From: Cymbomonas tetramitiformis
Taxonomy: Eukaryota; Chlorophyta; Pyramimonadophyceae; Pyramimonadales; Pyramimonadaceae
Direction: 5' to 3'
NCBI GenBank assembly: GCA_001247695.2
Contig: LGRX02033501.1
Coordinates: 1 to 64,000, forward strand
DNA length: 64,000 nucleotides
Shown here one piece after another: positions 1 to 64,000 of the stretch; the stretch's first letter is position 1; every line of letters begins with the position of its first letter. The notes under the pieces were generated by a model. It was given only the letters and a program-made list of their open reading frames with translations, was not told where the DNA came from and searched no databases. A program made the translations under genes and the position numbers.

Positions 1-229
1 AAATCCCTCACAACACCCCACTCTCCACCACAGCAGAGATACACCGCCATTTCAGCACCCAGCAATACCCCAACGCCCCGCCAGCCCTTACATTGCCGCC
101 CCTCGTTCATAATCGCGACAACTACACCTCAGCAAGGAAGGATCAATTCCCGCTCCTGACACATCATTTAAGTGCAGGGTATATAAACAGATGATTGACA
201 TGTGATATTGTAAGTATATATTACAAGAA
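1..229. other. 3' flank of a chromovirus remnant
   Basis: No ORF is supported here. Positions about 118-250 resemble 31188-31318, the stretch next to another copy of the same chromodomain. This therefore looks like the 3' untranslated part of the minus-strand chromovirus remnant to its right. The rest of that element, including any LTR, would lie beyond the left edge. Confidence 0.4.
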
Positions 230-833
230 GTAAGGGCAATAGGCTTAATATATTGTTTAGCCTTTATAGGCAGCTATCATGTCTGCTGCATCGGTCAGCT
301 CTGTGGCTTTGACCCAGGTGGCATGCTCACTCAGGGCCGTAGCCTGCATATCGCACTAAATAGTACTTGACACCTCTAGTAATCTTATCAGAGAGAATGT
401 GTGATATCTCAAATAATGGTTGCCCTTCTTCGGTGATCATCTGTGGCAGTGGCAGAGGTGCCTGAACGGAGTCATGATATAACTCTAATCTGGATACAGG
501 CTCAACCGGATGGATACGAATGTTTAGTAGATCTCAAAAATCCAGCTCATATGCACGTCCATGGCTGATAACTCTGGATATAGTAAACGGACGGATATAC
601 GGTTGCTTAAAGTGTCTGCCTGCCTCTGTCAAACCAGTCCATGAAATGTACTCAGTCCTCAAAAGAACTTTCTGCCCTACTGCATACTGTCGGGGCAGGT
701 GAGTTTCGTTGAATCTAGCCTGGTTTCGCTCTGTCGATCGGCGAATATTGTCAACCGCATTGGCATGTACTACTGACCACTGATCGAAATAATCTCGGAT
801 TGCATGCATATCTTCAGAATTTGATTGTCGCAA
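230..833 (-). pseudogene. Ty3/chromovirus integrase C-terminus and chromodomain remnant
   Basis: The open part (534-833) has the Gly-Gln-Lys-Val-Leu-Leu core typical of Ty3 integrase C-terminal domains (AVGQKVLLRTEYISW). It is followed downstream (about 440-250) by a chromodomain with KYYLVRYAGYGPE. A 4-base duplication (TGAG) after GPE breaks the frame relative to the better copy at 31326-31577. The N-terminal side ends at the 212-bp repeat at 826. This is an old element fragment on the same strand as the large retrotransposon. Family assignment is secure; no function is expected. Confidence 0.75.
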
Positions 834-1037
834 ACGCGTGCATATGATGGTACAATCTCGGAATCGAACGAACTTAACACTCGCGACTGATCATAAGCAT
901 CATTAATATCCACTGGTGCCGGTAACTGACCAAGCAATTCTCAACACAGCATAAGATCGCAGAGCTACAAAATTTTTAAAATTCTGATATCCTGTTATCG
1001 AACGCTGAACTCTTATATGCAAGCCCAGATTCCAACA
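826..1037 (-). repeat. 212-bp direct repeat, outer copy
   Basis: It matches 1565-1776 over the same 212-bp length without indels, with roughly ten substitutions. On the minus strand it runs from TGTTGG to GACA. It abuts the left terminal repeat directly and runs into the chromovirus remnant on its other side. Part of it can be read as chromovirus integrase-like sequence. Its origin is unclear: a duplicated older fragment or part of a longer LTR. Confidence 0.7.
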
Positions 1038-1562
1038 GAAAAAGTATGAAAACAGCAGTAAAATATATCCGTCAAAATTGATATTATACCACAAAATACG
1101 AATTATTGTGTGTACAAAAGCTGTGAGCAGAACCGTCTTAGCACTCTAGCACTGGCACGCGAACAGCCACCTAGTACTTGCGAAGGCAAAACAATAATGA
1201 GTCCACTGATCTGACCTTCGGTCAGAGGTCACTTATCTCTCAATGCTCTGTCACATTTCCCAAAACTGTAACGGGTTCTAGCCCTCGAATCTTCATCTGG
1301 CCAATGGAAAGTCATTATTCCATGCCAGCTTTAATACTGTTACCGTTTAACACATTCTGACTGACACGTCAGTGGCAAAGGAGTCACTGCCGTCGTCATC
1401 GTATCATTCCTCAGTAACCTGATATTGACAATATCTTCTCTGACAAGTCCGCATCTCACAGATGGTCATCTTCGCAAAGCCTGTCATACTGTCACCATTG
1501 TCATGCGTGTCACCAGCTGAACAAACCCGGCGCGGTACCATGAGAAGCCGGCGTTTGTTACA
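1038..1562 (-). repeat. 3' LTR of the large retrotransposon
   Basis: A direct repeat of 16575-17099 at a constant offset of 15537 bases, with one substitution noticed (1070 versus 16607). On the minus strand it begins TGTAACAAACG, a usual TG start. Its other end, TACTTTTTC, lacks the usual CA. It is flanked on both sides by copies of the 212-bp repeat. Confidence 0.85.
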
Positions 1563-1564
1563 GC

Positions 1565-1776
1565 TGTCGCAAACGCGTGCATATGATGGTACAATCTCGG
1601 AATCGAACGAACTTAACACTCGCGACTGGTCATAAGCATCATTAATATTCACTGGTGCCGGTGACTGTTCGAGCAATTCTCAACACAGCATAAGATCGCA
1701 GAGCTACAAAAATTTTAAAATTCTGATACCCTGTTATCGAACGCTGAACTCTTACATGCAAGCCCAGATTCCAACA
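1565..1776 (-). repeat. 212-bp direct repeat, inner copy
   Basis: The second copy of 826-1037, lying between the 3' LTR and the end of the methyltransferase ORF. Its minus-strand start, TGTTGG, is preceded directly by the purine-rich AGATGGGGGA. That arrangement usually marks the border between polypurine tract and 3' LTR. The true 3' LTR may therefore begin here, although the right-hand LTR has no matching segment. Confidence 0.7.
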
Positions 1777-1787
1777 TCCCCCATCTG
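1777..1787 (-). promoter_or_regulatory. Polypurine-tract-like sequence
   Basis: The minus strand reads AGATGGGGGA immediately before TGTTGG. A purine run next to a TG is where second-strand DNA synthesis is primed in LTR elements. It sits about 30 bases past the end of the methyltransferase ORF, as expected for a 3' end. The assignment rests on position and composition only. Confidence 0.4.
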
Positions 1788-1813
1788 TAGCTGCTGCGTG
1801 CAGTAGCACAGAC

Positions 1814-2833
1814 TCAAATGTGGGCTTGCTCAGCATACTGGGTCGTATCACCATCTGCCATGAACTTGCCCAAACTGAAAGTGAACATACCAATGCCCTC
1901 ACCTTCTCCGCCTTGTAACATTCTGGCTCTGACCAGCGGATTCTTGAACACCAAGACCCACATACACCTGCGGCCAATAGGTCCATGTTCCAGATGCCCA
2001 ATCACATGCAAGCGTCCTGTCTGACTCAATCGTCTGAAGTACGCAGCCCTGCTCTCGGTCATGTCTGTCAAGTAATAAGATGGAACGTGGACACATGCCA
2101 CCACACGACTGGCCATTACTGCCAACGGAAACGCGATATCCAGCGCTGCGAACCAAGGCGAAGTCACCACTGCGTCACAGACACCATACTTCTCCTTCCA
2201 TATACGATAGTTACCTGGCTGAAGTGCGTCATGCGCCTCAGACCAGCCCAACTGAGAGTTCCAGTCATTGTTCATGAATCTCAACTGCGGCCATTGCTCC
2301 ACCATGACCTCACTGATGACCCCAGTGCCTGCCCATGGGTCCCACACGCCATCGACGGACTTCCAGTCCACCTCTGTCGCCAAACGCCTCACCTCAGAGG
2401 GCACTGTGATGACCAGTTCAAGCCCCCACTGCAGCGCGCTAGCTTCTCTCACCTGAGCCTTAGTCATGTGTCTCAGCTCTCCTCGTCTTTCAACTTCTTC
2501 TTCAGCCAACGCAGGCACAAGAGGTGCATCCCTCAGATGCCTTGCCAAGGCCTTCTGTTCCCGATATTTCTTGCTCAGCACCGTGCGATGCCCCTCATTC
2601 CAATGCCCTGGCATGAAGATCTGCACAGCCTCAGAGAGCTTGTCCTGCCTTCCCCAATCAATCTGATCTGGCATGCCCAAGAACATGTCCTCCTCTTTCA
2701 ACAGCATCTCTCTCGATGAAATGGCATGCCAAGGCTGGAACTTGTCTCCCTTCACCACCCGACGAGAACCCACGTCTGCTGGCAACAGGCGCATCTCCGC
2801 CGACAGCTTCTCATTCAATTGCTGCTCCTTCAT
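1814..2833 (-). CDS. SAM-dependent amino-methyltransferase-like protein of the retrotransposon
   Basis: A 339-aa ORF counted from the ATG at 2833. Residues 165-171 read DPWAGTG, a motif I (SAM-binding) signature. Residues 224-228 read TSPWF, which resembles the (D/N/S)PP(Y/F/W) motif IV of N6-adenine or N4-cytosine methyltransferases. An acidic NNDW lies between them, where motif II is expected. The order I then IV, about 60 residues apart, fits a compact amino-methyltransferase fold without a target-recognition insert between them. The ORF is in the same frame as pol and separated from its end only by the UAG at 2864-2866 plus ten codons. It may be made by readthrough, or may once have been fused. 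Substrate (DNA, RNA or protein) is not determined; the second proline of motif IV is replaced by tryptophan. Confidence 0.65.
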   Translation of the reverse strand: MKEQQLNEKLSAEMRLLPADVGSRRVVKGDKFQPWHAISSREMLLKEEDMFLGMPDQIDWGRQDKLSEAVQIFMPGHWNEGHRTVLSKKYREQKALARHLRDAPLVPALAEEEVERRGELRHMTKAQVREASALQWGLELVITVPSEVRRLATEVDWKSVDGVWDPWAGTGVISEVMVEQWPQLRFMNNDWNSQLGWSEAHDALQPGNYRIWKEKYGVCDAVVTSPWFAALDIAFPLAVMASRVVACVHVPSYYLTDMTESRAAYFRRLSQTGRLHVIGHLEHGPIGRRCMWVLVFKNPLVRARMLQGGEGEGIGMFTFSLGKFMADGDTTQYAEQAHI

Positions 2834-2863
2834 GCCCAATTTGTCCTCTAGGGCACCAGAGCT

Positions 2864-5800
2864 CTAGTCTTTCTGGGTCTGCACCTCGGCATTGGCGGCT
2901 TGCCTCCCCGTGCCTGAGCACATGGGGCATAGCCACTCACCTTCTGGTACTCCATCCAGTGCTGGGGTCAAACACCACAAGTGATACCCCTTGTTGCACG
3001 TGTCACACAACAGCATCTCTGCCTCCCCATCGGTCTTCCTGCAAACTTCACATGCTAGGTGCTTACTGGGAACGGCTGCACTGCAGTCATACTGATCCTT
3101 CACCTGTAGGTGACATGGCGCGATGCTCTGCACGGTGCTCTTCTCTCTTAACTTGGTGGCGTCCTCAAGCACCACCACACCATCTCGCTGTATCTTGACC
3201 AGCTTCAGGATGGCGGATTTGGTCGCGACTTCCATGCCGCTGCGGGGCTTCTGCCTGATATAGACGAAATCGCCCACCTTGAACTGGTGTGGACTAGGCT
3301 CGTAGCCCCCACCCCTTCTCCTTTCGTAATGTAATGTGTCACGATGCTGCGCAACCTCCAGGCTGCAACCAGCGTGTACCATCAGTCGCCTCACCACCTG
3401 TGCTCTCTGGAGGAGGTCCTTGACTCTGGCATCCTTCTCATCTTCGACCTCCACAGCAAAATCTATGCTGGGTGCCCGTTTCAAATCAGGCGGCACTACT
3501 GCCTCTTGGGCGAACAACATGGTGAACGGCGCTACCCCCGTGGACTCCTGGCGTGCTGCATTATAGCTCAGCACCAGTGGCCAGAGCTGCTCATCCCACT
3601 CATAATCGAGACCCTTCTCCAAGGCAAGCTTCTTAAAGCAGAACTTCATAGTGCGTACCACTCGCTCGGTCAGCCCATTGCCTTCTGGTGAGTCTGGCGA
3701 GGTGACTCGCCGGTCAATCAGGCAATCTCTGCACAACTGCTTGAACTCGCCTTCAAACTCCTTACCTCCATCCACCAAGCATTCTGCTGGCGCACCAAAC
3801 ACAGCCAGGACATGACTGCGAAATGCCGCTGCGATGGTGCTCGCCTCCTTGTCGGGAATGGGCACGCAGACTATGAACCTGGTGTAGTGCTCGGTCATGA
3901 TGAGCACTCGGTTGTTGCCAGACTTGGTCTCTCTCCTCGAGGGCCATGCCAGATCCAGCGACCAACGATACATGAACGACACGATCTCAAGGGGGGACAA
4001 ACATGCCTCCTCTCTCGCATAATGAGTCTTCACACGCTGACAGGTCTCACACTGCGTGACCACAGCCTCCACGTCTTTCTTCAAGTCGGCCCACCAATGG
4101 CGCTGCCACAAAAGATGCTGCGTCCGCCTTATGCCCCAATGTCCCGTTCTGGAGTGGTATTCCTTAACCAACGCGAGACGGTCAGCAGGCTTAGGTATTC
4201 TCACCTCCTTGCCCGACATAGTGACCATGTAGATCTCGTCCGTGGCCTCGTCCCATCGATGTCGTGCTGCTCGCCTCCTTACTCGACGAACTTCCTCTTC
4301 GGGCAGCCTCACTCTACCATTGGACTTCAACCATCTGAGGCACCATGCATCATCGTGTACATCTCGATGCTTGTCACGATCTGCCTGCTGCTCGGCCACG
4401 CTGGCCATCAGGTCCTCGAACCTGGTGGTACATGTCAACCTGGGGAGCCTCATCTCTGACTCTCTGGTAGGCGGACTCCAGGCAGGCACATCCACGTGCG
4501 CTGCTGGGATCGCGCCCTCCTTCACGAAGTGGTTCTCATGCCTCTGACGATACTGCGCCATGGTGTAAAGCTGCCACTCGTTCTTCTTCTTCTTCTTGGT
4601 TCCAGCCTTCTGTCGCTGGGCTCCAATTCCTTCTGCGCCTTTCTGCCCTTGCGAGCACATTATCCGCAGCTTCTCCTCCCAGTCGCGATGGGTCATAGTC
4701 TTCGCCACCTGCTGGGTGTATGCGTTCGAATTCTCAACCCATTCCGCCAGCAAAGCTTCCCTCTGCTGAAGGTCCGACCTCTCGTGGTCTGCCCGGTTGT
4801 TGTCTACAGCGATGGGCTGTCCTGGGGAATTCTCCGCCTCTGGGGATTCCTTGCTGTGAGGAAGCCCCTTCCTGCTTGCTTCTGCGACTGCCATCAGCAG
4901 TTCCATTGCTCTGCGATCCATGGCCAGGCCCAGAATGCTCGCCAATTCTACGTCACTTAGGCCGTCGGCCATGCGTAGCTCACTTGCGCTGTAGCCCATG
5001 GCTCGCGTCTTCTCTTCGAGGTTAACTTCTCGAGATTCTTCCTCGGCGTCTTCGCCGTCCTGGTTGCGCACCACGGTGCCCATCCTCGCTCTTCTGAACG
5101 CTCTTGACCCTTGCGTCGCCATGATGGTGGGTAATGCCCTCAATGGTTCTCCCACCACGTTCACCACGTAGTGAGGCGCGCGGTCTGTCCTTATCACTGG
5201 CCTGGGATGCCAGCCCTTGCATATAATTGACGATACAATTCGTCCTTCTGGTCTCACCACCTTGCTCATGACGGAGCGAAACTGGTGGCTCTGGAACAAG
5301 TTGCTCCAATACGCCCGCAACCGATGTGCGTAGGCGCCTGCTTGTGCTGCATCAAAGGATACTGGTCTACCAATGACGCTGGCAATGTACGGGAACACCT
5401 CGTCCCTGATCTTGGTTCCAGGTCTGTGCGACAACGGAGAAACATTTTCCAGGATATAACCTGGAGGCCTCTGCCGCTGCAGCTGCTGGAGTGTGGACAG
5501 AAGCCTGACCACTTCATAAAATAATTTGCTGTGCCTGCCATCCAGGCCTGTGAGTGTTCCAGCAGGGGAGAGATCCTGACATGGGAACCCACATACCATG
5601 ACCCACTGGCGTCCTTGAAGAGCTCCTGCTCGTATGAAGTCGGCGCTGGTGGTCTCGCGCAGGTCTTGGGGTAAAGCCCCAAGCTCTATTGCATGGGGCG
5701 AGATGAGGTCAGGGTATCGTCTCAGCAATGCCGCACACCTGGCTCTGGCAACCGTCTGACTGCTCGGGGATATGTCCTGATACAGGTAGCGATCCACCTT

Positions 5801-7660
5801 CATCCCACTGCGGAGCAACATTTCCAGCCCAGCACATAGGCCTCCACATGGTTCGTAGCACACCACGCCTTCCTGCCGAGCTTGCGAGAAGAATCGGCTG
5901 CTCAGCACCCTGGTGTCGACCTTCTCGGGCTTCAGGATGCGCTCACCTTCAAAGTACTCATTGCTGTACACAGCAGGGCTTCCCTCGCCATGCGTGCCTC
6001 GCGTTCTTGGCCTAACCAGGCTCAGCGCCTTCCAAGCTGCTCTGGCTAGCCTCCCAGAGTCGGTCACCAGCTCGGGCAAGTCGGTGTCGAACATGTCCCC
6101 ATGATTGCATTCTAATTCCTCGTGGTAGTGCAAATCGAACAGACGATGCACTGGTCCTGTACCCAGCTGCTCCATGGCAGCCATCCTGCAGTAGTTGGCA
6201 ACCTGCACCTCTGGCGTGGCCTCTTCCCCTGGGGAAGCATCCCCAGCCAACATAAGGCACAAGTGGTCACAGAAGTCCTTCGTGTGAACTTCCCCCACGC
6301 CTGCGTGAAACGCAGTCACCTTCTCCCTCTCATGCCTTGCTCCAGTCTCATCTGTCGTGGACGGCAGTGGGTAGCGAGACGGCACGTCAGCGTTGCTGTT
6401 CTTAGCTCCTGGACGGTACTGCACCGTGAAGTCGAACTCCTGCAAGCTGATTGCCCAGCGTAGATGTTGCCCTTGGAGATCGGCCTTCTCCATCAGGGTG
6501 GTGAGCGGTGAGTGGTCGGTCACCAAGGTGAAGTGGACTCCATGCAAGTACTGCCTCAACGTGCGCACTGCCCATACCACTGCGAGCATCTCACCTTTGA
6601 AGCTGGCGTACTGTCTCTCCGTTTTACTCAGAGATCGGCTGATTGCCATACAAATGTACTCCTTCCCGTCATCGTCCTTCTGGCCCAGCACTGCGCCAAT
6701 GCCATAGGTGCTCCAGTCAGTGTACAATATGAGAGGTCTGTCGTAATCGATGGGCCTCAGGCACCTCCCAGAACAGAGGGCATCCTTAAGTTCTTGGAGT
6801 GCTTGATCTTGCTGCTTCCCCCAGGCTGCCTTGATGTCAGTGACCTCCTTCTTGAGCAAGTCGTTGAGAGGGCGGGCCATCTCAGAGTAGTTTGGCCCCC
6901 CTGGCTCACCCACCAGGCCCTTGTAGTAGTTCATCATACCCAAGATCGAGCGGAGCCCAGTCTTGTCCTGAGGGCTTGGAAGCTCTTGTATGGCCTTGCA
7001 TTTGGCTTCTTGCGCGCCAATGGAGTTGTGGCCAATACGATAGCCCAGAAAGTCCACCGTGGCTGCGCCAAAAGTGCTCTTGCCTGCATGCAAACGGATG
7101 CCAGCATCCCCCAAGGTGCGAAGTACATCCTCAACGTCCTTCAAATGCTGCTCAGGCGTGGAATCCGTATAGACCACTACGTCATCGACGTACGCCACCG
7201 TGCAATGCTGCAAGTGCCGTAACTCGTAGTCCATGATTCTTACGAACGCAGAAGTAGCTCCAGCTGCACCAAAAGGCATCGAGGTGTATTGGTACAGCTG
7301 ATTCTTCCACCAAAACGCCGTCTTGCTCCTGTCCTCTTCTGTAGCCATGGGGATCTGGTGGAAAGCTTTGGTGGCATCCAGAGTGGTCTTGAACTTGGCT
7401 TTGGCCACCTTCTGGTAGAGCTCCTCTGGTCGGTGCGGCAGCGTGTTGTCTTTGAGGGAGTGCCGATTGACACCCCTGAGGTCCACGCAGAACCTCGTCT
7501 GAGTCCACAGGCCAGTCTCGTGATCCTTCTTGCCAGCTACGACCACGTTGCTCGCATGCCTGCAATGCTTGGCTGCTGGCTCTATGAAACCATACTCCAA
7601 AAGTTCCTTGCAATGGATATCGATGATCTCCTGCTCGCCCGGACTGTATTTCCTAGGTCT
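2864..7660 (-). CDS. Pol: RT, RNase H, C5-DNA methyltransferase, integrase, PHD finger
   Basis: An open frame of about 1598 codons; residue numbers below count from the TTG at 7600. RT has YVDD at 137-140. RNase H follows, with a catalytic-type Asp at 295 (YTDWS). Residues about 575-945 are a C5-cytosine methyltransferase: motif I near 582 (YEPCGGLCAGLE), catalytic PCQ with Cys674, ENV at 718-720, HRLRAYWSN, and a C-terminal motif X-like helix. Spacing and the GFPCQDLSP context suggest a Dnmt3/DRM-like type, tentatively. Integrase follows: an HHCC zinc domain from about 1146, then Asp1216, Asp1277 and Glu1312. The tail carries a C4HC3 PHD finger (about 1516-1566). The 5' end has no ATG; it joins the preceding ORF at 7659-7664 by a +1 shift. 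All catalytic residues checked are intact, so it could be active. Confidence 0.93.
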   Translation of the reverse strand, partial: RPRKYSPGEQEIIDIHCKELLEYGFIEPAAKHCRHASNVVVAGKKDHETGLWTQTRFCVDLRGVNRHSLKDNTLPHRPEELYQKVAKAKFKTTLDATKAFHQIPMATEEDRSKTAFWWKNQLYQYTSMPFGAAGATSAFVRIMDYELRHLQHCTVAYVDDVVVYTDSTPEQHLKDVEDVLRTLGDAGIRLHAGKSTFGAATVDFLGYRIGHNSIGAQEAKCKAIQELPSPQDKTGLRSILGMMNYYKGLVGEPGGPNYSEMARPLNDLLKKEVTDIKAAWGKQQDQALQELKDALCSGRCLRPIDYDRPLILYTDWSTYGIGAVLGQKDDDGKEYICMAISRSLSKTERQYASFKGEMLAVVWAVRTLRQYLHGVHFTLVTDHSPLTTLMEKADLQGQHLRWAISLQEFDFTVQYRPGAKNSNADVPSRYPLPSTTDETGARHEREKVTAFHAGVGEVHTKDFCDHLCLMLAGDASPGEEATPEVQVANYCRMAAMEQLGTGPVHRLFDLHYHEELECNHGDMFDTDLPELVTDSGRLARAAWKALSLVRPRTRGTHGEGSPAVYSNEYFEGERILKPEKVDTRVLSSRFFSQARQEGVVCYEPCGGLCAGLEMLLRSGMKVDRYLYQDISPSSQTVARARCAALLRRYPDLISPHAIELGALPQDLRETTSADFIRAGALQGRQWVMVCGFPCQDLSPAGTLTGLDGRHSKLFYEVVRLLSTLQQLQRQRPPGYILENVSPLSHRPGTKIRDEVFPYIASVIGRPVSFDAAQAGAYAHRLRAYWSNLFQSHQFRSVMSKVVRPEGRIVSSIICKGWHPRPVIRTDRAPHYVVNVVGEPLRALPTIMATQGSRAFRRARMGTVVRNQDGEDAEEESREVNLEEKTRAMGYSASELRMADGLSDVELASILGLAMDRRAMELLMAVAEASRKGLPHSKESPEAENSPGQPIAVDNNRADHERSDLQQREALLAEWVENSNAYTQQVAKTMTHRDWEEKLRIMCSQGQKGAEGIGAQRQKAGTKKKKKNEWQLYTMAQYRQRHENHFVKEGAIPAAHVDVPAWSPPTRESEMRLPRLTCTTRFEDLMASVAEQQADRDKHRDVHDDAWCLRWLKSNGRVRLPEEEVRRVRRRAARHRWDEATDEIYMVTMSGKEVRIPKPADRLALVKEYHSRTGHWGIRRTQHLLWQRHWWADLKKDVEAVVTQCETCQRVKTHYAREEACLSPLEIVSFMYRWSLDLAWPSRRETKSGNNRVLIMTEHYTRFIVCVPIPDKEASTIAAAFRSHVLAVFGAPAECLVDGGKEFEGEFKQLCRDCLIDRRVTSPDSPEGNGLTERVVRTMKFCFKKLALEKGLDYEWDEQLWPLVLSYNAARQESTGVAPFTMLFAQEAVVPPDLKRAPSIDFAVEVEDEKDARVKDLLQRAQVVRRLMVHAGCSLEVAQHRDTLHYERRRGGGYEPSPHQFKVGDFVYIRQKPRSGMEVATKSAILKLVKIQRDGVVVLEDATKLREKSTVQSIAPCHLQVKDQYDCSAAVPSKHLACEVCRKTDGEAEMLLCDTCNKGYHLWCLTPALDGVPEGEWLCPMCSGTGRQAANAEVQTQKD

Positions 7661-9002
7661 ATCTCTGGTAGGCGGCCTTGGATTCGTCTACGAAAGGGAT
7701 GGAGAACGTGTTGTGCTTCGCTTTGCCCTTGTAGCCTTTCAAATCGTGAGGGCTGTTGGCAAAGGTGGTCTTGCACCTGCGAAGAACATTCCGCATTTCC
7801 TCCCAGTGTTCCTCCTTGAAGTCAGGATGTCCTCCAAACGTGGCATTGAGCTCGGTGTCGAGCCACGCTGCCTCGTCCTTGGTCACTGTCGTGTCACCCA
7901 AAGGTTGAAGCTCGTCCAGCACGGTGTACGGCAAGACCTCATCCTGCTCCGCGATGTTGGCTTCCCAGCCCGGCTCCCATTGCCTCGAGGACTGCTGGGC
8001 CTCCCATGAAGTGCAGGGGGATTTACCCCAAGCACTGCGCGTGGGCGACATGGCATCGCACATGGGCACGCTCTCAGCCAGCTTGCCAGCGACCCACAAA
8101 ATTCCGCACAAAAGCAGAAAAAATCGTAAAATTCTGTTGAAACGCACTGCGGCTGCTGGCGAGTTCGAAGCGAAGAAGCACGCCAATACTCTCCACCCCC
8201 CGTGCGCCAAGCGAGTACTCCCACCAGCGGCGGTGAAGACCACGACCGCAAGGACCAGCGCCACGTAGGTGGCCTGCGCGATGTAATGAAGTCGAAGATT
8301 GTGTTGAAGCTGCGCCCAGCGCGCCGCAAAGCGAGGTTTGTCCAACCTGGCCGGCAAAGCGGGCAGACGCACGCGGCCCAACAAGAAAACTTGAGACCAA
8401 CGTAGGGACGGGACAGCCCATCCACGGCCACGTGGAATGTGATGCGTGTCCAAATGGTCGCCTGGGACATGAGGGGCATGGCACGCCACATCCTCCGCGA
8501 AGACGCTGGCACAAACCCAAAGCCAAGCAAGGACTGCGATCAGGAGGGCGGCTGCACACTGCGACCAACACGCCAAGGAAATGACCACAGCCCGTAGGGG
8601 CGCGACTATCCATCCTTCGTCATGAACACGGTGCACGCCAGCATAGATGCCCGTGGTGCGCACGACAAGCAACCCAACGTACCAAATGCAGGCGAGGGCC
8701 CATAAGACCCAAACGTTATAGTATGCACGACGGGGATAACGTCGAGCAGCCGACCACCACATCGGCAGCCAGCTCAAAAGTGAGGCCACACAGCGCCCCC
8801 ACCAAATGCGAAAAGGGCACCATGCTAAGTGCCACGATATTGCTTCCCACATCGCCCAGACGGCGACCATGGGCACGGTACCTCGTACCAACCACCACCA
8901 AATCACTGCACTGCCCGCAAACGAGATACACGCTCGCAGGACCTCCGGCCGCAAGTGGACTGCCCGTGCCGGCAGCCCACGGCCACAGCGCCGGTTGTGC
9001 AT
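7659..9002 (-). CDS. Multipass membrane segment leading into RT
   Basis: A 447-aa ORF. Its ATG (9002-9000) overlaps the Gag-protease stop by one base in a TGATG pentamer. Residues about 20-310 hold at least five strongly hydrophobic stretches rich in Trp, Leu, Val and Ala (about 22-84, 90-120, 135-170, 235-262, 275-312), indicating a multipass membrane domain. The last 70 residues are soluble and resemble the linker before a Ty3-type RT, ending in KAAYQR. The matching continuation, PRKYSPGEQE, is in the next frame. This ORF is thus the N-terminal part of pol rather than a separate envelope gene. I recognise no homologue of the membrane part. It might target capsids or replication complexes to a membrane, or be an unusual envelope-like module. 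Confidence 0.7.
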   Translation of the reverse strand: MHNRRCGRGLPARAVHLRPEVLRACISFAGSAVIWWWLVRGTVPMVAVWAMWEAISWHLAWCPFRIWWGRCVASLLSWLPMWWSAARRYPRRAYYNVWVLWALACIWYVGLLVVRTTGIYAGVHRVHDEGWIVAPLRAVVISLACWSQCAAALLIAVLAWLWVCASVFAEDVACHAPHVPGDHLDTHHIPRGRGWAVPSLRWSQVFLLGRVRLPALPARLDKPRFAARWAQLQHNLRLHYIAQATYVALVLAVVVFTAAGGSTRLAHGGWRVLACFFASNSPAAAVRFNRILRFFLLLCGILWVAGKLAESVPMCDAMSPTRSAWGKSPCTSWEAQQSSRQWEPGWEANIAEQDEVLPYTVLDELQPLGDTTVTKDEAAWLDTELNATFGGHPDFKEEHWEEMRNVLRRCKTTFANSPHDLKGYKGKAKHNTFSIPFVDESKAAYQR

Positions 9003-12000
9003 CAGGGCTGCCCGCCCGCTGTGCCCGGGAAGCCCTGTTGAAAATGCGCTTGCCGTCGCTGCGCCTCACGCTGCTCGTCTGTGTAGTGCTGAAATGCTTG
9101 TGTAGCCTCACTCCAATTCGAGCCAGCTGGAGAAGGAGGACGCTGTGAGGCGTGGCTGGCCGGCATCCTGGACGTGCTCGGCGCGGGGACGACACGGGTA
9201 GCAGTCCCATGGCGGTCAACGGAAGGAGCAGGCGAATGCGCAGCACCACCTACGATCGGCTGATGCTCGAACGCCCCGGGGGAAGGCGGCCATTGACGAC
9301 GCGCAGGAGGGTCGCGAACCTCGTCCACATTCCTTGCCCAGCTCGTATCCACGTGCTCCGGCCTCACGGCCACACGAGCCTCACGGTTGGGCGGCCGTGG
9401 CGGGAGAAGGCGCGCCTCCAAGACGCGCAGGGCCGTCTGCAACCATGGCGCGGCCGATTCTGCGTAACCCCACTGCATGCATATGAACTTCCGGTCGTCC
9501 TGCACAAGGTAATCGTTCGTGAACTCCGTGCGCCAAGACAGACACCGCTGATCATCCATGAAGATGTAATGCACCGGCGTGGCGTTTGGATGCGCCATGC
9601 AGCGCAGCACGTGCGCCGACCCAAGCTCCACCCACTTGCACAGCGAGAACTCGACGTTCCTCGCATAACATGCGCCACGCGTGTGTCCTGAGCCAAGTTG
9701 CGATAGATCAGCATAGGCTGACATGATGGCCTCCAGCAGGTTGGCAGACGTCGTCTGTCCCCCAAGAGGGAGGCGCCAGCCCCGCTGCCCGCAAGTGATG
9801 GTCTTGTTGTGCTTCTTGACGACTGCGCTGGTGATGCCCGGATAGTCCCGCAGCCTGAGACCTCGCTCCTGGTTGCACACGCCAAGTTCATACACGATCC
9901 GCTGGTCCCGGCAGCGGTTCGCATGCGCCACGGCAAACTTCACCATGAAGACGGTGAGGTTGCGGCGTTCCCTCAAGTTGCTCACCTCCGCCACGGTCAG
10001 AAACCTGCCCACCGAACTGACGGATGAGGTGGCCATCTGCACGGCATCCCAATCCGACCCTGCCGGAGATGGAGGCGCCCTTGTAGGGGACTGAGACAGC
10101 TGACGCGCCCGTGGCGGGCTCGGAGGCGTAGACGGCGCGCCTCCCGAGGAACATGGTCGGGCATCACGCGGGACCCGGATTGAGTCGGCCCATGTGCCAT
10201 CGTTGCTCACAGCAGGCGATGCAGGGGGTGATTCCCCTTGAGAAGGACGAGCGGCAGCGGCGCAAACGAATTGAGATGACAACGCACGAGAACCGTCCAC
10301 GGGCTCACCGTCGCTGGATGCCGGCGATGGCGTAGGCCCACGCTTGAGGGCTTCGAAGGCGCGGACGCGTGACGAGCGTGGCGGCGAGTCACTAGCGGAC
10401 CTGGCACGAGACGGGCCGGCGGCAGCCTGAGATGGGCCTGCCACAGCCTGGGACGGTACTGCGGCAGCCCGAGATGGTCCCGCCACAGCGGCAGGGACAG
10501 GTGGCCGCGCAGGGGCACGCTTAGTGAGCCGTAAATGAGCCATGTCGTTGGACGGTGGCGGCCTGCGCTTTGCGTCTGCATAGAGCGCCTGGTGGCCCTG
10601 CTGCCTGGTGTCGACCGACTTGAGCATTTTCCGCATCTCCCCCAGGCGCACGTACTCCTGGGCGGCAGCATTCTCGGAGAACACCCTGCCAGGCCCCCCA
10701 AGACCATCCCCCACTGGGTAGTACTTGGTGCTGGAATCCGAGAAGACGAGCTCCAGAGGCGGTCTCTCGCCGCCATGTCGAGCATATTGACGGAGTATGC
10801 CATCAGAGAGAGCTTCAATGTCCACTGGGCAGAGGTATCTGAGCAACTGGTAAGTCCAGACGCCCGTACTCTCGTACCAGTGAGGGAGCTGGAGCTCGTC
10901 CAGCACTTCTTCACGGTTGGACACGCGCACATGAGACAACGTGCAATGCAGCAGATCGAGCTGCTGTGTGGCTGCGCTCGGCTGAACACAGAAGACGCGC
11001 TTCCTCAAATCCCACATAAGGGTGCCAGTGACTTCACCACTGGGGTACTTGAGCAACGACTGGAGCGTGCTCTGCAGCCTCTGGATTGGGTTGTAATCTA
11101 GCTGCGACCTGCTCTCTCGGGGCCTGGCGACGTCCTGCTTGCTGGCCGAGGACGGTACATACGTCGTGTAGTCGCCATCGAGCACCCAGCAGTTCTTCTG
11201 ATCGTCGTGCTTCAGCTTTTGGTCCACATGCAGCCAGTTCGGGGTCATCAGCTGGTGCATCGTCACCCACTTCTGTTCGAGGCAGCGGGCGAACTCCACG
11301 CAGACATGCTCACGAGAGGGTCTGCTCGGCATGTCCTGGGCGGGATTCTGGAGGATGCGGCAGAGGCGCGCGACGTGATGCCGGTCTAGATACAGCCTCT
11401 GGTCCGCCCAGTGATAATCGAGCGGGGTATCCAAAGACGGATGGTCCCCAACATTTACCCGAGAAGGACTCCGTGTCCAGTCGGTGACCCACTTAGCGTG
11501 CCCACCTTTCCAAGGGTCTGGCTCCTTGTAGAACTGCTCGAGCATGTGCTCCGACGCTGCCTGTACGGCGGGCGTCAGCGACGGCAGGCTGCTACGTCGG
11601 CCGCCTTCAAGAGAGCACGTCTGACGGCGACATTGCTCCTGAATCTCTGCTGGTGTGGCGACTCGATGTCGTGGGAGATCAGCAAGCAGTCTCGGCGAAG
11701 AAGGTTGTGACGTCAATGGTGACTCATCATGGTCATCGATGTGCTCACACTGGATCCCCGAAGCTGCGAATCTCTCCTCGCTCGTGCTCAGAGGCGTGTG
11801 CCTCAGCCAATCACACTCCAATCCTGCGAAAATCTCTGACTGCAGACACACCACCGGGTCCACGCGCCTGGGCAGGTCAGGACGTTTGGGTGGCGTCATG
11901 TCCACCAGCGGAAGCACCACCTGGGCGTTCATGCCCAGGATCGTTGGCGCATGTGATACGGCCACTCCACTCCCAAGCTTGATATCAATCATCAGGGAGT

Positions 12001-14812
12001 TCTTCAATGGCCCAGTACCTATCAGCAGGTCCCACGAGTTCTCAGCCTCGAAGGTCACGAAGGCATACAAGCGGTGAAGCGTCATGTGCGGCGTGCCCGC
12101 TGCCAGAATGACGTCCACGTAGCAATAATGGGTGAACTTTGTGGGACTGTTGTCACATCTGGTGACCTTGGCGCCGGTGGTGGCTTCGTAAATCGTGAGA
12201 CCCAGCCGCCTCACAACAGAGATCGAGATGATGTTACAGTTGGCGCCGGTGTCCATGAGGATTGCCCGGTACAGCATAAGCTCGCCACCGGATGACACCA
12301 GCGCAAGCCCCTCATATAGAGTGGCATTCTGCAACTTGCAGATGGGCTGAACTTGAGCCATCAATAGCACCTGCTCGTCGGTCAGATGCTGCGCCATCTT
12401 TGCCCTCAGTGCGTCGTAAGCGGAGGTCTTGATGGTACCAGCTCGCACATGCCCATGGTCACTGAAGTCAACCACCCCCAGATCGTCCACGTAGGCAGCA
12501 GCTGCACATTGAGCGGCGACGCTGTCGACCACCCCGCTGGGCATCTCGTCCAACGGCATCTCCTCGGTTGCACGATGTCCTGGACCGTCTGCTTCCCTTC
12601 TTGCTCCTTGCGTCGCTGCGGCGTGAGTGTCTTCCAACTCATGCTCATTGACCTCAGCGGGCTGTTCGGCTGCGTCATTCGGATCCTTGCCCAGAAGCTC
12701 CTCAAGTGCCACAAGATTCTCGATGTCCTTCGGGAGATCAATGGCGTTCTGGGATATCAGGATGGCAGCGATCTGCGAGCAGGCACGCACAGAGCTGCGA
12801 AGATTCGATGCCAGCAGGTGGACCTTCCTGCTGAGCACGTCGGGAGGGACGGCTCTAGGCACCTGAGCGGCCCTGTCGAACTCCTCCGGCGTCTTGACCT
12901 GGAAGCCCCGCATCTGCTGAGTGTTGCCCAAGGCGACAGCGGCGCTGGCCTGGAGGCTCGGTGCGTGATCGATGCCAACACCATGACCACCTCCCAATCC
13001 ACCCCCAGCAGGGCAGTCCTGCTCATCCTCCTCGTATTCTGCCTGTTGGGTGAAGTTGGAGTTGTACTCGGTATCCGCATCGCTGGCCTCTGATAGAGCC
13101 TGTGCATCGGCGATCTCGTCATCCTTTGGAGGTGACCCTGCCTGGAGGCCTGACAATTCTGCGGCGAGCTTCTCCTTAACCTCGGCACTGGCAGCCACTT
13201 GCTGCTGCTGCTGCTGCTGCTGTGGTTGCTTCTGCTTGGCCTCCGGGAGCTTAAGCCACTCCTTGGTGGTGATCCCCATCTTGTGCTTGTCAAAGCGGTG
13301 TGCGATGTTGTAGGCACGCATCTGGGCATTCTTAACCTCATCTGGCCACTTGGAGTTCTGCCTGTCCTTATGGAAGTTGGGCGGCACCCGGGAATCACGA
13401 CACCCCGTGTAGCAGCGATCTGGGGAGTGAGGCAGGCGCGTGAAGCACCAGTCACACTGAAACTTCTTCGAAGCATCGGGTGGTGGCACCTTGCTGTAAG
13501 AAGGTTTCTGACGTTCGGCATTATTCGCTTCCCTCACAGGCTTCTTGGCGTCGTCGCCACCATGCTGTGCCTGCTCCTTCTTCTTGGGGTCTCTGCGTCT
13601 GTCCCCAGTCCTGGAGGCAGAACCCGAGCGCCTCATGGCTGATACCAGCGCAGACAGGTCAAGCCCCATCTGCCTGGCCTCAAAGCAGGAGTACACGCAG
13701 TTGAGCCTGCGAACCAGCTCCTGCTGCAGCGTGAGGGCCCAAGCCTCTGCATCGTTCTTGAGCTTGTCCTGCACCTCCACAATCACCTCGAGGTCCTCCC
13801 AAGTAACCCTGTTGGGGGCAGGATGACTGACGCGCAGCTGCTCGGACACGCGATCTCGGTATTCTTTGATGCGCAAGCCCTTAATGCATTCCTCGATGTT
13901 CTGCCTGACGACGGAGTCCTCCACCCTCCTGCCGGTGTTGAGAGCTGCCTCCCTGCGACGACAGCTCTTCACGTAGGTGAGACCGTCCTGCTCGTTGGTC
14001 TGCGGCTTGGCGATCAAGAGATCTTCTTTCTCTTTGGTGCCCTTCATCAAGAATTTGGCTTCGAGCTCTGCAACGAACGCCCTCAAGGCCCAAGAGTAGT
14101 GAGAATCTTCAGTGCCATCTGGCCCCGTGAGACCCCTCGTGGAGGTTCCCTCGCCTGCCCACTCATCAGACGCCTCGCCATCCTCATCACCCTCCTCGAA
14201 CACCTTACAAACTGCCCAGGTTGTCCCTGGCGCCAGCTCATGAAAAGGAGGCTGAGCGCAACGCACAGATCCCTGGTAAGCATCTCTCATGGTAACGTCT
14301 TTCAGGACATGGCAAGCGTGTGAAGCCATGACGCCATTCTTCAGGTAGGCAGCACACCACCAGTCATAAGCGACTGAGGTGGCATGGTCATCCCCTGCTA
14401 GAAACGATGGTATGCTGTCCCACAATGATCTGTAGTCTGGTCTGGACCCAGCGAAGGCCTCCTTCTGCTGCTGACTGAGCGCATGGTAAGATGCTGACTT
14501 CATGTACCTACGCTTCCTGGCCTCAAAAGCCCGCTGGACTTTCGCCACCATGTCCACAAAACGCCTGATGAAGAGCGCTCTGTCCTCACTCTTACTACCG
14601 GTGTACTGGAGTCTGACGTCATCCTTGTCAAGTGAGTGGCTCTCCTTCTCATAGTGATCCATCTCGTCTACGTCGTCAAACGCAAAGAGAAACTGGTTTG
14701 CAGGCGCTGAGGCTACTACTGCTGCTGCGAGTGCTGCTGCTCCTAGCGCTGTTGCCGCTGGAGATGACGGTTCGGAGGGAGTATTTTCTGAGCCCGACCC
14801 CTCTGCGCTCAT
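9002..14812 (-). CDS. Gag-protease polyprotein with a long C-terminal extension
   Basis: A 1936-aa ORF; the ATG at 14812 is the first in frame after a stop near 14940. Residues about 40-450 are helical and charged, as in Ty3-type Gag. Residues about 453-490 contain a Cys/His cluster (CDWC, then spaced Cys and His), a nucleic-acid-binding zinc motif. A run of eight Gln follows at about 531-538 (CAG repeat). DTGAN at 854-858 with LLIGTGPL downstream is a retroviral-type aspartic protease. About 900 further residues follow: an unrecognised segment with charged helices, an Ala/Pro/Ser-rich linker near 1480-1620, and a second folded-looking domain before the end. Such a long tail after protease is unusual. 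Codons and length are intact throughout. Confidence 0.88.
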   Translation of the reverse strand: MSAEGSGSENTPSEPSSPAATALGAAALAAAVVASAPANQFLFAFDDVDEMDHYEKESHSLDKDDVRLQYTGSKSEDRALFIRRFVDMVAKVQRAFEARKRRYMKSASYHALSQQQKEAFAGSRPDYRSLWDSIPSFLAGDDHATSVAYDWWCAAYLKNGVMASHACHVLKDVTMRDAYQGSVRCAQPPFHELAPGTTWAVCKVFEEGDEDGEASDEWAGEGTSTRGLTGPDGTEDSHYSWALRAFVAELEAKFLMKGTKEKEDLLIAKPQTNEQDGLTYVKSCRRREAALNTGRRVEDSVVRQNIEECIKGLRIKEYRDRVSEQLRVSHPAPNRVTWEDLEVIVEVQDKLKNDAEAWALTLQQELVRRLNCVYSCFEARQMGLDLSALVSAMRRSGSASRTGDRRRDPKKKEQAQHGGDDAKKPVREANNAERQKPSYSKVPPPDASKKFQCDWCFTRLPHSPDRCYTGCRDSRVPPNFHKDRQNSKWPDEVKNAQMRAYNIAHRFDKHKMGITTKEWLKLPEAKQKQPQQQQQQQQVAASAEVKEKLAAELSGLQAGSPPKDDEIADAQALSEASDADTEYNSNFTQQAEYEEDEQDCPAGGGLGGGHGVGIDHAPSLQASAAVALGNTQQMRGFQVKTPEEFDRAAQVPRAVPPDVLSRKVHLLASNLRSSVRACSQIAAILISQNAIDLPKDIENLVALEELLGKDPNDAAEQPAEVNEHELEDTHAAATQGARREADGPGHRATEEMPLDEMPSGVVDSVAAQCAAAAYVDDLGVVDFSDHGHVRAGTIKTSAYDALRAKMAQHLTDEQVLLMAQVQPICKLQNATLYEGLALVSSGGELMLYRAILMDTGANCNIISISVVRRLGLTIYEATTGAKVTRCDNSPTKFTHYCYVDVILAAGTPHMTLHRLYAFVTFEAENSWDLLIGTGPLKNSLMIDIKLGSGVAVSHAPTILGMNAQVVLPLVDMTPPKRPDLPRRVDPVVCLQSEIFAGLECDWLRHTPLSTSEERFAASGIQCEHIDDHDESPLTSQPSSPRLLADLPRHRVATPAEIQEQCRRQTCSLEGGRRSSLPSLTPAVQAASEHMLEQFYKEPDPWKGGHAKWVTDWTRSPSRVNVGDHPSLDTPLDYHWADQRLYLDRHHVARLCRILQNPAQDMPSRPSREHVCVEFARCLEQKWVTMHQLMTPNWLHVDQKLKHDDQKNCWVLDGDYTTYVPSSASKQDVARPRESRSQLDYNPIQRLQSTLQSLLKYPSGEVTGTLMWDLRKRVFCVQPSAATQQLDLLHCTLSHVRVSNREEVLDELQLPHWYESTGVWTYQLLRYLCPVDIEALSDGILRQYARHGGERPPLELVFSDSSTKYYPVGDGLGGPGRVFSENAAAQEYVRLGEMRKMLKSVDTRQQGHQALYADAKRRPPPSNDMAHLRLTKRAPARPPVPAAVAGPSRAAAVPSQAVAGPSQAAAGPSRARSASDSPPRSSRVRAFEALKRGPTPSPASSDGEPVDGSRALSSQFVCAAAARPSQGESPPASPAVSNDGTWADSIRVPRDARPCSSGGAPSTPPSPPRARQLSQSPTRAPPSPAGSDWDAVQMATSSVSSVGRFLTVAEVSNLRERRNLTVFMVKFAVAHANRCRDQRIVYELGVCNQERGLRLRDYPGITSAVVKKHNKTITCGQRGWRLPLGGQTTSANLLEAIMSAYADLSQLGSGHTRGACYARNVEFSLCKWVELGSAHVLRCMAHPNATPVHYIFMDDQRCLSWRTEFTNDYLVQDDRKFICMQWGYAESAAPWLQTALRVLEARLLPPRPPNREARVAVRPEHVDTSWARNVDEVRDPPARRQWPPSPGAFEHQPIVGGAAHSPAPSVDRHGTATRVVPAPSTSRMPASHASQRPPSPAGSNWSEATQAFQHYTDEQREAQRRQAHFQQGFPGTAGGQP

Positions 14813-15026
14813 ATACTCCGTGTCAAGGTCCTGACTGGTCCGTCCTCGTGCCAGCCGTCGTGCCTCACGTTCTCTGGAATGGGCAGAGGCAGCGCTTGGC
14901 TCTGACTCTCCCTCCGTGGTGAAGTGCTGTGTTGATGCTCAGTCAACGGGACCAAGGGCGAGTCCCCCTCTCTCAGCGCAAAGCTCGTTCCCCAGTAGAC
15001 TGGAGTCTTGACTCAGACTGGCTCAG

Positions 15027-16463
15027 GCCAGTGCACTGAGTGCCCCTGGATTTGCCTTGCTGAACAAGTGAAAGAACGAAACGCGTGTGGGCAGCGAATG
15101 CCTAGAGGTCCAGCACTGCGCTTCAGCGCTCTGAATCAGCAGCAGATGTAGAGTATTCGTGCAAGGAAAATTAAAGCTGGGCCAGAGTGCTGAGCACTCC
15201 TGGATTAGCTGGGCCAGAGTTCATAAAGAGGACAGTGACAGTGAGGTCAACTCCTTAACACCAGGAAATAGCACTGATATGCAGCGGTGTGAGCTAGGCC
15301 AGTGTGCTGAGCACCCCTGGATTCACACCACCACTGCTAATCAAGAAAGCCATGGCTGGCATATAAGCTCACTCCCCAGTCCAGTCCAACAAACAAGTAC
15401 CAGGTCGCTGACAGAGTTGGAAGCTAAGCCAGTATGCTGAGCACTCTGGATTCGCAACACTACTGCTGATTCAGAAGGTGGCCCGTGATATGAGGGCCTC
15501 ACCGGTTGACCAACACTGTAGAAAGGATAGAAGAATTCTCCAACACATTGTGATAAGACAGCAGAAGGTTACTCCAGTAGTGAGCAGCACTCCAGGCTGG
15601 AAACGTAATTAACTCTAAATTCACCAGGTCACTGTGTCAAACCAGGGAATAAACCACTCAGTTGTCGCCTTCAGAGTTGATGCAGCTGCCAGTCCTCTAG
15701 CAAGCTCTTCCTCTGCTTCAGGCTTAGGCCAGTACACCAGGGGTGTCCCTGGATTAACCGTCAGACAAAGTGGAGCTGCCAAAGAAACCGTAAGTTGGAG
15801 TTCCAGACATAGAGCAGTGATTCACTGCTGATCCACTTCTTCACTGGTGAATAAAAGCAGATGTCGCCGCTAATTAGCTCACAGGCCAAGCACACCTGCC
15901 TTTCAGCTAAGCCAGTACACCAGGGGTGTCCCCGGATTCACTTCAGACAAGGTGGCCAGCTGGAGAGCCCACTGAAAGATAGTTCATCAAGGTGCACATC
16001 AGCTGTTGATCCACTCTTAGCCGGTAAGACAGGGCAGATGCCGCTGCTGATTAGCTCTCAGGTGAAACACACCTGCCTTTCAGTTAAGCCAGTGCACCAT
16101 GGGTGCCCCTGGATTCACTTCAAGCAAGGTGGTCAGCTGAAAGAACCACTGAGAGCTGCTCATCCAGGTGTACATTAACTGCTGATTGACTTTGTCGCTG
16201 CCGCCGCCCAAGCTCATGCAGTGCTGATTAGCTTAAAACTGAAGGACACCTGTCAGCAGCTAGGCCAGTGCACCAGGGGTGCCCCTGGATTCGCTGAAGA
16301 CAAAGGTGTTGAGCATATCACTGTGCAGAAGGAAACCGCTCATGTCTGGTGAATTCAAAGCTGATCCGTCGCCGCTGTTGCTGGAAGCTCTTCCAGTGCA
16401 AGTACCACCAAGCTCAGGGAAGAAAAAGGTTCCGCCAGTGCACCGTGGGTACCCCTGGAGTCG
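15027..16463 (-). repeat. Leader array of repeated hairpins
   Basis: Between the 5' LTR and gag, a 28-32-bp hairpin motif recurs at 15027, 15177, 15297, 15424, 15724, 15906, 16084, 16261 and 16432, with a decayed copy near 15570. Spacing is 120-180 bp. Outer arms are CCAG and CTGG. The inner stem differs between copies but stays self-complementary: GCACC with GGTGC in some, GTGCT with AGCAC in others, GCACT with AGTGC in the first. That covariation suggests an RNA structure. It could serve packaging, dimerisation or ribosome entry; none is shown. Confidence 0.75.
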
Positions 16464-16574
16464 CCTGACTTCCGAATCCGCTCTTTCAACTGCTGCTAAC
16501 TTCTCGCCAAAGGGCCTTCACTTCCGGATTAACACTGAAATAAAAAGCCGCTCCGCGCAGGACATTATTGTTTT

Positions 16575-17099
16575 GAAAAAGTATGAAAACAGCAGTAAAA
16601 TATATCCATCAAAATTGATATTATACCACAAAATACGAATTATTGTGTGTACAAAAGCTGTGAGCAGAACCGTCTTAGCACTCTAGCACTGGCACGCGAA
16701 CAGCCACCTAGTACTTGCGAAGGCAAAACAATAATGAGTCCACTGATCTGACCTTCGGTCAGAGGTCACTTATCTCTCAATGCTCTGTCACATTTCCCAA
16801 AACTGTAACGGGTTCTAGCCCTCGAATCTTCATCTGGCCAATGGAAAGTCATTATTCCATGCCAGCTTTAATACTGTTACCGTTTAACACATTCTGACTG
16901 ACACGTCAGTGGCAAAGGAGTCACTGCCGTCGTCATCGTATCATTCCTCAGTAACCTGATATTGACAATATCTTCTCTGACAAGTCCGCATCTCACAGAT
17001 GGTCATCTTCGCAAAGCCTGTCATACTGTCACCATTGTCATGCGTGTCACCAGCTGAACAAACCCGGCGCGGTACCATGAGAAGCCGGCGTTTGTTACA
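16575..17099 (-). repeat. 5' LTR of the large retrotransposon
   Basis: The partner of 1038-1562. For a minus-strand element it is the upstream LTR and should hold the promoter. I see no convincing TATA element. The inner border, where a primer-binding site should be, reads AAAACAATAATG on the minus strand and matches no standard tRNA 3' end that I recognise. Confidence 0.85.
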
Positions 17100-17834
17100 T
17101 GATAAAGGGATGACGCCCCGCAGTTCTAGGGATGCAGCCCGGACACACTGATGGTGTATGGCATTAATCGCGGGAGCCACCCGTTCGATATTCACGTAAT
17201 CAGCTCAGGGTCACATCGTGCCCGTATTGCTGTTATCTCTTCATACGGTTCTATGATCAAAAGATACTGCTTTGCAGTCTTAGTAGGGACGAAGGATGTC
17301 CAGCAGTTCTAGGGTTGCTGCCCCTCATCTCAACTTGAAATTTGTCATCTCAGGTACATAGAGAGAGTCCATGTGATGTACGTGGGTCACACGAATGCCG
17401 TCTTAAATTGACAGGCCTGTCTTCAACAAAAGAGTAAAACTCTTTCTTCTTGGTGTTACAACACCTTATGAACAATCATAGCATCAAATCAGAACACAGT
17501 TATCTGCATACTCAATGAAGGCAGTTCGTTCTGGCCTTTGACCAGCTGGAAGTTTCCCCTTAAAGTCATCTAAAATTCCTCAAGCATCTGTTCACGTGTC
17601 TGGGTGACTTCTTATTCTCCTTAGGACATCTGATGCAGAATTGGTGTCAATTGATGTCACAGCTACTTCCCCGTTCTATTTAATCCCTATAGGGGGAAAT
17701 CTGCGTACGAGGGGGTGTTACCTCTTCATCACGAACATCACTTCATCTTGGATGCGTGCTGCGGTTCGGGGACCACTTCGGTAGCCGCCAACATGTTGGG
17801 ATTGGGTTCCGTCGCTTTCGATAGGTAAGCATTC
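17100..17834. other. AT-rich non-coding stretch
   Basis: No coding region is supported. It holds two copies of a 20-bp motif found elsewhere in the window (17121-17140 and 17304-17324) and two short perfect palindromes near 17427-17455. It probably belongs to older repeats into which the large element inserted. Confidence 0.5.
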
Positions 17835-18513
17835 ATGTCTACATCCATTTTTTTGAAAGATACTTTGTATATCGGTTTTAACAAGTGCTGGTGTCTTGGA
17901 TGCAGAGAGCAAGGTATGGTCGACTCAGCGAAAGAGCGCATTAGGTTTCCTGATGGATTTTTTCCTTTGGCCGACGAAGTGTTGAGCAAGCAGGAATACG
18001 ACGAGATGAAAAGGCAGAGAGAGGCACATCGTAAAAAGCAAGAGAAAGTCGAGAAGGAGCGGGAGAAGAAGACGGCGGTCGAAATAAGGGAAACGGAAAA
18101 GGCCGCCAAGCAGCAGGAGGCCGAGGCCGACAAGGCCGCCAAGAAACAGAAGGCAGATGCCGAGAAGGCCGCCAAGCAAGCAACAGGAGGAGGCCGTCAA
18201 GGCCACCAAGAAACAGGAGGCCGAGGCCGACAAGGCCGCCAAGAAGCAGGAGGCCGAGGCCGTCAAGGCCACCAAGAAATAGGAGGCCGAGGCCGACAAG
18301 GCCGCCAAGAAACGGGAGGCCGAGGCCAAGAAACAGAAGGCAGATGCCGACAAGGCCGCCAAGAAACAGCAGGCCGAGGACGCCATTGCCGCCAAGAAAC
18401 AGGCGACTGAGGCCGCCACGGCCGCCACGGCCGCCAAGGCGGGGCCTATGCCCCGAATCCCTAAGCGGAAAGCGGCACAACCGGAATCCGAGCAGAACAA
18501 GAAACGTAAATAG
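17835..18513 (+). pseudogene. Broken gene for a Lys/Ala/Glu-rich repeat protein
   Basis: The first 115 codons encode a short N-terminal domain with two Cys, then a charged helical region with KAAKKQ and EAEAD repeats, likely coiled coil. After about 18180 the repeat pattern continues in a different frame, so there is a one-base frameshift. In that second frame a UAG (18280-18282) stands where the other repeats have a Gln codon. The frame then runs to a basic end (KKRK) at 18513. The end resembles a nuclear localisation signal. Either this is a pseudogene, or an assembly error plus an in-frame UAG. The family is not recognised. Confidence 0.6.
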
Positions 18514-19017
18514 TAAAGCTCGCTAGGCAATGGTGATCTCCCTGCTAGGACATGGTGCCAGCACCTAGGTCAATATTTGTTGATAGTCTTAATAACCTAT
18601 TGTCTCAGTGCAGAAGTACGCTGATGAAACACGTATGGTATATCTTGATATGACAGTTGTAAATAAAGCATATTCTCCAAAAGTATGGGCGACATATGTT
18701 GTTGTGGAACCGATGTCATTTATGGGGCGGGTGACATGCCTCCGCTTTCATTGTGATTGCCTGATTATATTGGTTAAATGAAGTTGAGCGGTACCACGAC
18801 GACCATCCATTGAGGTATGAAACTTATTCCCCTCTCTTCCAAATTCAGGTTCCCGCTCGACACTTCATCGACGCACCTTTATTCACATCCATCTCAGTTC
18901 AATTAATTCCAATAACAATACTTGCTACTTTGCGGAAGGAAAATCCAGATAAAAAACGTTTGGTTACTTTGGTTCCCTGAAGAGTCCTCGCCCTCAGAAC
19001 TAGCGCTCAAGAAATCG

Positions 19018-19443
19018 ATGGAAGAGGACCATAAGATACAATTTCAAATGTATGACTCAAGCGTGCATGATAATCTGCCTTTACGGATGAAATTTTTGTA
19101 CCCAGTTTGCCTGCACTGCGGGCTTCAAGATCGTTCACAACTTGCAACGTGTACCGGCTGCTATCTTGCGAATTACTGCAAAGCCCCCCAAACTTGTCGG
19201 AAAGCTGATTACGCACGGCATACGTTTTTTTGTCGTTTTGCAAGGAATCATATATTAGGACAGCCATATGCAAGATGCCGACCTTTGTTTAAGTACCCGG
19301 GGGATACGCGGCATCAAGCAGAACGGAATTCCATGAGTGCTTGGTCCTATGGGGACTACCTGCAGTTTCTATACTTTTGGGAAATCCAATGCGTCGCATG
19401 TTTTGCAGGAATTCCAAAGGGTCGCCCCATCGTGAGACAGTAG
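19018..19443 (+). CDS. MYND-type zinc-finger protein
   Basis: A 141-aa protein from the ATG at 19018; the frame is open further upstream without another ATG. It has CLHC, then CTGC, then YCKAPQTC and a final His/Cys pair, the C-x2-C ... C-x2-C ... C ... H ... C layout of a MYND finger, a protein-protein interaction module common in eukaryotic regulators and SMYD methyltransferases. No SET domain is visible. The ORF stops at a UAG, and the same frame then stays open for 79 more protein-like codons. It lies in an AT-rich block of small intronless genes. Confidence 0.6.
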   Translation: MEEDHKIQFQMYDSSVHDNLPLRMKFLYPVCLHCGLQDRSQLATCTGCYLANYCKAPQTCRKADYARHTFFCRFARNHILGQPYARCRPLFKYPGDTRHQAERNSMSAWSYGDYLQFLYFWEIQCVACFAGIPKGRPIVRQ

Positions 19444-19689
19444 ATATATGGCGGGCAAATCGTTACCTCGGTGCGCATTGAAATGCGGGACGCCACAATT
19501 TTCAAAACCCCTCACTTTCAGAAGTATACAGCAAGGATGGAGTTTGTATACTCCAACTTACACGCTCCAGATTTTGTATATTCTTATCCATCTTACCGTC
19601 TCACTCCGTTTGGTCGGTTGATGATTTGCATCTGCAAGTTAAGGTGCCCGAAAATCATACTTCAGAGGTTGCTTTCATAGAATGATTGA
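19444..19689 (+). other. In-frame extension of the MYND gene beyond a UAG
   Basis: After the UAG at 19441-19443 the frame continues to a second UAG (19678-19680) and a UGA three codons later. The 79 residues are mixed and protein-like, with many aromatic residues and two Cys near the end. It could be the C-terminal half of the same protein reached by readthrough, a recoded UAG, or the remains after a nonsense mutation. Confidence 0.4.
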
Positions 19690-19927
19690 CAATGCAGACA
19701 GGATAACCATGGACTTCGCAGACACGCCTTCGTTGCAAAGTAATAGTATATATGTACGTGTAGGTACGTATCCTTCGATCCGAGCGGACTAGTACCGGAT
19801 ATCTGATAGGCTAATAATTCGGCAGGTCCAAGACTTTCCAAGATCATAAGCTCTATTTATTGCCTAAACTACTCATTTGCCCCTTTTTGCCGTCAGCGAC
19901 GCACTTCCTTCTACTTCTACCATAGTC

Positions 19928-20167
19928 ATGCCATCCAAGCGGCAGTCTGTTTTCACGTACATCGACCAGTTTGCCAAAAATCACGGGGAGTATTACCCAT
20001 GCAGCAGTACAGTTCTTCTTCCGCCGGGTATGACTATCCAAAGGTTATGGGAGAACTACAATACACAATGCGTCGACGGCGAAGGCATGGAATGCTCACT
20101 CAGCCTTTTTTGTCGTGTGTTCAGAGAGGGGCTTAGCTCTTGGGTCAAGTTCCGTCGGATGAATTGA
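19928..20167 (+). CDS. Small MPSKR-type protein, copy 1
   Basis: A 79-aa ORF from the ATG preceding PSKR. It shares with the next ORF the start MPSKR and a central GMT(I/V)xxLWxNYN block. No known domain is recognised. The compact size, lack of introns and arrangement in a small-gene cluster suggest a lineage-specific family or a fragment of viral origin. The start is chosen because the paralogue has the same N-terminus. Confidence 0.5.
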   Translation: MPSKRQSVFTYIDQFAKNHGEYYPCSSTVLLPPGMTIQRLWENYNTQCVDGEGMECSLSLFCRVFREGLSSWVKFRRMN

Positions 20168-20476
20168 TGCTATATAGCGACAACATATAGCTTTGTCATT
20201 GAGCAAATTGACTTATCGTTGGAACACCGATAAATATGAGTGTATTCGAACATATTTTGAATGAAATTATTATCGACGTTTCACATTTCCAATGTTGTGA
20301 CATGCTATGTTTGCGACATGCGGGCCTTCGATCCGACCCACCTGAAAGAGGTCATTTGATAGGCCAACTGAAATCACGACGGCCACACTACTGAGATATT
20401 TAAGCACCTACCTTGTCTTCACACCTCACTTTTCAGCTTGACACTTTACTTTCTTTACCTGCCACCTCATCCAACC

Positions 20477-20758
20477 ATGCCATCCAAGCGAGAATGTATT
20501 GTTGCCTATGTTCTTGGAATGTATGCAACATGCCCTACTGCCCCTAGAATGAGAATGAGGAATTTTGACTATCGTCCTCATGGTATGACTGTTCGAATGT
20601 TGTGGAGGAACTACAATGAATGTTATGTGTGCAGGAATGCGGTAAATGCACGTTGGGGTATTTTCGATGTGTGTTTCGAAAGGACCTTGCCTTTCGGTTC
20701 AAGTTCCGACAGGTTCAGCCGTAACGTTACCGTCAACGTTACCTGTCGCGGCAATTGA
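20477..20758 (+). CDS. Small MPSKR-type protein, copy 2
   Basis: A 93-aa ORF, paralogous to 19928-20167: MPSKR at the N-terminus and GMTVRMLWRNYNE in the middle. Several Cys are not conserved with copy 1. A TATA-like TATTTAAG lies about 80 bases upstream of the ATG. Function is unknown. The clear sequence divergence between the copies argues for an old duplication with retained coding sequence. Confidence 0.5.
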   Translation: MPSKRECIVAYVLGMYATCPTAPRMRMRNFDYRPHGMTVRMLWRNYNECYVCRNAVNARWGIFDVCFERTLPFGSSSDRFSRNVTVNVTCRGN

Positions 20759-21008
20759 AACCACGGCGGCTACGAGAATCTTATCTTGATTCCACTTTGA
20801 TTTCGAGTACTTAGGATTGCAAACCCCCGAGGGTTAGATTTTCGACTACTTTTCGATAAGAATAGTATACTTAAACATATGTTAACAATGTGGTAGAAGT
20901 GTATAATGTTCATTCGTCAATGGCTTGTGTTTCTTGCCGATATGATGATGTGCATGTGTATGGGGTTTTCTGCCTCGGTTGTGTTTTTGTCTTTGATTAA
21001 AAAATCGG

Positions 21009-21245
21009 CGACTAAGTGATCCCGCATGTGCGAGATATACGAATTTGATTGGACCAAAAGTACACTACTCTTGCACGACCCGCGGCCCATTCACGACCAG
21101 GTACAAAAGCTCTTGCCCGACCCTTGAAGATTCATTTCCCCTTGTTTCTTCTGACATACGCACCTTCAACCATACCTTCAAACATCTGCTACTTACCTTG
21201 CAAGCATTGCCATCTGCAGGTATTATAGTGTGGCGCTTGCGATTA
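21009..21245 (+). repeat. Partial copy of the upstream half of the 1135-bp tandem unit
   Basis: This stretch nearly matches 21952-22175 and 23087-23310, including the shared promoter-like module. The downstream gene differs, so the upstream region has been reused in front of an unrelated ORF. Confidence 0.75.
21195..21228 (+). promoter_or_regulatory. Shared promoter-like module, copy at the 91-aa gene
   Basis: It starts ACCTTG and ends GGTATTATAG, with CATTG and ATCT blocks between. The same 34-base module occurs at 22141, 22245, 23276 and 23380. The TATA-like end lies about 40 bases before the ATG at 21266, a plausible core promoter. Confidence 0.45.
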
Positions 21246-21265
21246 CATTACACGCTACCTCCAAT

Positions 21266-21541
21266 ATGAATGCACCTCATTTCCCTGCAGACTTACCTGT
21301 TCAGCTTGAACGTATGCATATAGAATTCGAAAAATGTCGTGTGTGCCAATCCTGGAATTTGTTTCTAATTCGCGAGGAACTGTTCGTCGATCCTGCGCTG
21401 CATCCTAGACATGAGCACATGACCCCTCTTACGCGAAGTGGAGGTTTATCCGCGAAACGCGGGAAACATGGTATTTTCAACTGTTGGATGCGCATTTTTA
21501 CTCCGACGACCAAGGCGTCGCTAGCGCACTTACCCCAGTGA
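21266..21541 (+). CDS. 91-aa CxxC protein of unknown function
   Basis: It starts at the ATG for MNAPHFPADL, preceded by the shared promoter-like module. It has one CRVC pair and a His-rich middle, so metal binding is possible. No family is recognised. It ends in UGA. It lies just before the tandem zinc-ribbon gene array and shares its upstream region, which supports a real transcription unit. Confidence 0.45.
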   Translation: MNAPHFPADLPVQLERMHIEFEKCRVCQSWNLFLIREELFVDPALHPRHEHMTPLTRSGGLSAKRGKHGIFNCWMRIFTPTTKASLAHLPQ

Positions 21542-22244
21542 CAATGCCGGTTCCCACGGACTATATTCCCGAGTTGATCGGTGCCTCTCCCGAGAATGAT
21601 GATGATGGAAAGTGGTGCAACTGCCGTTAGGAAACATATACGCTTGTGTACAGTCTTTATTTTATATTTGCAAGTTCACATTAGATACTTACACTAATGT
21701 ATTATTCTGCTAGCTTAATACACCAACACTTACCCTTATTTATGTGCTCCTAGACATCCTAGACAATTATTTGGTGTATATAGATTAAATTTGTATGATG
21801 ATATAGATTTGTGTATCATATGCTAGTACCCATCTCAGTTGCAACTTGTTTTCTGGGAATTGAAGCATCCGAATATGCACATCCATAAACGTGTACCGTG
21901 CATGCTGACCTAAATTGCACATGGATGTACCCATATTTGCATACGGGAATCGGCGACTAAGTGATCCCGCATGTGCGAGATATACGAATTTGATTGGACC
22001 AAAAGTACACTACTCTTGCGACGACCCGCGGTCCACTCACGACCAGGTACAAAAGCTCTTGCCCGACCCTTGAAGATTCATTTCCCCTTGTTTCTTCTGA
22101 CATACGCACCTTCATCCATACCTTCAAACATCTGCTACTTACCTTGAAAGCATTGCCATCTGCAGGTATTATAGCTCCACATTTATCCTCACAATATATA
22201 TTTTCGACTTTTGCTATGGGCGACGCTCGCTTCAACTGCTAATC

Positions 22245-22278
22245 ACCTTGCAAGCATTGTTATCTACAGGTATAAAAG
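22245..22278 (+). promoter_or_regulatory. Shared promoter-like module before zinc-ribbon gene copy 1
   Basis: The module ends GGTATAAAAG, a good TATA box, 23 bases before the ATG at 22301. A second module at 22141-22174 precedes a tiny conserved 8-codon ORF (22216-22242). Each unit therefore has two candidate start regions. Confidence 0.5.
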
Positions 22279-22300
22279 CCTGCAATATCATGGCCACGTT

Positions 22301-22708
22301 ATGCCTTCAATTCTACGATTCGGAGTTTATGGGACACCCGATGAAGATCGTGATGAAGCCAGTGCAGACGCTATCAATACACATGGAATGGTCCACCAGC
22401 GATGTCCTCAATGCAATGTAGATAGCTGGATGATATGTAAGTTCTTTAACACCTACGAGGACAGACATGTCCGACAGGACTTACCGATCGTTTGGTGGCG
22501 CTACACCTGGAGAATTCGGAAATACCTGTTTTTCGACCTTCAAGAACCGGAACTTTATCCCGACCAGAGCCCAATAGGGAACGAATGGGTTACCCCAAGG
22601 ACATTGGTCATTCCAATCGACGTCACTTGGGCGCTTATTATTCCGCGGCATCAACGAGAAGAGGAAATCGACCTATATTGCGTGCGATGCAATTGCCTTG
22701 ACCAATAA
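22301..22708 (+). CDS. Zinc-ribbon-like small protein, copy 1
   Basis: A 135-aa protein starting MPSILRFGVYG. It has CPQC near residue 40 and CVRCNC close to the C-terminus: two Cys pairs about 90 residues apart that could form one zinc site. The middle is rich in Trp and aromatic residues. The stop UAA overlaps an AATAAA at 22704-22709. Its tandem copy is at 23436-23846. The family is not recognised; conservation of the frame in both copies supports it as a real gene. Confidence 0.6.
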   Translation: MPSILRFGVYGTPDEDRDEASADAINTHGMVHQRCPQCNVDSWMICKFFNTYEDRHVRQDLPIVWWRYTWRIRKYLFFDLQEPELYPDQSPIGNEWVTPRTLVIPIDVTWALIIPRHQREEEIDLYCVRCNCLDQ

Positions 22709-22709
22709 A
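22704..22709 (+). terminator. Possible polyadenylation signal AATAAA, copy 1
   Basis: AATAAA overlaps the UAA stop of the zinc-ribbon-like gene and is conserved in the second copy. Such an early signal would give a very short 3' UTR. Many algae use other signals, so it may be coincidental. Confidence 0.25.
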
Positions 22710-23379
22710 GCTCTGCCATTTATGTTCTCCGATAGAGCGTCAACATTGCCGTCAACGTTACCTCGCTATCGAGGGAACTAAAACCTACAAGTGCCGCAAA
22801 TAATTGTGGATTGAAGATATAGAATCCAATGTATCAGCAATATAATAGCCTTAGCACTGTGAAATGATCGAAATCTCTTGCCTAGAAGACATCATAGAAA
22901 AATATTTGGTGTATATTGATTAAATTTGTATGATGATATAGATTTGTGTATCATATGCTAGTACCCATCTCAGTTGCAACTTATCTTACGGGAATTGAAG
23001 AACCTGAATACGCACATTCATAAACGTGTACCGTGCATGCTGACCTAAATTGCACATGGATGTACCCATATTTGCATACGGGAATCGGCGACTAAGTGAT
23101 CCCGCATGTGCGAGATATACGAATTTGATTGGACCAAAAGTACACTACTCTTGCGACGACCCGCGGTCCACTCACGACCAGGTACAAAAGCTCTTGCCCG
23201 ACCCTTGAAGATTCATTTCCCCTTGTTTCTTCTGACATACGCACCTTCACCCATACCTTCAAACATCTGCTACTTACCTTGAAAGCATTGCCATCTGCAG
23301 GTATTATAGCTCCACATTTATCCTCACAATATATATTTTCGACTTTTGCTATGGGCGACGCTCGCTTCAACTGCTAATC

Positions 23380-23413
23380 ACCTTGCACGCATTGTTATCT
23401 ACAGGTATAAAAG
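23380..23413 (+). promoter_or_regulatory. Shared promoter-like module before zinc-ribbon gene copy 2
   Basis: The counterpart of 22245-22278 with one substitution (GCACGC for GCAAGC). It ends in GGTATAAAAG, 22 bases before the ATG at 23436. A further module lies at 23276-23309. Confidence 0.5.
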
Positions 23414-23435
23414 CCTGCAATATCGTGGCCACGTT

Positions 23436-23846
23436 ATGCCTTCAATTCTACGATTCGGAGTTTATGGGACACCCGATGAAGATCGTGATGAAGCCAGTGC
23501 AGACGCTATCAATACACATGGAATGGTCCACCAGCGATGTCCTCAATGCAATGTAGACAGCTGGATGATAACTAAGTTCTTAAACATCCCCTACGAGGAC
23601 AGACATGTCCGACAGGACTTACCGATCGTTTGGTGGCGCTACACCTGGAGAATTCGGAAATACATGTTTTTTGACCTTCAAGAACCGGAACTTTATCCCG
23701 ACCAGAGCCCAATAGGGAACGAATGGGTTACCCCAAGGACACTGGTCATTCCAATCGACGTCACTTGGGCGCTTATTATTGCGCGGCATCAACGAGAAGA
23801 GGAAATCGACCTATATTGCGTGCGATGCAATTGCCTTGACCAATAA
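23436..23846 (+). CDS. Zinc-ribbon-like small protein, copy 2
   Basis: A 136-aa near-identical copy of 22301-22708, with the same Cys pairs. It differs mainly near residue 50, where a codon-sized insertion and small changes give KFLNIPYED instead of KFFNTYED. The frame is preserved despite the changes, which argues for selection or a very recent duplication. The UAA stop again overlaps AATAAA (23842-23847). Confidence 0.6.
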   Translation: MPSILRFGVYGTPDEDRDEASADAINTHGMVHQRCPQCNVDSWMITKFLNIPYEDRHVRQDLPIVWWRYTWRIRKYMFFDLQEPELYPDQSPIGNEWVTPRTLVIPIDVTWALIIARHQREEEIDLYCVRCNCLDQ

Positions 23847-24528
23847 AGCTCTGCCATTTATGTTCTCCGATAGAGCGTCAACATTGCCGTCAACGTTACC
23901 TCGCTATCGAGGGAACTAAAACCTACAAGTGCCGCAAATAATTGTGGATTGAAGATATACAATCCAATGTATCAGCAATATAATAGCCTTAGCGCTGTGA
24001 AATGATCGAAATCTCTTGCCTAGAAGACATCATAGAAAAATATTTATTTGGTGTATATTGATTAAATTTGTATGATGATATAGATTTGTGTATCATATGC
24101 TAGTACCCATCTCAGTTGCAACTTATCTTACGGGAATTGAAGAACCTGAATACGCACATTCATAAACGTGTACCGTGCATGCGGGCCTAAATTGCACATG
24201 GATGTACCCATATTTGCATACTTACCTTGTACATGATATGCACGCATATGAACAAAAATGTAACAAAAAAATCTACCGGGACTCGCCGAGTACGAAAGCA
24301 TCATGCACAAATAAATAATTCGAGTAATATTTTGTAATAAAAATTGCGGGACGACTTACGTGTCGCTTACGTGTCGCTTACGTGGCACATTTCAGATGAC
24401 GTGGCAATAACTTTTAGACGACGAAATTTGTGTCAAAATGAAGGTTTTTAGACGACGATTGAGATTCATTTATTCCCAATAGTCTGTTGTACCGCCACCT
24501 GGGTAAGTAAGTGCACAATCCATAATTA

Positions 24529-24599
24529 ATGGGGGCAGGGTTGGGGCGGGTGTGTGGCGGGATGGGGCGGAGTAGGGGCGGAGCGGGGGCGGGACTCGG
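24529..24599 (+). other. G-rich tract with quadruplex potential
   Basis: About 70 bases on the plus strand hold more than eight runs of three to five G separated by short loops, in an otherwise AT-rich region. Stable quadruplexes could form. It directly flanks the tnp2 remnant and might be a subterminal region of that element. Confidence 0.5.
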
Positions 24600-25975
24600 A
24601 CATTGCTTATAATAAAGCAACAACGCTCCTATCACGGACGTTTCGGTAAACACGATAGGTACAAGTTAGGGGCATTACGTTGGCGACATCCCGGACCAAC
24701 GTGGGACCCATATAGGACCTATCTATACGAGTATGTGCAACCAAGAATGGGCGGACCTCGGCGCTTTTGGAACCTCTCCAGAAAGATCGTTTTCCCCATC
24801 TTGCTTTTCCCTTTCCCAATGCCGGCGATCAGGCACTTCAAGCATTCCATTATGGCAGTCGCAGCCATTCGTCGAGATGCGTCCACAAGGCCAACGTAAT
24901 CCATGAGTACCGCGTACACCATGCATCGGACTGTGAATGGTGCTTTCTCGATGACGTCGAAAGCCGTATGACCAGTGGACCACAATACCTCTAGCTCATC
25001 CACCAGGTGGTCGTAAAAGAGCGAAGTGTCCTTGGGCTTGCCCTCCGCAATCCCATACGTGAACACGTGCTTGTGTCGTTCTTCCCCGGGCATGTTGCCA
25101 ATCGTGGAGCAAATGGGCATGATGCTGGATAGCTGATCGTTGAACGGGTTGATTCCATCCGCGCAAAGAATAATCCAGAGATTCCGGCGGTCCGCGAAGA
25201 ATCTGGGGTACTTCTGGACCAAAGCTCGGAGAGCAGGAGAATCTGCATTCGCAAGGCCGGGTCCAATGTCACGTCCCCATGGGTCCGGCATCCCGCCCGC
25301 AAATGTACCACATACCGAACCCACTATAATATCAAACTAATCGCTGATTGAGCTAGGATGACGAGAGATGGGTCCCACAGGTGTCCCTATACAGGGCGGG
25401 ATAAGGGACCGACAGGGACGGGAAAGGTACTATGGGACACTCAACAGGGCTGAGCAATTTTATGTGATTCGCACCATGTATCCCGGTGACTTTGTCTGGT
25501 TGTTCGTCAGGAAGCTTGGTCGCATCGAAGCTCCGCACCATCGCGGCATATTCTGGACAGAGGAAGATGTACTCCAGCAGTGATTCCAAAGGCCAGTATC
25601 CGAAAATAGATCTTGCTCGACCGTTCGTTCTCACCCCGTCGCGTTCTTTTCCCAACCGATACCTCGAAGTCTTACACTTTGGACATTTGTCGAGCTCGCT
25701 GTGTTCACCTTTGTACATGATGCAGCCCTTGATGCACACGTGCACCTCATTGTACGCTCCATAGAAGGGTTTAAACCGCTTCAATGTCTCGGGGTACGTG
25801 CGAGGAAGGACTTGCCGTTCTTCGTTGTTAAGGAGCCTTCCCCGGACGATGTCGAGAATATATGCAAAGATGGACTGGGTCCCGTTGTGCTCGACCTGCA
25901 TCTCCAAAAGGTCAAGTAACAGTCCGTTGATCTTGGTAATGTCCTGCAGGGTGCCAACACTCCATCAATCCACCC
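24599..25975 (-). pseudogene. CACTA-type (tnp2-like) transposase remnant
   Basis: Two consecutive minus-strand ORFs (25907-25353 and 25324-24719) match the layout of tnp2 transposases. A Cys-rich segment (CIKGCIMYKGE, then CPKCKTSRY) is followed by an aromatic block (FGYWPLESLLEYIF). Then come LCADGINPFNDQ and the M-P-x-C-x-T-I block with ERHKHVF and HLVDELEVLW. These are DDE-type cut-and-paste transposases of En/Spm (CACTA) elements. A UAG and a frame change near 25325-25353 break the gene, and both ends are missing. The open frame extends upstream to about 25975. Confidence 0.75.
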
Positions 25976-26116
25976 GCGCTTGGTACTAGAAGGGTGGATG
26001 TGTAAAGTCGTGGGGCGATATGGGTCCCCTTTCGGTACCGCATGTGGGACCGGGAGATTCACATAGGTCCCCAATCGGTCCCATGTGAGTACCTCGCTCA
26101 ACTTGCAAGCAGTACT

Positions 26117-26220
26117 CACTACTAGAAAAGTATGAGGCGACATGTACTGGTCCTAGACCGGTACCTAATCCCGGACCCATCGGTCCTCACAAGGTTCCCA
26201 ATGGGTACCACGTCCTGAAC
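26117..26220 (+). other. CACTA element terminus with subterminal repeats
   Basis: CACTACTAGAAAA at 26117 matches the conserved terminal sequence of CACTA transposons. It is followed by several GGTCC, GGTACC and CGGACC motifs typical of subterminal repeats. As written it reads into an element lying to the right. The motifs also occur left of it (26020-26095), so two ends may be close together. I found no matching inverted end. Confidence 0.45.
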
Positions 26221-26534
26221 ACCGCACTCACCACATCGCCTTCGCCATCGGAATCATCCGCAGAGTCGTCGGTAAGGTCTTCGGCATCTTCATCCTCCTC
26301 GCCACCGCCTTCCCCGTCGCCGCTGTCGTCCCCGGATGACGATTCGCCATCATCATCACGTTGTTGTTTCCCAAACCCCAAGTCCTCGATGTGTTTCGCC
26401 AACGCTTCAAAGTTGGATATCACCTCGGCTTCCCGAGGGGTATGGTCACGATCCGCACCGCCCATCTCATCATCTTGCTCATCCAGCTCTTCTTCGGACT
26501 CCTCTTGCGGAATGTAAACACCAACCAAATCGTT
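26187..26534 (-). other. Acidic C-terminal extension of the Gag-like ORF
   Basis: It is in frame with the Gag-like ORF and separated from it by a single UGA (26535-26537). It encodes about 115 residues, very rich in Asp, Glu, Gly and Ser, ending near the CACTA terminus. It was probably once the tail of the same protein. Confidence 0.45.
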
Positions 26535-27890
26535 TCACGTGTCGGAGAATTTGACGGCGGACAAGTTCACGTGTCGTAAGCCCTCGGCGGTGGCATTGAT
26601 CACACGGACAAATGCCGTACTCTGAAACGTACCGTCCCGGGCGGCTCCCTTGTATGTCCTGTGGAGTTGCCAGCGACCTCCCGTATCTTCAACACGGGCG
26701 TTGTGGGTGCCCGGGATGTCGTCAGAGGCAGCCTTCCTTTCCCACTCCTCTGGCTTGGAGACGTCCAGGTGGATGGCCCTGAGGCGCCGCATCACCTTGG
26801 ACGCATACTTCAGCCCTCGGCGGTACGTGGAGAGCATGGACAGGTTGGACATCTCCACGCAGTTGGGGACCCTGCCAGCCAGGAAGTTGACCGAAGCCAT
26901 GCGGGTCTCCAACCGCGAAAAGTACTCCGCCGCGGTCTCATTCGGCGCCTGCTTCAGTGCGATGGCCTCGCCGTGCGTGTTCTCCAAGTAGCCCTGTGTC
27001 AGGGAGCACACCGCCAGGTCGCTGAAGAACACGTCCAACTCCACGTAGCGCTGGTGCCAGGCCTGGTCGGACCCGAAGATCCCCGCCGCTCGCTCCAAGA
27101 TCCTCTTCTGCTGGTCTTGCAGAGTGTACTCCTTGAAGCTCCAGAGGAGGCTCGACACGCTCGCCTGGTACTCCGATACAGACGGCGTACAGCTGGGGGT
27201 GGTCAGCGCTTCGACCACGATGGCCTCCTGGAAAGTCTTCCGCACCAAGTTGGAGTAGTGCTCCAGCTGCGCCAGTAGGCCATCCTTGTCGGCCGATTTG
27301 GTGTCGGCCGCGGAGCGGGGGAACTTAGTCACGCCCTTGGCCAGCTTCAGCACCATCTCCTTGACCTTGTGCTCCTGGCGGACCTCGTCCGAAGACGCCC
27401 GCAGATTAGTGCCCTGCGGCAGTCGAATGACACCTGGCACAAAGGGGGCGGCGCTGGGAGAAAGGATGGGGTTCGCGGTGGCGGAGTGGGGAAAGCGGGC
27501 TGAAGGTGGTGGTCCTGGTGGAGCATGCGCGGGTGGGAGTGCAGGCGCGGAATTCGTGGGGACTGCGGTTGAGGCAGGCGGTAATGCGGAGGTTGGCGGC
27601 CCAGGGATGGGCGGTGGTGCAGGTGCTGGTGATGGAGCGGGGAGCGGGAGGGGCGTGTGGAAGGGCATGGGGGTAGGTGGTTGCGCGGCCACCACGCTCA
27701 TGCTCCGGTACCAGTCGGAGTTACTAACCTCAGACCACGCGGCGAGACCGTCCTGGTCGAAGTGCAGCATCTCAGACTCCCGCGCAGTAGCTGGTATCCA
27801 CTCCCACACCGGCTGTCCCATACTCGTAGACAGCACATTAGCTGCAGCTGGATCTCCCATGGCCATGTCCATGATCTCGCGGTCGACCAT
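26535..27890 (-). CDS. Orphan retroelement Gag-like protein
   Basis: 451 aa from the first in-frame ATG (27890); the frame is bounded upstream by a UGA at 27977-27975. A Pro/Ala-rich segment occupies roughly residues 75-155. It is followed by a helical domain with ETAAEYFSRLETRMASVNFL, similar to the retrotransposon Gag core in which a short motif with Y-x-x-R-L packs the capsid helices. No zinc knuckle, protease or RT follows. It may belong to a non-autonomous element or to a larger element broken by the CACTA insertion. It is otherwise free of stops. Confidence 0.55.
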   Translation of the reverse strand: MVDREIMDMAMGDPAAANVLSTSMGQPVWEWIPATARESEMLHFDQDGLAAWSEVSNSDWYRSMSVVAAQPPTPMPFHTPLPLPAPSPAPAPPPIPGPPTSALPPASTAVPTNSAPALPPAHAPPGPPPSARFPHSATANPILSPSAAPFVPGVIRLPQGTNLRASSDEVRQEHKVKEMVLKLAKGVTKFPRSAADTKSADKDGLLAQLEHYSNLVRKTFQEAIVVEALTTPSCTPSVSEYQASVSSLLWSFKEYTLQDQQKRILERAAGIFGSDQAWHQRYVELDVFFSDLAVCSLTQGYLENTHGEAIALKQAPNETAAEYFSRLETRMASVNFLAGRVPNCVEMSNLSMLSTYRRGLKYASKVMRRLRAIHLDVSKPEEWERKAASDDIPGTHNARVEDTGGRWQLHRTYKGAARDGTFQSTAFVRVINATAEGLRHVNLSAVKFSDT

Positions 27891-27965
27891 GAGTACCCAG
27901 GTCTCCACGCGGGGGTTGGTGAGGGGTAGCGGTGTGTGGTGTAGACGACCTCCCACCTGTGACAC

Positions 27966-29879
27966 CTCGGTGTGTCACAACACGAACAGTCAACAAAGAA
28001 TCACCAGTCCCGTGTTGGCTACCTAGGAATCTGTCATAGGGGCCTGCACCGGGACTCCCGGTCAGGGCTGCCTATACAGATTTCAGCAAATACATACATG
28101 CAGGCCAGCCCGGCAAGAAACAACGAGTGGGAGGCAGAGGTCACTCAGCAGTATCACGGTCTAAGATGAGATAATAAAATAACTCAGGGGTTTTATTATC
28201 GGAGCGCGAACGAAACAACAGTGACGTGGCACCTCGGGTCGAGGGGTGACACGAGATGGATAAGGGGGGCCAAACTCGGTGCCTCCATGAACGCGATTGG
28301 GCCCAGACTGTCCATTTGGGGCATTTCGCGGTCGTTGGCAGGTCGCTTCTGGCGAGTCCCAACCGAAATAGGACACGATGATTGGGCCCAAAATGTCCAT
28401 TTTGGACACTTGGCGGCCTCGGTCAAATCGCGCTTAGAGGCTCGTGGGTCGTGGGTCGTGGCCGGCGGCAAACATTGTTTTGCGAATTGGTGTTTACGGT
28501 TATTTCATGTAAACATCGGGTCACGTTGATATATGTTGGGATAATTACGTGTGGGTGCTTGGTTTTGGTTGAATAGGGTGTTTAGTTAAGTTACATTTGA
28601 GGCCCTCATACGGCATGTTTGGCGCCTCGATAATGGGCCTTCCAAATTCCGTTCCATACTTTTGAAGCAAGAAATGCGTTTCGAACGTCATTTCTAGTCC
28701 CAAAAGAAAATTGGGCTCGAAATTCGATGTCCGCGGAGCATGTCAAACTGAAACTCGACATCGTGGCTTGGGACATTCGGGTGTCACTCGACTGGAGAGT
28801 TGTATAGGCGGGAGTACCCTTATTATCACCTTTTTTAAGGGTTAGCGATGTGGAGCCGCACGCGCGGCACGGCATCATGGGCGATGGAAGTTTTTTGGCA
28901 TTCTAGACGTCAAACCCGCCCCACTTTGGTCAAACATGCCATTTGGGGGTTTGGCCGGCTCTAGGGGTCTCCGAGGCATTTTCTCTCAGAAAACCAGAGT
29001 ACCCTTAATATCGAATGGAAATCCATTAATAAGAACTCGATACACGGTTGTAACTCTCAAATATTAGCATGTTTTGGACCCATTGGGACCCCTTGGGACT
29101 AATTTGACCGATACCCCGACATGGACACCCCTTGCTTGCTCGCCCATACACGCGGGGCGCGGGCGGTGTTACGTTGCACTGCACGCGCCGGCGGCACGCA
29201 CCCAAGATGGGCCGCGCGAGCGGCCACGGTGCGATACCATAGGCAAAACTTACCATTTAGATGTAGTCTGACGTGTACAAACCACCTACCATGTCGCCAC
29301 ATGGCCCCCCAGGCGGGCGCAAGCCGCCCCACCCAAACGGCCGGAAATCGGAAACGAGCCAGATTTCGGCAGTGAGCTTCCCGTGGAATGAGCCCCCTCA
29401 AGTGCGACCCGCAGGGGGTGTGGACCCCTAAAGCGGGATGTTGTGGACCCATTGGGACCCCATGGGGCTAATTTGACCGATACTCTGACATGGGCACCTC
29501 ACATGCATGTCTTAACTATTAACACTTCGTTGTACTGTAGTTTTCGTATAGCCTAATATTTTCGGTTAACATATAGTGGTGTAAATGGGTATCGATATGG
29601 TGCTCCGATAAGATAATATATATATAAGATAAGATCTCATCAAAAGTTATTTAAGCAAGTATGCACGCAGGTGGTGTGTAAATAACAAGTGAGATGCACA
29701 AGGTGTGACCTTGCACATAACAGGCCATACCATATAAGCTATTCGATATTGCAATAAGTTTCTTAGGGCTTCGCTAGCAAGCGAAAGGATATATGATATA
29801 TGACGAGGCTATTATTGAACGTTAATAGCTCACGCAGCGTATGTGTGGGTATGAGTGCAGTGCTTCTCCAGAAGTGACT
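27966..29879. other. Non-coding stretch with short internal repeats
   Basis: No gene is supported. Two related 55-60-bp segments start near 28300 and 28385 (both GGGCCCA...TGTCCATTT). A 62-bp near-identical direct repeat occurs at 29068-29129 and 29438-29499. Positions 28803-28828 share 26 bp, inverted, with the right end of the mariner-like element near 40876. It looks like layered transposon debris. Confidence 0.5.
29068..29499 (+). repeat. 62-bp direct repeat pair flanking about 308 bp
   Basis: Copies at 29068-29129 and 29438-29499 share a run beginning ATGTT(T/G)TGGACCCATTGG. About 308 bases lie between them. They could be terminal repeats of a small non-autonomous element or a local duplication. 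No ORF in between is convincing. Confidence 0.6.
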
Positions 29880-30316
29880 GTTGTAGCTCAATGCTACCTC
29901 ATTTACGCAATGCCCCGCATCTCATAGATGCCACCACAATTGGGTTGTGAACCCAAGGCATTGGTTGAACAATCAGTATCGGCTGAACGAATAAGCCATA
30001 TGATACTCGCATGCTTGTTCAGTTCATGCTAGAAGCGAAGATGAGTTTTCTCCGAACACTTTCGGTTCTTCAAGACTTCATCTTGCTTTGCCATCTCGAT
30101 GCCAAAACCTGGCCTCTCGATGACAGGTGTCACTCAAGGTGAGTGAATGACATATGGTATGACTGTACATGTCATAGTCGACCGTACTGACGACTGTCTG
30201 TCATTATAATATATGACATGACACGACATGACATGACATGACATGGTATGACATGTATGACAGGCATGGCACGTATGACATGTATGAAACATATATCATC
30301 GGTCATAACCCTGACA
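29880..30316 (-). repeat. Decayed 3' LTR of a chromovirus
   Basis: It pairs with 38850-39297. The minus strand starts TGTCAGGGT and includes a run of ACATG-type pentamers. Directly upstream (30317-30335) is a purine-rich AAGAGGGGAGAT on the minus strand, a good polypurine tract. This places the element on the minus strand with this copy as the 3' LTR. The far edge of the LTR is not resolved. Confidence 0.6.
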
Positions 30317-31325
30317 GATCTCCCCTCTTAAGAGAGTTGTGACCTCACAACGGGCATACCTTTGTATATGTCTTTGATGTCTTTGTTGTTGTGCTGGTAC
30401 CAGTCTTCTTACACCGATGAGGCGTCCCTCAAGGTGTTTTAGGATATTGGGGGGAACTGAGTCCACTTTAAACCCTCACCTTAGGCATTATTTAGCCTTA
30501 CAGTTCTTAGGATGTAGCCCCCCATGAATTGCGTATCGTATTTCAGAGTGACGTTTCAAGGTATCCATGAATTGTGTATCGTATTTCAGAGTGACGATTC
30601 AAGGTATCCGAGGTTTACGTTACGGATAAATATGCGCTTGCCGTCGACGCCTTTGCGAACGATGATCGACGTTTTAACGAACGATTCTCGGCCTTATATA
30701 TACGACTGATCGACGAAAACCCTTGGGTACATGTTTCCACAGTTATATATAGTGCACCCAACCCTTCCTCCCCTCCTGAAGCTACTATGGAGGTTCATAG
30801 GCGGTCATGGGGAGCCCGATTTTTGGGGCTTGTTTTAATGCAAACGGAGTGGCCCTGCTTAACGGGATTGGACTTATAATCCTTTACCCGGTCTGCTCAA
30901 CTCCTCAATATTTGGTCCGGTACGCGCGCTTTGACGAACATCTGTCGATTCAGAGTGGATTCGACACGTACTAATGTGAAATTCGTTTTAGTTATGTGTG
31001 TCAAGCATAACTCAGGATCACAACTCCGTCCACCTCAGTATATCCGGTAGCGCGGATTACTGGCCATAAGATCCGAATGACAAACCACGGTCTGGCAAAG
31101 GTAGCTTTAGCAGTTTTTATTTATCCACAGATATGATATCTCGCATGTGTGCGTATCTGTGCAAGGGTATGATTTTGTACAAGGCTCACTACACCTTTAG
31201 CAAGGAAGGATCAATTTCCTGCTTCTATGCAACATAACGATAAAACATTAAGAGCAAGGTATATAGATGATTGACATGTATTAGTATATATTACAATAAG
31301 TAAGGGCATTAGGCTTAATACAATG

Positions 31326-31577
31326 TTAGCCTTCATAGGCAGCTATCATGTCTGCTGCATTGGTCAGCTCTGTGGCTTTGACCCAGGTGTCATGCTCAGG
31401 GCCGTAGCCTGCATATCGCACTAAATAGTACTTGACACCTCTAGTGATTTTATCTGAGAGTATATGTGATATCTCAAACAGTGGTTGCCCTTCTTCGGTG
31501 ATCATCTGTGGCAGAGGCTTGTGTGCCAGCTTCTCTATATCTGGGGAGAAACTATGGATCAACAATTTATGAATCAA
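31326..31577 (-). pseudogene. Chromodomain fragment of a chromovirus integrase
   Basis: A 70-codon match to the chromodomain at the left edge of the window: ITEEGQPLFEISHILSDK, KYYLVRYAGYGPEHDTW, and AADMIAAYEG. Chromodomains of this class steer integration to methylated histone H3. It is the best preserved of three copies in the window, but there is no upstream integrase in frame. Confidence 0.7.
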
Positions 31578-33784
31578 AACACATGTATCAAGGTTGATTC
31601 ATCGAATCCTTCAACTCTTGAATTTCGACAATCAGCATCTCAGGCTGTTGACGTCAAAGTGATGGTCGTAAGCTTACAATATAGCTTATTCACATTTCAA
31701 AAACCATCGGTCTCCTATGTCAGTGCCCTTCATATAATATGATAGAGCCGGAGAAATATGCATCTATGATTTCTTCATAATGAGCTTCATGTGCCAGTAA
31801 GTCAAATAAGACTTCATTTGATGTCTTCAGTCGGCATGATGTACCGTGTCATCAACTTTATGGCTGCTATATACGAATGCTGGAACTTTTGATAAGATTT
31901 TTAATCTTCCAAGCAAAATTACAATGATGTAAATCAATATGTGACAAGCAGCTGTATGAAGAATGAATGAATCTATACTCCTTCCTCCCCCTTTTAAAAA
32001 GAGGTGCATCAAACCAATCAGATGGTGATGGAGAATGCTATTCAATCATTATGTCATGTGAAAATGGTCTCAGTAATCAGACTGAGATTACTTATCAAAT
32101 GCTTTCGAGGTAACAATGTCAATATGAACACCGATGTCTCTACGTCATACCGGCAATATGCCTGACGTTTTTGAATGTGGCAAATGCCAGATGATGTCAA
32201 ATGTCCAATGTCAATATGCAGTTTTTGGGTTGCAGCCCACATACTTTGTCAGTTTAGGGTCACTATAGTGTGCCCAACTTAGACAATGGTGTGCCCAACT
32301 TAGACAATGGTGTGCCCAACTTAGACAAAGCTTCTGGATAATGATTGTCATAATGAAAAACGAAATCAGTGATGGTACCGAAGTTAACTTTGGTATCGAA
32401 GCTAATGGAGAGTCAATTAAGAAGTGTCTGTAATGACAACAACTTACTACGAGTTGTATTTTCGTAGTTGATAGATGGCTGACATGTCATTTCATTATGA
32501 TTAGAACATGGCATTGCCTAGTGAAATATGTATCTTCTTCAGTAGATGCTCACTTATCTCAATGGTGCCCATTTTATTTTTGGGCAAACACTATTCAGAG
32601 ACTTGTCATGGTAAAGAAGTATGAATGATGAATGTGTCATTTCAATCCGATAGAATTGTGACTTGTTTTATGACTATACAATTTCTGTCACTTTCCAGAA
32701 TGAGGATGAACTGTGCTTGGAGACCGTATGCAGATTGCGGGTTTTCCAAGACTTCGTGGCCTAATGGATGAGGCAACAAATTTCTAAACATTCCCGAATG
32801 AGCTTTCAAAGAGTCTTTATTCCTCAATGAAGCATGCTTGTCTTATGTGCCAAAATGTTATGAAATTACAAATATGGTGTCAATCTATATGTGGATGGTT
32901 TATACCATTGTATGTTATTCCACAAATAAATAGTGATGTCAGAATAAAACTTTGGACAATTGCAACTTAGTACAAACCCGAGTGCATTCAAGTCCATTTG
33001 TATGCTCAGAATCTGAATCTAATGTGCTTTCTATATGCACAGGATAGAACATTTTTTCTATGCGATTCTGGATTCAGGAACTAGAGTCAATGTAAAAGTC
33101 TTTTCCTATTTCAGACGATGAAACCCTTATTCCCTTAGGTGCAATACCTTATTGAAAGGAATAGTCATTTTCTCAAATCTGTCACTTTTATGATGATCAG
33201 ATTGGTCAACTTTACAGCATAACCACTTCCCCTCGCTGAAGGAGATGACTCCCTTCATAGGGCGGTATATTAGCTGTTTTCATATGACACATGAAAAACA
33301 TGAATAACTCTTGGAGAATTTCGGGATAAACATCCTGGATTGGCTGTGCTTGATTGCTCTATGCCCAAGAATGACCGAAGAGATTGCTTGCCATTTTTCA
33401 GCTATATAGCGTGGAGGCTGCTTAACAACGGTTGGGTCATAAGTTAAATAGCTATGTCAGCTATGTCGGAGGCTGAATAGCCATGATTGCACAGACTTTG
33501 TCTTTCATGATGAATAGACCTCTGAGAAATGGTGTCTGAAAAATCAATTGACAACAACTCAACCTTTTGGTAGGATGAAGAGCTGATGATCTTTGTTGCA
33601 CTATACTTATTTAATGTGCACTAATGAAATGCCTCGTGATATATAATCTCACAGAATAGGCATTGCTCAATGGCGATATGATCAGATATGTAACGAATGA
33701 TCAATGAAGACAAGATGGTTGGTATGGCTCATTCAGTAGGCATAATTACCTCAAAGAGATGCCAATACACGGATACATATCAAG
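31578..33784. other. AT-rich stretch without genes
   Basis: No coding region is supported on either strand. A 22-base phrase (GTGCCCAACTTAGACAA with flanks) is repeated three times near 32268-32330. The remainder looks like unique, decayed element interior. Confidence 0.5.
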
Positions 33785-34150
33785 ACATAAGGGCAATAGG
33801 CTTATTGTATAGCCTTCAAGGCAGCTAGCATTTATGCTGCATCGATCAGCTCAGTGGCTTTGACCTTTCTAGGTGTTGTACTCAGGCCGTGGCCTGCATA
33901 TTGCGTTGAGTAATCTTGACACCTTTAATGATCCAATCAGATGATATGTATGAAGTATCAAGAATGGTTGCCCTTTTCAATGATCATCGGTGGCAGAGGC
34001 TATAGTGCTTGCACCGTGTCAGTATACAATTCTAGTCTGGATACATGCTAGACCAGATGTATACAATGTCTAGGTCTTCAAAATCAAGCTCATATGAATG
34101 TCATGGCTGATGTATGTGTCAACTTTCATGGAGTTCTGCATGGTTTGACT
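33785..34150 (-). pseudogene. Second, more decayed chromodomain fragment
   Basis: Homologous at the nucleotide level to 230-600 and 31300-31520, in the same orientation, with several indels. The chromodomain is no longer readable in one frame. It marks a third member of the same chromovirus family. Confidence 0.55.
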
Positions 34151-37100
34151 GTATATAGTCAGGCTTACCAAAACAAAAACAATGATGCAACTTACTTGTT
34201 TTATTATTTGTCTTTATTATTTATTATTTATTTGGTTTTTAGTTGTATTTCTAGCTTATCATCTTCCCCCCTCAAGGAAATGTATTGCTAGGCGGTTGTC
34301 AAGCGCCGTTCAAATACAACAGAGGTCCGACCTCTATGTGATGACGTGATAGCTTACTATGAAGCTGGATAGCAGTTCTCGGGATGCAGCCCCTTGCACC
34401 GAAGGTGCATTGCAGTCGTTGGGATGCAGCCCGAATTCACGTCATCAGCGTGGGTCATATAGTGCCCAAGCATGTGCTGTATATATACAACACTACCCTC
34501 CAGCGGCGAAGTGGCTTGCTATTACCATCATCGTATGCTGTGGGATATCAATATATGATCAGAGAGCATGGATATATATATATATATGTACCATGTTTGT
34601 CAATATCGGAGAGATTATGTCTTCTTTAAAATCCTCATGACTATATGTATAATGGTGCTATACTGATGTCAACACCTTCTCTCTGAGTGATTTATTGATT
34701 TCAGATGTGATGTCGTGGCATAAAATATGTCCACGTCATTGGCACGAGTCATGTTGTGTCCATGCATACACGATCTTAGCGCAGGTCACAATACAGTGCC
34801 CGAGCATACGCGATTTTAGCGTAGGTCACATTGTGCCTCTATTTATTACATCTGAGAATATATGTTACTCATCTTTGTGAGTCTAGACAGCATTGTGCTG
34901 ATTGCAATGCTTTCTCTGGTGACTTATATATCACAGATTATACTTAATGTGGTGATCAGTCCAGTGCAATATTTTGTCACCGGAATGTACAGGGATTGTG
35001 AATGATTGCAATCCAGCCGGAGGAATAATCCCAACAGCTTATTCTGTACTAATGAATTCATCGGAGTTGTACTCATTTCGACGATTCAAAAACCCATGTC
35101 ATTGTAGTGATGACAACTCATGTGAATATATAGGGTTTTTATCAGAATGCTTTTATGTGATGTCAACATATTATGAACAATTCACTTGCATCTCAGGACA
35201 AAGGAGTTACGCTTGGAAGGTCTTGCATGGTGGTCACCAACAGTTATCAGCTGTTATTCAGGTGCCAAATTCTGCCTTCAGCACTGGGACTATATCAACC
35301 AGTTTTTCAACGATGCACTTGTCCTTCCCACTCTTACGTACGGCTATAGTGCCAAAGTATATCAGGTGGGATATATATATATACATTATATAACTATCAT
35401 CTTCTGATCCAGGATATGCAATTAAGCATGGTATCAGGTTATATGTTATGTATATAGTTCAGCATTCCAAACTTACTCGAGAATGTAAATGCTGAGCAAG
35501 AGTCAACTTATAGTCATTGGGATATAATTTCCCATCCGAGTTACACTTTGTCAGTGATGGTGGATTTTAACGTTGTACAAATTTCAACGTTACTTGTGGA
35601 TGCAGTGATTTATCAAAAGCAATCCATCAGAAATCACCAGATCGGAATATAAAATGGATATATGTATGTGATCCTATCCCTCTTCTTCCCTCCTTGAGGA
35701 AGTGTGAACATATAGGCAGGTCAGTTGCTTATATACCTTATAGCTTATAGCTTATAGCTTGCAGCCCTTGTAGGAAGCAGTTTATACAGTTCTAGGGTTG
35801 TTGCCCGATACATAATCATGTCTGTGTCGAAAACAGTATGATATGTTAATGCTAAATACGAAGTTTATTGAAATTATAGTAGCATTTTAGGGCATGTAAT
35901 GTTACAGTGGCCCATACACCCAATAGTATGATTAGGGTGTTACATGGTATCAGTAACCCTAAAATAAGTAAAAAATAAGCAGTATCATTTTTTTGCAAAG
36001 GTTTTCAAGCAAAACTGCATTTAATACCTAAATGAATGTATGGTGGTTTTCAGAGGGTACGTTACACCCCTGATACACACATTTAATTTTAGGGGTGTTA
36101 CAGGGTGTTACAAGTGCTGTATAAATCAGGGAATATTCAGATATAGCTGAATAATCAGATCAGCAAAAAAAATCCACACACATTTTTCATTTTGTAATCA
36201 TGCGTGGAGCATTTTTACGTATTTTGTTACAGCCAACATGTATACCCCTATATATTACACACCTAATATCTAGGGTGTTACACGAGATATGACCATGGTC
36301 ATTATGTTTTCCTGATACCTGAATAGGTATAGAATCATAATTTAAAATAAAATGGGCACACATTTTTCATTTTGAAATCATGCGTGGAGCATTTTTACCC
36401 ATTTTACAGCTTTTTCAGCTATATGATATATTGCCTCGGTGACATATCTCAGTGTATATGTGGAATGTAAAGTACAGAATCACTGCAATAAACTTCACTT
36501 TGGCACATGATAAATTTCATGGCAAATAAGTGAATTGTGCTACATATCAACATCTATGGTTTGATAGCATTTCTGGGTTTTACTGATTTAAACCCATAGC
36601 AGTAAATGTACATTCTGGTGATATATAAGTTATCAACTTAAGTGGGAACATCCAGTTAGGAACATCCACTTTAGTGATATTTGTCAAACTATGATCTGTT
36701 CTGAGCATAGGTCTGTGCTCTAAGATTTATCAAAATGATATTTCTTATTTAGAACATATCTGGACATTGCTTGATACAATCACAGCAATTTAACACAACA
36801 CATTTGTATGTGTGTTTTGTCCTTAACAACTATATCAGATGTCATGTAGATACTGATCTGAGAGTTGCATGCATTTGAACTGATCAGATCTGAATCAACT
36901 GTCAATGTGCAACGTAGTTGTTGTTATTGCTCCAGCGATGATATGTGGAATGACGAGTGGACTGCACCCAACAGTTACCAGCTGTTTCATGGGTGCAGTA
37001 TCTTGCCTTCGGGTCTGGAGATAACTCCATCCAGCCCTACAGCATCTTGTCTTATCCTGCTCCCTTATCTATCGCAATCACTGACATTTTCCACGCACAT

Positions 37101-38849
37101 GTGTTTGGAAAATGGTATGTACATTATCATACACATAGTAGATATTTAAATTAATCAATTCACTTTGAATCAGTGAATGTTAATACATACGATGTAGTGT
37201 GTGTGTATGCATGCAGTGCTTACTGATTAGCACTTTTGTCAGTGTGTGTGTGTGTTAACTTTTACACACTTTACAGTAGGATATGTTCTGGATATTACAA
37301 TATCCTAGACAATTCATCATGTAAGATAGTCAGCATACCATGCACTGAATACATCTAACATGATATATCAAGTTTAGGGATTATTGTAATTCCATAATGA
37401 TCTCATTACAAAATGAGTTGCTGGATAGATTTCACATGAAGCTCAGGTGAGCATTCCATCCAGTAATCCACCATAGAATGTACATGTGATCTGAAGAGCA
37501 TCTCGGCTCCACCAGGACATGACAAGCTAATTATGGTGTTAAGACTACTTTCAGGCACCTTATACTATCATGGGTTCTAATATAATTTAGCATGCACTGC
37601 AATATGCTTATGCAATGTTCATGCATTACAGCATGATGCTAGTATACCAGTTGCTAACGTGATCAAACTGATATATATATATATGCTACAGCTGTTATCG
37701 TGGTCAAGCTGCATTGATAAATCATGCACAATTCACAGTATTGCAGTCACTCGGCATATAATGTACATGTGGTAAATGCTAAATGCACTCTTTATGTACT
37801 GCATGTTGGTGAACTGCAAGTGAGTATGTGTGCATATGTGTGTGTGCATGTTGTAACCATTGAAATCTCCGCACACACATTACTATGCTTCTGATAAGCA
37901 TGAACGCTGATGATTATTCATGATCTGTCACGTTGAGTATGTATCCACAGCAGTATAACGATCATGTATCCACAACAGCATAACGATCATGTGTCCATAG
38001 CATCCCTGCAAGTATACAATCATTATGCAGATGGTTTTGACGCGCGTACACATATGTATGTCTCACTGCATGTAGACACATCAGGAATCGTACGCGCTAA
38101 AATCGAGCGTTCATCGCATCTGATGAAATCATGGAAAATGCATATCGTGCTGACAGGCTAAAAATCATTGTACGCGCTGGTTATTGTAAACAGTGCGAAG
38201 GGATCATTTGCAAAAATCGCTGATGTACGTCGCATACTGCCGATCGCTGATGTACGTCGCATACGAATGCGAGCGCGCTGTTATATGAAATTATGTACGT
38301 CTAGTCGCACTTGATGAAATCATATGTGCTGACGATCATTTTATGTGCGCGCATCTGCATCTCGTATACTGTGACATTCCTGCAATTTTTGACATCACTG
38401 CATGCGTTCGTACGCTGTGCGCACACCTTGTCGCGTATAAAATCAAGACGACTTCTCTGCTGACGCTATTTGCTGCGATTATGTTTGCGATGAAAAATCT
38501 CCTCGCGCAATCTCTGCGCTGTCGATATGCAAGCGTATATTATTCAAGTTGCAGATATTCAATATCACTGCGAGCGCTGTCGCTTATGCGCCCACCTGCA
38601 AACCTGCGAACAATATGAAAATATACTACGTCTGTCGCTGCACCCACTTGAGTTCTCGAGTATCGTGCCTTGACGAGTTTCTTTTAGAATACCATCTGAT
38701 ACGGCGGGATAAACAGGCGCCGTGAATATATTATCAATATACAAATAAACACTGCAAAGTTGGACAGCAATGCGAGTGTACGTAATAGCGGGTTGTGAGT
38801 GCAGTCTCTGTAAGAAGATCTGCTGAAGCACAACGCTTCCTCACTTTGT
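34151..38849. other. AT-rich element interior without supported genes
   Basis: Short plus-strand ORFs occur, for example near 34974-35393 and 36865-37149, but they lack ATG starts or recognisable domains. Segments near 35228 and 36950 are distantly similar. TGGTATCAG right after GTGTTACA at about 35937-35953 resembles an LTR end plus an initiator-tRNA primer site. (AT)n runs occur near 34573, 35370 and 37672. Confidence 0.45.
36177..36409 (+). repeat. Direct repeat of about 50 bp, 180 bp apart
   Basis: Copies at about 36177-36225 and 36356-36405 share CATTTTTCATTTTG and ATCATGCGTGGAGCATTT. They sit among several GGGTGTTACA motifs (35937, 36090, 36105, 36277), which are LTR-terminus-like. Confidence 0.55.
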
Positions 38850-39297
38850 ACCATACGTCTCCCATCATCTTAGATGGTACCGCCATTGGGTTGTGAACCC
38901 GAGACGTAGGTTGAACGACCAGTATTGTAATAACGACTAGTTCGTTCATACTGTGCATGCGTGTTCCGCACATGCTTAAACGCCAAGATGGTTCTTGTTT
39001 GTATTCAAGATGTATCTTTGCTTTGCCATCTTCGAGTTCGACGTACGAACTCTCGATGACAGGGATGACAGATGATGTGACATTATCAATCTGGCGACAT
39101 GTACAGTCATCGTCGACCGTACTGACGACTGTCATAATAATATATGACGCGACTCGACATGTACAGTCATGGTCGACCGTACTGACGACTGTCATAATAA
39201 TATATGACACGACATGACATGACATGGTATGTCATGTCTGACAGGTATGACACGTATGACATGTATGACACATATGTCATCGGTCATGACCCTGACA
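38850..39297 (-). repeat. Decayed 5' LTR of a chromovirus
   Basis: Matches 29880-30316, including TGTCAGGGT at its minus-strand start (39297), the ACATG pentamer run, and a block around TTGGGTTGTGAACCC. An internal 60-70-bp segment containing GTCGACCGTACTGACGACTG is duplicated here but single in the other LTR. Confidence 0.6.
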
Positions 39298-39523
39298 CAT
39301 TATCAATGCAGTAGATGACTACTGCTTCCGTGTATAGCTCGTCCTCCCGCCCCATGATGGACTGGGCGAGGCACTTCCGTTGACGTGCCTCAAGCAAGGC
39401 GAACGCGTTTCCCGCCTTCGTAACCAATGTCTCCGTGTATTGCGCCGCAAGAAGATACGCTGGAACAAGGAAATGCTTCACATTCGTTGCACGTGGACGT
39501 CACGGCCAAGGTTTTGACGGATA

Positions 39524-40880
39524 CAGTACCTTCGACCTCACCGTACCCTTATTATCGCTAATTTTTGTGTAATACAGGGTGAAATTGCACACTCCCGTTC
39601 AAGCGCTGTACGGCGTATTAAGAGTGTAATGAAAAGCGCGACGGATTCCTTTTCGATTCCTCGGATGCGAATTATATTTTTCATTGTTTACAAATTCCGA
39701 ACATCCGTTCGATTAAATCAGAAGGACATCTAAACCGTTATCGAAATCGCACCGGTATCTTTCTGGAATTTGTCCGCTTCCGTTCGCGCTTCTTAAGCGC
39801 TTTACACTGTGAAAACCTAGTGCAGCAGGGTAGATTAATGAAGAGATTGATAACTCTTCGCGATATATTAGAAGCGAATAATGTTTATTATAAGCTATTA
39901 TGAACGCTAGGAAGCATCCCCGCACAGATTCGGCGACTGGAAGCAGATCCCGGATTCCCCGCTTCGTGTGGCGGAAGCGGGAACCGGCATCCGCCAAACG
40001 GCATTCCCTTCGGTATCCTGTCGAAGGGAACGCTAAGAAATAGTAATAACAACGACTGAAACATATTTTCAACGCTGTATGTGTGCATCTGTGTTTCATT
40101 TGGTCATTTGGTTCACACGCTTCGAGCGAGCCCCGCGGCACATCCGGGATGGCGCGTGTAAGTTACTAAATACGCAAACCAACGCAGCAAGTACGTCCAT
40201 ATGGGCTGTTGAACAAACGTTACTTGAGGCGTTGCGAGAAACCGATGGGGACAACTGCATTCGTACATCTCTAGAGATGATGTAAAGAAGTAGCATGCCA
40301 AATCTTTGCGAGAAATTGGATTCACGCAAATCCCCAAAGTACGATTGTGAGGACCTAAGCCCTCGGCTACCTCAAACCTTCAGAATGCCCTTTCGACAAA
40401 AAATGGTATGCTTTTTCTGCACCTGCACGTTCCGGGGCGGCTACATATGAGCAATCCCAATATTAACGCTATAAGTATTTAATCTTGGAATTTATCTCCA
40501 TCGCGTTTTTAAATATGGTCTTAATACGCGGTACGCTGTACCGCGATGCGCACCATGTCACGTGGATAAACGATCTCCCCTACACCAAGCCCCAAAACAG
40601 TAATTATAAATTCTTGTCGAGTTAGATGAAGGTCTGCTATTGGTTTCAGAAGGAGGGGGGATTTTTACCGGCTGAGGAGTCCACTGTTTTCAGGGTTTTC
40701 GCTCCAGATAATAAGGCGAATCAGAGCATCGACCGATATATGGGGCGTTCGGGCTTCCAAATTTACTCGAAAGTCAACTTGGGTTAACGCAGTTTGGGCT
40801 ATATATCGCCGCAAGGCATCGCCCACGGATACAGTGATAATAAGGGTACTCTGATAATAAGGGCACTCCCGCCTATACTG
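39524..40880. mobile_element. Possible Tc1/mariner-like element
   Basis: The 1357-bp segment is flanked by TA on both sides (39522-39523 and 40881-40882). Both ends begin CAGTA and share CCCTTATTATC within the first 30 bases in inverted orientation, as in TA-inserting Tc1/mariner elements. Its length is typical of the family. No reading frame shows a clear DDE/D transposase, so it is either non-autonomous or badly decayed. The right end contains a duplicated inner motif. Confidence 0.4.
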
Positions 40881-40882
40881 TA

Positions 40883-41911
40883 GTTGCTTCATGCTTGCGT
40901 TGGGGAGAGGTTTTCAGGTTTGAGGTTACCGTAAAACACACAAGATACCTCGAGTATGCAGTGTCTAATACGATGTCATCTCATGTCACCCGGTTGTCAA
41001 AACCATCTCACAGAATTCACGTGGTATCCACACTAACGTAAGGAACTGCTTCCTCGTTCCGCCAGTGAACGTGCGGTTCTCATTAGCGACTTCTGTGGAT
41101 AACCTGTAGTGCCAAATCCGACTTTCGCGTGTTCACGTGTTCAGAAGTTCTACCCCTCGGCCGGCTTCCGCTCTGGATTGCTAACGTCTGATCAACGTTC
41201 TCGGATAGCTGTCCTCCGCCGTTCACTGCATTCGGCGATAGCCTTGCATAATATGATGTGGCACGGCTTCAAGGAGTGTTGCTAACTCTGCATGGGAGAG
41301 ACACTGACGCGCAACAGCTAAGCGGCCGCGAGATCCTGCACCAGGATGACGGGTCTGAACGCCGTGGAAGTTCTGCGCGCTGAGGAAATACAGCAGGTGC
41401 ATAGCGCTCCTCTTGCCGCGGACGTCGGGGCGCAAACAACGACCTCAGTTGGTGCGTGGGTTGCGGCGCCACGCACCTCTTTGAGACAGCCTGACCGCCT
41501 CCTACACCTCCATAGGTTGCGCGCGCCTCCCACGCATTGCGCACGGTATTCTATTGACCGGTCCCGCTCGTCGAAGTGGTCCTTGTTACGTAAAACTCTC
41601 CCTCTCTTATCCTAACGGCAGGCCGCTGGAGAAACCCCCGGGATCAGAGCCTCTCGAAGGTGTCGACGCAGCCACGTGTAGACGCAATCAAAGTTGTAGG
41701 GAGACCCAGTTTGCTCTCCCTCTTTGCTGCTGCTCGAACTTGCCCCATCGACGTTAGGATCGGCTCCTACCTGCCGCCAAATCCGCGTCCCCGACCGCCG
41801 GTATGAAGCCAGCATAACGCATGTGCAAGGCGCACGAAGCTGTAGGTTTAAATTTCACCCTTAGAGTTTCAAGCTGAAGACTTGTTTGGGTTTTAATGTC
41901 TGGAGGTGCAG
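40883..41911. other. Non-coding stretch
   Basis: No supported gene. GC content rises after about 41200 and short ORFs appear on both strands, but none has recognisable domains. It may include intron or 5' sequence of the gene fragments to its right. Confidence 0.4.
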
Positions 41912-42148
41912 GGAGCTGACTTGGATCGCAGCCCAGACAAGCTGCGCGGGCGCCAGATCCTCAGCTTCTTCGCTGATTACGGTTGGTACGTTGGCCGAGT
42001 TATGGGCTGCCGCTCACATTCCGTTGTTGGGGATCTCTTCGAAGTATGCTACACCGATGGTGGCAAAGAGGAGATGACGTGGCCCCAGCTGTGCCCAAAG
42101 CTCCTTCCCTTTGCGGTCCGTCCTCGCAGACCCGATGCGTCACCCTGA
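41912..42148 (+). CDS. Tudor-like (DGxxE) domain exon or fragment
   Basis: The frame after a good acceptor (GGAGGTGCAG at 41902-41911) encodes FFADYGWYVGRV, then FEVCYTDGGKEEMTWPQL. This pattern, an aromatic YGW followed by a VxYxDGxxE strand, is found in Tudor/PWWP-like domains of algal and protist chromatin proteins. It ends in UGA at 42148. It may be an exon of the zinc-finger gene downstream or a broken gene. The boundaries are uncertain. Confidence 0.4.
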   Translation, partial: GADLDRSPDKLRGRQILSFFADYGWYVGRVMGCRSHSVVGDLFEVCYTDGGKEEMTWPQLCPKLLPFAVRPRRPDASP

Positions 42149-42604
42149 CGTGGCTTCCATATTTGGGAACACGGAGGTCAGGGTTATCTTGACTGCCGGG
42201 GCGGGAAGGGGGTTTGTGCTATCAGCCGGTCTCGGAGGAGGAGGCAGGGATCGGAGAGTGGGCACATGCGGTAACTGTGGCCGCGCAAGCTCCGCCATCG
42301 AGCGCGCTCGAGGGCGACATGGAGCCCCACGCAGCAGGTGCATCGCGAGCGCTCCCTCCACTCTGACCCTTCCCTCACGCCCTGCGAGGCGGGTGTGGGG
42401 AGGGGTACCTGCTACAGGTCATTGCTGACCTCCCTGCAAGACTGTTGTCCTGCCTTAGCACCCTTGAAGAGGTGACGAGCGGCCATGGCAGCTCACTCGT
42501 GAACACCGACTGCCGCAGGGGGCTCTGTCAACAATGCCGGCGCTCGCACCGTCGAGCCACCAGTTTGCCGATACGATGTTTCCACACTTCAGCCTCCCTT
42601 GGCC

Positions 42605-43738
42605 ATGGCTGGTGGCATCACAGATGTGGGTGGCAGTGCGGTGGAAACCACCACGAGCGATGACCGTGGTGAGCACTTGAAGGATCAGGCGTTGGCAGTT
42701 GCGCCAACCGTCGAACACTGGTGTCACCCGTATGACCCAACAGCGGCTCCCGCCAACCCTATGACAGCAACCCTCGTAAGTAACCCCCTACAGCAAGCTG
42801 TTTCGAGGTGGGCACCGAGGGCCTCCGTGGAGGTTACTTCCGCGGATGACAGCCACAAGGCGGACGACGAGCGACCCAAAGAGGCTACTGTGCCGGATCC
42901 TCGTGCAGCGGCGGCGGAAAACTTTGCAGCTAAAGACAAATCTGGAGCTCCGACGGTCCCAGTTGGCGGCGCAGCCACTCCCACGCTTCCTGAGGACATT
43001 GTGGAGGTCGCAGGAAATGATGCGCCGTATACGGAAGCGGCGACACTCGCTGCTCGTTGTACGTCAGCTGCTGGCAGCTTCGAGATTTGCATGGCACAAA
43101 AAGGAGACAGACGCTACCAGGCTGACGGCTGCACCGAAGCAGCTAGAGGCAGCACCGAGTATTGTAAGGCACACGGGGGAGGCAAGCGCTGCCAGGTTGA
43201 CGGCTGCACCAAATCAGCCGTAGGCAGAACCGAGTATTGCCTTGCACACGGGGGAGGCAAGCGCTGCCAGGCTGACGGCTGTACCAAATCAGCTAGACCT
43301 GGCACCGAGTATTGCATTGCACATGGGGGAGGTAAGCGCTGCCAGGCTGACGGCTGCACCAGAGCAGCCGAAGGCAGCACCGAGTATTGCAAGGCACACG
43401 GCGGAGGCAAGCGCTGCCAGGCTGACGGCTGTACCAAATCAGCTAGACCTGGCACCGCGTATTGCACTGCACACGGCGGAGGCAAGCGCTGCCAGGCTGA
43501 CGGCTGCACCAAATCAGCCATAGGCAGCACCGAGTATTGCACTGCACACGGGGGAGGCAAGCGCTGCCAGGCTGACGGCTGCACCAAATCAGCTAGAGGC
43601 AGCACCGAGTATTGCGCTGCACACGGGGGAGGTAAGCGCTGCCAGGCTGACGGCTGCACCAAATCAGCTCTACGCAGCACCCAGTATTGCAACATGCATG
43701 TGGGGGGGCCAGGTGGACCCCCGCACCAAATCAGGTAG
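42605..43738 (+). CDS. Protein with eight WRKY19-like zinc-finger repeats
   Basis: 377 aa from the ATG at 42605. The N-terminal 160 residues are low in structure and rich in Ala, Thr and Asp. Then eight tandem 25-residue units follow, consensus CQADGCTKSA..STEYC..H, ending GGGKR; the first unit has Tyr for the leading Cys, and a decayed unit precedes it. Each unit has Cys, Cys, Cys, His for one zinc ion. Such repeats occur in plant WRKY19-like proteins and widely in algae and oomycetes. Repeats 3 and 5 are almost the same, showing recent unit exchange. Past the stop, traces of further repeat continue in another frame. Function is probably nucleic-acid or protein binding. Confidence 0.75.
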   Translation: MAGGITDVGGSAVETTTSDDRGEHLKDQALAVAPTVEHWCHPYDPTAAPANPMTATLVSNPLQQAVSRWAPRASVEVTSADDSHKADDERPKEATVPDPRAAAAENFAAKDKSGAPTVPVGGAATPTLPEDIVEVAGNDAPYTEAATLAARCTSAAGSFEICMAQKGDRRYQADGCTEAARGSTEYCKAHGGGKRCQVDGCTKSAVGRTEYCLAHGGGKRCQADGCTKSARPGTEYCIAHGGGKRCQADGCTRAAEGSTEYCKAHGGGKRCQADGCTKSARPGTAYCTAHGGGKRCQADGCTKSAIGSTEYCTAHGGGKRCQADGCTKSARGSTEYCAAHGGGKRCQADGCTKSALRSTQYCNMHVGGPGGPPHQIR

Positions 43739-45992
43739 AGATATTACTAAGTGCATGGCACATAGGGTGTGTTTAATGACGTCTTTCCCACAGTGTGCTG
43801 ATAGCTGTACTATAGCAGCTCAAGACAACGCAGTACTTTATCATGGAGTACATTGGGGAGTTACGCACTGCTAGACTGTCGGCTACACAAAGAATTTAAG
43901 TGGTCGACGTCGAATGCAAGGGATACATACAAACAAGTTAAATTAGACAATGAAGCTCAGCGGCTTCCCTACACTCAATTTATAAAGTGATACCATGATT
44001 AACCATTGCAACCCCTCAAATGTTTGTGTCCTTTAATTCAATGTGGCTACCCAACATTGAATAAAGAAATCATCAATGCCCATGCGGTGTACTTGGTACG
44101 GAATTATGGGTACCGAAGTAAGACGTTATTCATCTTTATCGTTTATGCCGATATGAGAGTGTCACATAGAGACAATATTGTACGGAGTTCTGGTAGTGTG
44201 GCACAGTCTCGACTATTGTGATCGTGACACAGCAGGTCACAATACGTAATCCAGATCAGTTCAGCAATATGGTTGTTGCCTTGGGGTGCACATAGATGGG
44301 GTGTTGGCCCAATGGCACGACTCACAACCATTCTATGGCCAATTATGGGTGCCTATTGGAGACTTCGCAATGGCGTTTCGAGACACCGCGGACCAGATTC
44401 TCAATGTCCTCTTGCTTCCATTCTCAATTGCATTGCGGCTGGGTCGCGACACGCTTGGGTCGGGCCCGTACTCGAGCGCCTTGGGGAAGGTCTAACCAGG
44501 ATATATACATAATACTTGTATGCATACATCTGCGAGGCTTCGTGAGTTGTAGTGCACGACAACTCCAATTCTGCAAGGCAGTTTTGGGTCTGGGTAATCA
44601 AAACCCAAACCGAAAACGCCTCTTGTTAAGATGCGAGTGTTTGAAGCATACTTGACGGCATGCCCTGCAACTTCCAGGATATATTCATAATACTGTTATG
44701 AATATATCTGCGAGGTTTCGTGAGATGGAGTGCACGACAACTCCAATTCTGCAAAGCAGTTTTGGGTAAATCAAAACCCAAACCGAAAACGCCTCTTGTC
44801 AAGATGCGACAGTTTGAAGTATGCTTCAAGGTATGACCTGCAACTTGCGGGATAAGTTCATAATATTGATATATTACTTACGAACGTTGAAAAAATATGT
44901 ACTTCATGTAATGTGATTAAAATCACAAGGGGGTGTGTCTGCAGTAGTGCAACAAAGTTGGGGTGGGCAAGCGATAACTTGCATTTGCATATCAATAACT
45001 AACAAACGGCATTGTTTCCCCTCGACAACGCTTCGTTCACACCCTTCAACAACGCCCGGTCAGATTTGACGAGTCCGTAACAGGCTACATCGATTTACTT
45101 GTGGAAGTCGGATTCTGACTCCCACCAGCACAGAGTACAACTCTTCAGTTCATTGAAATTGCAATTTAAATGATAATTCGTGTATGAAAAAAATACCAAT
45201 CGGTCGGATCGAATATCTGTGCGACAATGTCGTTCGTGCGATGGTCGGTGACGGGCTTCCCGAAGACTTGCGCCACGCACCGTCCGGGAAAAAACATCTG
45301 ACGGGCTAGGCGCATCGTATGAAGAACGACGTGGAATAGACGTTGCAAATATTCGGAGGAGATTTTGCTGTTTTTTCAGAGCTCCCCAAAACGGACTTTG
45401 GTCACGTTTTCACGATTAGGACGTCCCATTCTTATCTAGCCCCCCAAAACTGTGGGAGGACTGCTCCTCACAAGGCACTGTAACTACTGGTGGGGGTCAT
45501 ATATGGACTGCATATAATGACCAACTAACTGCCTAGGGACTGCTAGGTCAGCTCTTTAGACATAAGACTGCTATGTCTAGACTTACAGCATATTACTTGC
45601 ATATAAGAATTAGGATTACATCTTTTGCCATGTCGGCTGTATTTACTCTTGGAAACTCTCAACTGTTTCTTTGGCCTTGGCCATTACTTATTCACTCAAC
45701 TCCCTGCGTTAATCCTAGTCAGCATGGCCACGTCCCATTAACCTATCAGATGCTTCTACTACAGTATCATGCAGTATGAGGTGTCAGTGCTTCACTATGA
45801 CACCTTATTACACCGTACATTAGTACTGTGTACTCCCACTAAGGGGGGTCTCTTCCTCAACAAGGGTCTCGGGCGCTAATATCGTAAGGCGCGTATGGCA
45901 CTGCTAGCATGTATGACACTGCTGAGTCATCCGCGCATGACACAGTATCCTAGCACAAAAACGTTCCCGTAGGCGCCCGAGTAAGCGATCGC
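43739..45992. other. Non-coding stretch
   Basis: No gene is firmly supported. The first 150 bases retain zinc-finger-like traces in a shifted frame. The minus-strand frame at 45348-45166 reads like protein (for example VAQIFDPTDWYFFHT) but is short and without an ATG, so it may be an exon or gene fragment. A 178-bp tandem duplication lies at 44510-44870. Confidence 0.4.
44510..44870 (+). repeat. Two tandem copies of a 178-bp unit
   Basis: Units start near 44531 and 44709 at TGCGAGG and share long blocks, including AACTCCAATTCTGCAA and CCAAACCGAAAACGCCTCTT. They differ by small indels. Confidence 0.8.
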
Positions 45993-46017
45993 GACTCTCT
46001 CTCTCTCTCTCTCTCTC
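45993..46017 (+). repeat. (CT)n microsatellite
   Basis: A run of about 12 CT dinucleotides just before the RT pseudogene region. Confidence 0.85.
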
Positions 46018-46132
46018 AAACCCCCCCTACTAAACAATGAAGAATGAACTATTGAGTAATTTCAAACCTGTAGCCTGGTCGTGATGCAGCGAATGAAAAA
46101 TATGTATATCATCCCCATGGGGCTGCCCGGTT

Positions 46133-46620
46133 TTGATGGTACCGAAGCCGATGAGCAACCCCAAAGAGCTTCGGCTCGTCATCGATTACCGCAAAATCGT
46201 CGAGATCACTGTCAAGGACCAGTACCCGCTCCCTGGCGTGCAGCGAGTGCCTTCTCGCGGCGACCTACAAGGCGCAACCGTCTTTTCCACCGCCGATGCA
46301 TTGCGCGGATTTTAACAAGTTCCCATGAAGCAACAGGGCATTGAGAAGACTGGCATGCCCACCCTCTTCGGAGCCTACGCATGCGAGTGCCTGGGCATGC
46401 CCATGGGGCTCGGCAACTCTCCTAGTACGTGGCAGAGGATGTTGATGACTCAGTACCTCGCTCATCTACCTTTCTGCAGAGTATTCGTGGATGTCATCGT
46501 GCTTTCCGCGGACAATCGAGCTGCCCATGTCGACTATATATATCAAGGATTAGCCACCTGAGTGTTGCCAGCATAAAGTGCACCTCAACAAGTCCAAGCT
46601 CAAGCCATGTGCTGAATATA
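46133..46620 (+). pseudogene. Ty3-type reverse transcriptase remnant, first part
   Basis: It reads PKELRLVIDYRKI, then TVKDQYPLPG, QVPMKQQGIEKTG and MPMGLGNSPSTWQRMM-like blocks of a Ty3 RT. Where active RTs have Y-x-D-D it has FVDV, so the second catalytic Asp is lost. A UAA (about 46312) interrupts the frame. The coding similarity stops where the 42-bp repeat begins and resumes at about 47504. Confidence 0.75.
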
Positions 46621-47503
46621 CTAGTTTGACTGTATATTCATACGAGTGTGGAAAACGGAGCTGACGTTCGACTCCGTACCGTCAAAACGGCCATGTTTGT
46701 CGTCGTACACCTTCTTGATGACGAGTTTAGCGGCACGCTCGTCGAAGGATTCTTTTGCTAGACGCTTGACAGCGTCGAGGAACAGTGCCCCTGCTGACTG
46801 AGCAGCCGGGGCAGCCGTAACCGTAGGGGTGGCTGGAGTGGTCGCATGTCGAGCTGCGGCATCGTCGAAAATTGTAACTAGTGAGCGGCGTGCGGCCGCG
46901 GTGTGAGATCTCGTAGAAGTACCCATAGTGAAATGACTGTAGAGACAGGGTGAGGTGGAAAATGCGAGGCGAGACCAACGGCGTGGGCGACGGCTAGCGA
47001 GTTGCGGCGGGTCGTCGAGGATAATCAGGGAAACAGCAAATTATGCGCGGTCGTGTGGGACGAAAGGACGTGATCAATGTCGTACGGTGTTCCGGAGACC
47101 AGAAACAACAAAATCCAGCCCAACGATACTTCACGGAAAATAAACTGCCGTCAGCGCTACCCAATCATGTCCAATCAACCGCGTGGCCGTAACCGAGCCA
47201 TACCGCCCGTACCGAAAGTCTCTCTAACGCGGATCCCTCACCCCATCTCAAGCGTCGGTGTTTAGCCAATCATGGCCAAAGTCGCAGTGTAAAATTAAGC
47301 GTGCGTGGTACCAAACCTGCTGAATATACTAGTTTGACTGTATATTCATACGAGTGTGGTAATCAGAACAGATAAGATAAACGGAATACCGAGTCTTCCC
47401 GTTATATGTTCGGGGTCTAGGGTTCCGGGACCGGTGACAGTCATACACCCTAACTATAGGAATGACAGTTGGGGCGTCACTTCCAGCACCATGTATGCAC
47501 GCA
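46610..47503. mobile_element. Insertion splitting the RT pseudogene, with a 42-bp direct repeat
   Basis: A perfect 42-bp direct repeat (46610-46651 and 47318-47359) flanks about 666 bp, and RT similarity returns about 145 bp further on. The repeat could be short terminal repeats of a non-autonomous element or a duplication made on insertion. The insert contains one plausible minus-strand ORF. Confidence 0.45.
46621..46926 (-). CDS. 101-aa ORF within the insertion
   Basis: It starts at the ATG at 46926. The N-terminal half is Ala/Thr-rich. The C-terminal half has a charged helix (VKRLAKESFDERAAKLVIKK) and then YDDKHGRFDGTE. No family is recognised. Its last 10 codons lie inside the left 42-bp repeat. 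It may be the Gag-like or accessory protein of a small element, or chance. Confidence 0.3.
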   Translation of the reverse strand: MGTSTRSHTAAARRSLVTIFDDAAARHATTPATPTVTAAPAAQSAGALFLDAVKRLAKESFDERAAKLVIKKVYDDKHGRFDGTESNVSSVFHTRMNIQSN

Positions 47504-47692
47504 GCACGATTCTTATGTCATATGGTTGGTAAGGACGAATCCCGACCACACCGTGACACAGTCTCTTCGGTTCTTGATTTGCCGGAGCTCAAGACCTTCA
47601 CCCACGTGCGTAAACTCTTGGGAATGTGCGGCTCATTCTACCAACGGTGCACCCAGTCGTTTGTCCACATCGCCCATCCCCTGACCCACTAG
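47504..47692 (+). pseudogene. Ty3-type reverse transcriptase remnant, second part
   Basis: It reads ARFLCHMVGKDE, then DLPELKTFTHVRKLLGMCG, FYQR and IAHPLTH. These correspond to the RT thumb/connection blocks (FLGHxVS, PKTxxxVRxFLGL, IAxPLT) that follow the first part at 46133-46620. The frame ends in UAG, and RNase H is missing. Confidence 0.75.
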
Positions 47693-50600
47693 GTATGCTG
47701 TCTGCTGGACGCAAAGGTTTTGTGGTGTGATGCTGCTGGCCCTTTTTTTACGTTCTTTATTTTATAGCTGGCCTTTTGCGCGTTCTTGGTATCTGTGTTC
47801 CGGGAACCTGGTGTTATGCACTTGAGCACGGTATGCTTCTTATCTTGCAAATTGCTGTTAGTATCAAATATTTCGCACTGTGTCCGCTGTGTTAGGAGAG
47901 GCAGCATCGCGTCTGGGGGCCTTCCCTGGCGGGATATTCTCCTGGTCTTGTTAACCATGATACCTGCTTACGCCTTTGCAGCTCGCGGTATTCTAAGTTT
48001 GAAATATGACCAACTGGTATAACCTATACAAACCGATCGGGATCTTACTGCGACATTTTCAATCCGTTGTGCGCTCTTATTTCCTATAGCTCATTTGACT
48101 TGTTTACTTTGTACTTGTTACTTTTATCACTGACGAACGAACATTTTATCCCGGTACTGCTGCTGCATCGGACCGTTTTCGGGATCTACATTATATGTTC
48201 TTGCGATCCTCGCGTCGCGCGGCGGAGATCAACTGGGGTCAAGTTGCACTGAAAGTTGCTGTCTTATATAGAAGTTCCGTCGCAAATCATTTTGCTTATC
48301 AATGTGGTGGCAGTGAATATCTAGTGATAATGGAATGTCACGCATGTAGGTCAACACAACTTTAGTTGTACTTGCAATTTCTTGTCAATGCTGTATTTTG
48401 TACGGTACCGGCATATATCTAAGCACACATTTTATTGTAGTATTCACTCTGGCTTACCACCACGCAATTTAAGCACAAATTTTATGGAAGTGTTCAGCAG
48501 TGCAAATACCTGTTTAAATACAGTGTGCAAATTAAAGATATTTTTTGCTGCGAACAAAATAAAGACGTTAGTTGCTGTCTTGTTTTATAGCGTACATAAC
48601 TCGTGTTTTTTTAGTGTATAGTGCGGGCGGGTCATGGCGAGTTTTTCAATTATGCTTTATAACTTAATGACATTTCAAGTACTGTACATTGATTTGGTAT
48701 GCGTATACCATTACTACAGCAAAGAATTCAACAAGTTTCAAACAATAAGTCCTCATCAAGTGCCCCGATACTCGTACGAGGCAAACAAATTGGTCACGAG
48801 AGCATTTTCTAATCGTCAGCATAGGTCACAGGTAACGTGGGAAATTTGTCGCCATGCGGGTGTTTTGTTGTCGCCAGGTGCTTTCGTTTTTGTCGCCATT
48901 TGAGAAAATTGTCGCCACGACAAAACTACCCTAATAGGGACAATTTATCGCTATGAAAAGGGAAGTTATTACAGTCTCCTTTATTTTGTAATAGTATTCA
49001 CTCTGGCTTACCACCACGCATTGTGCGAGTTGTACCAAGCAACCGAGGCATCTGATAGTTGAATCAGACCGTGATAGTTACGATGCGTATCCCGACGCGA
49101 CGGGGCTTACAAGGCCACGCACGAAGCGATTCACAGTCGTGTGAAACACACATACTGTAGGCATGAGCGAAGGTCGCTGCATATTCAGATTATAGTATAG
49201 CATGCACCACGTGACTATCATTCGTACACGCGTAATACATGTCGAGTTATGAACACATGCGTGTAGGCACTCGGTTCGATAACGCGCACCGTTAGAAATT
49301 AATGTTTCGAAGCCGAATTTGCGTGTGGTCGTCAGGAACGGATCGTTCACCGCGCGTGCATATATACTATAATTGCAATATATTGGCAATAGTTGCATAG
49401 ACCACTTACAAACAAGCCGCGACTGTGTGTATGATAGGTGTATTGTATTCGTGCTGTCCTGAGGCGACGAGAGTTTGATGCAGCTGGCTCGTTTACACAG
49501 TCTCCTTTTTGTCGCCATAGAGAGGGGGTTTTTTTGTCGCCGTGCGAAAATTTTGGTGATCTTGGAAATTGGGGGAATTTCGGGGGGGGGTTAACTTTTG
49601 GCTCTGCCTGTATGGCGACAAAATTTCCACTGCTTCTTCTATGAAACAAGAAAGTTTGTCCCCATGCGCCATTTTCAAAAACAAAAAAACCACCCCCACG
49701 AAACAAAATCTATGGCAACAAAAGGAGACGGTTCTGGATGCAGAATCTCCTTTTAAAATGACACGGCAACAAATGAAATGGTATTTCTAAGCGTTTGGAT
49801 AATATTTTCTCATGAAATTCTGCATCATCCAGCTCAAAGTTCTGCAGCCAACCCCAAAATTCTGCACTACCAATCCAATTATTGTGGCGACAAAAGGAGA
49901 GGGTACCTAGGTCAAACTGATCAGTATACTACATATATTACAACGAGAGTAAATTCCTTAGAGCAGAAGATCGGCTAATATCGGATTCCAACCCTTGACC
50001 AATGGGCGCAAAGTGCACAAACATCCTATGGCAAAAAACATGTGAACTAAAATACTGCAATAAACCAATTCGCTTTTAAAGTATCAAGGTCGATTTTGCC
50101 ATGTTTTTCAACAATAGGCCAGTGTTAAAGCAGCTAGACTACTTCCAAGCCGACACTGGCATGGCAAATGTCTCATACTGCACACGTACTGCTAAAATGG
50201 TTACCCTGATTGCCGTCCACGTTGTCATCAATACAACCAAGTAGGTTATGTATATATATATGTATGTATACTGGCGACAGGCATACTTAGACTGGGGAAA
50301 GCGCTTACTCAACATCAGGCGCACACCACCTCAAGCCAGTTTACCACCATCCCAAGTGAATGCCGGGTGATGACGTAATTTTGCTATTCTACACTTGCGG
50401 AAGCATCCCTTAAGGGGCGAAAAATGAGTTATACATATGCATCCTGCAGATGATTGACAGGTTGAAATATATACTATCTCACATTTGATACACGAGCGGC
50501 AGGGAAAAATCACATTGCGGTGTGCAGATTTGCAAGGCTGTCGACTACTTGTCAGTTCCACAATAGCTGAAGCGCCTGGCAAAAGCAGAGCGCCCCAAAA

Positions 50601-50800
50601 CAAAGCATATCAGTCTGCGCTCCCTGCCACATTGTGGCGCGCATTATGCATGGCAGCGTTCCCCTGCAAATCGCGTGCTCATCCTATATCACACCTGGGA
50701 CAAACAGAGCCTTAAGACCATGTGTTGCTTTCCTCTCAAATGCTCGAGCTCTGAATTTTGCTTCACCATGCAATGGTGACTCACTGGGACGATGCTCCAT
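47693..50800. other. Non-coding, AT-rich stretch with dispersed short repeats
   Basis: No supported gene. A 28-bp phrase is repeated at 48439-48466 and 48993-49020. The 9-mer TTGTCGCCA or its complement recurs near 48849, 48869, 48891, 48908, 49509, 49534, 49612 and 49885. Small ORFs at 48634-48903 and 49078-49518 have no recognisable features. Confidence 0.45.
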
Positions 50801-51084
50801 CCCGCTCAAGCAAACAACCAAGTCCCTCCCTATCACAACTTCAATGAGAGTAACAGAAATTAGTTATTTATCCCGCACAAGCAAACAAAAAAGTCCCTCC
50901 CTAACACAACTTCAATGAGAGTAAAACGAATTAGTTATTTATCCCGCTCAAGCAAACAACCAAGACCCTCCCTATCACAACTTCAATGAGAGTAAAACCA
51001 ATTAGTTATTTATCCCGCTCAAGCAAACAAACAAGTCCCTCCCTATCACAACTTCGATGAAAGTAAAATAAATTAGTTTCATAA
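50801..51084 (+). repeat. Four tandem 71-bp units
   Basis: Units start at about 50801, 50872, 50943 and 51014 with CCCGC(T/A)CAAGCAAAC and share CCCTCCCTATCACAACTTC. They lie directly downstream of the last exon of the transporter gene, so they may be in its 3' UTR or just past it. Confidence 0.9.
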
Positions 51085-51106
51085 GTGGAGTGAGCGAAAC
51101 ACATCA

Positions 51107-54100
51107 CTATCCTACCATGAATGACACACGCCATACATCCAAAATAAGGGGAGAGCGATGGCCCTGGAAACCTCGCACCTCCATGCTCATGGACTTCAGA
51201 AGTGTTGTGGTGACGGCTTGGTGTAACACCGGAGACTCGCTTGCCATTTGATCATACACCTTCCGCCTTAGCCGGTGCACCTGCGTCCAACAATTTCCCA
51301 TCAGACAGATGGCGCGCTGTGCAGAAAGGCAGCTGTCACTCCCTAACCCTTAATACGGATTGCGTGCTGTGCAGAAAGGCAGCTGTCACTCCCTAACCCT
51401 TAATACAGTTGCGAGTCTCGGCAAAAGGCCAGACTCACAGTAAGACATGCAAGCCACCGTACTCCACTCGTTCTCCACTTTGTAGGAAGCCGACGATGCT
51501 CTGCGCATGCCGAGGCTGACCGAGCTTGCAGTGGGAAGAATTACATAAACGGGGCACACATGCCACCCGACTAAGGGGGGGCGGCCGGGTGATTCACGCG
51601 ACAGGCCCCCATGAAGGCCTGCCAGCTTGAGTCAAACCTACATGCGGCAGAGAAGCCGTGCACTGTGGAGTCACAAAGTCATGATGTGAAGAAGGCTACA
51701 ACCGAGAAGCTCCCCTGATGTGAAGAGATCAGACGGACACCGGTCACTGCAGGCGGGCGCATTGTTCTGTGGCAGATTGCACGCTCTTGGCTGATGGCTG
51801 GATGTGGGCGATCCGCGTGGAGTGTGCATAGTGGGGACTCCCTGTTAGGATCCGATTATTGTGATGTGTATGGAAATGAACAGAGGGCGAAGGGTCTGCA
51901 CCTCGGTGACCACCCTTGGGCGTGCCCAGCACGGTATGCAAATCATGGGGGGGGATAGCTGTGGATAGCTTTGGGTCTGAATGAATATGACCGGCATTGC
52001 AGGTGCATCGCAATCGGAGGTATGGGGCGCTGGGAATGGTAGGATGTCACCATTTGTCACCAGTGCGTGGTCCCAGGGATTTGTGTCACCATTTGTCACC
52101 ACGGAGGGGTCCTGAAAGGGGATGCTAAGAATCCGGGTCCCTAACTGGCTCATCCAACGAGAGTGGTGACAGGGTGGTGACAGAGTGGTGACAGAGTGGC
52201 AACAGAGTGGTGACAGAGTGACGACAGAGTGGCGACAGAGTGGCGACAGAGTGGTAACAGGGTGGCGACAGAGTGGTAACAGGGTGGCGACAGAGTGGGG
52301 ACTGAGAGGGGACAGAGTGGCAACAGGGTGGTGACAGAGTGGGGATAGGGTGGTGACAGAGTGGTGACAGGGTGGCGACAGAGTGGAGACAGGGTGGCGA
52401 CAGGGTGGTGACGGGTGGCGACCGAGTGGTGACAGAGAGGTGACAGGGTGGGGACAGATATATGCATATTATATAATATTATAATATTATATATTATAAT
52501 ATCATTATAATATTCATATTATATATAAATATCATATAATATTCATCATATTATATTATGAATATAAAATGATATATATCATATTATATTCAGTATGATA
52601 TAATAAATCATACTGTGGATGACAGTATGATCCACCACTGTCACCCAAGTGGGGACAGGGAGGTGACAGAGTGGGGACAGGGTGGTGACAGGGTGGCGAC
52701 AGAGTGGTGACAGGGTGGTGACAGAGTGGCGATAGAGTGGCGACAGAGTGGTGACAAGGTGGGGACAGGGTGGTGACAGAGGGGACAGGGTGGTGACAGG
52801 GTGGTGACAGGGTGGTGACAGAGTGGGGACAGGGTGGTGACAGGGTGGCGACAGAGTGGCAACAGAGAGGAGGGAGGCGGAAGGCGGACCCGGCACTTCG
52901 GGGTCCACACAATGGCGAATGTGCTGCGCGGCTGCCGAAGAATGAAATCCATCTCCCCGAACACGCCGCCGGCGCAGTACTTCACCTTCTTCTGTGGCGG
53001 GCTGCTCGACGCTGAGTCCACACCTTGCCGGCGCGGTCGAAGGCTCTGCAGGCACGAGAGCGCTCCGGCAGAGGCGCTTGTGGTCGTCACCCCATCGCCG
53101 CCCGCGCCGTTGTGTTCAGATCTCGACGCAGCCCTCCCGGCATCCCCCCGGAGCTGCTGCACCACCACTATTCCTTGTTGGATCAAATAGATACTATGCG
53201 ATGGCTGACCTCTGGGGCACCACTCCCACCCGGGACCCACACCCGCCCTCCGGCTCTCAGCGTGCCCACATTCACCACCGCAAGGCATCGCGGAAATAGG
53301 CAAGGGCAGAGAGTAGCAAGCAAGGCGAACGGTGCTCCCATGCCATGCCGGGGGATGAACTGGCGGGCTGCAAAGCATCGAGGTGCCGGCGAGAACCGGT
53401 ATGCTGCTTGGGAGAGACACCGGTACTGCGGCATGACCGGGCTGTGGACGGCCTGCGCGCTCCGTGACCACATCTGCACATCTGACGGCCTGCGCGCTCC
53501 GTGACCACATCTGGACGGCTGGAAACGAAGCGATATGCTCTGTGCACGCCTGCGAGCTGCCTCAAAGTGCTCAACCTTGACATCACCCTCGTGCTACAAG
53601 CTCACCGGTGTATTCAGTCAAAGCAGAGCTCTATTATTTTCAGGGGGAAGCGCCAACTTGTGCCAAGCTACCGTGGGCCGGTGAGATCGGTCACTCGCTG
53701 CGAATCGCCTCAACTGTATGGAGGCGTTGCAATGTCCGCATGACGCACGGGACACGGCGGGGCTCACGCACATCGCAGAACGTGCGCCCGCCGGGCAACG
53801 AGGAATCATGCCGGGCAGTGGCCTTACATTTCAAAGATGAGCTCCCCCGCTTTAAACTCGACGCACTCAAAGAATCGCGCAACCTCCTCTCGGAGCATAT
53901 GATCAAGCTCCTGCACCCCAGCTCCCCACACCCTTCACGTACTAATGGGACACTCTAGCTCGCTCCTGCACCCCAGCTCCCCACCCCTTCACGTACTAAT
54001 GGGACACTCTAGCTCGCTCCTGCACCCCAGCTCCCCACCCCTTCACGTACTGGCGGAGCGCTCCATGCAGCAGCCGCTCGCTGGCGCACGACGCGGCAGA

Positions 54101-57100
54101 AGCACACTATGTCGACCTCACCGGCATGCGAGCATCGGAGTGCCAAAGCGGTGCCCAACGCGAGCCTCCGTTCCCGCGCCGCGGAGGCTCGCTGCATTGC
54201 GCTGCACACCGAGGGGCAAGGGGGACGCTGGGGCGCGCGCGAGGCGGAGCACCGGCAGATTCTCCTCTCGCAGGTAGTCCTTCAAGATGCAGAGCGCGTC
54301 CACCGCCGGGGGCGCCCCCGCGCCGGCCTCCGGGAGCAGCGCGCCCAGGTCCATGCGCGCCTCCGCGAAGATGGAGGCTGGAGCAGCTGGATCCGAGTAA
54401 GTGGGCAGCTGCGGCCAATCCCAACCTCCCCACCCGAATCTGCTCTCGCTCGGCAAGGGCGCGCCATCGCCCATCGCCATGCACCACGCCTCAAGGTCAA
54501 CTCTGATTCGGCAGCCAACCTACACTGGCCGCAGTCCCGAGTGCCCTATCCCAGCGCTCTGTCCGCAGGATCTGTACACGCAGGGCGCTGAGACTGCGGG
54601 CTCCCCGCACGCAGCGCGCTGAGGGCATAATGACTTTGGGGGCTCGCGGGAGCATGCCAGGCTGGCGCAGCTTACGGGGCGCGTGGGCGGTGGTGCACTT
54701 CCTGCAGAATGAGAGCTGGTGCACATCCTGCAGAATGAGAGCTGGTGCACATCCTGCAGAGTGAGAGCTGGTGCACATCCTGCAGAATGAGAGCTGGTGC
54801 ACCTGCATCCTGCAGCAGAGTGAGAGCTGGTGCACATCCTGCAAGAATGAGAGCTGGTGCACATCCTGCAGAATGGGAGCTGGTGCACATCCTGAAGAAT
54901 GAGAGCTGGTGCACATCCTGCAGAATGAGAGCTGGTGCACATCCTGCAGAATGAGAGCTGGTGCACACACCTCCCGGAGCATCTGGCACTCGAGCCACTG
55001 CATAGCTCCAGACGCTGTCTTGAAGGGGTACCCCGGGGCTGCGCTCCCCCATGGGGCGTCCCCAATCTCCTCTGTCTTCATATCCATGTCTTCTGGCGCC
55101 AACTGCGGTATGGCGCCGTGCGACCCAAGCAGGCCCTGCGCAGTGGGCGCCCCCACGCCCCGCCTCCCCCCGAGCCTCGCGGCGCGTCTCAGGCATCGCC
55201 CGGCCTCGGCCACGCGGCGCCCTCCCCCAGGAGCCGGCGACGTGGCAGAAGCCCGGCGACCAGCATGTGTCTGCTGCGTGAGGGGGCAGTGCAACAGCAA
55301 TGAAGGAAGGGGTCTGGTGCGCGCTTCACGGGGGGACCATGGCGTGGCAGTTCAGGCCGTCTGCGTCACCATGCCTGGGACCTATCCCGGTCAACCCCCA
55401 GGGGCGCGCTTCCGCGCAGGCGTACACCACCTCCGAAGGCGAGAGGGCACTTTGGCATAGGCCGCATGCGCCAGGATGCGGACGAGGCGAAGCGCCTGGC
55501 AAGAAGTGACACGCGGCACTGCCAGCTGGCGGCGCAGACATGCGCAGGCGGACTTTGGATAGCACCAGCAAGATGCGTCACCCGCACGCGCGCCGCGGGC
55601 TGCCTGTTTCCCCGGCGGGCGGAATGCGGCAGTGACCCCCTTTGCGATTGCCCTGCACACTGGAGCTGAGCTGGACTGGGGCTTATTCGAGGTGTTTGAA
55701 CTTGGGCCCCATGGAGGCGCGGGGCCAAAGTGCAGCCTGCACCTGCACCCAAGGCTGCATGCCAGCAAACAGCACGATGGCGTTCAGGCTTCGGGCGGTA
55801 TTCGCCAGAGTGTTCAGGCTGCGGGCTGCTGTGGCATCAACCCCGGTGACGCCCTCCAGATCCAGGACCACATAACGCACCGCCTGTCCCCAACACGCCA
55901 CGTCAGCAACTGCAACCTCCACCATCAGCAGCCACTTCTGTGTCTGCTCCAACGCCCCACCCAGCTGGGCGAGCCACGCACGGCTTGCTCTGAGCGGAGG
56001 CCGCCAGGAGCGGAAGACGGAGCGCACGAGGGAATTGCCTCAGCACAGAAATGCGAAATGTGGAGCCACGACATTGACCAGGCGCCATGTTGTGCTTTCA
56101 CCAGATGCCAGCCGCGCCGCCGCAGCTGCCGGTGTCCTGCATGCTGCACCCCGGTGCCCAGCCCGAGGTTGGGTCACTGCTCAAGGTGGTTATACCTGCG
56201 TGTCACTGCTCGGCTGCAGCGAGCCCGGCCCGCTGATCCCTTCTTCGCTCGACACATGGCGCAAGGAGGACATGGACGGTACCGGGGACGGAGGCATGCA
56301 TGCGGGATCTTCCCCGTGCTCATCCCCGTGCTCGAGCCAGGGCTCGGTGATGGCGCTGATCTGCAGGGTGGACCCGAAGAAGAGGTAGCCGCTGACTCGC
56401 AGCGCGAAGACCTGCACCCGCCATCCCCTCACTCCTCCCCTTCTTCTCAGACGGCGAGCCCTGTGCGTCTCCTGTACGTGATGCGCCGCAGCCAATCGGG
56501 TGGCTTGGACTCAGCGAGCCAGCGGAAAACGTGGAAAGGGGAACATCGGGGTGTGGGCGCTGGGGGGAGGCGGCGGTTGAGACTCTGCCGCTGAGCCTTG
56601 CCTCCCGCGCGCAGAACCCCGAGCTCGAATAGGGGAGAGAAGGCCACAGGAGGGAGGGAGGAGGATGGGAGGGAGGAGGGCGGCCCCACCTGGGGCTGGA
56701 ATGCCTCCAGGGCGCGGCGCTCCTCGAAGGAGCGCACGACGCCGGAGTGCGGCACGTGGCGCCGCACCGTGGGCGCCCGGGCATACTGCAGCACGAAAAG
56801 AAACATCGCCGCGCCCACACCGAGCGCCATCCCCAGCTCGAGGCCCTGCCACATGATGAAGATGAAGGTCACCCACACCAGCGCGTACTCCAGAATGTGC
56901 ATCTGACAGGCCCCAACCCTCCGCCCCCGCCGCAGCGCTCTCGTCTTCGGTAAGGGCTGCCAGACGCTCGCCCCCCTTCAGGCCGGGGGTGGGGAGGCGT
57001 GAAGAGGGACTAGGGACGGTCCTGGCAGTTCGGTTGTTGAGAAGCTTGGGCTCTTGCTCGGCGCTACAGGAGGCACCTGCAGCCTTTCGCTGGTCGGAAA

Positions 57101-60100
57101 ACGGGGGGGCACACGCCAAGCAGGAGCTGTGGCGCTCGCGGCGTGTCACGAAGCACGCCTGTCAATAAATGGGTCGCTAGTGCGGGCCCCGCCGGCTGCG
57201 AGCGTGCTCCACTGTGGAGGGCTCGAGGGTGGAGGCGAGTGGGCAGGGTGGGAGTCGGGCCACCGGCAGGCAAAGCATGGAGCACCTTATTGAAGGCATG
57301 CACGAACCAGTCGAGCATGATGTCCGAGCCGATGAACATCAGCACCGTCCCGAAGAAGAAGCGCGGGATGAACTGAAGGATGCTGATGGGGAGCAGAATG
57401 ACCACCAGCTGCCTTCTCGGCGCCCCACCACCACGCCCAGCTGACCACACACTGCAAGCTGTGATACGACCACCCTTGCGCTGTACAGGCTCCATGCTTG
57501 ACAACCTGCCATGCCACCTGCCATACCAGCAGTCATGCTAGTAGGCATGCCACCTGCCATGCCACCTGGCGTGCACGCCACCTCTCGGGAAGGCCTACAC
57601 TGGCGAGCAAGCGCGCCTCGCTGGCTAGGGGGGTGGGGGGAGAGGGGGGCTGGTGGGGCACCTCGAGGGCCACTATGGTGAAGCCAGCGCCTCGAGAGGT
57701 GACTCCGGCTCGCAGCATGAGGCTCGTCTGACCGAAGAGGTAAGACCCGGTGAATCCCCCGAGGGCACCGCTGAGCAGGTTGGAGATCCCGATGGTGATG
57801 AGCTCCGAGTCATACGACAGCTTCTTTCCGAGTGTCATCTCGATGGCAGCGACGTCCAGGCTCGAGCCAAACGCCACCACAAAGTACAGACCGAAGAGAG
57901 ACGGCAGCTGGGAGACCATCTTGGCCCATTGCACCTGTCCGACCGCCCTACCACTCGTCACAGGCATCAGTGCCTTAGGCCCTTGCGCAGCCTCGAGCAG
58001 CCGCAGTGGAAGCGCGCTTTCCCCCGAACCACAACTTGAGCACGCATGCTCGCGGGCCGGTAGCCAGACGAGTTGGCAAGCCGACGGGCGCAAGGAGACG
58101 AGTGGCGACTTGAATGTCCGGGTGGGGCAAGGAGACGGAGTGCGACTTGAATGTCCGGGTGCGGCAGCGCACCAATTTAAAGTCGAAGAGGCTAAACGCA
58201 TCGTAGAACTCCACGGTTGGCGCGGGCTGGTCCATCCATCCGAAGGCCTGCGCGTCCGACAAGCTGGTCTGCGGGGTGACACCCCACCTCCGCCCCAGCC
58301 TGACTGCTGGCACTGGTGATTCGCATCGCGGTGCCCACGTGGCATCATCACGCCACACGCCACCGCGGCGTTACGGGATGTGCAGCTGCGCGGGCTGTGG
58401 AGAGGGGCAAACGCGCTCCCCCGTGGCACGCGAGCCGCTCTGGAAGTAGGGAGATACCTGAGAGCACTGGAGGGCGATGTAGGGAGTTACCTGAGAGCAC
58501 TGGAGGGCGATGTAGAAGAGCACTGGGATCGAGAGAAGGCAAATGGGAAGCGTGAGGAAGTGCTTCACGCGGGCGCACACGACCAGCAGTATCGTCCAGC
58601 CCACCAGCCCCGGGGCACACAGGATGGCCCCTTTCTTCCACGTCATACCGACCACATTAGTTGTGAGGGTCCATTCATTCACCTGAAACCACACAAATCC
58701 CGACCCCCCACCCTCTGGACCCGTGTCGGTCATCCCACAGGGCTGCACAGTGATGACGCGCGATACGCAAAGGCGCACCTGCTGGCCCCCTAAAGGTCTG
58801 CGTGGACAAGGGGAACTGCCCGCATGCTGCAAGCGAGAGAGAACAGATTGAGCCCTGCCACGTGCTAGCACCGCACGGGACAGTGTCACACTGCTGGCCG
58901 TGACACGGAGGGCTGCGCACGAACCGTCATGCCCCCCAGCATGATGCTGAACGCCGCCTCAATGCAGTAGAGCCCGATATACGCCAAGTAGCCACCGACC
59001 ACGGGCATGGGCAAGTACTGCACCAGTGAGGCCAGCCGGAAGCTCCCCTGCAGCCGCACACGCATCGGCGCACACATCGCAAAACAGCTTAGGGTGCTAC
59101 ATGCACTCCCCAAGGCCGCGCAGGGGGCTATAGGAAGTTATGATGATGGCGCAGGGTGCTACAGGCACTCACCAAAATGATGAAGGGTGCTGCAGGCGCT
59201 TACAGTGATGCTGAAGGGTGCTACAGGCCCTCACCGTGAGGATGAGCAGTAGCCCCACAATGGCCGTGCTCAGCGCAGTGCACACCAGCACGGTCGCCAC
59301 CGCATCGTCACTTGCACCCTGCAGCGAATCACATGGCTCCACTCACTGAATGGCACGAGATCACCCAACAAAAGCCAGCCCACCATCATCCCAGTGGATG
59401 TGAGAAGCAAATCAGGAGCAGGGCAGGGCTGTGACAAGATACCACCAACTCATACATATTCCCAACCCAGACGCAAAGCAGCACGGAAAGATGACACATG
59501 GCTCCCCTCACGCATGGTCTACCTCAGAGCAGCCCGGCCGGGATTTGCCAAGGCGTGACCACGCAGGGCATGTCTGAGGCACGCAGTGGCAGGTTGGACC
59601 TGAGAGTCTGGTAAGTCGGCGTCAACCGCGTGCACTAGCTTCGTGGCCATCATAGAGAGGAAAATAAGGCCTGCATCCTGGCAACGCCGCGCTTCACGTG
59701 TTATTGGGGGGAAATGAAGCCTGCATCCTGGCAACGCCGCACTTCACGTGTTATTGAAATGAGGCCTGCGTCCTGGCAGCGCCCGGCTTCGCGTGTTATT
59801 GGAAATGAGGCCTGCATCCTGTAGCGCCCTTCACACGCGTGTTATTGGGAAATGAGGCACACATCACAGCAGCGCCCCGCGCTTCACGTGTTATTGGGGA
59901 AATGACCTGCATCCTGGCAACCGCTTCACGTGTTATTGGGGAAATGAGGCCTGCATCCTGGCAGCGCCCGCGCTTCACGCGTGTTATTGGGAAATGAGGC
60001 CTGCATCCTGGCAACGCCCGCGCTTCACGTGTTATTATGGGGAAATGAGGCCTGCATCCTGGCAGCCGGCGCTTCACGTGTTATTGGGGGAAATGAAGCC

Positions 60101-63100
60101 TGCATCCTGGCAACGCCGCGCTTCACGTGTTATTGGGGGAAATGAGGCCTGCATCCTGGCAACGCCGCGCTTCACATGTTATTGGGAGGATGCTCGGGTT
60201 GGAATGCATGGCCCACGGATGAATCTGCAGACGCCCCCCCCTGGTTCCAGGTCGCAGACGACACCCCCTGGTTCCAGGTCACAGACGACACCTGGAACAC
60301 AACGGACGAGCAGAAGGAAGGCCGCTGCGAGGCGGTGTTCCACTTGGCACACGCTCGCTGCAGTTTGCGCCGATTTGTCCTCACACGCTCGCTGCAGGTT
60401 GCGCCGATTTGTCCTCACACGCTCAGCGAAAGTGCCGCTGGCGTCTATCTCCATGCAGCAGGTTGCGCCGATTTGTCCTCACACGCTCAGCGAAAGTGCG
60501 TGAGCGTCCTATCTCCATGCAGCAGGTTGCGCCCGATTTGTCCTCACACGGCTCAGCGAAAGTGCCGCTGGCGTCTGTCTCCATGCAACCCAGGTTGCAC
60601 CGATTTGTCCTCACACGCTCAGCCGAGTGCCGCTGGCGTCTATCTCCATGCAGCTTAGTTGTCCTCACACGCTCAGCGAAAGTGCCGCTAGCGTCTATCT
60701 CCATGCAGCAGATTTTGTCTCACGCTCAGCGAGAAAGTGCCGCTGGCGTCTATCTCCATGCAGCAGATTTGTCTCCTGCACGCTCAGCCGAAAGTGCCGC
60801 TGGCGTCTATCCATGCAGCAGGTTGCACCGATTTGTCCTCACACGCTCAGCGAAAGTGCCGCTGGCGTCTATCTCCATGCAGCAGATTTGTCCTCACACG
60901 CTCAAGCCGAAAGTGCCGCTGGCGTCTATCTCCATGCAGCAGGTTGCACCGATTTGTCCTCACACGCTCAGCGAAAGTGCCGCTGGCGTCTATCTCCATG
61001 CAGCAGATTTGTCCTCACACGCTCAGCGAAAGTGCCGCTGGCGTCTCTCCATGCAGCAGATTGTCCTCACACGCTCAGCGAAAGTGCCGCTGGCGTCTAT
61101 CTCCATGCAGCAGATTTGTCCTCACACGCTCAGCGAAAGTGCCGCTGGCGTCTATCTCCATGCAGCAGATTTGTCCTCACACGCTCAGCGAAAGTGCCGC
61201 TGGCGTCTATCTCCATGCAGCAGATTTGTCCTCACACGCTCAGCGAAAGTGCCGCTGGCGTCTATCTCCATGCAGCAGATCACAGCCTCTGGAGTTCAGA
61301 CGTCGTCCTCTCCGGAGCCCGGCCCGGCGGTCCCGTGGGACACGCAGAGCCGTGCCTCACCTGGCGGCTCAGCAGGGAGGGTCCTGTCAGGGGGCTCGGG
61401 GAGGTACAGCCAGGCTGGGGCAGCACCTGCACTTGCCCGACAGCGAACCGCAGAGTGGATTTCCAGGTCACAGTGAGCTGGTGCACCACCGCCGAGATGA
61501 GCACCAGCTTCAGCAGCAACGGCATCAGACGTGGATCTGAGTGGAACTTGGGATCTCTGCTTGACCCGCCCCGCCCCACACACCCCCCTCCCCCAGGCTT
61601 CCATTGTCAGACGACCAGAGGCAAGGGTGGGGGGTAGAGGGAGGGTGGCACCCAGATACGAGAAAGTCACAAAGGCTCCGAGGACCAGGGAGACCAGGCA
61701 CCATGCCCACCCACTGCCTGAAGGTGTTACAGTCAGAACCCGTCGGCAACGGGCAGTACGAAAATACGCAACATATCAGTGCAAGTCACCGTAGTACTGC
61801 TACCAGCCACCCATATGTGAAGGAAGCAGATTTCAGAGAGTCCAGATTACTCCAGAAACTAGGGAAATGGTGAGGGGGGTGAATTCGTCGAGTGTTTGTT
61901 TATTTATATATTTGGATATCAAAGATGTCATTTGCTTGTGTGCTAAACACCGACATGGGTCTGGCTCATCACTTGATGAGTTACCGCCTATTGGTGGTGG
62001 TGGTGGTGGTGATGGTGGTGGTAGTGGTAGTGGTAGAAGTACTAGCAGCAGCAGAAGTAGTATCAGTAGTAGTAGCAGCAACAGCAGTAGCAGCAGCAGC
62101 AGCAGCATCAGTGGTAGTAGTGGTGATAGTAGCAGTGGAAGTAGCAGAAGCAGTAGCAGTAGCAATAGTGGCTAAAACCCTGAGGTACAAACCCTAAGAC
62201 ACAAACCCTAAGACACAGACCTGCAATTTTGAGAGAGTGATAAGGCCATTGCAAAAGGCGACAACACACTACTGGTGGCATGCATGCGAATAGCCGCTGG
62301 TGTGATGGGCTGCTGGGGGCATGCATGCAAATAGGCTCTGGTGTGATGGGCTGCTGGGGGCATGCATGCAAATAGGCGCTGGTGCGATGGGCTTCTGGGG
62401 GCATGCATGCAAATAGGCGTTGGTGTGATGGGTTGCTGGGGGCATGCATGCAAATAGGTTCTGGTGTGATGGGTTTGGGTTCCATGGGTTTGGGCTCTCA
62501 ACAAGAATAAGTGCAGCCGTAACCCTGAAGAAGTACATGTTCAGCTGCAACCTTAATCCAGCACATACACACCTGGAACCCTATTCAAGAATAGGTGCAG
62601 CCGTAACCCTGAAGAAGCACAGGTTTAGCTGCAACCTTAATCCAGCACATACACACGTGGAACCCTAAGCAAGAATAGGTGCAGCCGTAACCCTGAAGAA
62701 GCACATGCTCAGCTGCCACCCTCATCAAACTTACATTGATATTGATAATCCTAATCCTAACCAAACTCGCTTTTAGCCGCAAACCCTTCCATCAACGCAG
62801 GAAGCCGTGCCCTGGACGCATGGGCGCATGTGTACTCAAACTGCAACCCGATACAACGCACAAAGCCGGTAAGACGTTACCTGAAAATGATCATGCAGAA
62901 GCTGACCATGCTCGGAATATTGCATACGGATGAAATCAGGCCGTATGTCACCCCGACCTGCCCCACGCCCAGCGGCCTCTAGTAAATATTTTGCTGTACG
63001 TGAACCGCGCTCTGCCGCATCCAACCGGGCGTGTGAGAGGAAGGGCCGTTGTGACTGTGCTTCAAGCATCCCAACCCTGAGGAGGACTTTGCACAAAGGG

Positions 63101-63417
63101 GGCGGTACAAATCCATATCATGCCGATTGCACTTCGGCGCAGGGGGGGGCGCACTTTCAAAGTGCGCCAACTAATCTTTGGGGGGGGCAGGGGGTCAAAT
63201 CTTGCCACCCACCCTTGAGCTTCACTCTGTGCAGGGGAGGGGCTTGCACCTTCAAATCCTGCCACCTGCCCTTCGGCTCCACCTCCGGGCCGCCTTCATC
63301 TTTGGACACACTTCGAGGTCCAATCATAGGGTGTGGCACCTCCATAGGCAGATCGCGGTACCCAGCCGGCATGTCGTTCTCCTGTTCTGGGTGTATGAGC
63401 AGCAGCATATCCGACAT
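51107..63417 (-). CDS. SulP/SLC26-family anion transporter with STAS and cyclic-nucleotide-binding domains
   Basis: An 18-exon model with every junction GT-AG and every phase consistent, predicting about 915 aa. Exons 2-11 encode the SulP membrane domain. Recognisable blocks include GVTYGLISSVCNIPSMVSF, GQVQ|DAGLIFLSMMATK, YLPMPVVGGYLAYIGL, SSLDVAAIEMTLGKKL and GGFTGSYLFGQTSLMLR (| marks the exon junction). Exons 12-14 give a STAS domain (GYLFFGST, YVVLDLEGVTGVDATAARS, then MQWLECQML). Exons 16-18 give a cNMP-binding fold (FKAGELIF, SIYLIQQGIVVV, GGVFGEMDFILRQPRS, and a C-terminal helix). This domain order matches the fungal/algal vacuolar-type SulP proteins related to yeast YGR125w. Sulfate, nitrate or other anion transport, and nucleotide control, are inferences. 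The start is the first ATG of exon 1 (63417); the stop is UAG followed directly by UGA. Confidence 0.9.
51312..51411 (+). repeat. Two tandem 50-bp units
   Basis: GCG(C/T)GCTGTGCAGAAAGGC starts at 51312 and 51362, each followed by the same 30 bases. They lie in the last intron, 32 bases from the acceptor of the final exon. Confidence 0.85.
52152..52458 (+). repeat. 11-bp minisatellite, first block
   Basis: About 27 copies of an 11-bp unit with consensus GTGGTGACAGA and variants (GCGAC, CAACA). It lies in the last intron (52889-51281). Reading frames through it are open on the minus strand, giving long Pro/Ser/His repeat ORFs that are not genes. Confidence 0.9.
52459..52612. repeat. AT-only palindromic tract
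   Basis: About 150 bases of almost pure A/T built from ATATTATAAT-like inverted units, able to fold into hairpins or cruciforms. It separates the two minisatellite blocks. Confidence 0.8.
52652..52865 (+). repeat. 11-bp minisatellite, second block
   Basis: The same 11-bp unit as 52152-52458, about 19 copies. It ends about 25 bases from the donor of exon 17, so it starts almost at the exon border. Confidence 0.9.
53909..54054 (-). repeat. Three tandem copies of the exon-16 acceptor region
   Basis: Units of about 55 bp, each ending on the minus strand in GGGGAGCTGGGGTGCAG followed by GAGC. The true acceptor is the last unit (53911/53910); two upstream units carry the same acceptor and the first bases of the exon, then diverge. 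Confidence 0.8.
54697..54970 (-). repeat. 26-bp minisatellite starting at the exon-14 donor
   Basis: About ten 26-bp units. On the minus strand each reads GATGTGCACCAGCTC and then CATTCTGCAG. The first unit overlaps the donor itself (GTGTGTGCACCAGC). Each unit ends in an acceptor-like TCTGCAG. Confidence 0.9.
58446..58511 (-). repeat. 33-bp duplication of the exon-7 donor junction
   Basis: The last 24 bases of exon 7 and the first bases of its intron are repeated. This gives two donors 33 bases apart (exon ends at 58491 or 58458). Since 33 is a multiple of three, both leave the frame unchanged. Confidence 0.85.
59080..59234 (-). repeat. Intron 5 made of five 31-bp units that begin with splice donors
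   Basis: Starting at the donor of exon 5, five units of exactly 31 bp follow. Their first six bases are GTGAGG, GTAAGC, GTGAGT, ATAACT and GGGAGT. The shared core is CCTGTAGCACCCT. They fill 155 of the intron's 187 bases. Confidence 0.9.
59678..60190 (-). repeat. Tandem copies of the exon-4 acceptor junction
   Basis: About ten units of 43-50 bp. On the minus strand each contains GTTGCCAG followed by GATGCAGGCCTCATTTCC, nearly the sequence across the true acceptor at 59678/59677. The intron end and the first 20 or so bases of exon 4 have been amplified upstream of the real exon. Confidence 0.85.
60355..61280 (+). repeat. Minisatellite of about 55-68-bp units in intron 3
   Basis: About 16 units with CACACGCTCAGCGAAAGTGC and GGCGTCTATCTCCATGCAG. 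Some have an extra GGTTGCACCG. Small indels are common in the middle and the last five units are nearly identical, showing recent expansion at the right end. Confidence 0.9.
61994..62165 (+). repeat. Trinucleotide-rich tract (GGT, AGT, AGC)
   Basis: About 170 bases of GGT/GGTGAT then AGCAGT-type triplets in intron 2. It gives Ser/Gly- and Leu-rich artefact ORFs on the two strands. Confidence 0.85.
62274..62468 (+). repeat. Five tandem units of about 42 bp
   Basis: Units contain GGCATGCATGCAAATAGGC and GGTGTGATGGGCTGCTGGG. They lie in intron 2. Confidence 0.88.
62505..62735 (+). repeat. Three tandem units of about 83 bp
   Basis: Units share GTGCAGCCGTAACCCTGAAG and CCTTAATCCAGCACATACAC. They lie in intron 2 next to the 42-bp array. 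Confidence 0.85.
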
Positions 63418-63550
63418 GTCTGCCAGAGGGAGCGTGAGGTGAGAAGGGGCATAAAACCACAACGACGAGTACAATTTCACTACACAACGGCACTGGCAAC
63501 CTAGCAGCGACTCACAAGTAACTTTGCCCAAGGGCGCACTGAGGAGTAAG
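63418..63550. promoter_or_regulatory. Short divergent intergenic region
   Basis: 133 bases separate the ATG of the transporter (minus) from the first ATG of the plus-strand ORF. It includes GGCATAAAACC. If both starts are right this is a shared bidirectional promoter. The plus frame stays open upstream of its ATG, so the plus start is uncertain. Confidence 0.4.
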
Positions 63551-64000
63551 ATGGCGGTGCAGATTATGCAACACACGGCGGACGACAAATGCGTCAAGGT
63601 GAACAGATGGCACTCGTTGGTTTCCCACAGCCGCGCTGTGGATGCTTTGAACAGCGAATTGGTGTTGAAGGAGAGGCGTTGTCCTTCCAAGAAATATCAA
63701 AGACTCTCCGAGCAGGAACTCTCAGTGGGCATAGTCAGCGCTCGAGACAGCGTAGGGGAAGCAGTGGCACAGCTGGAGGACAGAAATCGAACCCAGGCGA
63801 AGGGACCGTTAGCTATGTCGAAAGGGAAAAGTGGCCGTTTTGTACCTTCAGACTGCCTCGCTCCAGCAGGTTCGCTTGTGGAGGCCGTCTCCTCAGATCT
63901 CCGCGAATCCACAGATCTCCGCAAATCCACAGATCTCCGCAAATGGCCGCCTGAAGTGGCGGGCGGCGTTGCACTTCTTCCTGTGTCCAACTGCACACCG
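63551..64000 (+). CDS. Uncharacterised charged, probably coiled-coil protein (5' part)
   Basis: 150 codons run from the ATG at 63551 off the right edge of the window. The sequence is rich in Ser, Lys, Arg and Glu with heptad-like Leu/Val spacing in the first 90 residues, and it has three tandem DLR(E/K) units (DLRESTDLRKSTDLRKW) near the end. The opposite-strand frame is also open in part, but this frame has the more protein-like composition and no stop. No family is recognised. It is divergent from the transporter gene. Confidence 0.5.
   Translation, partial: MAVQIMQHTADDKCVKVNRWHSLVSHSRAVDALNSELVLKERRCPSKKYQRLSEQELSVGIVSARDSVGEAVAQLEDRNRTQAKGPLAMSKGKSGRFVPSDCLAPAGSLVEAVSSDLRESTDLRKSTDLRKWPPEVAGGVALLPVSNCTP

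What the first reader, a model, noticed from the sequence alone, without database searches (positions are those of the whole stretch)
1038..17099. Retrotransposon carrying a DNA methyltransferase, a second methyltransferase, a PHD reader and a membrane domain
The sequence shows a 16-kb element with near-identical LTRs and intact catalytic motifs for protease, RT, RNase H, integrase and a C5-methyltransferase. It also carries an amino-methyltransferase-like ORF, a PHD finger and a multipass membrane segment. C5-methyltransferase capture by Ty3-type elements is known from charophytes and dinoflagellates (de Mendoza and colleagues, 2018). The combination with a second methyltransferase, a histone-tail reader and a membrane module is, as far as I know, undescribed. 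A self-marking element that methylates its own copies and reads chromatin at target sites is an inference.
Basis: partly seen in the sequence, partly recalled or inferred. Interest (0 to 1): 0.93.

Follow-up and report, generated by a model that had tools for sequence, protein, structure and literature searches.

The report
Split-repeat retrotransposon with two methyltransferases
A 16-kb jumping gene, present in hundreds of copies in a green alga's genome, carries a cytosine DNA methyltransferase, a second (probably adenine) methyltransferase and a chromatin-reading finger, and its rearranged terminal repeats suggest that it is copied at one pair of ends but inserted at another.

Summary
It lies on the minus strand at 826-17099, in a genome that is almost certainly Cymbomonas tetramitiformis. 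Its ends are not simple LTRs but split direct repeats, A1-coding-B1-A2-B2, the layout of tyrosine-recombinase elements. Yet it has a DD35E integrase, TG...CA ends and 4-bp target duplications: in the window, in 8 of 14 fetched end pairs (1 mismatch, 2 head-to-tail, 3 without A1 in reach), and in one copy each of two diverged families. A 12-nt sequence right after A1 is complementary to one site inside A, suggesting Tf1-like self-priming; the matching two-sided change predicted for the diverged families was found in both. This copy breaks the pol frame twice; other copies read on at those places. Pol order: hydrophobic segment-RT-RNase H-Dnmt3-like methyltransferase-integrase-PHD-second methyltransferase. 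Pooled dN/dS is 0.115 and 0.04-0.11 for the methyltransferases, 0.149 for PHD, 0.38 for the hydrophobic segment. Related polyproteins occur in Haematococcus, Pleodorina, Monoraphidium (second enzyme partial) and metagenomes. Closest published relative: KnitGypsy-Dnmt3 of Klebsormidium. The second enzyme's substrate, the membrane role and self-marking are unproven.

The parts
822..825 (-). target-site duplication ATCA, copy at the 3' end of the element
   Evidence: same kind of 4-bp duplication in other copies
826..1037 (-). B2: second copy of the 212-bp repeat B; its end (...GCGACA) is the 3' end of the element
   Evidence: of 26 fetched 3' ends 23 have complete B1-A2-B2, L091 has it with a small deletion at A2/B2, L106 runs into N within B2, L099 has no B2
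1038..1562 (-). A2: second copy of the 525-bp repeat A
1563..1564 (-). GC dinucleotide between B1 (...ACA) and A2 (TGT...)
   Evidence: GC in 24 of 24 copies with complete B1-A2-B2; also in L169, L170, L171 of two diverged families
1565..1776 (-). B1: first copy of repeat B
1777..1785 (-). polypurine tract GATGGGGGA abutting B1
   Evidence: same in 24 of 24 copies; purine tracts also abut B1 in the diverged families; function inferred
1814..2839 (-). ORF4: second methyltransferase (core 1865-2467); separated from pol by an in-frame stop in this copy only
2864..7600 (-). ORF3: RT - RNase H - C5-methyltransferase - integrase - PHD
2918..3052 (-). PHD finger (ORF3 residues 1517-1561)
   Evidence: E 1.8e-11; dN/dS 0.149 over 21 sequences
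3686..4189 (-). integrase zinc-binding and catalytic core (ORF3 1138-1305), DD35E
   Evidence: dN/dS 0.016 over 20 sequences
4901..5878 (-). Dnmt3-like C5-methyltransferase (ORF3 575-900)
   Evidence: best PDB relative DNMT3A, E 2.7e-6; dN/dS 0.115 over 19 sequences
6434..6748 (-). RNase H-like domain (ORF3 285-389)
7034..7462 (-). reverse transcriptase, Pfam part (ORF3 47-189); N-terminal part lies in ORF2
7659..9002 (-). ORF2: hydrophobic N-terminal region (about residues 21-306) followed by the N-terminus of RT; start codon overlaps the ORF1 stop (TGATG)
   Evidence: overlap present in 17 of 17 copies that span it
9002..14812 (-). ORF1 (1936 aa): presumed Gag, weak aspartyl protease match at residues 851-880
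16563..16574 (-). presumed self-priming primer-binding site AAAACAATAATG directly after A1
   Evidence: of 14,787 internal 12-mers the only one whose reverse complement lies in A
16575..17099 (-). A1: first copy of repeat A; its start (TGTAAC) is the 5' end of the element
16725..16736 (-). CATTATTGTTTT (A positions 364-375), complement of the primer-binding site; presumed 5' end of the RNA
   Evidence: TSS position is inferred
17100..17103 (-). target-site duplication ATCA, copy at the 5' end of the element

Best explanation
This is one copy of a multi-copy Ty3-type retrotransposon of a green alga. SHOWN by sequence: the integrated form is A1-coding-B1-GC-A2-B2 with TG...CA ends, short inverted termini at the A start and B end, and 4-bp target duplications. 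The priming signals sit elsewhere: the polypurine tract abuts B1 and a 12-nt site complementary to part of A abuts A1. INFERRED mechanism: RNA starts in A at about position 364, folds back as in yeast Tf1 and primes on the site after A1; the polypurine tract primes the second strand. Reverse transcription thus makes an LTR of B-GC-A (740 bp with the extra A, itself TG...CA), i.e. a DNA BA-coding-BA. Its ends are joined (the A2-B2 junction ...TTTTTCA|TGTTGG...), and the DDE integrase acts not there but at the palindromic junction ...ACA-GC-TGT... inside the LTR, where its two recognition ends lie side by side; that gives A-coding-BA-B. So replication ends and integration ends are different. Translation: ORF1, then by the TGATG overlap a pol polyprotein of about 2,400 aa. 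INFERRED use of the extra domains: the Dnmt3-like and second (N6-adenine-type) methyltransferases, made in one polyprotein with RT and integrase, modify the element's own cDNA before or at insertion so that it resembles host DNA, and the PHD, in the place where chromoviruses carry a chromodomain, steers the complex to a histone H3 state.
For: Split repeats: 23 of 26 fetched 3' ends have complete B1-A2-B2 (plus L091 with a small deletion, L106 cut by N; L099 is head-to-tail); the 20-mer across A2|B2 occurs 326 times in the genome, reversed control 0. Target duplications: 8 of 14 end pairs, the window, one family-2 copy GCGT, one family-3 copy GCTT. Inverted termini: A start against B end 12/16, 12/16 and 11/16 in three families whose A and B are only 50-56% identical. 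Primer site: unique among 14,787 12-mers, identical in 9 of 9 other 5' ends tested; two-sided change predicted in writing then found in families 2 and 3, the predicted 20-mer 511 times genome-wide, control 0. B1 and B2 differ by a median of 1 site within 24 copies against about 9 between copies, so they are renewed together. Selection. Co-inheritance: distance-matrix correlation DNMT-RT 0.645 and DNMT-IN 0.609, against RT-IN 0.672.
Against: No RNA, cDNA, circle or methylation data. The circle step is read from integrated copies only. If a two-LTR circle were cut at either of its two B|A junctions, A-BA-coding-B copies should also occur; I saw none, but looked at few 5' ends. L089/L109 (same 3' flank as the window) has no matching duplication and 12 A1-A2 differences; L093/L113 and L099/L118 are head-to-tail. 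The window itself lacks the A between A2 and B2 (as does L089) and its B1/B2 differ at 9 sites, so this copy is not typical. The covariation in the primer site is one event shared by families 2 and 3. PBS, TSS and polypurine functions are inferred.
Confidence: 0.68

Rival explanations
1. Same architecture, but replication follows the DIRS/Ngaro-type scheme: a transcript spans A1 to B2 and the internal B1-A2 block templates the two missing ends of a circular DNA, without a B-GC-A LTR intermediate.
For: The A1-B1-A2-B2 order is the one described for PAT, Ngaro and VIPER elements (passages of PMC4157794 and PMC6681497).
Against: A polypurine tract abuts B1 and a self-priming site abuts A1, which define an LTR of the ordinary kind. 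Whole B repeats are renewed together within copies rather than only their outer ends.
Confidence: 0.22
2. An ordinary LTR element with LTR = A; the outer B (826-1037) is a neighbour or a preferred landing site, not part of the element.
Against: Target duplications match only if B2 is included; B2 is followed by different flanks in different copies; no purine tract abuts A2.
Confidence: 0.03
3. The second methyltransferase acts on RNA (the element's own transcript or rRNA-like target), not on DNA.
Against: Sequence profiles of relatives point to DNA methyltransferases (phrog_799 in 4 of 4 relatives tested, best 1.7e-6; Pfam MethyltransfD12 in 3 of 28, best 0.0037, below cut-off). Tyrosine-recombinase elements of the DIRS group carry a putative methyltransferase too (PMC4157794).
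Confidence: 0.3
4. The methyltransferases do not protect the element but restrain it or alter the host epigenome, for example by silencing its own copies.
For: The discussion of PMC5890265 (section 11, read) offers self-limitation as one option for Dnmt3 elements.
Against: Selection at element level for both enzymes fits a direct benefit to the element, but does not exclude this.
Confidence: 0.25

Closest known systems
KnitGypsy-Dnmt3 of Klebsormidium nitens (de Mendoza et al. 2018, PMC5890265; sections 6, 9, 11 read, plus passages)
   Same: Gypsy-type pol with a Dnmt3-class methyltransferase inside the polyprotein; Fig. 4 legend says its repeats have the DIRS structure but its domains are typical of Gypsy; Ka/Ks below 0.2 reported for its DNMT.
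   Different: The text I searched has no mention of a PHD, and adenine methyltransferases are mentioned only for DIRS elements. Target duplications, self-priming and a membrane segment do not appear in what I read. I had no K. nitens sequence to compare.
PAT / Ngaro / VIPER split-direct-repeat retrotransposons (PMC4157794, PMC6681497; passages)
   Same: A1-coding-B1-A2-B2 repeats; the DIRS group (with PAT) carries a putative methyltransferase.
   Different: They integrate by a tyrosine recombinase; this element has a DD35E integrase and 4-bp target duplications, and Pfam finds no tyrosine recombinase in its four ORFs.
SymbioDIRS-Dnmt3 and SymbioLINE-Dnmt (PMC5890265)
   Same: C5-methyltransferase captured by a retroelement; Dnmt3 class in SymbioDIRS.
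   Different: DIRS and LINE backbones, not RT-RNase H-IN with a DDE integrase.
Tf1 of fission yeast (self-priming; recalled, one search gave listings only)
   Same: Primer site next to the 5' LTR complementary to the presumed start of the same RNA.
   Different: Tf1 has ordinary LTRs whose ends are the integration ends (recalled).
Chromoviruses (chromodomain Ty3 elements; PMC10675990 passages mention them in Cymbomonas)
   Same: Histone-binding type module C-terminal to the integrase.
   Different: PHD instead of chromodomain; in 3 of 28 members scanned a Tudor match as well.

Membership tests
Ty3-type (Metaviridae-like) LTR retrotransposon | pol order RT - RNase H - integrase with Ty3-type RNase H and H2C2 integrase | tested here: met
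   (with a methyltransferase between RNase H and IN); no tree against Copia, Bel-Pao or chromovirus clades was made
Ty3-type (Metaviridae-like) LTR retrotransposon | short fixed target duplication from a DDE integrase | tested here: met
   (with the exceptions told there)
Ty3-type (Metaviridae-like) LTR retrotransposon | identical LTRs at both ends that are also the integration ends | tested here: not met
   ends are A1 start and B2 end
KnitGypsy-Dnmt3 kind | Dnmt3-class methyltransferase in a Gypsy pol | tested here: met
   best solved relative DNMT3A E 2.7e-6; no DNMT tree was made
KnitGypsy-Dnmt3 kind | DIRS-like split repeats with Gypsy domains | tested here: met
   the comparison is with the figure legend of PMC5890265
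KnitGypsy-Dnmt3 kind | common descent with the K. nitens element | not tested
   no K. nitens protein is named among the hits listed (120 of 187 listed)
DIRS / PAT / Ngaro (tyrosine-recombinase retrotransposons) | split direct repeats A1-B1-A2-B2 | tested here: met
DIRS / PAT / Ngaro (tyrosine-recombinase retrotransposons) | tyrosine recombinase instead of a DDE integrase | tested here: not met
   rve and H2C2, no phage-integrase family in the four ORFs; DD35E invariant
Active C5 DNA methyltransferase | catalytic Cys, ENV-type Glu-Asn, motif VIII arginines | tested here: met
   invariant in 16 sequences; the Pleodorina relative P0076 lacks the catalytic motif
N6-adenine methyltransferase | AdoMet Rossmann fold with (D/N/S)PP(Y/F/W) motif IV (recalled) | tested here: inconclusive
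   fold closest to M.TaqI and METTL5 (rows within 1 Z are tied); motif reads TSPWF in the alignments, not a standard PP motif
Self-priming LTR elements (Tf1 kind) | primer site complementary to the 5' end of the same RNA | tested here: inconclusive
   complementarity and covariation shown; RNA 5' end not known
Histone H3 reader PHD | PHD zinc ligands | tested here: met
   PF00628 E 1.8e-11; histone mark bound is not testable here

The most novel reading that the evidence does not exclude
A green-algal lineage of Ty3-type elements that unites two kinds of nucleic-acid methyltransferase and a chromatin reader in one polyprotein with RT and integrase, and that has uncoupled replication from integration: the LTR made by reverse transcription (B-GC-A) has the integrase sites in its middle, as a permanent copy of a circle junction, so that a DDE integrase inserts a circularly permuted DNA. 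It would be the DDE counterpart of the tyrosine-recombinase split-repeat elements, reached by convergence.
Probability: 0.55. Interest if true: 0.92.

Novelty: new variant of a known kind. Interest (0 to 1): 0.82.

Why it matters
Two things become testable. First, how an integrase element can carry split direct repeats: the sequences locate the integrase sites inside the LTR and make definite predictions for RNA start, unintegrated DNA and circle junctions; to my knowledge DDE elements with this layout are known in print only from one figure legend (PMC5890265). Second, why retroelements capture DNA methyltransferases: here the cytosine enzyme sits between RNase H and integrase, a second methyltransferase and a PHD follow the integrase, and all are kept by selection in a lineage that spans several green algae, so the question whether elements write host-like marks on their own cDNA can be asked with purified enzymes and with existing long reads. 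Passages of PMC12695648 report 6mA on active genes and 5mC in gene bodies of prasinophytes, so both marks would be meaningful to such a host.

Tried and rejected
Rejected: (a) Ordinary LTR pair at 1038/17099: no duplication there, and other copies place the end at B2. (b) Tandem or assembly artefact: the same B1-GC-A2-B2 block recurs with different flanks. (c) Separate genes for membrane protein and second methyltransferase: other copies are open at both junctions. In related families of the genome single open frames of 2,398-2,405 aa are listed for 12 of 36 matches. (d) Tyrosine recombinase: none found.

Led nowhere: first AlphaFold model of ORF4 with 11 close relatives, mean pLDDT 34.8, not used. 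IMG/VR scan with the pol alignment: 80 loci kept, all matching only within query residues 563-786, i.e. the C5-methyltransferase; I did not study them. IMG/VR scan with ORF4: no relative. Scan of GTDB genomes with P0163 (named as from a Minisyncoccia MAG, perhaps a misbinned contig): no relative. ORF4 itself has no Pfam or NCBIfam match and only an unknown PHROG at 0.2. Foldseek against PDB and BFVD gave generic methyltransferases. No tRNA-type primer site was seen by eye after A1; not searched systematically. ARAGORN found no tRNA in the window.

Results against or limiting my reading: L089/L109 without matching duplication and with 12 A1-A2 differences; two head-to-tail cases; 3 of 20 copies (C1143, C2047, C4878) with neither A1 nor the RT N-terminus at the expected distance. 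Lesions in other copies: a stop in the C5-methyltransferase of L136 and in the spacer of L139, two-base insertions in ORF4N of L139 and L140, a frame change inside the hydrophobic segment of L154. dN/dS values are pooled over non-independent pairs, codons with gaps or stops left out, no significance test. The hydrophobic segment has dN/dS 0.38 (0.45 among the main type) and two types 74% alike in otherwise near-identical copies, so its selection is weak. The second-methyltransferase domain was found in 83 of 163 proteins with the C5 domain (always after it); many of the rest are fragments, but Haematococcus P0046, P0048 and P0071 lack it in the scan. In the comparison of outer LTR ends the family-2 B start was one base out of register.

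Literature: nine searches showed no paper on chlorophyte Ty3 elements with both methyltransferases; two of them returned nothing at all. The library lacks most subscription papers and all held bioRxiv preprints, so this is no proof of absence.
Full report
WHAT AND WHERE. The element is on the minus strand. Repeats A (525 bp: 16575-17099 and 1038-1562, 524/525 identical) and B (212 bp: 1565-1776 and 826-1037, 203/212 identical) are ordered A1-coding-B1-GC-A2-B2. The element starts with TG at 17099 and ends with CA at 826 (16,274 bp). ATCA stands on both sides (17100-17103, 822-825), and the joined flanks read in one frame through the insertion point, with similarity by eye to the C-terminal part of a retroelement integrase. 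The genome is held as G000 (852 Mb, 25,745 contigs; the window is part of C23416).

CODING. ORF1 (9002-14812, 1936 aa) is presumed Gag with a weak protease match; ORF2 (7659-9002) has a hydrophobic region and the N-terminus of RT; ORF3 (2864-7600, 1578 aa) has RT, RNase H, C5-methyltransferase, integrase and PHD; ORF4 (1814-2839) is the second methyltransferase. The ORF1 stop and ORF2 start overlap as TGATG in 17 of 17 copies that span it. In this copy a frame break separates ORF2 from ORF3 and a stop separates PHD from ORF4. At these places the frame is open in 16 of 17 and 20 of 20 other copies; the one other broken copy, L149, belongs to the locus with the window's own 3' flank. In related families of the genome 12 of 36 listed matches have open frames of 2,398-2,405 aa. 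So the natural product is one pol polyprotein of about 2,400 aa.

COPIES AND ENDS. Forty of 3,081 first-look candidates were scored for a query of A2-GC-B1 end, and the 40 all match at 98-100%. I fetched 26 3' ends: 23 have complete B1-A2-B2; L091 has it with a small deletion at A2/B2; L106 runs into N inside B2; L099 continues from A into internal sequence. In the 24 complete cases (23 and the window) B1 and A2 are separated by GC in 24, the purine tract is the same in 24, and A2 and B2 are separated by A in 21, nothing in 2 (window and L089) and six bases in 1. Of 14 end pairs, 8 have an exact 4-bp duplication at the A1 start and B2 end, 1 (L089/L109) does not, 2 are head-to-tail and 3 have no A1 in the fetched stretch. 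The 20-mer across A2|B2 occurs 326 times genome-wide and 0 times reversed.

OTHER FAMILIES. Protein P0013 led to two further families. Their 3' ends (L169 and L170; L171) show the same B1-GC-A2-A-B2 block with a purine tract before B1, although A and B are only 50-56% identical to those of the window. The 5' ends of one copy each give duplications GCGT and GCTT. The A start and B end form short inverted termini: 12/16, 12/16 and 11/16 matches; the outer LTR ends do not (6/16, 3/16 with one base out of register, 5/16).

PRIMING. Of 14,787 internal 12-mers exactly one has its reverse complement in A: AAAACAATAATG, directly after A1, pairing with A positions 364-375. It is the same in 9 of 9 other 5' ends tested. 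Families 2 and 3 have CATTTTTGTTTT at the corresponding site in A, so I wrote down the prediction AAAACAAAAATG for their primer site; it is there in both. The 20-mer containing it occurs 511 times, reversed control 0. This is one covariation event, not two. Self-priming of Tf1 is recalled, not read here.

REPEAT RENEWAL. Within 24 copies B1 and B2 differ by a median of 1 site (range 0-13), between copies by about 9; A1 and A2 differ by 1-5 sites in nine copies and by 12 in L089/L109. So A and B are renewed at each round. The window (9 B differences) and L128 (13) are outliers, perhaps by template switching or recombination.

MECHANISM. Purine tract and primer site define a reverse-transcription LTR of B-GC-A (+A), 740 bp, TG...CA. 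The integration ends lie inside it at ACA-GC-TGT. A circle with two such LTRs, opened at a B|A junction, gives the observed A-coding-BA-B with the joined LTR ends at A2|B2. Shown: the repeat order, termini, duplications, complementarity. Inferred: RNA start, priming, circle, site of integrase action.

C5-METHYLTRANSFERASE. Best solved relative is DNMT3A (E 2.7e-6); catalytic residues are invariant in 16 sequences. Among relatives with a readable motif the residue before the catalytic Cys is often Glu (64 WECQDLS, 17 WPCQDLS, 10 FPCQDLS) where Pro is usual (recalled), and the Pleodorina relative lacks the motif.

SELECTION. Pooled pairwise dN/dS over the window and up to 20 copies: C5-methyltransferase 0.115 (19 sequences), spacer 0.149 (20), integrase 0.016 (20), integrase C-terminal part 0.138 (20), PHD 0.149 (21), ORF4 N-terminal part 0.111 (21), ORF4 core 0.042 (21); hydrophobic region 0.384 and RT N-terminus 0.141 (18 each).

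DISTRIBUTION. One search gave 77 proteins and one search gave 187 (120 listed). Of the 195 proteins held, 163 match the C5 profile, 115 the ORF4 profile, 83 both, and in 83 of 83 the ORF4 domain comes later. Named non-Cymbomonas hosts with both: Haematococcus lacustris (P0033), Pleodorina starrii (P0076), Monoraphidium neglectum (P0029, weak partial ORF4 match, E 2e-4). The C5 domain's distance matrix correlates with that of RT (0.645, n 104) and IN (0.609, n 135) about as well as RT with IN (0.672, n 102); the second methyltransferase less (0.41-0.54, n 54-68); the maxima of 300 permutations were 0.08-0.20. This favours long co-inheritance; near-identical copies are included, and no tree was made. 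A Kyte-Doolittle scan shows clustered hydrophobic peaks before RT in Cymbomonas relatives and in one metagenomic one, P0041.

LITERATURE. PMC5890265 (sections 6, 9, 11 read): KnitGypsy-Dnmt3 has a Dnmt3 in a Gypsy pol and, by its figure legend, DIRS-like repeats; dinoflagellate cases are DIRS and LINE. PMC4157794 and PMC6681497 (passages): A1-B1-A2-B2 repeats belong to tyrosine-recombinase elements. PMC10675990 (passages): LTR elements fill 15.3% of the Cymbomonas assembly; it has no occurrence of 'methyltransferase'. PMC12695648 and PMC12344493 (passages): 6mA and 5mC patterns and DNMT classes in algae. PMC6338049 and PMC9998398: passages only. All other papers: listings only.

VERDICT. A new variant of the Gypsy-Dnmt3 kind, with a second methyltransferase, a PHD and a DDE-integrated split-repeat form documented by duplications and priming signals. 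Structural statements are strong; the circle step and the use of the methyltransferases are hypotheses.

Noticed in passing
window 17100-17900 and 1-825, minus strand: The target of this insertion looks, by eye, like a decayed pol gene of another retroelement (integrase C-terminal region); the frame runs through the insertion point once the flanks are joined.
   Followed up: partly
L089 / L109 / L129 / L149 (contig C16382): A second contig has the window's 3' flank and pol frame break but a different 5' flank and 12 A1-A2 differences: an allele, a duplication or a chimeric assembly.
   Followed up: partly
L099 (C14048) and L113 (C23734): Head-to-tail arrangements: A2 followed by internal sequence, or B-GC directly before A1.
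   Followed up: no
window 8085-8942, minus strand; L152, L162: The hydrophobic region occurs in two types only 74% alike in copies otherwise near-identical, suggesting exchange between lineages.
   Followed up: partly
window 9002-12170, minus strand (ORF1 after the protease): About 1,000 residues between the protease match and the end of ORF1 have no Pfam match at E 0.1.
   Followed up: no
window 15717-16308: The long 5' leader holds diverged tandem units of about 177 bp.
   Followed up: no
window 21003-24221: About 1.1-kb units repeated head to tail at 97% identity.
   Followed up: no
window 24719-25907, minus strand: Two ORFs that look, by eye, like pieces of a CACTA-type transposase.
   Followed up: no
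window 42599-43738, plus strand: 379-aa ORF of repeated Cys-rich units (HGGGKRCQADGCTKSA...).
   Followed up: no
P0163: A polyprotein of this family is filed in NCBI under a Minisyncoccia bacterium MAG; probably a misbinned algal contig.
   Followed up: partly
P0032 and others in alignment A4: 3 of 28 members scanned match a PTM/DIR17-like Tudor domain and 3 of 28 a G-patch domain.
   Followed up: no
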